Program-made: the position numbers and the translations under genes
Part shown: positions 1-64,000 of the stretch, piece after piece
Numbering within the stretch: position 1 is the first letter of the stretch
Layout of the letters: each line of letters begins with the position of its first letter
NCBI RefSeq assembly: GCF_032854445.1
Contig: NC_088295.1
Coordinates: 60,927,249 to 60,991,248 of the forward strand
Reading direction: 5' to 3'
Length of the DNA: 64,000 nucleotides
Source: Liolophura sinensis
Taxonomy: Eukaryota; Mollusca; Polyplacophora; Chitonida; Chitonidae
Notes under the pieces: generated by a model
Seen by the model: only the letters and a program-made list of their open reading frames with translations
Told to the model about the DNA's origin: nothing
Databases searched by the model: none

Positions 1-412
1 ATTAGTGCGAACTGTTTGTTTTGTTCTTGAGGTTTGTACATATGTTCTCACTTTGGAATATGTCCAAGCTGTAGTTTGCGAATAACGCTTTTATGATGAT
101 GGTTTGTCAAAAGCGGACGTATGTTAATAAATATCTATTCATCACTGTAAAACGCCACTGTAAAACATCGTGGCATCTAACAAGGTCTTCACGCCGAAAT
201 CTGCCTCTTGCCAATCAGTCCACGTTAAGGAACCATAATTATCGAGTCAGTGAACGCTAATTTAAGGTCAGTGTTACTTCTGAGGGAAACATTTTCCGTT
301 ATAAAGCACCGCACAGGTACGCATATAACATTTATCCAAGTCGTCTCAAGCGTAGATATTATGCAGGTACCCTTGTCCCTTGTCGTGTTTTAGAAGGCAC
401 TGAGTTTCAGTC

Positions 413-414
<2 letters not shown>

Positions 415-484
<70 letters not shown>
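415..484. repeat. (TA)n microsatellite
   Basis: About 35 uninterrupted TA dinucleotides. They are absent from the partner duplication near 11,530, so they arose after that duplication. The short open frames of alternating Tyr/Ile across it are not genes. Confidence 0.95.
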
Positions 485-486
<2 letters not shown>

Positions 487-1148
487 TCAAACATACGTAC
501 TTGTAGATATACACAAACTTGTTCTCATCCAGATAACGCAGTGGATTCACACTGACACCCCAACGTGGCCTTTTTCGGACACTAACTGTACATTATATGT
601 ACCGTCTGAAATATAAAAGGACTAAAAGGACAATAAGAAATAAAGGCCGATTTAAAACTAAACTGTATTTAAGTGCATATTTTTCCAATATTTTGATGCT
701 TCATTTTTGGGGAACGTATAGTACGGCATTCCGCAGCCTCGTTTCCAAACCATATGTTCAACAATTTTGGTTTATCCGTCAGGATTTATCAAATCTTTAA
801 ACGATCTGGATCCAGTAATTTTGAAAACGACACTCCACAATGGCGAGATAAGCACAGTTCCTACCATGTTGTCTATGTACATTTATCTTTGACGAAGGCT
901 TTTTCCTGTGGGAGTGCCTTCTAGTTAATACAAGAAAAGACGATAATGCTTTTCCTACTTCTTTGTCTGGAAAGCGACCTACGGAATGTTAAGCAGGAAT
1001 ATGGATGAAATTTTGCGCTCAGGTTATTCTTGGACTACGGCCCAGTTAATTATATTGTGGCGGTGATACCTATCCAGAATTTTATCAAACCAATTTCACA
1101 TCAATGACACAAAGGTCATACATGCCAAAAAATGCCCTTTGGCCTGTT

Positions 1149-1149
<1 letters not shown>

Positions 1150-1186
<37 letters not shown>

Positions 1187-1206
1187 GGTGGTGGGGGGGG
1201 GGGGGT
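1150..1206. repeat. (GT)n microsatellite followed by a poly-G run
   Basis: About 18 GT repeats, then a short interruption and about 13 consecutive G residues. It is a simple repeat with no coding meaning. Confidence 0.95.
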
Positions 1207-2498
1207 CAGGTGTACACTTAAATTTGGTGGCAAGTTGTCGGTTAATATACATAAACATGTATTTTGTAGGAAATGACTGATGTATGAAAAAGTCGTGATA
1301 AGAAATGACCATCGTTTGTAAAAGACCGAGTAACGTGTTATTAAACCAGTTAGAGCGTGTAACTAACTGTGCGTGTAACAGCTTATGCTGGTGTGACTGT
1401 GGCCGTTAGTAGGTACATTTATCAGGTATCCTGGACTTCTTCCAGTTCTGCCCATTTTTTTCCATCCAGAAAACTGATTAACATGCTTGGATGTTGTAGT
1501 AACATTTCTATCAATCAAATATAGACCTAAACAACAAACAGGGGGAAATCTGCCATATCAAAACTCTTTCTGATAACAAATAAATAACAAAAGATATAAG
1601 CATAGATTAGTTTTTAGAAGAAGTGAAAATTAGCCACAATAGGAGGTAGTTGTTTTTCTTAATATATAGCCAATGTACTAATAAAGCCTAACTCATGACA
1701 AACCACAATCAAAACGTTATAGTATTTGCTTGTTTAGTGAAGCGAACATTTACACTTACCTGTGTCACTTTTCATCCGACACGTCTCGTCACGGTGCTAT
1801 GGTTTGTCAGCAACATATCGTCTGATGTTAGTTGCTGGTACACTCAAAAACGGCTGTACATTCTCCGCTGAAAACTGCTGACGAACCATTCAGTGCTTTA
1901 CTGAGCAAATACCTTTCAGCCCGATTGGTCAATAGAGTTTGAAAAATTGCAAATAAAAACCGTTTTTCTGTTAGAACGTATAGTAGCAAATCAAAACGTG
2001 ATCATGAAAACTATAAATCAAACAGAATAGAAAGTCCGAGCCTGTCGTGAAAAAGTTGACACCGAAGGTACATTTTCTTTGATGCTTCGTATAATTATTG
2101 ATGTAGAAACATGTACACATTAAACCCTTTTGAATAATATATGCGATACTGGGAAATAATCTGGAAATAATCTGTATTGATCATAAACACAAATGCATTA
2201 TCTCACGTTCCAAAATGCAACAGAAAAATAGAAATAAAAAAATAATGAAAACCAAAACATTACAAAACAACAATTTTATGCGTGAGCTACACGCCACTTA
2301 CATGTACGCACAGTAGAAATGTAAAAAGTTTGTTTTGTAGCAACACAGATATAAAAAGTCACAACAAGGTCTATAATTTGATGCAGGTCCAATCATTCTG
2401 GCGTTTATAGTTCTCGTTCCACAGGGCAATATGCGATTTCTTCAAAATAGCGGATATCCGGAAATTCCTTATTTCAACGTGCATAGCAAACTATATTT

Positions 2499-2531
2499 TA
2501 ATCTCCCGGGTTCTCTGCCTGGGAGATTATA
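2499..2531. other. Short perfect hairpin
   Basis: TAATCTCCC and GGGAGATTA flank a 12-13 base loop. It is an isolated 9-bp inverted repeat in otherwise unremarkable DNA. No downstream T-run or gene gives it a function. Confidence 0.5.
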
Positions 2532-3835
2532 CAAAAACAACACTCCCTGATTTTCAATGTTTTATTTTCTTCCCTCAAATCTTCAGTAAGAGTCTTGCGG
2601 CATTTGGATTCAGTGCAAAAAATTGCATCATTATGTGGTCAAAGTAGCGATAAAATGGAAACACAGTAAAAAATGAGTCAGACATTTGCATACCTGCCGT
2701 CAACCAAGATCGGCTTTCCAGGTAAGTAATGGCAAGGCCACTTCGCAAAAGGACCTATAGCACAAACCACCAAAGAGCTAAGAAAGCGAATAAAGTAAGA
2801 AAATAGGACAGAATCATAAACAGAGAAGCAGTGAACAGTTTTCAGTGATGTAGGCGATTGAGTAAAATCAGTATTCAAACCATGTACCATGACAGAATGT
2901 AAGTTGTCGATAACAAGATATGTATCTCATTTTCGCTTTGATGGCAATTATTCGTATATGCCACGTGGGGATCTAATTCAACGTGATGACTGTACGGCCC
3001 CGGGGTAAGTGAAGTAGAGCCCACGCAACGATTAGTGCGGCTGGAGAAAAGATTTTTGACGGGGTTTTTTTTATATAAATCCGATATCCCGTCTATGTCA
3101 CGTGGCATAAGTTACCGCGTTTTTGATGTGCAATATTTCAAACCATAGTTAAAACAGCCAATAAAAATCGAGTTTTGGTCTCGTGGTTGTATCTGGGACT
3201 TCGTCAAAAACTTGTGGTAAATACTCCTGACAAAAAGACAAAATATAACTGAAGACGTACAGTATAAAGAGTAAAACCAGTGCAGCGACGACAGTGTGAT
3301 AGTTGGCAAATGATCACACGTAACCGATGAAATACAGCCTCTGGTTAATTTACCTCAGCGATGGCTTTGTTCTAACCGATCCGCAAATTAGTCTAGTACA
3401 TTGGTAAAGCTACACGTGTTATTCAACTTGCTATTCGTCATTTAGACTAGAGAAAATGTAAAAAATGTAAATGAGAAGAATGTTTCATTTAGATTAATGG
3501 ACCTTGAACATGATTCTTCTATATCCACCTTCTCATGTTGTGTATTTACTGTCTTTTCTTGTGTAACATTTATTAACATTTAAATTTAATTTGAACCGGA
3601 AATTTAAAACCTGACACTGGTCAGGAGCAATTCGGCTGAGGTAGGATAAACGTCCAATTTTATTCAAATCAAAAAGCCTGCGTCTTCGATATTACTACAT
3701 GTAACATACCTTATATATGTCTAACAGGATCATTGCCCAAAATTAAATCGTAGTAAAGCAACTGGTAAGAATATAGATATGTCGAGTGCAATCTACTACT
3801 TGTCTTTAATCCATGACAAGAGACAGAAACTGTAT

Positions 3836-3972
3836 CACAATAGAGCAATGGGTCATGGGTTTCCCCCGGGCTCTGCCCGGTTTCCTCCCCCATAACCCTG
3901 GCCGCCGTCGTATAAGTCAAATGTTCTTGAGTACGACGTAAAACACTAATCAAATGAAATAAATAAACAATA
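3836..3972 (+). mobile_element. SINE family A, 5'-truncated copy
   Basis: It matches the 3' two thirds of the full-length SINE at 7,930-8,197: the gggtttcccccgggctctgc block, then the ggccgccgtcgtataagt block, then the gtaaaacac tail with an AATA-rich end. It is flanked by direct repeats of caatagagcaatg on both sides. That is a target-site duplication typical of LINE-mediated SINE insertion, so truncation happened at insertion. Confidence 0.85.
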
Positions 3973-4164
3973 GAGCAATGTGTTGTTTAGCCTGACAATT
4001 CCCGAAATTTTTCCTGCCGAAAGAAATTCGGGGCAAACGTTATATATACCACAGTTTATCCCTTCCTTTCATATGACGATCTATGGCGAAAAAATTTTTA
4101 TACACTGTTTATTCTTCAAATACGTGCGTGAAGATACATGTATTCATAACGGCGATATCAATCG

Positions 4165-4504
4165 CAAATGATCCGCTTCGGGAGCGGTAGATCCAGGATT
4201 AATCCTGTATCGAGTCACACCTAAGACTTTAAAAGAGGCAGTTGTAACTTCCTCGCTTGACGTTCAGCATGAAGGGGAGAGTGCAACGACTGGTTCACCC
4301 GTATCAGTATAATGGCTCAGGTGGTGCGGATTACTTACCTTCGGTATGTCGTCTCAGTGAAGCAGCACTAGATAAAAGAGTGGTGGAAATCCGTCCTGCA
4401 ACAAGGAGGTACATTACATACACCCTAAGGATTCCTTCGTCGTCATATGGCTGAAAAATTTTTGAGCACAACGTTAAACCCCAAACACTCACTCACTCAC
4501 TCAA
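4165..4504 (+). mobile_element. SINE family B copy
   Basis: A tRNA-like head (gatccgcttcgggagcggta followed by a gtagatccaggat block) leads into a family-specific body (agactttaaaagag, gttgtaacttcctcgctt, cagtgaagcagcact, cgtcgtcatatg) and ends in a cactcactcactcact tail. The same order is found at 22,345-22,655 and 47,780-48,090. The 5' end of this copy is shortened relative to the copy at 47,780. Confidence 0.85.
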
Positions 4505-5449
4505 TCCCGATTGATGTTAAAAGTGCCGAGCGAAGATTCCTAAATGACTAAACCAAACAGGATTGTTTTCCCTTGAATTTCTCACATGAAATGAAAGTTC
4601 TCCGGCAACAGAATTCCATTGAATTGGGAATTCCATCTCTTGCACAAAGCGGTCGTAATCTTGACTGAATGTAACTAATATGGCAACATATGGTTTTAAC
4701 ATTTGAGTTCTCAGAAAGTCTCAAGGGGCACTGTTTCGATTCATGGTATCAAAGTTCACTTTATATGGAAAGTATCATAACAGTGTGTAATCCGCGATGA
4801 TGGATCAGCTCTCGTTGTTCTGAGGTCGGCACGACATCGTGTTTGAAAGGAATGACTACATGATGATAACAGGCAGACTTCAAATCATGAGAACAGATAC
4901 ATTATCGTGGTACATTCATTTTTATGATGATGTATTTATCACATACCTTTATTTTTATGTACTGAATGGTTACAACGCACACCGTGCTTTTTCATCAATC
5001 ATCTGGATAAACATCTGTCTAGAACTAAAATGCAGTTCATCTATAAATGAGCTCAATTTCTTCAGTTCGAATAAGATTATTTCCTTTGAATTTTCATTTC
5101 ATTAGTTTTAATTGCCGAATTTGTAATATAAATCAACATACTGAACATTCGCGAGCTTAGACTCTTACAAGGACGCCATTTCAGGAAACGCTGTCAAATC
5201 CCTACGAGACGTGAGTTATGCTAGCAAAGTTTCAACGTTTAAAATCACATCTTGTTTGAAAGGAGCGACTACACACTGATGACTGAATTGGAGGTTTGGC
5301 CCAACAACAATCATGTAACGTCTGCATTTGATGAAAATATCAACCTCGTGCGGTCGTGCAACCACTGATCGTGTGGGGACTGTAGGTCTGGTGACACCAC
5401 TGGAAATGCACCGGTGGAAATTAATGATAAAACCACTGACGACTGTCGT

Positions 5450-5822
5450 GAGTGTGTGAGTATGGCGAAAATTACTTCACGAAACTGAGTATAAGGAAAA
5501 GTTACAACAATAATTGAGGTCAGTAAACATTATGATTATAAGTTTCTTCAGAAATGCTTGGCCAGCTTTTTCGGCGCTCACTGTGGTCTCCGCTACAATC
5601 ATATAGATGGTGTGTGGAACAACGACGAGGGCAAAACAAGCGGATACAGAAAGAATCATCGTGGTTTATCTGGACGTGTTTTGCAACGTCCTTCGCAGAT
5701 GGCCCGGTAGTGTCGTTGGCTCCAGTCAGTTTCCTGTGGCGACGATTGGACAGCATCCATCCTATAATCACGCCGAAATAGCCGTAACGACAAGGAAACA
5801 TGGAATTATTCCATATATGGCG
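5450..5822 (-). pseudogene. Rhodopsin-family (peptide-receptor-like) GPCR relic, TM5-TM7
   Basis: On the minus strand, pieces in two frames spell the end of a class A GPCR. A TM5-like piece (IYGIIPCFLVVTAIS) is followed, after a frame change, by a basic third loop (MLSNRRHRKLTGANDT). After a second change near 5,664 come a TM6-like piece (SVSACFALVVVPHTIYMIV) and a TM7-like piece ending TDLNYCCNFSLYSVS, which resembles the conserved NxxNYxxNFxxYxxS end of molluscan and annelid peptide receptors. The frame after YSVS hits TGA directly before a residual NFR. Two frame changes plus a nonsense codon mark it as broken, unless introns or sequencing errors are involved. TM1-TM4 were not found in the adjacent 700 bases. 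The family call is from motif memory, not a search. Confidence 0.55.
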
Positions 5823-7664
5823 GACCGGATATATATCCCGTTGCATACTACATGTATCTCTGCGAATTACTCACCTATCAGCGAAGTGTCCAGAGTCCAA
5901 TGTCTCAATCTTTTTATTTTCTCACATTAGGACATAACGGTGAGACAAGAAGGCAGTCGCACCATCTGGTCGTTTATGTGACCTTTGTCAGCGATCGCTT
6001 TTGTACGAGTGAAAGGCTACGATTTTTAAACAAGTGGTAATATCTCAATGAATATCTTTTCATCTCTTAAACAATCGTCCTGCCTGGTCGCGCGTGACAA
6101 TGATTCCTATCTCCTCCTGATCAGACTCTTTTGGTCGAACATAAAAGTAGTGTCAGAGTAAACACGAAGTGATGGCATCGCCTGTATGCGTTTACTAATG
6201 CACACGAACAATACAACCTCTGAATGAAGGATTCTCAATTAATATAGCGTGCAAATATACATACTTATCCATCTCTTATAGAGGATTTGTTTTGTCGTGT
6301 TTAAAAGGCTGGATCATGCGTAGAGTATCACCCGAAGCATGATTTGCCGCAACCTATATACTCTACTGGACAGGAAGATGTGAAGGCCATTGCTGAAAGC
6401 CATATTCTTTATAGCACATGATTTTAAGTATTTAAATCATTCTTCCCTAACAAAAAAGTAGAAGTATATGATGAAAATTTAGCAATTTATCAACCCGTGT
6501 CCTATGGCACCAGCTCTTTAGGATACAGATAACTGTGCACATTGTCACGTGACCTTTATTCTGTTCGTTCAAACAACACCTTGTGGCAAAGACCACGCTA
6601 AACTGGGGTAGATTTCACATGAAAGACGATTAAAAACTGTCCATAAACATAGTCGTTTTTTTTGAAACCATTTTCTAACTAGTATAATTGTGTCACAAGA
6701 TCAGTTGCCATCTGTTGTGATCCAGAAGGTACCTATTACGACACATCCGTACTATTTGCCTGAAATAATTCGTTTGAATGTTAAATCAGCGAATGAATTT
6801 GTGAATCTATATGTACATGCATTCTGAATGATGAAATGTAGCAGGCTAATGTGTGTTTAGTAGGAATAACCTTGTGTGATGTCACTAGTCCCACTGTGGT
6901 CAGAAAAGGCAAGGATAGAAAAAATTTTGCATTTAATAGGTTAAACAGACTAAAAAATAATAAATCAACCTATTTTTCTGGACAGGTTTTAATGGTCTTT
7001 CATCTGTTACATACTTCATTTTAGTGTTTCTTTGCCTTCAAAGTGGCGTTCATGGGCTCTTATACGCCCGCCATGCTGCTCTTGAACTCCTTAAGGAATA
7101 CGTTGTGAGTTAAGTGCTCCCATACGTATGCGTCGATGTTCTGCGAATAACGCTTCAGTCTTTTTCTTTAGTGAAGAGCTTTTATTATTAAAAAAACGTT
7201 AATACTCAATGTCATGAAATGAGGTATTTATCAAGCTGTTCAGTCCAGACTTGTTGATATAGGGGACTTTTAATGTTTCCAAAATCTAAAACATTCATTT
7301 AAATTATAAGATATACATAATGAAAATATAACTTTATGAAAAAGAGCCATGTGCTTTTATTTTAAAAAAGTGTTTTCACAGCAGTAATCAATTCAAGCAT
7401 AATCATCCCATTAAATGGAAGTAAATGAAGAGTATTTCATATTACATAAAGAACAGAAAGCAGTTAATGAAAGATACCCATAATGTAATAATTCTTACAC
7501 CATGAGTACCACTCGGTAACCGTTACACAATGGTTGCCTATATTCTAATGACTTACATTAGATCATTTTACTACAGTACCGGCGTTTGTATACTGTGACC
7601 AAAATGGGTAGTTTTCTTTTTATTATTGTATATTGTGTATTATACAATGTGAATGAGGCCTGAC

Positions 7665-7925
7665 ACATAACCTGCCATTACAGATCCTTGTTTTTCCAAC
7701 ACACATTTCGCCATTCCAGTGCCATGTTTTCCAGACATATAACCCGCCATTGCAGTATATTGTCTTCCTGACAAATAATTCGCCATTACAGTACCTTGTT
7801 TTTCTAACACATAACCCGCCATTACAGTACTTTGGTTTCCTGACACATAAACCTGTCATTACAGTACCTTGTTTTTCTCACACATAAACCTGCCATTACA
7901 GTAGTTTATTTTCCTCACACATTTA
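7665..7925. repeat. 36-bp minisatellite
   Basis: About seven imperfect copies of a unit resembling cacataacccgccattaca followed by gtaccttgtttttct. The period of 36 is a multiple of three, which explains the repetitive open frames on the minus strand (CNGGLCVRKTRY-like). Those frames are a by-product of the period. A SINE is inserted directly at the right edge. Confidence 0.9.
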
Positions 7926-7929
7926 TTTA

Positions 7930-8197
7930 GGGGCCTCCGTGGCTCAGTTGGTTAGCGCGCTAGCACAGCGTAATGACCTAGGAGCTTCTCACCAATGCGG
8001 TCGCTGTGAGTTCAAGTCCAGCTCATGCTGGCTTCCTCTCCGGCCGTAAGTGGGAAGGTCTGTCAGCAACCTGCGGATGGCCGTGGGTTTCCCCCGGGCT
8101 GTGCCAGGTTTCCACCCACCATAATGCTGGCCGCCGTCGTATAAGTGAAATATTCTTGAGTACAGCGTAAAACACCAATCAAATAAATAAATAAATA
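7930..8197 (+). mobile_element. SINE family A, full-length copy
   Basis: It starts with a tRNA-derived head (gcctccgtggctcagttggt, A-box-like; gtgagttcaagtcc, B-box-like). A conserved body follows (cgggctctgc-type block; ggccgccgtcgtataagtg; gtaaaacaccaatcaaa), ending in an AAATA-repeat tail. It is flanked by direct repeats of cacacatttattt. This is the reference copy for the other family A fragments in the window. Superfamily membership (for example the broadly distributed animal MetaSINEs) is possible but untested. Confidence 0.92.
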
Positions 8198-8324
8198 CAC
8201 ACATTTATTTTGAAATTCAAACAGGCTATTGTTGGGAAAGCACATACGCCTTAATGTGCATAATATGCAACTATGCACGTGAAGGAAAGTCATCAAGTAA
8301 TGAATATATTGTACACAAAAGAGG

Positions 8325-8327
<3 letters not shown>

Positions 8328-8401
<74 letters not shown>
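8328..8401. repeat. (TA)n microsatellite
   Basis: About 36 TA units. Open frames crossing it on both strands are artefacts of the repeat. Confidence 0.95.
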
Positions 8402-8406
<5 letters not shown>

Positions 8407-11159
8407 GAAAATAATGTATATTATACCAGGTACTTTGATGCCTGTTCATTTTCATTTTTCTAACGCTTTTTCTCGGGATTATTTTTATTTTTATGTACCA
8501 TCTAGTGATAAAGACAAGCATAGAGAATATGCGGCTTTGATCTTCTTCTCACGGCCTATTGCAAAAGGCTGGGACAATACACTGTTAAAAGCTTCATTCC
8601 TGTTCCCATGCGAAACTGTAGCGACAAATTTGATGCAGGTTTAAATGTAGAACAGGTGAAAACTGTAATTATTTCTGAACATTTTTATATATAACGTGAA
8701 AAAAAGCATATCAAAAGAAAATAATAATTATACAACTAAGCCCGAAATGTTAAAAAGCTGAAATGTTTTAAAAAATAAAATGTTTTGTTGAATAGTTTTT
8801 AGACCAACCGAGGCACACTGGCGAAAATATTGATATTTCGAGTGTAATCTACTGCTTGACTTTAATCTCATGACAGAAGGGCAGAAAAAGAACCCAAATG
8901 TAATGTTCAGTCTGATTAATAACTACATGGACACGCTTGGAATATTTACAGCCCAAAGAAATTTGATCTAAAGTTGTGTAGACCAAGGTTCATCCGTGTC
9001 GCATTTTTCAAATACAATATAAAAGTTCTCCAACAACAGATTCAGGTAAGAGTAATTTATTATGACAAGGAAGAAAATCCACTGTTGAATTCAATGTAGT
9101 TTCTACTTTAACTTCATCGTGAGAGTTGAGAATCACAGAATTTTGGGAGTAGGCAAGATTACCAGATTTCTGGTTCTCCGGTTTCCTGGTTCTCACAAAG
9201 TATCAAACTGTTTCAAATTTCTTAAACTGAAACACATTATTGTTACTGACATAGGTGCTGTTTGCCATTTCACCGTGTAAGACTTTTACCACTTTTACCA
9301 AAATGTCTATTTATGATGACGCTTACTAAAAAAAGCTTTGTGTGGATTCCAAGCAGGCTAACAGGCCATCTCCAAACGCTATAAAATTGGCCAATCAGCA
9401 AACTTGAAGATTCTGGTAGGTTTAAAGAGCAACTTTTGACAGAGTGCAAACACAGATGACATATCGCGATGGTAACCCAAAACTCTAAACTGGTTGCTTT
9501 CCTTCCATGCCAAAATTGAAATACCAATATTTGTAACATCCATATTTTGTTTATATTACTCAGTCTAACAAATTTCTATATATAAAAGTACTGAATGTGA
9601 AATTCCTTCTCAAGCGGTGGTGTGAAAACCCTTGTCCGATTTCCAAAAGCCTAAATGGCCGGGTTTTATTTACAAATCAATTGTCTGAAATGTACAACAG
9701 CAAGACAACTTCTGCTTTCGAGGTTGTGCTGAGAATTATGGATATTATGTTACGGTATAAAATAAAGATACAAATACAAGGCACGCGTTTTAGATAAAAT
9801 AGTGTACGGACATTTATAATTTTGATAATAATGGCACTAAAATTTTGAAAGAAAAAAAAAGAGTACCTCTATGCACAATTTTCACGCCTTCCAGGGTTGC
9901 ATGAGTCCAAGAACAAGGTGTGTTGCCATGTTTGCGAAAAAGGCAATCGGAAAAAGCACCGGCATGTAACTGGGTATCAACCGTTCGGACGTCGCAAGTC
10001 CAGTGCTTTAATAGATTTGTTTAATTCCTGCAAACATGATTTGACTGAGATCAGACTTGAACATTCTGTTAGTCTTCACGAATGTCAGTGTGGTAGAAGC
10101 ATTGAAAGCATTGGTTTCATTTTCAACGATAGACGTCGTATTTTCAGTTCCGCGATCTCAACATATTTGACCCATCGTTTGACTGAAAGTCAATTTTTGT
10201 TCAGTTCTTAAAATTTGTTGCCTTAATACCCATCCGGTACCCGTATCTAAAATGACAAAATCTGAGTTTAATTACACATCTTCCACACTGTGAAGGACGT
10301 TTGCAAGCCTACATAGAAATTTGTCGCAAAATGTCGCAAAATGTTGCAAAACTACTACTTGATAGGTGGGTGCAAATGTTGTTGTTATAGGCAGGGGGTG
10401 TTAAACTTCGAACAGGCACAGGTTTCTGACTCTTGGCTTAATGACAAGAATATTCGTAACCTTTTCTCAGTGCTGTGTAAGCTGCTGTACTCTGCGTGTA
10501 TCTATGTGTATGTCGACTGATCGAAAGTCGGTATCATAGGGAACTTTCCGAACGCTGCGCATGTGCTTCGTGCCCTTACGGTTGAATATTAATGAAGCAA
10601 AATGGTCCGCCCTCTGTGTTAAATTCGAATAACGGCAGTACTTCTATGGGGTCGTAGAAGCTACATACTAAATGAATATTTTTTATTTCAACGTAAGTGA
10701 TTTAGTTTATAAACGAACTTTAAAACTTCATTATGACGTCACAATCAGAATTTGCTTAAAAGTCCAAATTTTGGTCGACAATGTCCCTCTAAAGGTGTCA
10801 GTTTCATCAAAGAAATCTGTGATGTACTCAATCCCGAGCTTCCTGCCAGAGTGCGTCAAAGAAAAAAAAAGAAAGAAAGAAAAGTAATCTGGAAAAGGCA
10901 AACAGTATTTCATCATTTTTTCCTACGTCACAACTTTCTAAATGGACAAAAAACGACTAATTACTTCCCAGTTAAAAGTAACGTCGTTACTCTTTCTCGC
11001 TGTGGGTGGGTTTGCCTCCAGTTCCAGTGGAATAATGTTGCAGCTGTACCATCCGAACGTTTGACATGACTTATGTTACCGATCTTCTTAATTGCCAGTG
11101 ATATTGTAATTTTCGTCCTAATTTTGTCGGCGACCGAAACGCTGTTATCAAACACTGAC
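8402..11159. other. Gene-free stretch
   Basis: AT-rich DNA without a frame, splice pattern or motif I can defend. A short stretch at about 10,785-10,860 (aaggtgtcagtttcatcaaa) recurs in diverged form at 15,290-15,360, so at least one old dispersed repeat is present. Confidence 0.5.
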
Positions 11160-12349
11160 ATTAATGCGGACTATTTGTTTTGTTCTTGAGGTTTGAATGA
11201 AAACACACAGTAATGAGGCCTAGGACATCACTTGAGGATATGTACAAGATGGAGGTCACGATTGACTGTTATGTGTTGATGATTTGTTAAAAGAGGAAAA
11301 TAGAAATAATTGTTAGTCACCGTATAAAAACATTGTCACGTTATTTGCTTACGTTTAATAAGGTAAACACACCGAAGCTTGTCTCCCACCGATCCTTCTC
11401 TTTCAATCAAGTAAAATTATCGAGTCCGTGAACGCTAAATAAGGTCAATATTATTTCTGAGCGAAACATTTTCAGTTACAAAGCACCACACAGGTACGCA
11501 TACAACATCTATCCCTCTGCTGTAGTTTTCATACTCTTTGTCACGATTTACAAAGTATTATGATATGTTCAGCCATGCATAGACGCACAGTAAAGTCATA
11601 TCAGAGAAAACAAAAAAGTTCGGACTAAACTCCTTTGCATCCATTTTAACTGATTAATGTATGTTCCTGAAACTGAAACCTTCAAAAAACCACCAAAACT
11701 TAATCAAAGAAAGCTAGGACTGAAGCATGTAACTTTAAATTCTAAAATGGAATGTGACAAAACCACGCATAAAACATGAGCTGAAACATACATGTATGAC
11801 ATACTACTCGCATAACATTATCAAGATAATGCCGTGGATTAAATGACAAACCAACGGGGGCTTTTTCAGCCAATAACTGTCGGTTATATGTACCCCAATA
11901 ACACATAATTTGGTTCGACGACGTATTTACATAACTGGGCATTAAGCAATAAAGGCCGATTCTGAAACACTTTTACATACAGTTCTAGTGAAATAGTCTT
12001 CAGTAGGGCGTAAACAGGCCCAACGTGAGTCACATATTTTAAAGCTGAGAATAGGTGATCCACTGGGAATGTCAATCGGTGCATATATAAAACAATATAC
12101 AAAGTGGATTGTATGTCACGCTTTTGTTTACCAGCACCATCGTAACCTTCTTTGGTGTATTTTTGCAATATTTTGATGCTTCATTTTGGAGAACGTATTG
12201 TAGACATTCCACTGCCTCATTTTCAAGGCACCCGTTCAAACATTCCGGTATCAGACAGGTATATATGTCATTTAGAAAGTGGATTAAGTAACGGTATTAT
12301 CGCCATTAGGTATTGCACTTTCTGAATACAGCACAGATTCTAGTGCTGA

Positions 12350-12480
12350 AAATTGGCTGAGACCACTGAGGGTTTCGAACCAGCCACCTCACATTCAGGC
12401 ACCTAATCGCCAGCAATACATGTCAACCGTCTAGATCACTCGACCAACAGGTCTGACTCTGAGGTCGCTAGTTCAAACCA
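12350..12480 (-). repeat. tRNA-derived sequence (Ser/Leu-like), probable SINE head or tRNA pseudogene
   Basis: Read on the minus strand, this contains an A-box-like TGGTCGAGTGATCTAGACGG and, about 60 bases later, a perfect B-box GGTTCGAAACC. The spacing suggests a class II tRNA (Ser or Leu type) with a long variable arm. The acceptor ends do not pair convincingly and no clean anticodon arm is evident, so a tRNA-derived repeat is more likely than a working tRNA gene. Confidence 0.5.
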
Positions 12481-13074
12481 TTCTTTATAATTGCGCTATA
12501 CAAAATAAAAACAGTGTTTTCTTATTGTCAGTGTACATTTACTTGTGTTTTTGACCCCCTGGGAATGGCCCTAGATTTATCCTGGGAATGGCCCTAGTTT
12601 CTTTCCTACTTGTCTGCCTGGATATTGGTCTATAAAAATTTACGCAGGGATTTGGATGAAAATGTGCGCTCAGGTTTATATTGAGACGGTAACCGTTATT
12701 CTGACCTGTATGAAACTAATTTGACTTCACTGACGGAGAGGAGATAAATGCAGAGAACTAGCCTTAAGTACAAGTATTTCTGTCAGGTATACTGGCTTTC
12801 TTCCGGCGCTGCCCGGCCTTTTTTCCAGAAACCTAGTTGATCTGCTGGAGTGTAGTAGTAAAAATTTCTATCAATCAAAAATAAGATCGTAATAGCAAAC
12901 TTCAGGAGGTATCACAGTCACCTTGTCTTTTTTTTGTTTTTTTTTTATTCTTTTCAGTATATAACTGTTGGTTTTTATTTGTGCTAATAATACCTAGCTA
13001 ACGACTAACTGTGATCAAAACGTTATAGTATTTACTTGTTTAGTTAAGCGAACTTTTGTACTTACCTGTGTCAT

Positions 13075-14063
13075 TTTCCATCTGATACGTCTCGTCACGG
13101 TGCTATGTGTTTGTAAGCAAGTTATCATCTGATACATCTTTTCACGGTGCAATGTGTTTGTAAGCAAGTTATGATCTGATACGTCTCGTCACGGTGCTAT
13201 GTGTTAGTAAGGAAGATATGATCTGATACATCTTGTCACGGTGCTATGTGTTTGTAAGCAAGTTATGATCGGATACGTCTCGTCACGGTGCTATGTGTTA
13301 GTAAGCGAGTTATGATCGGATACGTCTCGTCACGGTGCTTTGCGTTTGTAAGCAAGTCATGATCTGATACGTCTCATCACAGTGCTATGTGTTTGTAAGC
13401 GAGTTATGATCGGATACTTCTCGTCACGGTGCTATGTGTTTGTAAGCAAGTTATGATCGGATACGTCTCGTCACGGTGCTATGTGTTTGTAAGCGAGTTA
13501 TCATCTGATACGTCTCGTCACGGTGCTATGTGTTTGTAAGCGAGTTATCATCTGATACGTCTCGCCACGGTGCTATGTGTTTGTAAGCAAGTCATGATCT
13601 GATACGTCTCATCACGGTGCTATGTGTTTGTAAGCGAGTTATGATCGGATACGTCTCGTCACGGTGCTATGTGTTTGTAAGCGAGTTATCATCTGATACG
13701 TCTCGTCACGGTGCTATGTGTTTGTAAGCAAGTTATGATCGGATACGTCTCATCACGGTGCTATGTGTTTGTAAGCAAGTTATGATCGGATACGTCACGT
13801 CACGGTGCTATGTATTTGTAAGCGAGTTATCATCTGATACGTCTCGTCACGGTGCTATGTGTTTGTAAGCGAGTTATCATCTGATACGTCTCGCCACGGT
13901 GCTATGTGTTTGTAAGCGAGTTATCATCTGATACGTCTCGTCACGGTGCTATGTGTTTGTAAGCGAGTTATCATCTGATACGTCTCATCACGGTGCTATG
14001 TGTTTGTAAGCGAGTTATCATCGGATACGTCTCGTCACGGTGCTGTGAGTTTGTATGCAAGTT
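13075..14063. repeat. 47-bp satellite array
   Basis: About 21 head-to-tail copies of a 47-bp unit containing cgtcacggtgctatgtgttt, gtaagc[ag]agttat and gat[cc]tgatacgtct. The period can be read from successive cacggtgctatgtg positions (13,096, 13,143 and so on). Variants alternate (gcaag/gcgag, ctgat/cggat), showing partial homogenisation. The duplicated partner at about 1,780 carries only one unit. Confidence 0.93.
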
Positions 14064-14535
14064 ATCATCCGATGTTAGTTATTGGTACACTCATAAGCGG
14101 CTACGCAAACACACTCGGCTGATAACTGCGAACGAACGAATCAGTACCTTCATGAACGAACATCTTTCAGCCTGATTGGTCAATAGAGTTTTAAAAATTG
14201 TAGATAGAAACAGTTTTCTAACAGAATGTAGCAGGGAATGATCATACGAAATCTGATCTTGAAAACCATAAAACAGAAAAATAGCAAATCATTATAGACC
14301 TAATCTGTCATGCATTTTCTTCTTATAATTGTTGATGAAGAAACGTGTACACGTTATACGCTTTTGAATAATATATGTGTTTAGTTACGTGTATCTATCT
14401 TAAGCACAAATGCGTTTATCTCACGTTCCAAAACGCAACAGCAAGATAGAAATAAAAGAATAGATAATGAAAACCGAAACACTACCACATAACTCCAGCA
14501 TATTTTATGCGTCAGCTACACGCAACCTACTTAAA

Positions 14536-16904
14536 CCACAGATGCAAAATCATGGCCATGTTTCAAGGCCTTTCTAACACAATATCCCTGGTTTGTACGG
14601 ACGTTGAAAATCTATAATGCTGTGCAAGTTACCATATATAGCGGGTCATTAATAACCCATAATCAGTTTCAACAATAGCCCAACTTTCTGTACTTGACCT
14701 ACATGTGTAGGCACACGTGTCACAAAGGACAGCAAGATAGCGGAAAACCGTGATCGGGGCTCCATTGATTCGCTCTCACAACCAGCAAAAAGTATCTGGT
14801 ATTTTATCTTCTTTTTTATTTTATTTTTTTTTTGACCAAACGAAAAGTACTTGCAAGAACAGTCCCATCGAGGTCAGTATAGTTTTCTGTGCTCCTTAAC
14901 TATTATCGACCATTGGGTGTATTTTGGTCTCTCGGATCTTTAGCCCTGGACATGCCACTGGGCATTTAAAAGGCTTAACCACAATCTTAAATTTACAACC
15001 CTTACAATTACCACATGGCCAAAAGCCATATTTTATTATCTGGAGAATGAAAATTGACTGGGGTACATTTAGTGACCTTGTGCTATACATGGATTTCGTT
15101 GTTATTTTATCACTATCCATTCTAACATATCGGATCTATGTCATTTAAGTTTGGGGTCTTTCCAGCAACAAAAGGGAGATCTGAGACGTTTTTCAAAATA
15201 GCAATTTCCAGAGTTTTCCGAATTTTATAGTTGTCATATGTTTAATACTGGGGTACCATATTGCTGCCCATATAAATACAGCGTTTTAAAGGTGCCAGTT
15301 TCATGAAAGAAATCTCATGTATACACAAACCCAGCTTTCCTTCACAGTGTGCCATAAAAAGATTCTCCTCCTTACAAAAAGATTTATTATTCCAAACAAT
15401 TTGACCATAAAATGGAACCATTTCCGGCTGTTTTTGTTACCAGTAGATTGACACTACAGAAAAAAAAACCGGAAGGGTTTTGATCAGTTTTTTGGTGTTA
15501 TAGTTACAACGTAGGAGAAGACTTAAACCACCTAGCTCAATGAATAGGTGAGATGGAATCAATTTCCATAAAATGTCCGCGTCATTAAAATACCTTCTTA
15601 GCTAGACAAGCTTTAGGACTTTATTCATTAATATAAAATCTGGAGAATTCTGATCTCCCTCGAATGTATCCGTATCCATCCTACTTCTGTTAACTATCGT
15701 TTTTACAATTCAATCTAAATTTATAAATTATGAATTAACTATTTTGCGGTGCTGTTTTTAATGGAAGAACACTGGCCAAATAATCCCTTCTTGAGATGTC
15801 TTCTGTTTATTAATTCAGTGGACAACATAAATAAATATGGTGACAAAGGGCAACAATGTTTTTGCCCCCGGGACATTGATAACCAACTTGTAGACCTACC
15901 TTTATCTAAGGCACAGCTGAACGTATCCGTATAAAATAGATTTACCCCCTTTGATGTTTTTCTTCTAAATTTGAAACATTGAAGAATTTAGTTAGGAAAG
16001 AATATTCAATAGAATTAAAAGACTTCTTCTCAGAGTCAAGGAAAAGCAAAGTCACCCTCATACTTATCCAGCAAATCCATAAAAGACGTATATTTTTCCA
16101 AATGTATCGACCAAGTATCGATACTTGTATCGACCAAATCCGGTTTGCAATTCATCATTTATATTACTAACGTCCACTTTTATTCGATTAGGTAATAATT
16201 TTGAAACATTTATTATAATTTTTGAAAATTATAATTCGAATTCAATTTTAATCAGTTTTGGATCTTTCCCTGGTTTTTCAATTAAAGTTGTTACACCTTG
16301 TCTCTGCTGAAGTCCTAGTTCCCTGTATTGAGTGCTGACCGATTGATTCGAGAGGAAATGGTTTTTAATGTTACTTCAAAAATGTTGGTAAAATTCACAT
16401 CCATGTGAAACCATCACATCCCCGTGAAACAAGGAGGTTATGTAACAGTGTCTAACGGAGTATTGTCCCCTTGTTCGAACTCTTCAAGCGCTTTATGGGA
16501 AAGTGGGTTACATTTAGGTGTAGTGGAGGTTCGTCGGCATTTATTTATTTGTCTGTCAGCAAATCTAGGATATGTATGTATGCTTGGCGCTTTATGCAAA
16601 ACTTGACAATCGGAAGCTCTATGCATTAGGCCACCTAAGCAGTCGTAAAGAAAAGTTAAATGTTATCCTTCTAATAGGAAGCAGTTTTATACATGGGTTA
16701 ACCTTGAAATAGGGTCGAAAATTAGGATCGAAGATTTTTTAAACGATTCTTCAATGTTGACAGATAGGACCGAGGACTGAAATGCTCCAAAAGTATTGTC
16801 CCTTTGTCTGTAGCGTGGGAATTTGTAGATTCAACTTTATCTGAGCTTTGCGCTGATAGAGCCTCCTAATCTTTCTACTTATTCTCTCTTTTGATTCATA
16901 TGAT
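14536..16904. other. Gene-free stretch
   Basis: No convincing exon, RNA gene or full element. The stretch contains poly-T runs, AT-rich DNA and the diverged repeat piece at 15,290-15,360 noted for 10,785. Confidence 0.5.
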
Positions 16905-17105
16905 CTGATTGGTATTTTACACCGTACTCAAGAAAATTTCATTTGTACGACGGCGGTCAGCATTATGGTGAAAGGAGCCCTGTGGAAGCCACGTTCATCA
17001 GCAGGTTGCTGCCAGACCTTTCCGCGTGCCGCCGGAGAGGGACCCAACTGGACTTTAACTCGCAGCGACTGCTTTATTGAGAGACTCCTGAATCATTGTG
17101 CCACT
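16905..17105 (-). mobile_element. SINE family A copy, minus strand, old
   Basis: It reads as the reverse complement of the family: a gtattttacaccgtactcaa end, the acgacggcggtcagcattat block, the agcaggttgctgccagacct block, then a degenerate tRNA-like head (cctgaatcattgtgcc). Many substitutions relative to the copy at 7,930 indicate age. Confidence 0.8.
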
Positions 17106-18004
17106 CTGGCATTACTTTTTTAGAATTTTTTTCAACCCCGTAAACTGCATTTGAAACTGCAATTTTTACGGTGGCATTTTCTGACCATATTGGGATCACT
17201 GACGTCATATGAGTTTTTTGTCACTAAATTACACGCATAGACTACTAGATTTCATCGTTCTAAATGCATGTACAAATAGATCTATAAATGTATTCGTAGA
17301 ATGGAGCTTGACAACATATGGATGAGACGTAACTGGCATCTCTTTGATCATTGTACAGGCCACCTTAGAATCTAAAGTTTTCAAATCATTTCACTTGGTT
17401 GGAAAATCTTATTTAAAAATACAGGTGCATCACACTATTTTCCTAGACAGTTTGTAATGGCCTTTCATCTGATATGTACTTCATTTAGTATTTTCTTCGC
17501 TTTTAAACCCTCTAAACAAACTATGGAAAAATAAACGACACAACATGTGATTAAATAACACCAAACCAATGAAGATTTAGTAATAATCACACCAAATTTC
17601 ACATGAACATATTCGGCAGCACTAGATAGGCCTACTTACGAGTGCAATCATAGTACAGATTATGAGAACTCAGATTTTGTCTTTTGTTTGCAATTTTGTT
17701 GTTAGTCGTTCTGTATTAGCTTAACTTGTCTATAGTAGTCATGATCTGCAATCCAGTCTCTTTGTTATACATGTAGCCCAAATTGTTGTGGAGCCGTTCT
17801 GATTTTTCCCTTTCATATGATCACGTTGACCAAAAATTTCATCTTCATTGACCACCACACAGTAGGGAATTGGCGTTAAATAGTGTAAAAGAGGTATACA
17901 CTTTAGTACGTTTAAGTTCTCGTGGAAATAAGTACAGCTACTAATTCTGTTCATTGAATAGGTTTCTGTGATAAGAACACTGAGGACTAGAAATAAGTTT
18001 TTCA

Positions 18005-18295
18005 CCCGGTGTAAACCTTCTCTGAGGTGGAAACTTTTTTCCGCGGTGTAAAGCTTTTCTCCGCAGAGGAAGCGTTTTCTCCGCTGTGGAAACGTTTTCT
18101 CCGCGGTGTAAACCTATACTCCGCGGTAGAGTAGCCTCGATCTGAGATACTAGCATCCCAGGAAGCGTTATGTTCGTCAGATCAAATGTGGCCAGTATCT
18201 CAGATAGCGGCTGACATGTGGGTATCTACAGCGGAGAAAACCTTTCCGCCGCTGAGGAAACGTTTACACCGCGAAGAAAAGGTTTTCACTTCATG
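18005..18295. repeat. Dispersed repeat: opposed arrays of a 22-bp motif around a 50-bp core (copy 1)
   Basis: Imperfect repeats of ttttctccgcggtgtaaac (about 22 bp) run to 18,130. A core follows (tagcctcgatctgagata, atcccaggaag, atgttcgtcagatca; 18,131-18,185). The same motif then appears in reverse orientation (gcggagaaaacctttccg; tttacaccgcg) to 18,295. The same core, with arrays on both sides, occurs at 34,865-35,110. The layout resembles non-autonomous elements with internal tandem repeats; the class is not established. Confidence 0.65.
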
Positions 18296-18940
18296 CAGAG
18301 AATATGTTTGTCACTGCATTTCGAAGTTTATATATTTATCACTTTTGTCCAGCTTCTCCTGTACCATTAAAAGTTTATATAGGACAAAAACTACAAACCC
18401 ATACATTATCCCATTTTCTGTATTGTTTTTATAGTTTCAAAAAAAATGTAAATATCATGCTTGTAAATGCGGTGCTATTGTGATAATAAGCAAAACAAGA
18501 ATCCGGTAACTGGTGAAATGTCACTTTATGATATTTATTTATATTTTTACTTTTTAAGCTTTTCATACACAGACTTTACTTATGCGATGGTAATGAGTAT
18601 TACCCAATAGTGTGGAGAAAGTCAGGCTGTTCCTACAATGTACCTGATAGGAACTATATTGGCCTTTGTCAAATGCTCAAATGACCTCTTGGCCCTGAAG
18701 CACAAAACCAGGCTTGCAAAACTAATTGGAACAAAGACCTCTTGCGTGATTGCTCGGCTAAAGGATGACCACTTTTTTAAGGCCAAAAGGGGCTAAGAGT
18801 AGGCACATTTAAGGATCGGATCCACGCCTTCGAGGATAATATGGGCCACTGTCGTCGTATTCTGGCTAAAAGCTGATGACAATATTTGGAGAATTTTATG
18901 CCTATTTGTCTGTTATTGATATGAGTTGGCAGTTGATTAT

Positions 18941-19703
18941 TTATTTTGCTGCAGATGTGTCATAAAGCGCGTTATTCGAATAGTCATCATTAGACACAGG
19001 AAATGGCCTACAGAGTTCATAGCCGCCATCTTGGGCTGCCCTGCTGTTGTTGTTACTGTTTACATACAGGTTGGCGGCAATGTGACTACTGACGTCAGGG
19101 GTGTGTGAAGGAAGCCGCACAATGGGGTCTGTGGCGACATCCGGCGGGAATCGCGGGCGCCGCATTTCAGCTCGCACCCTGACACTTGGTACCTTTGGAG
19201 TAATCACAGCTGGATGAGAAGTAGAACTGTTTCTCCTTAGACTGTTCATCAACTCCTTCAGATCTGCCGTGTCGCCGTCACTGACGGACACTCCGCTACT
19301 TGTCACCGTGCAACCAGAAATCAAGCTGAGCATGTCTTCCTCGACAGTGAACGATCCACGTTTACTCGAGACGGGATCTGTCACTTCAGCCGTTTTTACG
19401 CATGGCGGATCTTCGACAATCATCACTCGGTGTTGACCGTTCTTGATGCGTTTCGCACTACCATATCGAATGGCTGGTTGTTTGTAAGGCATCGCGTAAA
19501 TTGGACTCTCGGAGCTATGCACGGATAGGGCTCTGTCTCGGGGTTCGGTCAACACGATGTTGGTCCTGCGGTTGGCTCGGGAAGGTCGCTGGAAACGGGG
19601 TGAAGATCGTTCCACGCACTCCACCTCCATCACCACAGGTTTGCTGTCCAGACGATCCGCCTTGATGAAACGAACCAGACCGTTCCCACGCGGACGGGAT
19701 CGA
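18941..19703 (-). CDS. Gene 1 exon 8: cytoplasmic tail and stop
   Basis: A 254-codon terminal exon from acceptor CTTTCAG at 19,704 to TAA at 18,941. It starts with a basic stretch (SRSRPRGNG) and carries tyrosine motifs IYAMPY, RYGS, LYVNS, GYELC, DYSNN and LYDTS. Two of these fit YxN, the class preferred by Grb2-type SH2 domains. No kinase, TIR or death domain is present. An AATAAA (18,945-18,940 on the minus strand) overlaps the stop codon. Confidence 0.8.
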
Positions 19704-22700
19704 CTGAAAGTGGAGAAAATATACAACATATACATAACGTAACGATAGTGTTGCTACATGTTCAAACTGAATAGTAGCCTCTATCATTAACAAGCTAACA
19801 ATATTTTATCCACCAAATTTCAATCAATTCACAAGATATATTGTAAATATCGACCATTTCTCTTAGTGAGATAGATACAGTCTTGGATTATATTTTAATG
19901 CTTCTGTCACGTAAGTATGTTTCTACACGGAATTAGCATCTACATATATACGCACATACATATATGTAAATATATCCGTTGAATCACATCATAACATGTC
20001 AAGTTGTTGAGCAGCACCTGACATTGGCATTCTAGTCCTATTGTCTATGTCCCTTAATTTATGCGGTTATTTCTTTGGTATCTAACACCATACAAAATAA
20101 TTTTCCACTGGTACCGTAATGGTGGGGAAAATGTGACCAGCTCTATGGACAGAGAATGGATAAAAATACAACTAATTCTGTGGGTGGAGAAAAGGCAACC
20201 ACTTCTATGCGTCAAAATAAAGAAGCCAGCTCTGTGGGTGGAGAAACAGCTGACAAAACACGAGAACAGAGCCTGTGACCACTTATTTGAACGTGACAAT
20301 TATGACCACCATTTCTCGCTTTGAGAAACAGCTGACAAAACACGAGAACAGAGCCTGTGACCACTTATTTGAACGTGACAATCATGACCTCCATTTCTCG
20401 CTTTGAGAAACAGCTGACAAAACACGAGAACAGAGCCTGTGACCACTTATTTGAACGTGACAATCATGACCTCCATTTCTGGCTTTGAGAAACAGCTGAC
20501 AAAACACGGGAACAGAGCCTGTGACCACTTATTTGAACGTGACAATCATGACCACCATTTCTCGCTTTGAGAAACAGCTGACAAAACACGAGAACAGAGC
20601 CTGTGACCACTTATTTGAACGTGACAACCATGACCTCCATTTCTGGCTTTGAGAAACAGCTGACAAAACACGAGAACAGAGCCTGTGACCATTTATTTGA
20701 ACGTGACAATCATGACCCCCATTTCTCGCTTTGAGAAACAGCTGACAAAACACGAGAACAGAGCCTGTGACCATTTATTTGAACGTGACAATCATGACCT
20801 CCATTTCTGGCTTTGAGAAACAGCTGACAAAACACGAGAACAGAGCCTGTGACCACTTATTTGAACGTGACAATCATGACCTCCATTTCTGGCTTTGAGA
20901 AACAGCTGACAAACCACGAGAACAGAGCCTGTGACCATTTATTTGAACGTGACAATCATGACCCCCATTCCTGTCTTTATAATCATGATAACAGTTTTTT
21001 TTCGTGTTCAGTTTCGATGCTGCATGGGCATTGTTCACTTAAATCACAAGTCACAAGTAAATCACGAAATTAAAGATACTTCTGCTCATAAAAACAAAGA
21101 CAGTTCTGCTTGCAAAGCAAAGATAGTTTTGCTTGCAAAGCTAAAGCAGTTCAGCTCCCAAACAAAGACAGTTCTGCTCTTAAAGCAAAAAGGTACGTGT
21201 AATTCACAGACGCTGTAATGTAATAGCAGTAGCCTGTTCCACAGAATGAGAGATTTTTTACTATCAGTGCTCAAGGGACACTTAAGACCTTGTTAAACAA
21301 ATTCTGTATGAGTAGCAAATGAGGATTCTAACTATAATTTGGGTTAGAATTTCACAACATTTAAGTTTAACCCAATAGAAATATTTCCCTATTTCTATGG
21401 GAAAAACTTAGATAGAATTTGTTGCCATATGACACACTCCTGAAAAGAGAAAAACAAGTATGAAAGAGATTGATATTTACCTCAAGAGCTTGGTGAACAA
21501 AACAAGCGAAGTAATGACGAACACAATGGCCACCACCCCGACTCCTGCTAGTGTTCCTGAATAAAATATGAGTCAGATTTTTATATGGCAGATGTTATTT
21601 TTTTGTTAAGTGGTGAACAAATGGAAAATAGAAAACAAACCATGCAAATGAAACAACTTTATCCCGTAATTGTATTATTCCAAGAGCACAAATAAATACA
21701 CTTGTTCCTGATCGTTTGATAGATTAACTGATTGATTGGTGATCGAACTCGACCTCAAGAATATGTCATATATGAAGGCCGTGATTCATGGCTGGTGAGA
21801 AGTGGTACCCAGAGGAGAGCTTTCCCAGGTAAACGTATGATACATGTACCCCGACAAGTTATACTTGTACATACCAGTTTCTCGTCTCTCTGCGACTTAA
21901 GTGTATACGCCATATTTTGGATTATAAAATATACTAGTGCAATTGCTTCCATAAAATATTTATGTAAAATACATGTAGGTCTTCGGCGCATCAGAAAATG
22001 TCAAATAAAGGTGAGAATGAGATGGATGAAGGCTGATTAACAAAATGACTTGCTCAGTAAATTCAAATTAAAACTTAAAATTCTTTACGAGATAAAACGA
22101 AAAAATGCTGAATAGGGGAGACAACTCGTACGGTCCTGAAAGCGTGAATTGCTATGGCGGTATAGAATATTAATTACTTAATTAACATACTCCTGCTGTA
22201 TTTTGTAGATACAGCATTGTGAATATGTAAACATGCTTTCTTTCCACATTAAGAACTCAGCATAACTCAGCATGTACAATGAACGTACAATGAATACCGT
22301 GCTGAACCAATGTAGGCCTACTGTATTGACGTGCCTTTCCTCTATAATAGGGCACAGTTGGTAGAGCGTCCGCTTCTGGAATGGTAGATCCAGGATCATT
22401 CCTGGGTCGAGTCACACCTTAGACTTTAAAAAGTTGTAACTTCCTCGCTTGGCGTTCAGCATGAAGGGGATAGTGCAACGACTGGTTGACATGTATCAGT
22501 ATAATGGCTCGGACGGGGCTGCTTACTTCCCCTCGGTAAGTGGTTTCAGTGAAGCAGCACTGGATGAAAGAGCCTAGGGATTACTTCGTTGTCATATGAC
22601 TGAAAAATTGTTGAGCACGACGTTAAACCCCAAGCGCTCACTCATTCACTCTGTCATAGGTTTGTGTGGTTTAAGACACATGTTTGTTTGCTTGATGGCT

Positions 22701-25700
22701 TTTTTTTCTCAGGGTTTGTTTCATTAAGGTTTGCTCGATGTTTGCTTGCTTTCGGCTTGTTTACTTGAGGTTCGTTGACTTAAGGTCTGTTCGCTCGCGG
22801 TTTATTTGTTTGGTATTTATTCGTTTGAGGTTCGTTTACTGGGAGTTCATTTGCTTGTGGTTTGTTTGCTTGGAGTTAGATTGCTTGGTTGTAGTCTGCA
22901 TGGTTGTAGTCGGCTTGGTTGTAGTGTACTTGGTTGTAGTCTGCTTGGGGTCTAAAGTGAATAATGTTACCACGAGGAAAACGGGCACGCTAAGTCACAA
23001 AACATTGACATCCACCATGCTGAGTACTGCTTGCTCGTACCAGGCTTTTAAACATTTCTCTATGACTCCAAACGACGAATCATCGAGATTGTGAGCTTTA
23101 TGCTCTTATGAAGGGCTGCGTGCAAGGAGGCGTGGAATTGAGCTCGCAAATTCCGTTTAAGACACTCAAAACAATACACTACGCCGATACAAATATACGT
23201 GTAAGCTCACCTATCAAAATAAACCTCTGTAGATGATGGGTTTCGTCAGACACTTCTTCTGCAAAAAAGATCAGATTATATTGGGGTAATGAATATATAA
23301 TGTATAGCCTCTTGAGTCACATAATTATTAAAATCGTTTTGTTGCTTGAATTTTGGCATTTCGAGGCAATAAGGAACGTATATTAACCAAAACAGCTCCA
23401 GAAAGAGTAAGCAATTTTTATGGGCCAAGGCATGGAAGCAAAATCTACAAAATAATATTTAATAAATTCTAGTAGGAGAAACGTCAGTAGACGATAGTTT
23501 TCAAAGAAGAATGAGGGTTTCTGTTTGCGCAGTAGCCTTCCCGGTATACCAGTCATGTGGTGCACAGATAAACTGTTATCTTACCCGCACACAGTTTTGG
23601 AGACACGGCCTGTGACTGGGTCCCACTCTTGTAGACCGGAACCACTGAAGTCGTGACTTCCGCTGGCAGGCCGACCACTCCGCCCGTTAACACTGCAGGA
23701 CAAATTAACATGAACTTTAACTGTACATGGAAAATGACTAATATGCTTTACTACGGTACCGGACATAGCAGTTAAGCTAGACACATATACTCATACTAGG
23801 GTAATGGCATTTATAACTTTGTTCAGAGAAAATCAAATTGTGACTCACGCATGGGCATACTAAAATTTACACCCAGATTTTTGGGGTAGTCTTTATCTTT
23901 AACTGTCAAAAGAAAATTGTCCATAAAAACACATTAAAAAATTTTCTTTGCAGAAACCTTGTGATCCATCAAATTTGACTTCCTTGCAGAAATATCAATA
24001 CAATCTGCATAGCTGCAATCGTACACGTCTATTGTCTTTTAAAATCCGTTAATCCTCTGTAGGTAAATCAGTAATTTCATGTGATTGTGTATTATCTGTG
24101 ATGAGAACACAGCATTTTGAGTACCGGTAACTCTATGCTGCTGAAGTCTAATAAACTGCAACTAACATCATTGCATTATTAACCCTATTCCGTGTAAACC
24201 ATGTGATATCTACGTTACTGCATGTACATGTACTTCCTAAGCATAAAGGTGAACAGTTAGAATAAAAACTCTGACTAGAGGCCAGATTTCAAAGATAATA
24301 TGTGTGACCATTTACCAACTACCACACTGTTATCACTGTTCTGTTCTGGTTTTACTCTCTATATTATGGCCTTTTGTATTGTTATTAATAATGTTCTACA
24401 GGTATAGTGCTTTTTTGTGAATATTAACTATGGAATATACGTGAACAGTTAGAATAAACCCTGACAAGTGGCCAGACTTAAACGATAATAGGTATGAACA
24501 TTTACAAACTATCAAACTGTTGTCACTGTTCTGGTTTTACTCTATATACTGTGGCCTTTTGTACTGTTATTTTTTTAAAGTGTGTACTACATCTATAGTG
24601 ATCTGTCACAAACAATGACTATCATAAACACTATTGAAACAAGTCGACAATCTAATCACAATGCCAAATGCTCTACGTTTTCGACATGAAACAGTAAATA
24701 ACCTTTAGTGCTGTATTGAGCTGTATTTGTAGTGAGTGTAGGCCTACTGGTCTGATAAGCCCGTGAAGTAGACTGGTAAGGAATCTCTGAAGTTGTTGTT
24801 GTCGTTGTCATTGTCGTTGCCTTTGTGGTAGGTTTTACATATCGATGAGACCCACATCCAAGTTGGCTTGGAATATTGTATTCTATATCTGCTTTCTTGG
24901 CATCGGTGACTACAGAAAAAGCAAAATATAAAAATGGAAATAATCAATGAATAAGCAGAGTAATAAAACCATGCAGACAAGATCTGACTGATACAAACGA
25001 ATCTCTGTATTGACATTGTAAATATCGTCCATGTATGAACTTATACAAAACACGCTGACCAACATGTTCAAAATGAACCGGGCTATAGTTGAAAGAGTTC
25101 AGGGTCTACTTTCCTAAAACTTCGCAAGTCATTTCTGGTATATATTTCTATCGTTGTCAATAAGTTTTAGTGGAATAAGGCGACGTGGTTTACGTGGACA
25201 GTTACGAAAACCTTTTTCACGATGTTTTGTGAAAATGATTTTAGTGGATAGTATAAGCAAATAAAATATTAGAAAAGCTAAAAAAAAAAATGATATGAGG
25301 TTCGTCAGAAAGGCAGCAGAAAAATATGGGTAAAACTGCTTTCATTCAAATTTTTAGATATTTAAAATATTGTTAAAGGCATTCAGATGTTTCAAATCTA
25401 TGGTGGCCCTCATGAACCATATAGCCGGTGTTTATGTTCTCAGCCGTCCAGTTCTCGACACACTGTGAATTGGTTGAAAATCTCTTATCACCCACGACTA
25501 AAAGATTACTTAAACGATTTTCTAAAAATTGTCTGTAGATGAATATAGGGAGAAAAAAGTGATGAAAACAGGGTACCTTATCACTGACAGTATGGAGTAC
25601 AAAGTCCACCTTATATTCAACAGTTGATTGCATTTAATTCAGTGGAACAAAACTCTACTAAAATAAGTAAACTTGTTTTTAGAGACAGTTTTCAATGGGT

Positions 25701-28700
25701 TTCTCCCTTGACGCTCTTTTCATTTTTACACGATCCTTTCGTTTAAACTTAATGTACGCTTCACACTTACCATGTCCTAAACCCGTGAACAACCTTGAGC
25801 CATGTTCCACAAACGAGCTAAGTAAACTGACTTAATAATTGGATAGTAAAGTTACTAGTTCCGTTACCATGGCGATTACCAAGACCGATATTAGCTGGTC
25901 TTAAATTACTTATTTGCACTATTATCGATAATTTGTAATTATTATCCGAGATCTGAGATTGCAGTTAACGGATGATGAGTTTGTCTTACATTGATAAGAA
26001 AACCACAGTCGTTCTTTAGGATTGACAGGTGTGAACCAGACTACGGCTCTCCTGGACCCTTCGGGCAATAAGATGGGTTCATGGGAATAAGATTCCTCGA
26101 CACCCGAGGGAACACCTGATGTCCCACAGAGCACGGAGGCAGGCAGGTGCTGATAAGACCCAGAAGTGTCCATGAACTGAAGCCTAAATGACGTCTCCCC
26201 TTCACACGATGCGCCTGGTCCAACGTAGAGATCGTTGACGCTCAGTGTTAGTCTGTTGCCACTTGGAATCGGGATACTCCATTGGCAGAAAGGTAACTTG
26301 ACGATGTCTCGTCTTGCAGGCTCGTCTGTGAAATTTGGGCTGAGAACATGTCGGTGAAAATCAGGTACGGGAAGTCGATGACCAGAACAAACGTCGTATA
26401 TTCTGTTCTCTAAAACAGAAGATTGTATTGATGTTACATGTGCTTGTTTTTGGACTGACTAATGAACCAAACAGACTGTTGATCATTGGACCGTTAGTGG
26501 TAAAACAGATCAAGAGCTTGATTTATCATAAAGCCTTTGCCTACCTAAGGAGCTAGGTCTCATGCTCAAATCCAGCTCCAGTAAAGCCTGGTGATTTAGT
26601 CTGGACACTCCGGTTTTTTGCACTGTCGTCGTCTTAGTGAAAATATACTTCAAATAAATATTTAAGTCGATCTCACTTACCTAAAATGTCAGGTACCTGA
26701 TGAAAAGGGTGGTGTATTTATAGAATTTCATTGGTTAAAAACCGATAAAAATAAGATAAATATTAAATAAAATGGGCTGTATTCCACAATATGTTCGTAG
26801 TGAAAACATTAGAGCCGGTCATTGTAAGCTCCACGTCTTGCTTAAAACAGCTGGCCAGGGCTGCTGGAAAACATTTTTATTCCAGTTCCGGTTTTATGTA
26901 GAGGATTTAGTTAGCATTTGATTCAAAACTGTATGATTTTGTGGGGGGTTTTTTTGTTTTCTGAGGAGTAAATTATCAGTAGCAATCAGCGTGAAACTGC
27001 ATGTTCAAGCGTTTTTGAGTAAGAGTTTCGCCCTTATACCACATTATAACTTGATGACGCAAGTCGGTATTATTATTATATTAAAAGTATGTTTGAAAGT
27101 AAAAACAAATGTTGCAAAGTTAAGTAATTTGATATGTTGTATTATAGGTCTACTCAACGTGCACGAGGAAGTAAACACTTGCTGGAGAGGGTAGGGGAGA
27201 GAAGAGGGGGAAAGGCAATATGTGATGACGTCAAGGCCTGCGTGACTATAGAAAATGTGAGCTAACTTAGTAGGCTAACCTGTACAAATTTGGTATTAGC
27301 TTTACAGGATTTCCTACATTCCTAGAAAGCAAATCACTTTATTCCAGTGCATATGCTACGCCATGAACACGAATCCCCAAATAAACGCCTGTAAATCAGT
27401 GATATCAGATTTCTGTTCCGGGAAGGGAAATAAACTGAGATAATGTAAAATGTGCAATCTTGCTTCAAGTTTTAATTTCCTTCTTTAGTTACAAGGGAAA
27501 ATTTATTAGTCATAAGGTTGTTGTGTAACTTTGATAAGAACAGTAATATAGTGTTTGCCATATATGTATGAAAATTTACACATGAAAAGAAAACAAAAGC
27601 AGACAAAAAATTGAATTTAACTGAATTTAGTTACATATTCTTTGCACCCGTCTCCACTAGAAACCGACTTACGTTTTAAGAATTTCCTCGACATTTATAA
27701 GTGACTGAACAATATTTATCAACATGGAAGGACTGGTGCGAAAAGAAATCTCCAGTCCTATCAATATTTTTGTTAGTTATGAGGTCCTACACGGCACTAA
27801 CCTCATTACTATAAGAGTATAGCTAAGGTGACCCGTCCGCGTTTGATTTATTTATTCATTTTATTGGTGTTTTACACCGAATACACAAGAATATTTCACT
27901 TATAAGACGTTGGCCAAAATTATGGTGGGAGAAAATTTAACAGAGCCAGGGGACATACCCAGGGCCATCCACAGGTTTGCTGACAGACCACCCCACGTAC
28001 GACAGGAGAGGAAGCCAGCATAAGCTGGACTTGTATTCACTGCGAGCGCATTGGTGAGAGGCTGCTAGGTCATTGGGCTGCTCTCACTCTAACCACTTAT
28101 TCCCGAGTCACTTCACACATAAAAAATTGACAATACTGGTCGATATAAGTATGAAGGGACGGGCCCAAGTATTGATAAACGACCTTGATATTTTCTGAGT
28201 GGAGCAAACATATGTAAAAGTCAAGTCCCGGACAACTTTGTGCTGATGCAACTGATGCGGGTGTCCTGTCTGGTGTCTTCGTCGTGACCTTCCGCTGAGG
28301 CAGCACTACAAATGTGTCGGCATTAACATCGATCTGATACTTGAAAATCGAAATAAAGTTGAAAGCAACGTTAAGTCGCAAGCCGGCAAGCCAACTTGCT
28401 ATATTGTGGCCATCTGTTCTAGGAAAGAGTGGGGGGAGTGGGCGTGGTAGGGTGATATTACCGGTGTACAATAGCTGAACATTGATCATGATACGAATAT
28501 TGTCCAACTGGTGTAATGCAATTAAAATCTCCCTTTATATCAATACCAATGGTTATTTGCCGTGTCTATTGTGGTCTTTATATCTATAGGAGGGTAAATT
28601 CGACACTTTGCCGTCTACAATGACGCCGAAATTCATGCCTATGTCAAGGTAAATTACCCCCGTCCTTCTCAGTGATACATTTAAATTTTTGATTGTTGGC

Positions 28701-30080
28701 TTGGTGTAGTTTACCTTGTATACAGTTGTAAATCACCTCCATTTTCTCCGAGGCTTTAAACTCTGGCGTCATTTGGCAGCACTGTCTCTGTATTTGTCTT
28801 AGTAAATGTTCTTGACACGAAGTTCTTGCGTTACACACTTTGGCCAGCAGATTGAAAACCCCAGCTTTGGTGCAGGACCCCAATGCTGGAGAACTTCCAG
28901 AAGAAATGAGGACATCTCGCAGAAGAATGACCCCATGTCCTTCCGGGCACTGTGGGGTATTACCCTGGGATTTACATATGTCAACGGAACAAAGGTCACC
29001 TGGGGTAACAAATAAGGAGAAAAATGTGAAACTATCTATATTCACCTCATGCCAAATTATTCGAAATCACCGGACTAGGATGCATGCAATCTGTTATAAT
29101 ATAAAAATATTACAGCATAGACGGTAAAACCAGAACAGTGACGAAAGTCTTTCGAGAATCATATATCACTATTTTAAACTGTCTGAAGCAAATTAAATTG
29201 TTGCTTTTGTAAATCATATAAACAATACGTATTACGACATAACCAATCATGTACGAAACGACCACAGCATATAGAGTAAAACCAAATCAGCGACCACAGT
29301 GTTTTGCATGTACCTCAGTCAGTTTTTATTCCGGTTGTTCAAAAGTATATGCTTAAAAAGTTGCAACGTACGCGCTCGTTAGCACCGTGACTTAAGCAGA
29401 ATTTGGTTAAAACGAGCAACGGTGTTAGTTGCCGTTTGTTGGACATCGCTGGTCTAGAATTACTCAATATCCTACTCAAGAATACAATACCAGAAGACCA
29501 CTGCTTGGAGCAGTAAAAGCACCACATTGACGACAGCTTGATAGTGTGATACCCATATCACGTGAGAAGCCATATCATTTATCTGAAGTTATACGAGGGT
29601 TGGTCGAGGGTTTCCCCCAGGCTCTTTCCGGTTTCCTCACACGATAATGCTGGTCACCGTCGTACAAGTGAGATATTCTTGAATACAACGTAAAACACCA
29701 ATTGATTAATTAAGTTATCTAAAAAATCATTTGGTTTCTTACAATATCCTTGTTTCTTTTCTTCAATGTTTTCAGATTTGAGGCGTGCAACCTGTTTGTT
29801 GTCTAAGATGTATTATAAGTAATAGTACTGTTGACTTACAATAAAAACATCTGCACGTCGTCTTTCCACAAAACACTGTAACTGCAACGGTTTCATTCAC
29901 TAAACAAGTCAGAGTTTAGCTAGTAATATTTAAATCAGCTTGAAAACTATTTCTATGAAACTATAGCGGGCAAATCAAAATTTCATTCTTACCTTTCGTG
30001 ACATGGAAAACGTGCTGATATTGAATGAAATAAAGAAGCAAACTTATCGAGCAGTGGTATCTTCGTCCCATTCTATACAT
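18941..30080 (-). CDS. Gene 1: single-pass receptor with SUEL-lectin-like and CUB domains and a Tyr-containing tail (8 exons)
   Basis: The inferred CDS joins 30080-29993, 28999-28715, 26409-25990, 24909-24703, 23692-23585, 23258-23211, 21556-21481 and 19703-18941. All introns are GT/AG, and the sum is 1,995 nt (664 residues plus stop). Every junction up to the transmembrane exon is phase 1 and the last is phase 2. The order is signal peptide, SUEL-like lectin domain, CUB, Thr-rich stalk, transmembrane helix, and a cytoplasmic tail with seven tyrosines. Type I plasma-membrane topology is inferred. Genes 2 and 3 share the modules and phases, which supports the model. Ligand and function are unknown. 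SUEL and CUB modules usually bind glycans or proteins outside the cell, and the tail could recruit SH2 proteins. Uncertain points are the donor of exon 4 (24,703 or 24,748) and a possible missed exon between 26,410 and 28,714. Confidence 0.75.
20239..20975. repeat. 82-bp tandem repeat in intron 7 of gene 1
   Basis: About nine copies of an 82-bp unit (gagaaacagctgacaaaaca, cgagaacagagcctgtgacc, tatttgaacgtgacaatcat), from the wholly repetitive block between the transmembrane and tail exons of gene 1. Copies differ by a few bases. Confidence 0.93.
21481..21556 (-). CDS. Gene 1 exon 7: transmembrane helix
   Basis: It lies between TTTTATTCAG and AG|GTAAAT. Translated from phase 1 it reads TLAGVGVVAIVFVITSLVLF followed by TKLL, a typical 20-23 residue hydrophobic helix with a basic inner flank. 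It leaves in phase 2, exactly as the transmembrane exons of genes 2 and 3 do. Confidence 0.85.
22345..22655 (+). mobile_element. SINE family B copy in intron 6 of gene 1
   Basis: It has a tRNA-like head (gggcacagttggtagagcgt; B-box-like ggatcattcctgg), then the family body and a gctcactcattcact tail. An internal deletion removes the ccgtcctgcaacaagg segment present at 4,165-4,504. It lies antisense to gene 1. Confidence 0.85.
22690..22965. repeat. Degenerate short-period repeat
   Basis: Loosely repeated GGTTTGTTTGCTTG, AGGTTCGTT and TTGGTTGTAGTC units of about 15-18 bp. It is an old low-complexity array in intron 6 of gene 1. The hydrophobic open frame across it (RFVDLRSVRSRF-type) is an artefact. 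Confidence 0.7.
23211..23258 (-). CDS. Gene 1 exon 6: short stalk exon
   Basis: A 16-codon phase 1-1 exon between TTTTTTGCAG and G|GTGAGC, reading EEVSDETHHLQRFILI. It is kept because both splice sites are strong and its phase matches both neighbours. It could be optional, since skipping it leaves the frame intact. Confidence 0.55.
23585..23692 (-). CDS. Gene 1 exon 5: stalk
   Basis: A 36-codon phase 1-1 exon (acceptor CTGCAG, donor G|GTAAGA). In the phase set by its neighbours it reads LTGGVVGLPAEVTTSVVPVY and ends SPKLCA, so it continues the low-complexity stalk. Another frame is also open, but its phase does not match. Confidence 0.55.
24249..24610. repeat. About 190-bp direct tandem duplication (intron of gene 1)
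   Basis: Two adjacent copies begin gtgaacagttagaataaa at 24,249 and 24,441. They run together through ggttttactct and ggccttttgta with moderate divergence. Confidence 0.8.
24703..24909 (-). CDS. Gene 1 exon 4: Thr-rich stalk
   Basis: The acceptor CTGTAG leads into frame TDAKKADIEYNIP and then a threonine-rich run (TTKATTMTTTTTTSE), a likely O-glycosylated stalk. The donor is ambiguous: G|GTTATT at 24,703 and A|GTAGGC at 24,748 are both phase 1 and keep the frame. A different reading frame across the exon is also open but fits neither neighbour's phase. Confidence 0.6.
25990..26409 (-). CDS. Gene 1 exon 3: CUB domain
   Basis: This is a 140-codon phase 1-1 exon (acceptor TTTTAG, donor T|GTAAGA). 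CUB hallmarks are in order: first Cys (YDVCSG), HVLSPNF (family gxixSPnxP), FCQWSIPIPSGNRLTLSV (family CxWxIxxPxGxxIxLxf), a third Cys (GASCEG), and VLCG (family lCG). The domain closes with a hydrophobic strand (RLWFSYQ). Residues equivalent to the calcium-site acids of cbEGF-type CUBs are not obvious. Confidence 0.8.
27843..28092 (-). mobile_element. SINE family A copy, minus strand (intron of gene 1)
   Basis: Reverse complement of the family: an attggtgttttacaccga end, the aagacgttggccaaaattat block, the ggtttgctgacagacc block, agcataagctggact, then a degenerate tRNA head near ggctgctaggtcattggg. It is well diverged and in the same orientation as gene 1. Confidence 0.85.
28715..28999 (-). 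CDS. Gene 1 exon 2: SUEL/rhamnose-binding-lectin-like domain
   Basis: This is a 95-codon phase 1-1 exon with acceptor CCCCAG and donor G|GTAAAC. The cysteine layout follows the SUEL (Gal_Lectin) pattern: CPEGHGVILL at the start, a later isolated Cys, then VCNARTSC (family CnGkxxC), a further Cys-Cys, and VIYNC at the end (family VxYxC). The YGR sugar-contact motif of classical SUEL domains is not evident, so binding specificity, or whether it binds sugar at all, is open. Confidence 0.65.
29488..29580 (-). repeat. Hydrophobic-leader-like repeat family, copy near gene 1 exon 1
   Basis: On the minus strand it reads as a 33-residue frame starting MASHVIWVSHYQAVVNVVLL and continuing hydrophobically. 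Related sequences, all on the minus strand, occur at about 3,233-3,345, 29,268-29,305, 30,488-30,570 and 30,783-30,895, and share a YHTVV.AL VLLYMLxVF-like frame. They may be old duplicated first exons of secreted or membrane proteins, or a dispersed repeat; no splice pattern was confirmed. Confidence 0.4.
29590..29712 (+). mobile_element. SINE family A, 3' fragment (intron 1 of gene 1)
   Basis: Only the 3' half of the family is present: gagggtttcccccaggctct, tgctggtcaccgtcgtacaa, gtaaaacaccaattgatt. Confidence 0.8.
29993..30080 (-). CDS. Gene 1 exon 1: signal peptide
   Basis: ATG at 30,080 (a second in-frame ATG at 30,071) opens a basic start (MYRMGRRYHC) and a hydrophobic core (SISLLLYFIQ). 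The exon ends at a good donor (G|GTAAGA) in phase 1, and joining to exon 2 gives a mature start near GDLCSVDIC. Either ATG could be used. No strong promoter element was recognised upstream, although a TATATAAG-like string lies at about 30,095, too near the ATG to be convincing. Confidence 0.75.
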
Positions 30081-30782
30081 AAAAATGTCCACAATGTATA
30101 TAAGGGCGGCTGTCACAGTTCAAAAAGACAGAAATGTTGGCACAAAGGTTTGATTTTAAAACGTGGCCATTGACAAGCGGAAGTCTGGAGAGTCCCGAGC
30201 GTGCTGCGGATCATGTTGCCAGGCGTACTGGGGCGAGCACATTTAGTGCAAAGCATCCTGTCTATGTGGCCAACTTGGCCGTGACTTTGAAGCAATCTAA
30301 GTTTACGTACATCTCATTGCACTGTTTGTGAAGAGCATCAAACATATGCCAATTATTAGCGACGGATGCTCAACTCAACAAGTGCAAAGTATCAAGTCTA
30401 ACCAATTAAGACTTGGCTTCGGTGTAAAATTTATGTTTGCTACTCCAAAAGGACTTTGAACTTTAGAGCGAAGTATCAATCGTAATTAAAGACCCATAAC
30501 ATAGAGAGTAAGACCTGAGCAGGGACGACAGCGTAATAGCTGAAAAATGGTCACCGGTAATCCGTGAAGAACGGCCCCTTGTCAATGTAAAGGCATAAAT
30601 AGCAGCAATTTACACGCCCTCTAGTACCATAGCTTAAGGGGAATAGGTTAAAACAATGCAGTGATGCTGATTGCAATTTGTTATACATCTCTGCTTTAGA
30701 TTTACTCAAAATGCTGTGTTTTCATCACATTTAACATACAGTCACAAGGAAACAAATCTGGAAATCGGGGAATCTGGAATAT

Positions 30783-30895
30783 GCAAGAATACAGTATAAT
30801 TAAAGACGCACAGCATATAGAGTAAGACCAGAGCAGGGACGACAGTGTGATAGCTGGCAAATGGTCACACGTAATCGGTGAAATGCAGCCTCTTG
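30783..30895 (-). repeat. Hydrophobic-leader-like repeat family, distal copy
   Basis: It closely resembles 3,233-3,345 over gagtaa[ga]accag, gcgacgacagtgtgatag and ggtcacacgtaa. A third version lies at 30,488-30,570. Three copies around the 5' end of gene 1 and one 27 kb away suggest a small repeat family or remnants of duplicated first exons. Confidence 0.5.
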
Positions 30896-30899
30896 TCAA

Positions 30900-32036
30900 T
30901 TTACTTGAATCAGGGTTTTATTCTAACTGTTCATGTAAATGCATAAATAGTAGCAATCTCCCCCCCCCCACCCCCCACCCCCTTGCTCTATGGCTAGGCC
31001 GACTTCGAACTGACTTTGTGGTAAACGCGTGCATATGTTTCAAATGAAACTACTTGTTTGAAACACTAACTGTGCACAGTATCAAACGTATAAGACCAAC
31101 TTGGCTTGAGTGCAAATTATAGTTACATGTTGTCTTTCACTCTGAAAACGTATTAAAATCATTAATAATCCCACGACTTGGACTTTTGGCATGTCATGAC
31201 TTTACCATTTGAAAATGGACAAATGAGCTTGAAAAATACCGCTTAAACCTGACCCACTTATAGAGAGTCCATTCTGAATGTGATATGCAAACTGTAGGCC
31301 AAGTATCAAGGCCATCCAACATCTCATTAATAAAAGCTAAGAATTGTGGGTATATTGCAGGCAAAGAAAACATTAACATAAAGTACACATCGGAGGAAAG
31401 ATCATGAAACAATTTCTAGGAAAACAGATAGATTTATTTCTTGTAGAGTTTTTCCCAACCGAGTAAAAACGTTTTATTGATGTTGCCAGGGTTGGTAGTG
31501 AATCAAAGAGCGTCAACGACGTCACATCCATAATTTTCACTGAAATGCTCATTCTGCATTCATAAATTTCTGTGCACATGAATTTTGATGAAATCTAACA
31601 ATCCATGTGTGTTAAGGGATAGAAGCCTTAGTTGACACCATGCGCACCATAATGGCCAGAATAGGTCATCGCCAAATCTAAACTGAGTTTCAAATGCTTT
31701 TTACTAGGTAAAAAAATTCTAAAAAATGAATCAAAATATAGTAACGACACTCTTTAATGATCTATCATCTGACATATACTTCACGTTAGTGTCCTTTGTA
31801 AAGGGTTTTCAAAATCAAGTTAAGTTTTTGACAATGGTGAATTCAAGTGTAAATCAAACCCACTCTTTCACTATCCTTTCTTTTCGCGTTTGAACATACT
31901 GGCCTACCATAACAGTGAGTGGAAATAACCGGTAATAATGCGACTTTTTTCATCGTGGAAAAAATGTAATGATTCATGGCACTAATCAGCTCCTGCACAT
32001 TAAAAAAGTATGATGTGTAAAATTGAGCTTGCGGCA
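30900..32036. other. Gene-free stretch with a C-rich run
   Basis: A CCCCCACCCCCCACCCCC run lies at 30,960-30,980. Otherwise it is AT-rich DNA without recognisable genes. Confidence 0.5.
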
Positions 32037-34632
32037 TCCTAAATCACGCTAGGACCGTACATGGGCATCACATGGGAATAAAACAGTACGCTAGAATCTT
32101 ACATCGCGCTATGGTCTTACATCATGATAGGACCGTACATGTGCTTTACATGAGGAAGAAGCATCATGCTAGAATCTTACATCGCGCTATGGTCTTACCT
32201 CATGATAGGACCGTACATGTGCTTCACATGGGGAAGAAGCATCATGCTAGAATCTTACATCGCGCTATGGTCTTACGTCACGCTAGAATCTTACATGTGC
32301 ATCACATTTGGATCAAACAGTACCCTAGAATCTTACATCGCGCTGTGGTATTACAACACATTAGGATCTTACATGTGCATCACATGGGGATCAAGCATCA
32401 CGCTAAAATCGAACACCGTGCTATAGTCTTACATCACGGTAGAATCTTACATCGTGCTATGGTCTTACATAATGCCAGAATCTTACATAGCGCTTTGGTC
32501 TCCAAAATCTTACATCATTGTAGAATCTTACATCATGCTAGAATCTTATATCGCGCTATGATCTCACATCACGCTAGAATCTTATATCATGCTTGGATTT
32601 TACATGTGCATCACATGGGGATCCAACATCACGCTAGAATCTTACATCGCGCCATGGTCTTACATCATGCTTGGATTTCACATGTGCATCGCATGAGGAT
32701 TAAACATCAAGCTAGAATCTTACATCGCGCTATGGTCTTACATCAGGCCAAAATATAACATGTGCATCACATGGAGATCAAACATCCTGTTAGAATCTTA
32801 CATCGCGCTATGGTCTTACATCATGATAGGACCGTACATGGGCATCATGTGGGGATCAAACAGTACCCTAGAATCTTACATCGCCCTATGGTCTTACATC
32901 ACGCTAAAATATAACATGTGCATCACATGGAGATCAAACAACCTGTTAGAATCTGACATCGCCCTATGGTCTTACATCAGGCTAAAATATAACATGTGCA
33001 TCACATGGAGATCAAACAGTACCCTAGAATCTTACATCGCGCTATAGTCTTACATCACGGTAGAATCTTACATCGCGCTATGGTCTTACATAATGCCAGA
33101 ATCTTACATCGGGCTTTGGTCTTACATCACCCTAAAATCTTACATCATGGTAGAATCTTACAACACGCTAGAATCTTATATCGCGCTATGATCTCACATC
33201 ATGCTAGAATCTTATATGGTGCTGTGGTTTTACATCATGCTAGAATCTTACATCGGGCTTTGGTCTTACATCACGCTAGGATCTTTCATCAGGCTAGAAT
33301 CTTACTAACATCGCTCTATGGTCTTACGTCACGCTATGATCTTACATGTGCATCACATGGGTATCAAACATCACGCTAGAATCTTAAATCGCGCCATGGT
33401 TTTACATCATGCTAGGACCTTAGGCCTACATGTGCATCACATGGGCATCAATCAAAACGGTAGAATCTAACATCGAGCTATGGTCTTACATCACGCTAGG
33501 GTCTTACATGTGCAGCACATGGGTATCAAACATCACGCTATAATCTTATAGCATGCTATGGTGTTACATCACGTTATGATCTTTCATGGGCATCACATGG
33601 GTATTAAACATCACGCTAGAATCTTACATCGCGCCATGGTTTTACATCATGCTAGGGTCTTACATGTGCAGCACATGGGGATGAAACATCACACTAGAAT
33701 CTTACATCACGCTATAGTGTTACATCACGCTATGATCTTACATGTGTATCACATGGGGATCAAAGATTACTCTAGAATCTTACATCGCGCCATGGTTTTA
33801 CATCATGCTATGGTCTTACATGTGCAGCACATGGGGATGAAACATCACGCTAGAATCTTACATCACGCTATGGTGTTACATCACGCTATTATTTTACATG
33901 TGCATCACATGGCGCTATGGTCTTACCTCACGCTAGAATCTTACATTGCGGTGTGATCTTATATCAGGCTAGGATCTTACATGTGCATCACTTGGAGATG
34001 ATACATTACGCTAAAATCTTACATCGCGCTATGATCTAACATGACGTTAAGATCTTACATGTGCATCACATTGGGATCAAACATCACGCTAGAATCTTAC
34101 ATCATGCTAGGATCTTACATGTGCATCAAAAGGGTTCAAACATGACGGTGGAATCTTATATCGCGCTATGATCTTACGTCATGCTAGGATCTTACATCGG
34201 GCTATGGTTTTACATCACGCTCGAATCTTACATGTGGATCACATGGGATCAAATATCACGGTGGAATCTTACATCGCACTATGGTCTTATGTCATGCTAG
34301 GATCTTAAATTTGCATCACATGGGGATCAAACAGTACGCTTGAATCTTACATCGCGCTGTGGTTTTGCATCACGCTAGGATCTTACATGTGCATCACTTG
34401 GAGATCAAACATCATGCTAGAATGTTACATCGCGCTATGGTCTTACATGATACTAGGATTTTACATGTTCATCACGTGGAGGTCAAACATCCTGCTAGAA
34501 TCTTACATCGCGCTGTGGTCTAACATCATGCTTGGATTTCACATGTGTATCACATTGGGATCACACATCACGCTAGTATCTTACATCGCGCTGTGGTCTT
34601 ACATCATTGTTTGATCTTACATCACGCACTGT
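32037..34632. repeat. 2.6-kb minisatellite, 18-bp monomers in a 78-bp higher-order unit
   Basis: The array is built from 18-bp monomers such as gaatcttacatcgcgcta and tggtcttacatcatgcta. A longer variant (gatcttacatgtgcatca + catggggatcaaac) is interspersed, giving a composite period near 78 bp. All periods are multiples of three, so long frames stay open in two registers (ILHRAMVLHH-type and LESYIALWSY-type). Copies are heterogeneous. Coding is not supported. Confidence 0.93.
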
Positions 34633-34864
34633 TCTTCTCCCAGAAGAATTTACTGACAATCTGCGATAAGCACGGTGGCCTGTTAGCCCCATTCGAAACT
34701 TTTAACATTTTGTAATGATTCATCATGTTTCAAGGTTTTTCTTGAGGAATGGTTATTTATTAGGAACAAATAAAGAGCTTAAAGTTTATGGAAGTAGGAA
34801 TTAACGAAAATACACAAATGTTTTGTCGATAAATTCAGCTATAATCTTCGAAAAACAGTGAAAT

Positions 34865-35110
34865 AGGTTTTCTCCGCAGTATAAAAGTTTTTTCCACCGT
34901 GAAAAGGTTTTCAAGAAAACCTTGATCTCGACGTTTAGTTGAACTTATTAAAAGATTTTCTCGACAATGGAAACCTTTTCTCCGCAGTGACAACACACGT
35001 GACACTCAGTTAGCCTCGATCTGAGATATTGGACTCAGCATCCCAGGAAGAGTATGTTCGTCAGATCAGAGAAAACGTTTACACTGTGGACAAAACGTTG
35101 ATCTCCCTTT
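34865..35110. repeat. Dispersed repeat: 22-bp motif arrays around a 50-bp core (copy 2)
   Basis: Motifs (ggttttctccgcagtataaa and variants) flank the core tagcctcgatctgagata / atcccaggaag / tatgttcgtcagatca at 35,011-35,068. The tail (aaaacgtttacactgtgg) is in reverse orientation. It is homologous to 18,005-18,295 and abuts the left limit of the tandem duplication. Confidence 0.65.
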
Positions 35111-35634
35111 TTCAAAGTTTTAAGTTGATCTTATTAATATTGTGTAAAATGTTTTTGTTTCTGCGTTGATTTCCTTTTGCATAAACTTCAGATTCCTTGT
35201 TGATAATAAGTTTCATTAGAAAGTCCTCTGAATTATGGTAAATCATCAGAAACTGCTAAAAATTTCGAATGACACCATCGGGCCATCTTAGATAACAGAT
35301 AAAGAAAAATTTCTCAGGCACGTTTAACGAAGTTCTGATAGATATGGATATGAGTCTTGTTATATTGCCTTCACCACGAACAGTCGCCATTCCTCCTCAT
35401 TTTAGCAGAACTGCCATAAGTAACTGGAACCCTGATGGAACCCTTTCCGTCTAAAATATATGTAATTCTGACCTACGCTTTGCGGTTTGTTGTATGTCTG
35501 GTTTATGCGACTATACAAATATGGTATTACTGTAGCATTACACGAGAAAAATAGTCCATTCAGCCTGGACACAAGTCGTCATTGTTCATTGTTATTGCAA
35601 GCTATGGTTAGAACCTTCATCGGGTTATATCTAT

Positions 35635-35715
35635 TTTATTTATTTTATTGATGTTTTATGCCCTACTCAAGAATATTTCACTTATACGACGGCGGCCGGC
35701 ATTATGGTGTGGGTG
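35635..35715 (-). mobile_element. SINE family A, 3' fragment, minus strand
   Basis: attgatgttttatgcc, ctactcaagaatatttca and cttatacgacggcggccggc match the 3' end of the family in reverse. The rest is missing and a G-rich run follows. Confidence 0.75.
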
Positions 35716-35937
35716 ATTGGGGGGTGGGGGTTGGGGGGGTGCTGTTCAACCAGTTCGAGAGTATGTACATGCATGACCGGTATTTTATCAGTGTAAAAAG
35801 AATATGAGCTATCAAGTGAAACGTCTAACGCGATATACATGTGTGTACTCCACTGATGTAATATTAACAGTGCTGCATAAGTGTAGTGCCATACTGAAAA
35901 CATTGGCAGTGAATCCAATTACCAATCGTACACATTC

Positions 35938-36200
35938 CGTGGGCGAGTAGTTAGAGTGCCAGCGCAACGCACTCACGAGACGCTCACCAATGGGGTGACT
36001 GTGAGTTCAAGTTAGGCTCATGCTGATTTCCTTTCGGTCGTAAACGAGGAGGTCTCTCAGCAACCTGCTGGTGGTTCGTGGATTTCCCTCGAGCTCTGTC
36101 CGGTTTCCTCCCGTCATAAAGCTGGCCGTCTTCACTTAAGTGAAATATTCTTGAGTACATCGTAAAACTCTGGTCAAATAAATAAATAAATTCATAAATA
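35938..36200 (+). mobile_element. SINE family A variant (unit A)
   Basis: The head gggcgagtagttagagtgcc is followed by gctcaccaatggggtgactg, gtcgtaaacgaggaggtc, then the family body and an AAATA tail. It is duplicated at 49,179-49,437, so it inserted before the tandem duplication. The head differs from the 7,930 copy, which suggests a subfamily. Confidence 0.85.
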
Positions 36201-36684
36201 CACACCCCGGCCTTTGACCAGTCCATACGGTGTTTCCAAAAGGCCAAACATCAAAGCCAGAGGCTAATTAGTTGAATGCTTAAGTCGATTCTGCAAAGGA
36301 ATGTCTGACTTCAGGTAAAATTTAGAACATCGGGCCAGTGTCTGAAGTTCTCGGTATTGAAAGCTGAATTACTGAATTATTTGTCGTAAGATAACATGGA
36401 TGAGTTAGGTTCTATAAAATAGTATAACAAAGCTGAATTTGAATGAGAAATTGCTTTACCTGTCTAAGTCTGCAATATGTAGTCACCTCCTATAAGCCAA
36501 ATCACCAGCATATAAGTGTAATCTAATGAATACGGCGTAAAACCCTAATCGGGCCTCTTGTTTTAGCGCTCAAACGACTAAAGCCCTGTCTTCGCAACAG
36601 CCGGTCGGCCAAAAAACTGTACATAGAAGAAAAAAAAATAACAATACATGTTCGGAAGTTTCAGTTATGTCTTTTTTAAAACAT

Positions 36685-36850
36685 ATGTCGTCGCACGACT
36701 TAATAAGGATCTCGAGAGCACGAGATAATTGACAAACAGAAATGCATAATTATATCTGCTCACAAGATCTTTATTAAGTCGTGCGCACGAATTAACAAAC
36801 ACAATTGTGCACTTCTACTGGTCAGTATTTCGTGAGCACGGCTTACTAAA
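36685..36850. mobile_element. Palindromic MITE-like repeat (unit A)
   Basis: gcacgacttaataaggatct and its near reverse complement (agatctttattaagtcgtgc) frame a short AT-rich centre, with further gagcacgag/cgtgcgcacg inverted pieces. A diverged copy lies at 49,945-50,140. It is short, non-coding and symmetric, as expected of a MITE-type element; the transposase family is unknown. Confidence 0.6.
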
Positions 36851-38258
36851 AAAACATAACTGACACTTTGTGTGTGGGGTTTTTTTATTTAATTTTTTCT
36901 AACCATGTCACTTATACAGCTCTGTAGTGCATGTTCCCAATCGTCTCCCGTAACTGTTATAAAGTTTTTTTTATACTTGACAATATGCACAACAATGGAG
37001 TCAAAGGTAAATAAGTCAATCACATACCAATTACGAGAATCGAGTTATTCTGTGGTGTAGTCAGGGTCTACCCTAAATTTTACACATGTACAATAGTAGA
37101 ATGAGAGTATATGCTAACCACTATGAGTCACTTTCAGTTTTATAGTGCAGGAAGTTATTTTCCTATTAGTATGCATCCTCCTCTTTAGGCGAAATACGGC
37201 TCACGTGAGTTAAAATGCGCACAGTGTCGCGGTGACCTAATACTTCGTAACTTAGGAGAATTAAGTTAGTAAAAAACATATGACGAATGAAAATCTCGAC
37301 AGATACAACATAATAACTAATGGTATTAATATCAATAAAGACTTTCAGTTCCCATAAAACTCTTCAAAATAATACAAGTGATTGTTTCCGAAACATGTAC
37401 AAAAAGTGTATACATACAGTATATACATATGTGTGTGATCTTACAATGTATACAGGCACATGTAGGCCTACAGTTCAGCAAAGACATAAACATGCGTACG
37501 TGTATATACAGGAATGTAATATAGAACAAACAATAGCATATAAACCTCCAAATGTCTTAAAAGAAATAACACACATGTTCATGTGCCTAGATCATTACGT
37601 CATACCCATGAACGACACGAGGCAGGAAGCTATAAAGAAATCATGACCATCCTAATGACTAGTAAATACGTTAGGTCATGAATCTCCATGGCTGGTAGCC
37701 CTAGAAAATAATTTGTGAAAAGGTACGTTTTACATATATATTCTTCACTAGTCAAGAAAAAAAATATGTATTTCTACGATGAATTCGCCTTGATTTGGCT
37801 GAAATACTGCTCACGTAGCGTATTGACATAATCATTCAATGACTATGATCCAGTATACATGTACATTTCTCTGATTAAATATACATCTAGGCACAGATCT
37901 GTTTTCACATAATATATATTTACCTATTTATTTAATTGGTATTTTACGGAGTACTCAAGAATATACAGGATGTATAAACTATACACAGATACAAGCTTTT
38001 AGCCTAATATTAATAAATAATAATAGAAATAATATTAATTTATTCATATTTATTTTTTGTATACTGAAATAAACATAATGTATATGTATGTCAGTAATGA
38101 TCTTGATTGAACAAGAAACTAATAACACACCAGAATTTCAACAATGGAAACAAACAGGTTTTCTGTTCTTGCACTTATAAAGGCTAAGATCTCAAGTCTA
38201 ACTATAAGATATAAACTGCAGAAAGACATACTATAGGCTTAATAACATCAATTGCTGT
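36851..38258. other. 3' flank of gene 2
   Basis: AT-rich DNA that is nearly identical in unit B (50,150-51,700). Apparent small open frames on both strands around 37,320-37,646 are shared by the two units only because the duplication is young. A SINE 3' end fragment lies at 37,920-37,970. Confidence 0.5.
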
Positions 38259-38437
38259 ATATGCATGTACGTTACTTTTGCACAACTGCATATTCACAGC
38301 CCTGTATGACCATATGTTTAAGATCTAGCTCTGTTACCGCGCCAGATATATGCATGTACGTTACTTTTGCACAACTGCATATTCACAGCCGTCTATGACC
38401 ATATGTTTAAGATCTAGCTCTGTTACCGCGCCAGATT
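38259..38437. repeat. 89-bp tandem duplication at the 3' end of gene 2
   Basis: The stretch atgcatgtacgttacttttg ... gttaccgcgccagat occurs twice, at 38,261 and 38,350. It covers the last codons and stop of gene 2, so a second, untranslated copy of the terminal coding sequence lies downstream of the stop. Gene 3 has a single copy. Confidence 0.9.
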
Positions 38438-38808
38438 GTAAGTAGCTGACCAGGTTTGCATCAGTGCTGTTCACATTTTCATAATTCTGGGGAGACAGGC
38501 GCTTTACTTTCGGTATTTGCAGTTCGTCGTAGGTAGGCCTGTCTGTGTCGGATGTTATCTGCAATGCAACAGAAGATGATCCGGGCTCTACTCCGATTAC
38601 ATCATAGGTATTACGACATTCCACCTCCGCCACTTCTCTGGCGAACGCAGAGGAGTCATCGACACAGCTATATGTGGCATCTTTCTCCAGTCCCCCGGTT
38701 GCAGTCAGCGGCCCACCTGAGGTGGAACTCATTAGCAGGTTGTCGTCGCCTGTAGCTTCCCTCTGTTCCCCTTGACCGGCAGATTTTCTGATTGATCGAA
38801 TCTTATGG
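38361..38808 (-). CDS. Gene 2 exon 7: cytoplasmic tail
   Basis: Acceptor ATATTTCAG, 149 codons including the stop. It starts basic (HKIRSIRKSAGQGEQ). Tyrosine motifs in order are TYSCV, TYDVI, TYDELQI, NYENV, SYLQS and EYAVVQK. YENV fits YxN, and TYDVI, TYDEL and EYAVV fit Yxx-hydrophobic. None is a strict ITIM, because position -2 is not S/I/V/L/T. They could serve SH2 docking or endocytosis. Confidence 0.8.
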
Positions 38809-39088
38809 CTGAAATATAGAGAAGTATTCAATACTGATCCGATTAAACCTTTATAATTTTTCTACATCAATGATGTGTATACTAACTTATGAAAGGAAAA
38901 GAAGACAAAGTTGTTTCTGTTCCTATACTAAGTACCTATATGGATATTTGCATTGACCGTTAAGCTGTGTTTTAGGCCTGTCACATGCAATGTTTTCCCT
39001 GATGTAAAGCCCTCCATAGACATTTAGACACGTCGCATGTAGTACCCTGACGTCACAATACATCAATCGTTTAGATACGTCGCATGTA

Positions 39089-39159
<71 letters not shown>

Positions 39160-42100
39160 TCATTTGCATAGAGCATCGGTCTTGCCACAAACAGTCAGTC
39201 CTTGACCAGTGAGGAGCTCACGTACTTGATCTCTTCAAGTGTGAAGTCACTATCGTCGTATAAGCGAAATAATCCAGCAAACGGCATTACAAATTTTAAA
39301 TAAACAAATAATTTTAACGTATAAAAATAGGACTTACCGCCGCCATGAGACAATGACGATGACAACGACTAGGATTATCAGCAAAACCCCTGCAGCCACA
39401 GCGGAAGCAAGTATTACCGTCTTGTCTAAAACACATTCAACCCCATTTGTATATTCAGTTAATACAATCAGAGCAAAACATTATGCTATATTGGCATTCA
39501 CACATCATCACCTAAAAATGTGTAGCAAATTTCAGACGTGAATTTTCATATGCTGTGGCATATGCTTCTCAGTTTAAATTCCATATCCAGAGAATTATTG
39601 GCTAATTATCAACCAAATAATGGGTTTCTGATTATATATTAGACCTATTTTATACATATAGAGACCTATTTTTATATATTTTGTAATAATAGCTGAAAAA
39701 TCCGACACAAAAGAAAGTCTTCACTCGCCCAAATTCATAGATAAGGGAAGAGTTTGTCAGCTGTGGTGGAGAGTCAACAGTCAACCGAGCGAGTTTAAGG
39801 TGTTTCTTTAATCGGCTTCAAACAATATGTATTGTACACGTATATGTACGTGTAGAAAAAGGTGATTGCGTGAATCTATAGATAATAAATTAACTATGAG
39901 TTGATTGGCAGTGTCTGTAAACAGGTTTTAACGCAATTACGGAGATTTTGACAGAAAGGTTTTTGAGGAAGCCAAAATTTATTGTACATGTATACTAGTA
40001 AAATCAGAAGTACATCAACAGAAAGAAGTTTGCCACTGCACTGCAAGTGGTCATTTTGACCAGAAGCTATTGTGACGTGTTTATCTGTGAATACAAATGT
40101 CAGGAGATGACCAACGTACATATAGATGTACCTAGCAACGTTCTTTGCATGGTTTTGCCTGAAAAATCCTGGAATATGGATTTATATGTAAACTCCAAAC
40201 AAATAAATCAATAAATTGTATTAGTTTTGGATTGCCTCAATATGCTGCCGTTGTAAATTATCCTTTTCTGGCATTATTGTTCGAAATAACGAAAGACCTA
40301 ACGGTCTGCATTCCCTTATGTAAGTCTTGTAAAACTGTGTTTGTTTTCTGTATATTGCATAATCTTTATTAACTTGTTTTAAGATATCGTTACCTACAAT
40401 TAAAATTCTTAACATCAGTCCGCACAATACCGAATGTGTTGTACGTGAATGCTGTCCAGATGATATGTAAAGGTTAATATCTGATATTGGTGAACAATGC
40501 ACAGCCACCCATGCACGGGATAAAGATATTACTTTTTAACCCTCTATTTCTCGCCAACAATGCCAAACTTTTTTGTAACAAAAAGTGTGCTTGATTCATG
40601 AAACAGGGGTTTCCGATCTTAGCCGTGGGGATTTTCTTTAAATTGTACAATGCACCGAAGATTTTAAACCGTGAAATCAAAAGACGTTTGCGTGATTTCT
40701 AAAGTTCAGTTTCTAGATTTACATTTGTATAACAGCTACTGGTGAGCATTGTGTACAAGACAGCTTTTTTACCTGTACCTCTGTGACATTATTTACAAAT
40801 CACTTACAAATCCGAAGGACTGTCAAACATCTTATATTGCTTACTTACACATCTGAGAGACTGTTAAACGTCTGAGATTACTATAAAATTGAGAGATTAA
40901 TTGCAATTCCGTGCGATTTCTTGTTTCCAACCGGAGAGATTGTTAAATGTCTACGAGTTCTTACAAATCTGAGAGATTTCTGACATCTCTGAGAGATTTC
41001 TGACATATCTGAGAGATTTCTGACAAATCTGAGAGAATTCTGACAAATCTAAGAGATTACATGTACTTACAAATCTATAAGATTACACTTTCAAACCTGA
41101 GAGATTGTGAAAATTGGAGATTACTTACAAATCTGAGCGATTACTTACAAATCAGAGCGATTACTTACAAATCAGAGTGATTAATATATATCAGACAAAT
41201 GCAACACCGTACCCTTTCCAACAGAAGGTGTTGAGTTTGGTCCTGGTCGATGTGTTACAGTTTTGTCCAACTGCCCCTCCGTTTCATTTACGGTGGAGTA
41301 TCAGTGTACAGTTGACCCTGTCAGCGAATTTGTCCATAACGGTGTCAGTTTCGCTGACGTTCCCAGTGGAACCGCATGAGAGTATTCTGACAAATCTAAG
41401 AGCTTACATGTACTTACAAATCTATAAGATTATACTTTCAAACTTGAGAGATTGTGAAAAATCTTAGATTAGATAAAAATCTGAGCTACTACTTACAAAT
41501 CTGTGCGATTGCATACAAATCTGAGCTATTAATATATATAAGACAAACGTACTACCGTACCCTTTCCAGCAGAAGGCGTTGAGTTTGATTGTGGTCGACG
41601 TGTTACAGTTTTGTCCAATTGCACCTCCGTTTCACTTACGGTGGAGTATCCGTGTACTGTTGACCCCTTTGTTGACACTGTCAGCGAATTTGTAGATAAC
41701 GATGTCGGTGTCTGTGACGTTCCCAGTGGCCGTGTAGATGACGTTAGATAAGACTTTTCACATACTGGTATGCTTGTGTCCTTATTTGAGGATACACGTC
41801 CAGTGGTACATTCCGACCTATCTCCCAAAGGTATGTCTTCCTCTCTTAAATTTTTGGGATTCCACTCATTGGAGAGATTATCTTTCAAATCGCAAGTTTC
41901 CGGATATTCTGAGGCAATCAGAAAAAAGCATTTATATGGCAAAAATTGCTGCATTTTTGTACTGAACTGTGGAAGAGATATAGAATTTTTTGTATTGTTT
42001 GGCAGAGTTGTCTTTGTTTTTCAATGCCTGTCTACCCTCCAAACATAAATAACTGAAATATTTGCCTTTAATGATCCCGTATATATTTTACATTTGAATT

Positions 42101-45100
42101 TAATACCAGCCGATTGTAGGGGAAAAAATGGTGTCTTTTCTCTTTATCCAACTGTCTCTGAACACAAAACTATCAACTGGATATCATTTACACGAACGGT
42201 GGTATGGTCTCTTACACATGTATATATGATGTATTCTGTTATGGCTAAATGATATCATATCTGTGGTGGTTAATAATATCATATCTGTGGTGGTTAATGA
42301 TATCATATCTGTGGTGGTTAATGATATCATGTATGTGGTGGTTAATGATATTATGCGAGTGGTGCCTAAAGATATCATGTCTGTGGTGCTTAATAATATC
42401 ATGTCTGTGGTGGTTAATGATATCATATTGGTGGTGGTTAATGATATCATATCTGTGGTGGTTAATGATATCATGTCTGTGGTGGTTAATGATATCATAT
42501 CTATGGTGGTTAATAATATCATATCTATGGTGGTAAATGATATCATATCTATGGTGGTTAATGATATCAGGTCTGCGGTGGCTAAATGATATCATATCTA
42601 TGGTGGTTAATGATATCATATCTATGGTGGTTAATGATATCATGTGTGTGGTGGCTAAATGATATCATATCTATGGTGGTTAATGATATCATGTCTGTGG
42701 TATCTAAATGATGTCGTAAACAGGTCTACTTACCGAATATGGTAATCCACAATGAGCTGAACTTCTCCAAACACGTACAGTTTACAAGTAGGCTGAATTC
42801 CTGCGTCGAACTCACTTGAGAAAAAGCATTTTTGGACTTTCTATCTGGTAAATATTTATGTTCTCCTGCTCCGTCGACCAAAGTTACAGCACTACAATCA
42901 TCAGGGGCTGAGTGTTTGAGTTTAAAGTATTTCAGGCCAATAACGAAAGGCTTAGAGGGTTTCACACTAGCGATGGCAACGTTCTTACAGACTTCGTCAG
43001 TCAGAAAAATCCGAAGGTTCGCTGTTTTATTCAGGTAAAACACACCTTTCAGGGGTTCTCTGAGCTTCTTGAAGGACGAAGCTGAAATCACAACGTGACA
43101 AGCACACATAACTGATACTATTGGCCTACATGTATGATCACACCAAAATGTACTTACCTATCATTTGACAAGCTTGACAAGTTTACAATAATTGACAGCA
43201 AACTTATATTGCTTTGATCAATAGAAACGCTGCTCAAGTTTGTGTTTTCCTGATTCCCTCATGTACTGCTACTCAGCAAAGTTACTGTGCAAAAAAATAT
43301 TGCTCTTCCATTTTCGGATACCTACCGATTTTTTCTGTCTTTTATCGTATGGCAGCCTGTTAACAATGAGCAGACAAAAAATGGTTATCTAAGTCATCTC
43401 GCTCAGGTGTTTTCAGGGTTTCTCTCTAGCCATTGCCTCAACTCTGGGCTGGCGTGCACATGCTTTTTGTAATGGATCGATGTCTAGGCCATTAAAAAGT
43501 GTTTGTCCGTACTTTAAGACAATTCATCTGCATGTTAATACAGGTACATGTAGATATCTCCTTTTAGCATCACTGGTAAATCCACACGAACATAAAGCTG
43601 GTAGAAATTAGAGACATTCCAATTCTAGCCTCGTTTGAAAGCATACTCCTAACACTGCAGGGAACCATGGATACAAGAAATGTCACAGGCACCATCAAAA
43701 AGATTGATCTCTCATCCCGTGTGCCACACATGCATGGGATCAATACTGCAATGTCCATTCATCAATAAAAAGATCTTTTTGTTTGGCACTGGCCTTGTTC
43801 AAGAGTTTTATACAACAATCATTAGCGGGGCAGGAGAAACTAATGCAGAAACTTGGCCATACCTTATCTGACATGCATATTTCCATGGGTACGTATTAAA
43901 ACATCTAAGCCACACTAACACAACCTTTTATGTGTGAAAAGGACCTCGTAACTGTACATTTCTGAATTCTTCGGCGCTTCACGCCTCGCACTGTACTTTC
44001 TTATCCACAAATATACAGTTACTAGGCCTTTCTCCACACCTAACAATTTGTTCTATTTCAGCCTTTATAGTTTTGTCTCGTGTATATTTACATGTACCAG
44101 TTACTTCTTTGAGTGAGGACGGACACTTTCCAATGACCCCGTCATCGATCCACCTATAAAGTACCTGCCCGAGGTAGGTTGGAACCCACACATCGCATCT
44201 CCTGCAGATTTAGAGGCAAGACAAAGCCTTGGTCCACCGCAAAATATTTTCTTATTATGTGATGATACCATTGCCATCTGCAGATAATTTCCTGTTGCGG
44301 CATTGGTGCTACCCGATCGAAGTGGTATTTGCGGTAAATTTACGCGGTAAAAATCAAGTATAACTGCACAATCACTGCCGTGAACACGTATTGATTCGAT
44401 ATTTATTTGTACTCAAACGCCTTGACAAACTGCTAAGTCATGTGCGCAGACGTCTGTTTGTGTCTGTGGCATGTTCTTGGTGTACCTAAAGACCTATACG
44501 CCTATGTCATTGATTCGAACCAGATCTTGTAATTTAGACCACCAACAAGTAAAACAGATAGTAATGCCAATTGTTGCTTCAGCACACCTGCACGGATCGG
44601 GCCTTACACTAGCATTGCGTGGCCAGTGTAGGGCCTATTTTTTGCGTATGTTTCTCAGTTTTCGACTGGAAGCTGTTCTCTGGTCTCTGTAAAGTTTCAG
44701 ATGTTACAAAGGAGCATTTAGAATGCACGAAATTTTGTGAATTGTGAGTGATTGCCGATTTTTTTTTACCGTGCTGTAACCTAGGAGATGTGCAGTTGTT
44801 TCTTTACGGAAGACTCGGAGCTGTCATGCGCACTCCAACATCGGATGTACAGTACCTTTTAATGTACACTTACCAGACACACAACTGTACTGTATGCTTC
44901 CTGCTTCACGAGATTTAGTACAGCTGGTCAGTAGCGTGTTTGTTTCTTTACATTCCGTACGGCCTTCACATAGACGGATAAATTCATTGATACCATGATT
45001 CTGATTATGACCCGTGCCTGTCCCAGAATGAATAAATAACACATCCCGCGCACTTTTACATTTGGGGAATATTTGATCACAAATATTAGTTCTACAGGCG

Positions 45101-45908
45101 CCTTGAGCTGAGGAATCTGTATGGAAACAAAAAACAACAACAAAATACAGAAAGTTTATTTAGGTATTTACTTCATTTTTCATAATAGGCTACAAACTGA
45201 ATGCAAATAATAAACCATTCCGTGATGTCAGGTTTCTAATTCAGTGACGACTGGCTGTCTCAAGGCGGCACCAGCCAACAGAATCCGCCGTATAACAAAA
45301 AGAGCCATTTACCATTTTGCCACGTTTTCAAGATTCCCATAAATGAACATATATAGGTAAGAATTACAGAAATATAGAAATTTCACTAATTTTTATAATT
45401 TTAGGAGCTTCTAAACCACAGATGTTTGGCAAGTAACCACATGTGATGTATACATAGCGTTTCTTAATTATTTCATTAGTGTTTTACGCCGTACTCAAAA
45501 ATATTTTACTTATCCGACGGCGGCCAGCATTATGGAGGAAGGAAACCCATGATCTTCTGCAGGTTTTTGCCAGATCTTCCCACTTACGGCCGGAGAGGAA
45601 GTCAGCATAAGCTAAGCTTGAAATCACAGCGACCGCGTAGGTGAGAGGCTCCTGGGTCATTAGTCTGTGTTAGCGCGCTATCCAACTGAGCCATGTAGAA
45701 TAGGGTTTATACGGCTTGGTTAGAGAGGACTCACACTGCGCTGGAAATGACAGTTATAGCGACAGCAATGTGCATAGGGCTTAATACTAAAGGCATACAT
45801 GTACAAAAGGCACCACGTGACTGTGTACTTACCTCGTATTAAAACATAGAAAATGCTTATCCAGTAGGGTAAATACACACATATGATCGTGTTGGCAGCA
45901 CCCCTCAT
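38361..45908 (-). CDS. Gene 2: SUEL-lectin-like/CUB single-pass receptor (tandem paralogue of gene 3)
   Basis: The inferred CDS joins 45908-45833, 45116-44874, 43081-42734, 41908-41561, 39425-39338 and 38808-38361: 1,551 nt, 516 residues plus stop, all GT/AG introns. Phases are 1 up to the transmembrane exon and 2 after it, as in gene 1. The order is signal peptide, SUEL-like lectin, CUB-like, Ser/Thr stalk, transmembrane, tail with YxN and Yxx-hydrophobic motifs. An additional exon at 44,201 downward is frameshifted here and must be skipped for this frame to hold. A dead copy of the stalk exon lies at 41,213-41,386. Ligand and role are unknown; a cell-surface recognition role is inferred. 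Confidence 0.75.
39094..39156. repeat. (TA)n microsatellite in the last intron of gene 2
   Basis: About 31 TA units. In unit B the same site is a longer, interrupted TA tract next to a fold-back palindrome. Confidence 0.95.
39338..39425 (-). CDS. Gene 2 exon 6: transmembrane helix
   Basis: From phase 1 it reads KTVILASAVAAGVLLIILVV followed by VIVIVSWR, a strongly hydrophobic helix with a basic inner edge. It exits at CG|GTAAGT in phase 2, matching the tail exon. It is 88 nt; the gene 3 counterpart is 89 nt. Confidence 0.85.
40830..41195. repeat. Short tandem repeat (about 18-20 bp) in the gene 2 intron
   Basis: Loose copies of cttacaaatctgagagatta and variants (atcagagcgatt; atttctgacatatctg). 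Related units also lie between the dead exon and the working stalk exon (41,390-41,525). The counterpart in unit B is 54,540-54,965. Confidence 0.85.
41213..41386 (-). pseudogene. Dead duplicate of the stalk exon (gene 2)
   Basis: 174 nt homologous to the 3' half of the neighbouring stalk exon, with the same donor (AAAGG|GTACGG) and a usable acceptor (TTGTCAG|AATACTC). In phase 1 it is open except for one TGA where the working exon has GGA (context ACTGTACAC TGA TACTCC). The same lesion is in gene 3 (54,990-55,163), so it predates the tandem duplication. Confidence 0.7.
41561..41908 (-). CDS. Gene 2 exon 5: Ser/Thr-rich stalk
   Basis: A 116-codon phase 1-1 exon (acceptor TTGCCTCAG, donor G|GTACGG). 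It starts EYPETCDLKDN, then becomes Ser/Thr/Pro-rich (LTSSTRPLGTSQTPTSLSTN) and ends STPSAGK. It is a probable O-glycosylated spacer holding the binding domains away from the membrane. Confidence 0.75.
42245..42715. repeat. 24-bp minisatellite in the gene 2 intron
   Basis: About 19 copies of gtggttaatgatatcatatc + tgtg with a GATATC palindrome in each. The period of 24 keeps frames open on both strands (ISLTTTDM and LWWLMISY types), which are not genes. The unit B counterpart at 55,985-56,395 has fewer copies. Confidence 0.93.
42734..43081 (-). CDS. Gene 2 exon 4: CUB-like domain
   Basis: A 116-codon phase 1-1 exon (acceptor GATTTCAG, donor G|GTAAGT). CUB-like order: LKGVFYLNKT, EVCKNVAIASV, FVIGLKYFKL, then DDCSAVTLVDG (family CxxDxxxIxDG), a KYLP turn, SSTQEFSLLVNC, and a closing LWITIF strand. 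It is less canonical than the CUB of gene 1, so a CUB-related beta-sandwich is the safe description. Confidence 0.65.
43979..44201 (-). pseudogene. Gene 2 optional exon 3, frameshifted
   Basis: It matches the intact exon of gene 3 (58,149 downward) including the acceptor ATCTGCAG|GAGATGCG. Near 44,157-44,160, however, it has three A residues where gene 3 has four. From phase 1 the frame then meets TAA about 30 codons in. Sequence downstream of the indel stays open in the shifted frame to a TGA at 43,979, so the lesion is recent. Skipping the exon restores an open transcript. A homopolymer sequencing error is a real alternative. Confidence 0.65.
44202..44873. other. Intron 2 of gene 2, nothing else seen
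   Basis: Contains no recognised element; the counterpart is 58,150-58,806. Confidence 0.5.
44874..45116 (-). CDS. Gene 2 exon 2: SUEL-lectin-like domain
   Basis: An 81-codon phase 1-1 exon (acceptor CCATACAG, donor G|GTAAGT). Motifs are CRTNIC, FPKC, ARDVLFIHSGTG, FIRLCEGRTEC (family CxGxxxC), LLTSC, and a closing IQYSCVS (family VxYxC). It is shorter than a classical SUEL domain and lacks YGR. All nine nucleotide differences from gene 3 change the amino acid. Confidence 0.65.
45478..45708 (-). mobile_element. SINE family A copy, minus strand (intron 1 of gene 2)
   Basis: It reads attagtgttttacgccgtac, atccgacggcggccagcatt, acggccggagaggaagtcag, ending in a tRNA-like head (gcgctatccaactgagccat). 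It is also present at 59,405-59,635, so it is older than the tandem duplication. Confidence 0.9.
45833..45908 (-). CDS. Gene 2 exon 1: signal peptide
   Basis: ATG at 45,908 opens MRGAANTIICVYLPYWISIF and YVLIR, a clear signal peptide, and ends at G|GTAAGT (phase 1). A 29-bp minisatellite begins about 80 bp upstream. Gene 3 differs at only two codons, R/K and S/I. Confidence 0.8.
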
Positions 45909-45984
45909 TTTCTTCTCAAAATCTTATGCTAAATATATGTATAAAACACAATCCACTGCCATTAAACCACTCCTCACAGATATC

Positions 45985-46150
45985 ACTATGGTGGTGGAAT
46001 ACTGGCTGGCATCACTATACTGGTGGAATATTGGCTGGCATCACTCTACTGGTGGAATATTGGCTGGCATCATTGTACTGGTGGTATACTGGCTGGCATC
46101 ACTGTACTGGGTGGAATACTGGCTGGTATTATTGTACTGAGTGGAATCTG
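45985..46150. repeat. 29-bp minisatellite just upstream of gene 2
   Basis: About five to six copies of a 29-bp unit (ggtggaatactggctggcat + cactatact). It lies about 80-240 bp upstream of the gene 2 start codon, in its 5'UTR or promoter. Unit B has roughly ten copies at 59,930-60,215. Confidence 0.92.
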
Positions 46151-46589
46151 GCATCACACTATAAAGATAGGACACATTCATGTGTATTCCCTCTTTAGCG
46201 AATTGTAGGGCCCTGTACAACAAAAAATTGATACCGCGTAAAACTGAAGCAACAATCTATCTAAATCCTACATACACGTATAGGTTCTATACGTACATGG
46301 AAATGTGTGGAAGTACATCCTGTTGACAATAATACTAGTTATCGGTTAATCACACATGCCTGCTGTTCTGTAGCTGGTTAATTTTCAAATACTGTCCCAA
46401 AAAAGGGCGTACATCAGCATTACAGTGTGAATCACAGTGGTGTGATTTTCAGAACCCGGAACAAGCATGAGAATCTTATGAAATTTTAGGCTACATATAC
46501 CGTTAGAACAGTTTTCACGCATGTACTTTACTATACATCGCCCTTTGTACACCACACATCCGCTTATTTATTGGTTTATTTTTCTATTC

Positions 46590-46622
46590 CGTTTTGTTGT
46601 TGTTGTTGTTGTTGTTGTTTTT
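46590..46622. repeat. (TTG)n microsatellite
   Basis: About nine GTT units followed by T- and G-runs. In unit B (60,648-60,665) it is replaced by a T-run. Confidence 0.9.
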
Positions 46623-47779
46623 GGTTTTTTTGGGGGGGGATGGTTATGGTTTTTCACTTCATACTCAAACATTTTCACATTTACAATGTCAGTCAATATG
46701 ATGGGTGGAGGAAACAGGAGAACGGGGGGATAAACCACCGACCGCTAGGAAGCCATTGACAAACTTTCCCACGTGTGACGCACATATATGAATACCATGG
46801 TGGGAGAAAAGTTCAAGGCTGGACGTGAACCATATGTTACATCATGTGTGTTCTACCGATTGGTAGGCAAGCAGCTTAGATGTGCGCATGGCTTATTCTT
46901 GATGGCAAATAATGTATGGTACGAACGACATGTCAACGCACATGCATATCATTGGTTTTCATACAGATATTTAGGCTGTTTATGGTTGTTAAAAGAATGC
47001 ACATGTGACCGTACACCGAAGAGCTGTGAAAAGCGTAAATATCATGTAGCTTAGGCATACATGTACATTACAGTCTCAGGCACTCCAAGTTATCTCCCTT
47101 TGTAAATCAGTCCAACACTAAAAATACATTAATCCTGTGTGTTGTGATAGAGATAACTTCGAGTTCCTGGGTTTTAGTGCAGAGTTGTAATAGGTTTTCG
47201 TTTCTAATCAGTGATGGCAGATGAACCACATTGGTATCAAAGGTGTGCGGGAAAGATTTCTTGTTATAGTGAACATATGTGTACATGTAAACAATGTGCC
47301 AAATCTCTGCCATTCAAAGGGCCAGGGAAACTAACCAAAACCAGTTTCATTTAGTTTTGTCTTAATGTACCATCAAAATAGAGGTAGGATAAAATATGGA
47401 TGTGACGTCACATGAATTTCTTCACACAAACTTTTCTTTTTTGTTTATGGAAGAATCTGAAAGATATAGTTGTTTTCTGTAAACTAATATCTGATCAACT
47501 ACTCTAGGGTCATTTTAATAAGTGTTAAATGAATTTAAATAATTCAAACTGATTTAACACTAAAAAAATTAAAATATTGTTTTACACAGTTTTCGTTTGC
47601 CTATTTTTTGTGTTTCTTAGAATTTAAGTATACATGCACTTTAAGATTAACTAGCGGGTACTCAGTTTACACGAAGTCCCTGAGTAAGTTTTTTCTTACA
47701 GTTCATGTGCTTTAAAGTACATCTTCCCGACTGATGGCCTGGGAACACCCAGTGTTGTAGGCTGGTGTCATTTGATACC

Positions 47780-48092
47780 GGCCCCCCGATAGCACAATTG
47801 GTAGAGCATCCGCTTCGGGAGCTGTAGATCCAAGGTCAATCCTGGGCCGAATCACACCTAAGACTTTAAAAGAGAAAGTTGTAATTTCCTCGCTTGGTGT
47901 TCAGCATGAAAGGGATAGGCGGGGCGCCTAACTTGCCAGGCGTCTCAGTGAAGCAGCACTAGATAAAGAGCAGTAGAAATCCGCCCTGCAACAAGGAGGC
48001 ACATTACGTGCACCCTAAGGATTCCTTCGTCGTCATATGACTGAAAAATTGTTTAGTACGACGTTAAACCCCAATCACTCACTCACTCCTGA
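47780..48092 (+). mobile_element. SINE family B copy with intact tRNA-like head (spacer)
   Basis: The head cgatagcacaattggtagag (A-box-like) and ggtcaatcctgg (B-box-like) is followed by the family body and a cactcactcact tail. It lies in the 1.1-kb segment present in unit A but missing from unit B. Confidence 0.87.
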
Positions 48093-49178
48093 CTGGTGAA
48101 TAAACCTTTGGAGATGTAGATGCTTTGAAGATATAGCCATCCCAATTCTGAGAATATAGATGATTTTTTTTATCTTTCAACACTTCCAGGGATTATTAAA
48201 CAATGATACATGTACATGTAGGTCTATATAAGTAGGCCTACGATTCAGAATATGACACAAAACTCTCATCTCATTGCAAAAAAAACTGCTTGGATCATCT
48301 TCTTATATGTGATAAGCTGGCGCACACTGAACCTCAGTTGAAAACTTTGAACATTTTTCCATAGTAAAGTTCAGTCAATATTCCTGCCCTGTAGTTGCTC
48401 ACAGGTACGTATATCACGTCCACCTTTGGCCTGTTAACTTTAGAAATGTTTTTATACACCGGGATGGGAACAGATTGCCAGATGAATAAAAATCCACTGT
48501 GTCCATTTCTCATTTTAAATCAGTCCTAAAAGACTTTCTCTGCATTAACATCATTAATATGAGTGCCTTTCAATTTATTAACAATAGGCCTACCATGTCT
48601 CTGCCTATATATTTACACTCCACGTGTCGGCATTGTAGTGTAAAAACTTTCAACTGGGATAGAACAGTCCTTTTTTCCCCCAGATTAATTTTTGTATCGA
48701 TGGCTTTATGATATTTCTATATGTATCTTTCTGATGAATAAAGTATATAAAAAAAAATAATAAAACAAAATAAAAATAAAAAAAATAAAACCTATGGGTA
48801 AGTAGACAAGATACATGTATGTATATTTCGGGTTTTTTTAGTTGAACTTATTTATATTGTGCAAAATGTTTTGTTTCTGTATATATGTAAAATTTCCTTT
48901 TACATATACTTCAGATTCCTTGTTGAACCGTGTTGAACCAGTTTGAGAGGATGTACATGCATGACCGGTATTTTATCAGTGTAAAAAGGAATATCCGTAC
49001 CTAGAATATGAGCTATCAAGTGAAACGTCTAACGCGATATACACGTGTTTAATCATAGAATACAGTTATATTGATACACGTGTGTACTCCACTGATGTAA
49101 TATTTACAGTGCTGTATAAGTGTAATGCCATACTGAAAACATTGGCAGTGAATCCCGTTACCAATCGTACACATTCCG

Positions 49179-49437
49179 TGGCCGAGTAGTTAGAGTGCCA
49201 GCGCAACGCACTCACGAGACGCTCACCAATGGGGTGACTGTGAGCTCAAGTTAGGCTCATGATGACTTCTTTGCCGGTCGTAAACGAGGAGGTCTTTCAG
49301 CAACCTGCTGGTGGTTCGTGGATTTTCCTCAAACTCTGTCCGGTTTCCTCCCATCATAAGGCTGGTTGTCTTCACTTAAGTGAAATATTCTTGAGTATAC
49401 CGTAAAACTCCAGTCAAATAAATACATTCATAAATAC
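49179..49437 (+). mobile_element. SINE family A variant (unit B)
   Basis: Duplicate of 35,938-36,200, sharing the variant head (gtggccgagtagttagagtg) and body, with a few private changes. Confidence 0.85.
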
Positions 49438-49944
49438 ACACCCCGGCCTTTGACCAGTACATACGGTGTTTCCAAAATGACAAAGACCAAAGCTAGAAAC
49501 CATTAGTGACATGCTTAGTTCTCCTGGAGTTGATTCCGCAAAGCAAATTCTGACTTCAGCCAAAATTTAGAACATCGTGCCAGTGTCTACAGTTTTTGTT
49601 ATTGAAAGTTGAATTACTGAATTATTTGTCTTTAGATAACATGGATGAGTTAGGTCCTATAAAATGGCATGACAAAGCTGAACTTGAATCAGAAATTGCT
49701 TTATGTACTTTCCTCCCATTTTTCTAATGACTACGGCGTAAAACCCTAATCGGGTCTCTTGCTTTAGCTCGAACGACTAAAGCAGCGTCTTCGCAACAGC
49801 CGGTCGACATCCGATTAGTCTGTTCTACGGAGTGGTAAAAGTGACCAAAAATAAATAAATAAATAAACAAAAACGGTAAATAGAATAAAAAATAAATAAT
49901 ACATGTTTGGAAGTTTCAGTTATGTCCTATTTTTTTAAAAATAT

Positions 49945-50140
49945 GTCGCACGACTTAATAAAGATCTCGAGAGCACGAAATCATTAACAAACAGAAATGC
50001 ATATTATGTCGTGCGCACGAGATCCTTATTAAGTTGTGCGCACACGATGTATATCAAGGCGTGCCCACGAATTAACAAACATCTCGTGTAATCTCGACAT
50101 AATTTTGCATTTCATGGTCAATTATCTCGTGAGTACGGTG
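49945..50140. mobile_element. Palindromic MITE-like repeat (unit B)
   Basis: Counterpart of 36,685-36,850. It has gcacgacttaataaagatct, gtcgtgcgcacgagatcc and further inverted pieces, with internal rearrangement relative to unit A. Confidence 0.55.
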
Positions 50141-51717
50141 TAATACTTTTATGTTAACGTCTTTTAACGTAAGAAAGTGCAAATAATTAAAGGACTCGAA
50201 ACAGCATCTCCATACAGACAGTCACTTTATTCCACTCGCTTCATCACCTTGAGCAATCCCGCACTATGTTACTTACGTAATATTAGCCAATCTCTATGCT
50301 GGAACGTCCTGAATATTAATATAGGGGAGCTGATCATGTGATGTAAACATACACATGTTCTATGATGTAAACAAATGCACGTGGCAAACTATGACAATAT
50401 CACACACGGCTTATTAAACAAAACATATCTGACACTTTGAAAGTTGTGTGTGTGTGTTTTCATTTAATTTTTCTAACCATTTCACTTATACCACTCGTGC
50501 TGCATGTTCTCACTCGTCTTTCGAAACTGATATAAAGGTTTTATCAACTGCTGTCTTTTCTTTCAAGTCAGGTACCTGGAGAAGGGCTCTGGGGGTTTGG
50601 GAAGGACAATTACTGATTCAATCCAGCCATAAACCCTACCACAGTCATATGAGTGAAAACTTCTTGACAACAATGAAGTCAAAGATAAATAAGTCAAAAA
50701 AATACCAATTAGGAGAATCAAGTTAGTCCTCGGTGTAGTCTCTGTATACCCTAACTCTTACACATGTACTATGGTAGAATGAGAGTATATACTCACTACT
50801 GAGTCATTGTCAGTTTTATAGTGCAGGAAGTTATTTCCCTATTAGTATGCATCCTCCTCTTTAGGCGAAATACGGCTCACGTGAGTTAAAATGCGCACAG
50901 TGTCGCGGTGACCTAATACTTCGTAACTTAGGAGAATTAAGTTAGTAAAAAACATATGACGAATGAAAATCTCGACAGATACAACATAATAACTAATAGT
51001 ATTAATATCAATAAAGACTTTCGGTTCCCATAAAACTCTTCAAAATAATACAAGTGATTGTTTCCGAAACATGTACAGAAAGTGTATACATACAGTATAT
51101 ACATATGTGTGTGATTTTACAATGTATACAGGCACATGTAGGCCTACAGTTCAGCAAAGACATAAACATGCGTACGTGTATATACAGGAATGTAATATAG
51201 AACAAACAATAGCATATAAACCTCCAAATGTCTTAAAAGAAATAACACACATGTCCATATGCCTAGATCATTACGTCATATCCATGAACGACACGAGGCA
51301 GGAAGCTATAAAGAAATCATGACCATCCTAATGAATAGTAAATACGTTAGGTCATGAATCTCCATGGCTGGTAGCCCTAGAAAATAATTTATGTACGTTT
51401 CACATATATATTCTTCACTAGTCAAAAAAAATATGTATTTCTATGATGACTTCGCCTTGATTTGGCTGAAATACTGCTCACGTGTGGTAAAGGCATAATG
51501 TGCATGTATGTCAGTAATGACCTTAATTTATCACAAAACTAATAACACGCCTGAATCACAACAATCGAACCAAACAGGTTTTCTGTTCTTGCACTTATAA
51601 AGCTCGACATACACAAGAATTTATAAAGGTTAAGATCTGAAGTGTAACTATAAGATATAAAAAACTGAAAGATATACTATAGGCTTAATCACATCAGTAA
51701 CTGTATATGCATGTACG
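50141..51717. other. 3' flank of gene 3
   Basis: Counterpart of the gene 2 flank. It includes about 350 bp (50,150-50,700) more diverged from unit A, then near-identity from 50,740. No gene recognised. Confidence 0.5.
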
Positions 51718-52162
51718 TTACTTTTGCACAACTGCCTTTTCACAGCCCTGTATGACCATATGTTTAATATCGGGCTCTGTTACCGCGTTTGTGCAGTCAT
51801 TGTAAGTAACTGGCGGGTTTGCATCAGTGCTGTTCACATTTTCATAATACTGGGGAGACAGGCGCTTTACTATCGGTATTTGCAGTTCGTCGTAGGTATG
51901 CCTGTCTGTGTCGCTTGTTATCTGCAAGGCAACATAAGGTGATCCGGGCTCTACTCCGATTACCTCATAGGTATTACGACTTTCGATCTGCGCCATTTGA
52001 CTGGCCACTGCAGACGAGTCATTGACACAGCTGTATGTGGCATTGTTCTCCAGTCCGCCGGTTGCAGCCAGCGGCACGCCTGAGGTGGAACTCATCATCA
52101 GGTTGTCGTCGCCGGTAGCTTCCCTCTGTTCCCCTTGACCGGCAGATTTTCTGACTGATCGG
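51718..52162 (-). CDS. Gene 3 exon 7: cytoplasmic tail
   Basis: 148 codons including the stop when read in the gene 2 phase. Motifs are TYSCV, TYEVI, PYVAL, TYDELQI, YYENV and TYNDC. The C-terminal tyrosine of gene 2 (EYAVV) is lysine here (EKAVV). It remains open although the upstream exon shifts the frame. Confidence 0.6.
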
Positions 52163-52477
52163 CTGAAATATAGAGAAGTATTCAATACTGATCCGGTTAA
52201 ACCTTTATAATTTTCTACATCCATGATGTGTATATTAACTTATTAAAGGAAAAAAAAACAAAGTTGTTTCTCTCCCTACACTAAGTACATATATGGATAT
52301 TTGCACTGACGGTTTAGCAACATCTTCCCTGATGTAAAGCCCTCCATAGACATTTAGACACGTCGCAAGTAGTACTTTGACGCCACAATACATCAATCGT
52401 TTAGATGCGTCGCATGTAGTGTGTGTGTGTATATATATATATAATATATATATATTATATATATATATATATATATA

Positions 52478-52512
<35 letters not shown>

Positions 52513-55500
52513 GTCTGTTTGTGGCGAGACCGATGCTCTTTGCAAATGAATCAGAGAGAATCCATTTAAAGGTTAAATTTGTTTTTATAAGTGAATTATT
52601 AGTTCAGGAGGACGTTCAAAGGCCATAAGAAGTGCGCTCACCAGATATTTATATAAATATAAATATAATATCTATATAAATATCTGGTGAGCGGAACTTT
52701 TTATGGCCTTTGAACGTCGTCCTGAACTAATAATTCACTTATAAAAAACAAATTTAACCTTTTAAATGGATTCGCGCGCTAGCACAGCGTAATGACCCAG
52801 AGTCTCTCACCAATGCGGTCGCTGTGAGTTCAAGTCAGCTCATGCTGGCTTCCTCTCCGGCCGTACGTGGGAAGGTCTGCACAGCAACCTGTGGATGGTC
52901 GGTGGGTTTCCTCCGGGCTCTGCCCGGTTTCCTCCCACCATAATGCTGGCCGCCGTCGTTATAAGTGAAATATTCTTGAGTACGGCGTAAAACACCAATC
53001 AAATAAATAAATAAATAAATTTAATGGATTCTCTGATTCATTTGCATAGAGCATCGGACTCGCACAAACAATCAGTCCTTGACCAGTGAGGTCACGTACT
53101 TGATCTCTTCAAGTGTGAAGGTCTGTCACGTAGGCCTACCTTGCGAAAAGGCGGCAATTTACACCGGACTCAAGCTTGGTTTCCTTCTCCCATACACGTC
53201 ACTATCGTCGTATAAGCGAAATAATCCAGCAAACGGCGTTAAACTTTTTAAATAAACAAATAATTTTAACGTATAAAAATAGGACTTACCGCCGCCATGA
53301 GACAATGACGATGACCAACGACTAGGATTATCAGCAAAAACCCTGCAGCCACAGCTGAAGCAAGTATTACCGTCTTGTCTAAAACACATTCAACCCCATT
53401 TGTATATTCAAGTTAATACAATCAGAGCAAAACATTATGCTATATTGGCATTCATACATCATCACCTAAAAAATCACCTAAAAACATGTAGCAAATTTCA
53501 GACGTGAATTTTCATATGCTGTGGCATATGCTTCTCAGTTTAAATTCCATATCCAGAGAATTATTGGCTAATTATCAACCCAAATAATGGGTTTCTGATT
53601 TATATATTAGACCTATTTTTATACATATAGAGACCTATTTTTGTATATTTTGTAATAATAGCTGAAAAATCCGACCAAAAAAGAAGTCTTCACTCGCCCA
53701 AATTCATAGATAAGGGAAGATTTTGTCAGCTGTGGTGGAGAGTCAACAGTCACCGAGCGAGTTTAAGGTGTTTCTTTAATCGGCTTCAAACAGTATGTAT
53801 TGTACACGTATATGTACGTGTAGAAAGAGGTGATTGCGTGAATCTATAGATAATAAATTAACTATGAGTTGATTGGCAGTGTCTGTGAACAGGTTTTAAC
53901 GCAATTACGGACATTTTGAGTGAAAGATTGTTGAAAAGCCAAAATTTATTGTACATGTATACTAGTAATATCAGAAGTACATCAACAGAAAGAAGTTTGA
54001 CACTGCACTGCAAGTGGTCATTTTGACCAGAAGCTATTGTGACGACCTAATGGCCTGCATTCCCTTGAGTAAGTCTTGTTAAACTGTGTTTGTTTTCTGT
54101 ATATTGCATAATCTTTATCAACTGAATTTAAGATATCGTTACCTACAATTAAAATTCTTAACATCAGTCCGCACAATACCGTTGTTGTACGTGAATGCTG
54201 TCCAGATGATATGTGAAGGTTAATATCTCATATTGGTGAACAATGCACAGCCACCCATGCACAAGATAAAGATATTACTTTTTAACTGTCTATTTCTCGC
54301 CAACCATGTCAAAACTTTCGTGTAACAAAAAGTGTGCTTGATTCATGAAACAGGGGTCTCCGATCTTAGCCGTGGGATTTTCTTTAAATTGTACAATGCC
54401 CCGAAGATTTTAAACCGTGAAATCAAAAGACGTTTGCGTGATTTCTAAAGTTCAGTTTCTAGATTTATATTTGTATAACAGCTACTGGTCCAGAATTGTG
54501 TACAAGAAAGCTTTTACCTGTACGTCTGTGACGTTATTTACAAATCTAACAGATCACTTACAAATCCGAGGGCCTGTCAAACATCTTATATTGCTTACTT
54601 ACACATTTGAGAGACTGTTTAAAACGTCTGAAATTACTATAAAACTGAGAGATTAATTGCAATTCCGTGAGATTTCTTGTTTCCAACCGGAGAGATTGTT
54701 AAATGTCTACGAGTTCTTACGAATTTAAGAGATCACTTACAAATCTGAGAGATTTCTGACATATCTGAGAGGATTCTGACAAATCTAAGAGATTACATGT
54801 ACTTACAAATCCATAAGATTACACTTTCAAACCTGAGAGATTGTGAAAAATTGGAGATTACTTACAAATCTGAGCGATTACTTACAAATCAGAGCGATTA
54901 CTTACAAATCAGAGCGATTACTTACAAATCAGAGTGATTACTTACAAATCAGAGTGATTAATATATATCAGACAAATGCAACACCGTACCCTTTCCAACA
55001 GAAGGTGTCGAGTTTGGTCCTGGTCTATGTGTTACATTTTTGTCCAATTGCCCCTCCGTTTCATTTACGGTGGAGTATCAGTGTACAGTTGACCCTGTCA
55101 GCGAATTTGTCCATAACGGTGTCAGTTTCGCTGACGTTCCCAGTGGAACTGCATGAGAGTATTCTGACAAATCTAAGAGCTTACATGTACTTACAAATCT
55201 ATAAGATTATACTTTCAAACTTGAGAGATTGTGAAAAATCTAAGCTACTACTTACAAATCTGTGCGATTGCATACAAATCTGAGCTATTAATATATATAT
55301 AAGACAAACGTACTACCGTACCCTTTCCAGCAGAAGGCGTTGAGTTTGATTGTGGTCGACGTCTTACAGTTTTGTCCAATTGCACCTCCGTTTCATTTAC
55401 GGTGGAGTATCCGTGTACTGTTGACCCCTTTGTTGACACTGTCAGCGAATTTGTAGATAACGATGTCGGTGTCTGTGACGTTCCCAGTGGCCGTGTAGAT

Positions 55501-58500
55501 GACGTTAGATAAGACTTTTCATATACTGGTATGCTTGTGTCCTTATTTGAGGATACACGTCCAGTGGTACATTCCGACCTATCTCCCAAAGGTATGTCTT
55601 CCTCTCTTAAATTTTTGGGATTCCACTCATTGGAGAGATTATCTTTCAAATTGCAAGTTTCCGGATATTCTGAGGCAATCAAAAAAAAGCATTTATATGG
55701 CAAAAATTGCTGCATTTTTGTACTGAACTGTGGAAGAGATATAGAATTTTTTGTATTGTTTGGCAGAGTTGTCTTTGTTTTTCAATGCCTGTCTACCCTT
55801 AACTGAAATATTTGCCTTTGGTGATTCCGTATATATTTTACATTTGAATTTAATACCAGCCGATTGTAGGGAAAAAAATGGTGTCTTTTCTCTTTATCCA
55901 ACTGTCTATGAACACAAAACTATCAACTGGATATCATTTACACGAACAGTGGTATGGTCTCTTACACATGTATATATGATGTATTCTGTGGTGGCTAAAT
56001 GATAACATATCTGTGGTGGTTAATAATATCATATCTGTGGTGGTTAATGATATCATATCTGTGGTGGTTAATGATATCATGTATGTGGTGGTTAACGATA
56101 TCATGCCTGTGGTGCCTAAAGATATCATGTCTGTGGTGCTTAATAATATCATGTCTGTGGTGGTTAATAATATCATATCTGTGGTGGTTAATGATATCAT
56201 ATCTGTGGTGGTTAATGATATCAAGTCTGTGGTGGTTAATGATATCATATCTATGGTGGTTAATAATATCATATCTATGCTGGTTAATGATATCATATCT
56301 ATGGTGGTTAATGATATCATGCGTGTGGTGGCTAAATGATATCATATCTATGGTGGTAAATGATATCATGTCTGTGGTATCTAAATGATGTCATAAACAA
56401 GTCTACTTACCGAATATGGTAATCCACAATGAGCTGAACTTCACCAAACACGTACAGTTTACAAGTAGGCTGAATTCCTGAGTCGAACTCACTTGAGAAA
56501 AAGCATTTTTGGACTTTCTATCTGGTAAATATTTATGTTCTCCTGCTCCGTCGACCAAAGTTACAGCACTACAATCATCAGGGGCTGAGTGTTTGAGTTT
56601 AAAGTAGTTCAGGCCAATAACGAAAGGCTTAGAGGGTTTCACACTAGCGATGGCAACGTTCTTACAGACTTCGTCAGTCAGAAAAATTTGAAAGTTCGCT
56701 GTTTTATTCAGGTAAAGCACACCTTTTAGGGGTTCTCTGATACTCTTGAAGGACGAAACTGAAATCACAACGTGACAAGCACACATAACTGATACTATTG
56801 GCCTACATGTATGATCACACCAAAATGTACTTACCTATCATTTGACAAGCTTGACAAGTTTACAATAATTGACAGCAAACTTATATTGCTTTGATCAATA
56901 GAAACGCTGCTCAAGTTTGTATTTTCCTGATTCCCTCATGTACTGCTACTCAACAAAGTTACTGTGCAAAAATATATTGATCTTCCATTTTCGGATACCT
57001 ACCGATTTTTTCTGTCTTTTATCGTATAGCAGCCTGTTAACAATGAGCAGACAAAAAATGGTTATCTAAGTCATCTCGCTCAGGTGTTTTCAAGGTTTCT
57101 CTCTAGCCATTGCCTCAACTCTTTGGGCTGGCGTGCGCATGCTTTTTGTAATGGATCGATGTCTAGGTCATTAAAAAGTGTTTGTCCGTACTTTAAGACA
57201 ATTCATCTGCATGCTAATCAGAGGTACATGTAGATATCGCCTTGTAGCATCACTGGTAAATCCACACGAACATAAAGCTGGCAGAAATTAGAGACATTCC
57301 AATTCTAGCCTCGTTTGAAAGCATACTCCTAACACCGCAGGGAACCATGGATACAAGAAATGTCACAGGCACCATCAAAAAGATTGATCTCTCATCCTGT
57401 GTGCCACACATGCATGGGGTCAATACTGCAATGTCCATTCATCAATAAAAAGATCTTTTTGTTTGGGACTGGCCTTGTTCAAGAGTTTTATACAACAATC
57501 ATTAGCGGGGCAGGAGAAACTAATGCAGAAACTTGGCCATACCTTATCTGACATGCATATTTCCATGGGTACGTATTAAAACATCTAGGGGCCTCCGTGG
57601 CTCAGTCGGTTAAAGCGCTAGCGCAGCGTAATGACCCAGGAGTCTCTCACCAATGCGGTCGCTGTGAGTTCAAGTCCAGCTCATGCTGGCGGCCGTACGT
57701 GAGAAGGTCTGACAGCAACCTGCGGATGGTCGTGGGTTTCCCCCGGGCTCTGCCCGCTTTCCACCCACCATAATGCTGGCCGCCGTCGTATAAGTGAAAT
57801 ATTCTTGAGTACGGCGTAAAACACCAATCAAAAAAAAAAAAATTAAAACATATTAGCCACACTAACACAACCTTTTGTGTGTGAAAAGGACCTCGTAACG
57901 GTACATTTCTGAATTCCTCGGCGCTTCACGCCTCGTACTGTACTTTCTTATCCACGAATACACAGTTACTAGGCCTTTCTCCACACCTAACAATTTGTTC
58001 TATTTCAGCCTTTATAGTTTTGTCTCGTGTATATTTACATGTATCAGTTACTTCTTTGAGTGAGGACGGACACTTTCCAATGACCCCGTCATCGATCCAC
58101 CTATAAAAGTACCTGCCCGAGGTAGGTTGGAACCCACACATCGCATCTCCTGCAGATTTAGAGGCAAGACGCCTTGGTCCACCGCAAATATTTTCTTATT
58201 ATGTGATGATACCATTGCCATCTGCAGATAATTTCCTGTTGCGGCATTGGTGCTACCCGATCGAAGTGGTATTTGCGGTAAATTTACGCGGTAAAAATCA
58301 AGTATAACTGCACAATCACTGCCGTGAACACGTATTGATTCGATATTTATTTGTACTCAAACGCCTTGACAAACTGCTAAGTCATGTCAAGTCATGCAGA
58401 CGTCTGTTTGTGTCTGTGGCATGTTCTTGGTGTACCTATAGACCTATACGCCTATATCATTGATTCGAACCAGATCTTGTAATTTAGACCACCAACAAGT

Positions 58501-59854
58501 AAAACAGATAGTAATGCCAATTGTTGCTTCAGCACACCTGCACGGATCGGGCCTTACACTAGCATTACGTGGCCAGTGTATTTTTTGCGTATGTTTCTCA
58601 GTTTTCGACTGGAAGCTGTTCTCTGGTCTCTGTAAAGTTTCAGATGTTACAAAGAATGCACGAAATTTTGTGAATTGTGAGTGATTGCCGATTTTTTTTT
58701 ACCGTGCTGTAACCTGGGAGATGTGCAGTTGTTTCTTTACGGAAGACTCGGAGCTGTCATGCGCACTCCAACCTCGGATGTACAGTACCTTTTAATGTAC
58801 ACTTACCAGACACACAACTGTACTGTATCCTTCCTGATTTACGAGATTTAGTACAGCTGGTCAGTAGCGTGTTTGTTTCTTCACATTTCCTACGGCCTTC
58901 ACATAGACGGATAAATTCATCGATACCATGATTCTGATTATGACCCGTGCCTGTCCCAGAATGAATAAATAACACATCCCGCGCACTTTTACATTTGGGG
59001 AATACTTGATTACAAATATTAGTTCTACAGGCGCCTTGAGCTGAGGAATCTGTATGGAAACAAAAAAACAACAACAAAATACGGAAAGTTTATTTAGTTA
59101 TTTACTTCATTTTTCATAATAGGCTACAAACTGAATGCAAATAATAAACCATTCCGTGATGTCAGGTTTCTAATTCAGTGACGACTGGCTGTCTCGAGGC
59201 GGCACCAGCCAACAGAATCCGCCGTATAACAAAAAGAGCCATTTACCATTTTGCCACGTTTTCAAGATTCCCATAAATGAACATATATAGGTAAGAATTA
59301 CAGAGATATAGAAATTTCACTAATTTTTATATTTTTAGGAGCCTGTAATCCACAGATGTTTGGCAAGTAACCACATGTGACGTATACATAGCGTTTCTTA
59401 ATTATTTCATTAGTGTTTTACGCCGTACTCAAAAATATTTTACTTATCCGACGGCGGCCAACATTATGGAGGAAGGAAACCCATGATCTTCTGCAGGTTT
59501 TTGCCAGATCTTCCCACTTACGGCCGGAGAGGAAGTCAGCATAAGCTGAGCTTGAAATCACGGCGACCGCGTAGGTGAGAGGCTCCTGGGTCATTAGTCT
59601 GCGTTAGCGCGCTATCCAACTGAGCCATGTAGAATAGCGCTAATACACCGCAACGGACGGCTTGGTTAGAGAGGAGTCACACTGCGCTGGAAATGACAGT
59701 TATAGCGACAGCATTGTGCATAGGGCTTAATACAAAAGGCATACATGTACAAAAGGCACCAAGTGACTGTGTACTTACCTCGTATTAAAACATAGAAAAT
59801 GATTATCCAGTAGGGTAAATACACACATATGATCGTGTTGGCAGCACCCTTCAT
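51718..59854 (-). CDS. Gene 3: tandem paralogue of gene 2, transmembrane exon frameshifted
   Basis: Exons by homology and splice sites: 59854-59779, 59049-58807, optional 58149-57926, 56758-56411, 55669-55322, 53378-53290 and 52162-51718. The module order and phases are those of gene 2. The transmembrane exon is 89 nt rather than 88, because of an extra C near 53,315, which puts the tail exon out of frame. The optional exon 3, broken in gene 2, is open here and ends in TGA, so a soluble lectin-only product is possible. The tail exon itself remains open over 148 codons, so the lesion is recent or an assembly error. Confidence 0.65.
52427..52511. repeat. Interrupted (TA)n/(GT)n tract
   Basis: A few GT units followed by TA runs with taatata interruptions. 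It borders the fold-back palindrome. Confidence 0.9.
52512..53075. repeat. Fold-back palindrome with a SINE nested in its right arm
   Basis: The left arm (52,512 to about 52,655: gaccgatgctctttgcaaat, gaatccatttaaagg, ttagttcagga, cgttcaaaggccataa, cgctcaccagatattta) is matched in reverse complement on the right. The outermost right part (attcatttgcatagagcatc) exists as single-copy sequence in unit A at about 39,158, so it is ancestral, and its left-hand mirror is the new copy. Arm length is about 145 bp around an AT-rich centre. Confidence 0.85.
52771..53026 (+). mobile_element. SINE family A, 5'-truncated, nested in the palindrome
   Basis: It begins within the tRNA head (cgcgctagcacagcgtaatg) and runs through the family body to an AAATA tail. 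The palindrome arm text (aaatggatt / taatggatt) is duplicated on both sides, so the SINE entered after the palindrome formed. Confidence 0.9.
53290..53378 (-). pseudogene. Gene 3 exon 6: transmembrane exon with +1 frameshift
   Basis: It starts as in gene 2 (KTVILASAVAAG then FLLIILVV). An extra C (gatgaccaacg against gatgacaacg, near 53,315) then turns the end into GHRHCLMAA and changes the exit phase. Read on into the tail exon, the frame stops after about 50 codons. The truncated hydrophobic segment might still anchor the protein. Confidence 0.65.
54540..54965. repeat. Short tandem repeat (about 18-20 bp), unit B
   Basis: ttacaaatcagagcgattac and ttacaaatctgagagatt units, with more of the agagcgatt type than in unit A. 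Confidence 0.85.
54990..55163 (-). pseudogene. Dead duplicate of the stalk exon (gene 3)
   Basis: Counterpart of 41,213-41,386, with the same TGA in place of GGA and the same donor. Confidence 0.7.
55322..55669 (-). CDS. Gene 3 exon 5: Ser/Thr-rich stalk
   Basis: 348 nt, phase 1-1, four differences from gene 2, all replacements (D/N, C/Y, S/N, T/R). One replacement removes an unpaired cysteine. Confidence 0.75.
55985..56395. repeat. 24-bp minisatellite (unit B)
   Basis: About 17 copies of the gtggttaatgatatcatatc-type unit; counterpart of 42,245-42,715 with a different copy number. Confidence 0.93.
56411..56758 (-). CDS. Gene 3 exon 4: CUB-like domain
   Basis: 348 nt, phase 1-1, aligned without indels to gene 2. 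About 12 nucleotide differences, of which only about two are silent. Changes include KK/SI-type replacements at the start (FKSIREP) and LRIF to FQIF. Confidence 0.65.
57588..57843 (+). mobile_element. SINE family A, young insertion in gene 3 intron with an empty site in gene 2
   Basis: A full-length head (gcctccgtggctcagtcggt) to a poly-A-like end, flanked by attaaaacat[ca]t direct repeats. The corresponding unit A sequence (43,894-43,908, attaaaacatctaagccac) is an uninterrupted empty site. The insertion therefore postdates the tandem duplication. Confidence 0.95.
57926..58149 (-). CDS. Gene 3 optional exon 3: Cys-rich module ending in a stop
   Basis: From acceptor ATCTGCAG (phase 1) it reads GDAMCGFQPTSGRYFYRWID, then GKCPSS, VTDTCKYT, IVRCGERPSNC, ending VQYEA and TGA. 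It could be a terminal exon giving a secreted protein of signal peptide + lectin + this module, or an internal exon using a weak phase 1 donor (AACT|GTGTAT). The module may be a second, truncated SUEL-like unit. Its counterpart in gene 2 is frameshifted. Confidence 0.5.
58807..59049 (-). CDS. Gene 3 exon 2: SUEL-lectin-like domain
   Basis: 243 nt, phase 1-1. Same cysteine frame as gene 2, with replacements clustered around the CEG loop (GRRKCEE against GRTECKE) and before the final strand (RKSGRIQ against REAGSIQ). These positions could be ligand-facing loops. Confidence 0.65.
59405..59635 (-). mobile_element. SINE family A copy, minus strand (intron 1 of gene 3)
   Basis: Counterpart of 45,478-45,708, with the same ends and orientation. 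Confidence 0.9.
59779..59854 (-). CDS. Gene 3 exon 1: signal peptide
   Basis: ATG at 59,854. MKGAANTIICVYLPYWIIIF then YVLIR, donor G|GTAAGT, phase 1. Confidence 0.8.
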
Positions 59855-59929
59855 TTTCTTCTCAGAATCTTATACTAAATATATATAAAACACAATCCAC
59901 TGCCATTAAACCACTCCTCACAGATATCA

Positions 59930-60215
59930 CTATGCTGGTGGAATACTGGCTGGCATCACTATACTGGTGGAATATTGGCTGGCATCACTCTACTGGTGGA
60001 ATACTGGCTGGCATCACTATACTGGTGGAATACTGGCTGGCATCACTATGCTGGTGGAATACTGGCTGGCATCACTATACTGGTGGAATACTGGCTGGCA
60101 TCACTATACTGGTGGAATATTGGCTGGCATCATTGTACTGGTGGTATACTGGCTGGCATCACTGTACTGGGTGGAATACTGGCTGGTATTATTGTACTGG
60201 GTGGAATCTGGCATC
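59930..60215. repeat. 29-bp minisatellite just upstream of gene 3
   Basis: About ten copies of the ggtggaatactggctggcat unit, roughly twice the number upstream of gene 2, beginning about 76 bp upstream of the gene 3 start codon. Confidence 0.92.
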
Positions 60216-61519
60216 ACACTATAAAGATAGGACACATTCATGTGTATTCCCGCTTTAGCGAATTGTAGGGCCCTGTACAACAACAAATTGATACCGCGTA
60301 AAACTGAAGCAACAATCTATCTAAATCCTACAGGCACGTATAGGTTCTATACGACATGTGTGGAAGTACATCCTGTTGACAATAATACTAGTTATCGGTT
60401 AATCACACATGCCTGCTGTTCTGTAGCTGGTTAATTTTCAAATATTGTCCCAAAAAAGGGCATAGGCCTACATCAGCTTTACAGAGCGAATCACAGTGGT
60501 GTGATTTTCAGAGCCCGGAACAAACATGAGAATCTCATGAAATTTTAGGCTACATGTACCGTTAGAACAGTTTTCACGCATGTACGTTACGATACATCGC
60601 CCTTTGTACACCACACATCCGCTTATTTATTGGTTTATTTTTCTATTCAGTTTTTTTTTTAATTGCTATGGTTTTTCACTTCATACTCAAACATTTTCAC
60701 ATTTACAATGTCAGTCAATATGATGCGTGGAGGAAACAGGAGAACGGGGGGATAAACCACCGACCGCTAGGAAGACATTGACAAACTTTCCCACGTGTGA
60801 CGCACATATATGAATACCATGGTGGGAGAAAAGTTCAAGACCGGACGTGAACCATATGTTACATCATGTGTGTTCTACCGATTGGTAGGCAAGCAGCTTA
60901 GATGTGCGCATGGCTTATTCTTGATGGCAAATAATGTATGGTACGAACAGTATGTCAACGCACATGCATATCATTGGTTTTCATACAGATATTTAGGCTG
61001 CTTATGGTTGTTAAAAGAATGCACAAGTGACTGTACACCGAAGAGCTGTGTACGGCGTAATCATCATGTAGCTTAGGCATACATGTACATTACAGTCTCA
61101 GGCACTCCAAGTTATCTCCCTTTGTACGTCAGTCCAATAGTAATAATACATTAATCCTGTGTGTTGGGATAGAGATAACTTCGAGTTCCTGGGTTTTAGT
61201 GCAGAGTTGTAATAGGTTTTCGTTCACAATCAGTGATGGCAGATGAACTACATTGGTATCAACGTTGGTCGGTGGGAAAGATTTTTTGTTACAGGCCTAG
61301 TGAACATATGTGTACATGTAAACGATGTGCCCAATCTCTGCCTACCTTTTGCCTGTTAACTTTAGGAACTTTTTCATAAAACAGTCCGATGTACAAAGCT
61401 ATCCCCTCGAACCCGAATTCTCAATCTCCATAGACCCTTTCCTAGCATGTCTATATATTTACGCTCTACGTGTCACCATTGTAGTGTAAACACTTTCAAA
61501 TGGGATAGGGTAACCTATC

Positions 61520-62134
61520 CGGTTGTCGGCCACCCCCCGGTAATCGGCCACCTCCACTATAATCTCATAGAATAAGAAAACAATGCACGAAGTTCATACT
61601 CCGAAAGCGAAAGCTAAAAATAACGATTTCTCCCTTAGCCTCGTTTTCGTTTCGTGACAAGCAGACGACGCATCGCACATGTCTAGTCGTCCAAAATGGT
61701 CAACCTCAGATTTTAGTGAAAACCGTCAAACGCCGCCTTGTTGAGACGAAAACGTGTGTGCCAGCGGGACATTTTGATTTCTAATCTTTGTGGAAATACA
61801 CCTGATGTAAGTATGTTTACTGTTAGTTCTAACCATTGTCTTCCAAACTTCGATGTAATTTTAGTTGCTATTACAGGTTAAAATCTTAAATATGGGTGGC
61901 CAGGACACTAGCCTTCAGATAAGGCAAGAATAAGTTATCGGCCGGGGTGGCCGATAACTCAATATATACCGCCCAGAAAAGTTTAAGTCCAGCATCTTTG
62001 AAAATCTAATGTCACGATTGTTTCTATCATTATACGAGCGTAAACGTGATTTAGATTATGACTTTCAGTGTTCGGCCGGGGTGGCCGATAACTTAAGTGA
62101 CGAATGCTTCACGTTGTTGAGTTATCGGCCACCA
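61520..62134. repeat. Repeated TTATCGGCCACC motifs, one in a perfect hairpin
   Basis: TTGTCGGCCACC (61,523), TAATCGGCCACC (61,541), GTTATCGGCC / GGCCGATAAC as an arm pair around GGGGT (61,934-61,958), GGTGGCCGATAACTT (about 62,080) and AGTTATCGGCCACC (62,121). They lie between the element edge and the transposase start and could be transposase-binding or promoter sites. The role is inferred. Confidence 0.6.
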
Positions 62135-62350
62135 CTGTAAAGATCGAGTTTGTTTAAGGTAAATCGGTAATAATTACAGTTGTTGCTAATATTGGATAGT
62201 GTACACATGTCCATGCACATGAACACATGTCTATTGTCTGTTTCTGCAATTATACTTTTCAAAATGCCTTCCAACGAAGCCTTAAATTGAGCATCGATAT
62301 ATAGGCCTATATTTTATTTATAACACGAAATTGTTTTATTTTTATTCCAG
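61807..62350 (+). other. Predicted 5'UTR intron of the transposase gene
   Basis: Donor CTGAT|GTAAGTATG at 61,807 and acceptor TTTTATTCCAG at 62,350, three bases before the start codon. The upstream exon frame contains no in-frame ATG before a stop, so the first exon is untranslated. Confidence 0.6.
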
Positions 62351-62353
62351 GAA

Positions 62354-64000
62354 ATGTCTCAGAAACTGCAATACGCCGCCCAAAATATGCAGAAAGCCTT
62401 GGAGGCTGTTAGAAGTGGATGTAGCCAGCGTTCAGCTTCTCGACAGTTCGGAGTGCCCAGGGCTACCTTGCAGGACAAGCTACTAGGACGATCTCCAGAG
62501 GAGCGACGGATGGGGCCTGCTCCAGTATTAACCCCGGAAGAGGACAACAAGTTGGAGAACTGGTTAATTGAACTTTCAAGGGCTGGTTTTCCTAGAAAGA
62601 AAGATGATCTTCTCGACACTGTAATGAAGATAGTAGAAGAAGACGGGCGTCCAAACCCATTCATTAATAACAGGCCAAGTGACACATGGTACAGAAATTT
62701 CCTTAAGAGACACCCAGCGATTTCAGAGCGTACAGCAGAAACTATATCAAAAGCTAGATCCCTAGTTAATGAAGCCAACATTCGAAAATGGTTTAAGGAT
62801 CTGGAGTCTTTCTTACAAGAGAAAGGATGTGCCGATGTACTTTGCGATGGTAGGCGCATATTGAATGCGGATGAAACAAATTTCCAAATGTGTCCTAAGA
62901 GCGGAAAGGTTTTGGGACCGAAAGGATGGAAGGACGTTTACGAGATCGCCCCTGGGAAAGAAAAGGAAACTCTAACCGTGTTGGGAACATTTAACGCCAG
63001 TGGAGAAGTCATCAAGGGAATGATTGTCTACCCTTACGCACGACCTCCTAAGGATTTGGTACGTGCTGTGCCGGATAACTGGGCAATCGGACGGTCCGAC
63101 ACAGGATGGATGAAATCGGAGACGTTTTACGAGTACGTGGCAAACGTACTTCATCCATGGCTTAAGGAAAACGAGGTGACTTTACCGGTTCTGTTTATAG
63201 TCGATGGACATAAAACCCATCTGACACACCAGCTGAGTGACTTCTGCTCCAATAACGGAATAATTCTGTATTGTCTCTTCCCAAATGCCACCCACATTCT
63301 CCAGCCAGCAGATGTTTCCGTTTTCAGACCCCTGAAGCTGGAATGGAGAAAAAGTGTTAAATCATGGCAGACAGAAAATCCGGGGAAATCTTTAGCTAGG
63401 AAAGAATTTGCCCCACTATTGGACAGAGCAATGTCCGAAATCACGGCTGACACAATATCCAACGGCTTTAAGGCGTGTGGACTCTTTCCATTCAATCCTG
63501 ACGCTGTCAACTACAGCAAGTGCGTGAACCACATGACAACATCAGTTCATCAACCCACTAACTTACCTTCAACTTCCAGATCTGACGACAGTCTCCAGTC
63601 TGATATCACATTGCAAAAGTCAGATTTCCAGATTGCCGCTTCTGTGATTCAGCAGCTACTAGACGCAGGTCACGAACGGGATTTGGACGCCATTTTAGTG
63701 ACGCTAAAATCGAAGTCTGACGGTTTCTCAGAAATTTCACGTCCAACCGGTTTACTTCAGGGTAATGATCATGAAGATCCAGCAGTCATGGGTGGTGAAG
63801 ATCGAGTTCAAACAGATGGAGAACCTGCCGTTCAGTATGGTGAAATTCGGTCAATCAACGCTATCGAAGACACTCCGACAGTTCAGGGTAGTGCAGGTCC
63901 ATTAGCCATGGATAACATTTTTGATGTTCAGGTGGCAGACAACAGTGATCTGGACATTTCTCTCAGAGCACTTGTTACGGATCTCGGACTGCGTATTAAT
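62354..64000 (+). CDS. Tigger/pogo-like transposase (HTH_psq + DDE_1), 3' end outside the window
   Basis: ATG at 62,354 opens a frame of 549 codons without a stop to the window edge. The N-terminus (MQKALEAVRSGCSQRSASRQ then FGVPRATLQDKL) is a Psq/CENP-B-type helix-turn-helix. A second DNA-binding half follows (NKLENWLIEL to WYRNFLKRHP, CENP-B HTH-like). The DDE_1 core has three acids in the expected contexts: LNADETNF, FIVDGHKTHL and LQPADVSVFRPLK. The C-terminal 130 residues are acidic and low-complexity. All catalytic positions look intact, so it may be a recently active element or a domesticated gene. Its upstream motifs and TA junction favour the former. The full length is unknown. Confidence 0.88.
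   Translation, partial: MSQKLQYAAQNMQKALEAVRSGCSQRSASRQFGVPRATLQDKLLGRSPEERRMGPAPVLTPEEDNKLENWLIELSRAGFPRKKDDLLDTVMKIVEEDGRPNPFINNRPSDTWYRNFLKRHPAISERTAETISKARSLVNEANIRKWFKDLESFLQEKGCADVLCDGRRILNADETNFQMCPKSGKVLGPKGWKDVYEIAPGKEKETLTVLGTFNASGEVIKGMIVYPYARPPKDLVRAVPDNWAIGRSDTGWMKSETFYEYVANVLHPWLKENEVTLPVLFIVDGHKTHLTHQLSDFCSNNGIILYCLFPNATHILQPADVSVFRPLKLEWRKSVKSWQTENPGKSLARKEFAPLLDRAMSEITADTISNGFKACGLFPFNPDAVNYSKCVNHMTTSVHQPTNLPSTSRSDDSLQSDITLQKSDFQIAASVIQQLLDAGHERDLDAILVTLKSKSDGFSEISRPTGLLQGNDHEDPAVMGGEDRVQTDGEPAVQYGEIRSINAIEDTPTVQGSAGPLAMDNIFDVQVADNSDLDISLRALVTDLGLRIN

Follow-up and report, generated by a model that had tools for sequence, protein, structure and literature searches.

The window analysed here, a 64,000-nt stretch of the Liolophura sinensis genome (G000:C1:60927249-60991248 of the 609-Mb assembly), holds three minus-strand gene models (A, B and C) built on one exon plan, which we read, with a probability of roughly 45%, as three type I single-pass receptor genes that descend from one ancestral plan, with putative tyrosine docking sites in B. 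The plan would comprise a signal peptide, a divergent SUEL (rhamnose-binding-lectin) fold, a second secreted module (CUB-like in A), a Ser/Thr stalk, a transmembrane (TM) segment and a cytoplasmic tail; the exon plan, the intron phases, the tandem duplication of B and C, the Tyr motifs of B and C and the frameshift of C were read directly from the sequence. On this reading, the locus is a small and divergent offshoot of the single-pass SUEL receptors that has undergone one recent duplication. The three genes were modelled from their exons as follows:

18941-28999 plus an uncertain first exon, minus strand: gene A
38361-45908, minus strand: gene B
51718-59854, minus strand: gene C

The exons of all three genes were flanked by AG acceptors and GT donors (the donors of the stalk exons being weak), and a single TM exon was present in each gene model. 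In A and B, every intron as far as the TM exon had phase 1, and the intron ahead of the tail exon had phase 2; C followed the same plan except for its TM exon, whose exit phase mismatched the C tail. When length alone was considered, only the tail frame of A was beyond chance (270 codons; such a length was obtained in none of 60 simulated sequences), and the frames of the other exons were not (expected number of frames, about 0.17 for 178 codons and 1.1 for 140 codons). The gene anatomy is judged to be largely real. The first-pass annotation had described a shared architecture with matching intron phases in three genes: the exon plan, splice sites, stalk and TM exon held, the phases were compatible throughout A and B, and the exceptions were the join between the TM and tail exons of C and the signal exon of A, which is tentative. 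The sizes given there for the SUEL-like exons (95 codons in A and 81 in B and C) and the stalk and TM exons in every gene were confirmed. The exons of gene A were assigned as follows:

29993-30080, minus strand: tentative signal-peptide exon (ATG, hydrophobic stretch, phase-1 donor; weak)
28715-28999, minus strand: SUEL-like exon (95 codons, phase 1-1, 9 Cys; assigned with hhalign)
25990-26409, minus strand: CUB-like exon (4 Cys; SPNF, CQWSI, LCG)
24703-24909, minus strand: Ser/Thr stalk exon (37% S+T; weak donor GTTATT)
21481-21556, minus strand: transmembrane exon (phase 1-2)
18941-19703, minus strand: cytoplasmic tail exon (253 residues past the split codon, 7 Tyr, no YxxV/I/L, two YxN)

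The signal exon of A was the sole candidate above the cut-off of the script within 29000-38200, in a scan weighted for splice donors, and the first codon of the gene model was completed with an assumed G. Genes B and C were assigned the following exons:

45833-45908, minus strand: gene B first exon (hydrophobic start)
44874-45116, minus strand: gene B SUEL-like exon (81 codons, phase 1-1; assigned by the B/C profile against PDB SUEL domains)
42734-43081, minus strand: gene B third module (CUB-like in the first-pass annotation; not above shuffles against CUB)
41561-41908, minus strand: gene B Ser/Thr stalk exon (32% S+T; weak donor GTACGG)
41214-41369, minus strand: decayed partial second copy of the B stalk exon (in-frame stop; 71% identity over 56 residues)
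39338-39425, minus strand: gene B transmembrane exon (phase 1-2)
38361-38808, minus strand: gene B tail exon (YSCV, YDVI, YDEL, YENV, YAVV)
59779-59854, minus strand: gene C first exon (start exon, homologous to that of B)
58807-59049, minus strand: gene C SUEL-like exon (all nine differences from B nonsynonymous)
56411-56758, minus strand: gene C third module, like that of B (exon model)
55322-55669, minus strand: gene C stalk exon (30% S+T; weak donor GTACGG)
54991-55146, minus strand: decayed partial second copy of the C stalk exon (in-frame stop; 70% identity over 56 residues)
53290-53378, minus strand: gene C transmembrane exon (one extra base relative to B; frameshift)
51925-51969, minus strand: ITAM-spaced YEVI-x7-YVAL in the C tail exon, beyond the frameshift
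51718-52162, minus strand: gene C tail exon (frame equivalent to that of B open; out of frame with the C TM exon)

The start exons of B and C each consist of 25 codons plus one base; the hydrophobicity cut-off was passed by that of C and not by that of B. An additional exon of B and C at about 43979-44209 was considered and rejected; frame-changing gaps between B and C lie just upstream, and no well-spliced phase-1 exon was recognized by eye. The B tail exon ends in an 89-base tandem duplication (38258-38436) that was not seen in C and whose second copy lies beyond the stop codon. Elsewhere in the window and its flanks, a dispersed repeat some 250 bases long was found in many copies (7925-8196, 52767-53017, 57583-57843, 27846-28074, 35983-36191 and others); it resembles molluscan SINEs; tRNA and Rfam scans were empty, for this repeat included. 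A frame at 15739-15987 (minus strand), without a Pfam match at E<=0.1, resembles part of a LINE reverse transcriptase.

The N-terminal modules were compared with solved SUEL domains by hhalign. The SUEL exon of A scored 23.2 against PDB SUEL domains (probability, 21%), a score that one full shuffle in 200 and no Cys-keeping shuffle in 200 attained, and the B/C profile scored 21.2 (probability, 13%; 0 of 200 and 1 of 200, respectively); the similarity thus exceeds chance for A and for B/C separately, although the hhalign probabilities are low. When a SUEL exon from elsewhere in the same genome was added to the profile, A aligned over 79 columns with a score of 24.8 and B/C fell to 20.4; against that exon alone, both gave scores of 13.0-15.1, near background. 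In the HMMER/Pfam check that the first-pass annotation had proposed, no exon of A, B or C matched PF02140 (Gal_Lectin) or PF00431 (CUB) at E<=10, the Pfam scan of the exons returned only unrelated families below the cut-off, and positive controls from the same genome reached 35.3 and 39.9 bits with PF02140. PDB sequence searches with the A SUEL exon, the A CUB exon and profile A8 gave no SUEL or CUB match, and the structure predicted from the SUEL alignment A8 was unusable (pLDDT, 42). On these comparisons, SUEL-like modules are weakly indicated in A and, separately, in B/C; the module claimed earlier stands by profile score above shuffles and not by Pfam or PDB sequence match.

The SUEL-like exon has 9 Cys in A and 7 in B; the Pfam SUEL profile has 7, and the skeleton of latrophilin is described with 8 (passages in PMC2430599). 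In the joint alignment, C41, C50, C115 and C128 were matched and C71 was not, C83 was absent from B and C, and the alignment of B/C alone differed. The residues equivalent to the sugar contacts of latrophilin (Glu42, Tyr63, Gly117 and Lys120) were replaced or gapped in A and B in an alignment-dependent manner; B has Asp at 42 (joint alignment), and C has Lys at 120 (alignment-dependent). The label "lectin" used previously is therefore doubtful. Receptor SUEL domains, including that of EVA-1, are described as having lost the sugar-contact residues (passages in PMC2430599), and the N-terminal modules of A, B and C would bind a protein or glycoprotein ligand rather than rhamnose. Gene A appears to be only distantly related to B and C: the SUEL-like exons of A and B were weakly alike (E=0.001 in a two-sequence comparison; hhalign probability, 1.9%), and no similarity was detectable between their CUB-like exons or between their tails.

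The CUB or CUB-like module announced for all three genes is plausible as CUB in A, where the four Cys (positions 7, 41, 68 and 94) match the conserved four-Cys pattern of CUB domains and a weak model points the same way. The corresponding third module of B and C had no Pfam match and scored 10.86 against four neuropilin CUB domains, a score attained by 100 of 200 shuffles, and its identification as CUB is unsupported.

B and C are a recent tandem duplicate pair (about 36989-47311 versus 50667-61342; blastn blocks of 86.8-95.4% identity), with 2.8% substitutions in the introns (137/4862). The stop codon of the decayed stalk-exon copies lies at the same aligned place in both genes, and the duplication of the stalk exon is therefore probably older than that of the gene. 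The extra base in the TM exon of C places the C tail out of frame; as joined, the frame leaves the TM segment early and terminates after a short, mostly basic stretch. This base is either a recent mutation or an assembly error, and it makes C a decaying, tail-less or wrongly assembled copy; C is probably compromised, most likely a partner of B that is decaying or lacks a tail, and B is the best candidate for a working receptor with putative tyrosine docking sites.

It is somewhat doubtful, yet deserves weight, that both copies have drifted neutrally since the duplication, the frameshift in C being real and A being the sole working gene. The overall dN/dS of about 1.1 (dN 0.056, dS 0.050) is near the neutral value of 1, the SUEL (3.7%) and CUB-like (3.4%) exons diverged at or above the intron rate, and the frameshift and the decayed stalk copies are in the same direction. 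No indel separated B and C in four of the six exons (1,015 nt), as compared with 35 events in 4,862 aligned intron bases (P=0.0025, a test that omits the TM and tail exons), but the difference was lost when all six exons were counted (5 in 1,551 nt; P=0.096, not significant), and a test of frameshifting indels with the TM exon included gave P=0.07. Tandem repeats were dropped from the intron count by the coordinates of B only, and simple repeats may inflate the intron indels. A length constraint on the exons is hence suggested, not proved, and the indel difference was rejected as proof of function; with this dN/dS and the six-exon P value, selection on B and C is not demonstrated. Decay of both genes is opposed by the four indel-free exons, by the lack of any stop in the 480 codons over which the homologous frames were compared (TM exon excluded), and by the tail exon of C, in which frame-balancing indels leave the frame equivalent to that of B open and most Tyr motifs are retained.

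With the tail and TM exons set aside, the differences between B and C comprised 23 nonsynonymous and 3 synonymous changes, and seven of the nine nonsynonymous differences in the SUEL-like exon change charge. The 23:3 excess would suit a rapidly evolving set of paired receptors for gamete or self recognition, like fester/FcoR of Botryllus, as would the differences of the paralogues in ectodomain and signalling motif, which resemble those of some FcoR alleles (passages in PMC12065747). Such a role is quite unlikely, since the excess was significant in no exon (P=0.10 for the SUEL-like exon), a result on which positive selection was also rejected, and since only three genes were found, of which C is frameshifted. 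The tail was the most divergent exon (10.7%, about four times the introns; dN 0.128, dS 0.149; about 39 nonsynonymous and 14 synonymous differences), which gene conversion of the remainder or an exchanged tail would explain.

The claim of tyrosine tails made for the three genes held for B and C and not for A. Five of the six Tyr in the B tail lie in YxxV/I/L motifs (P=0.0004, 5,000 shuffles), and the C tail exon, out of frame with its TM exon, has five such motifs among seven Tyr (P=0.002); none of the seven Tyr in A is so placed. YENV of B is also a Grb2-type YxN site, and motifs of the form YxxV/I/L are known in adaptor-dependent sorting as well. No tested ITAM, ITIM, ITSM, hemITAM or NPXY pattern was found in the B tail. 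Yxx(L/I)-x6-12-Yxx(L/I) was absent from the tails of A and B and occurs in C only out of frame, as YEVI-x7-YVAL (a motif held by 590 of 100,000 shuffles) with an overlapping wider pair (the wider pattern being held by 1,255 of 100,000); B has Ser at the position of the second Tyr. A young activating/inhibitory pair of invertebrate receptors with SUEL-type ectodomains, in which one copy had an ITAM-spaced and the other a motif-shifted tail and the ligand module changed charge, is a very improbable reading of B and C; SPYVAL of the C tail exon also fits the ITIM pattern, so that activating is not the sole reading of that tail. On our preferred reading of three single-pass receptors, clustering would lead Src-family kinases to phosphorylate the YxxV/I/L Tyr of B (and those of C, should its tail ever be in frame), and the phosphorylated Tyr of B might dock SH2 proteins or a clathrin adaptor; A would signal, if at all, in another way, through its two YxN sites. 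SFK-ITAM-Syk-type signalling is described in invertebrates for Draper with Src42A and Shark (passages in PMC4503800), and the ITIM, hemITAM and core YxxI/L/V motifs described for Botryllus have counterparts among Hydractinia candidates (passages in PMC12065747).

Relatives were sought in the same genome. At E<=0.01 the A SUEL exon had no match but its own (B and C were missed), the B CUB-like exon matched B and C only, and the matches of the B tail were confined to B, to C and to a short repeat of the end of that exon (both at E<=0.1); these protein searches detect close relatives only. In the 20-kb flanks on each side, tblastn with 11 exon queries found nothing at E<=0.05; with the exons of the window as queries, it missed even Pfam-level SUEL exons of the same genome. 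The family size is a lower bound. In non-animal collections, no confirmed match was obtained for the A CUB exon (genome contigs) or the B SUEL and CUB-like exons (viral contigs). A large form of the lineage-specific family envisaged at first was not seen, nor was an expanded immune family, the close relatives of the three searched exons being confined to the cluster. With PF02140, five exons were found elsewhere in the genome at three loci: two at C1:17.6 Mb with a same-strand FAM176-like frame (E 6e-6, below the Pfam cut-off), two at C7:1.63 Mb, followed at a distance of about 10 kb by a downstream GPS frame that may belong to a separate gene, and one (Pfam 35.3 bits) at C1 about 47.461-47.470 Mb on the minus strand, followed by a stalk, a TM segment and a tail with one Tyr. 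The last gene has phases 1-1-1-2 and a candidate signal frame, with no CUB-like exon in the frame list, so that the plan of A, B and C is of a known kind in this genome. Among the literature matches listed, no SUEL-plus-CUB single-pass receptor appeared; one paper on zebrafish adhesion GPCRs contains both domain names (PMC4335454).

It is unlikely that the three genes are EVA-1-like guidance or adhesion co-receptors, in which the SUEL ectodomains would have a secreted guidance protein as their ligand and the tail Tyr would only tune adhesion or endocytosis. Guidance receptors are not usually known for recent duplication or rapid change, each gene has one SUEL-like exon rather than two, no FAM176 match was obtained, and the two-SUEL/FAM176-like locus is separate; for this role speaks the adaptor-sorting character of YxxV/I/L. 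Single-pass SUEL receptors with protein ligands, which also speak for it, are known, EVA-1 and SLT-1 being the described pair (passages in PMC2430599). Immune, gamete and guidance roles are all conceivable for the three genes, and the non-self or mucosal recognition proposed at first is speculative. If expressed, a SUEL single-pass receptor with Tyr docking motifs would join the latrophilin, EVA-1 and PKD1-like proteins, and it is suggested that such receptors may duplicate and change quickly; the B/C pair would be a compact natural test of how an ITAM-type motif comes or goes with a single Tyr. Should C be broken and B drifting, the locus would be a case of ordinary duplicate decay.

Among known systems, EVA-1/EVA1C (two SUEL domains, one TM segment and a FAM176 tail) is alike in having a SUEL ectodomain with lost sugar contacts on a single-pass protein, whereas A, B and C have an extra module and a stalk, and an EVA-1-like locus lies apart in this genome (C1:17.6 Mb). 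Latrophilins (SUEL, GAIN/GPS and 7TM) share the N-terminal SUEL fold as a receptor module, but A, B and C carry a single TM exon, and the SUEL/GPS frames are on another contig. From CUB receptors (neuropilin, Neto and cubilin) the B/C module differs in having no sequence support above shuffles. Draper, Hydractinia Alr and Botryllus FcoR share YxxV/I/L motifs and the ITAM spacing of the C tail exon; their ectodomains are different, B has no ITAM, and that of C is out of frame. The SUEL-stalk-TM locus at C1 about 47.46 Mb differs in its one-Tyr tail, its SUEL exon recognized by Pfam and its lack of a CUB-like exon, and it is alike in the signal frame, the one SUEL exon, the stalk, the TM segment and the phases.
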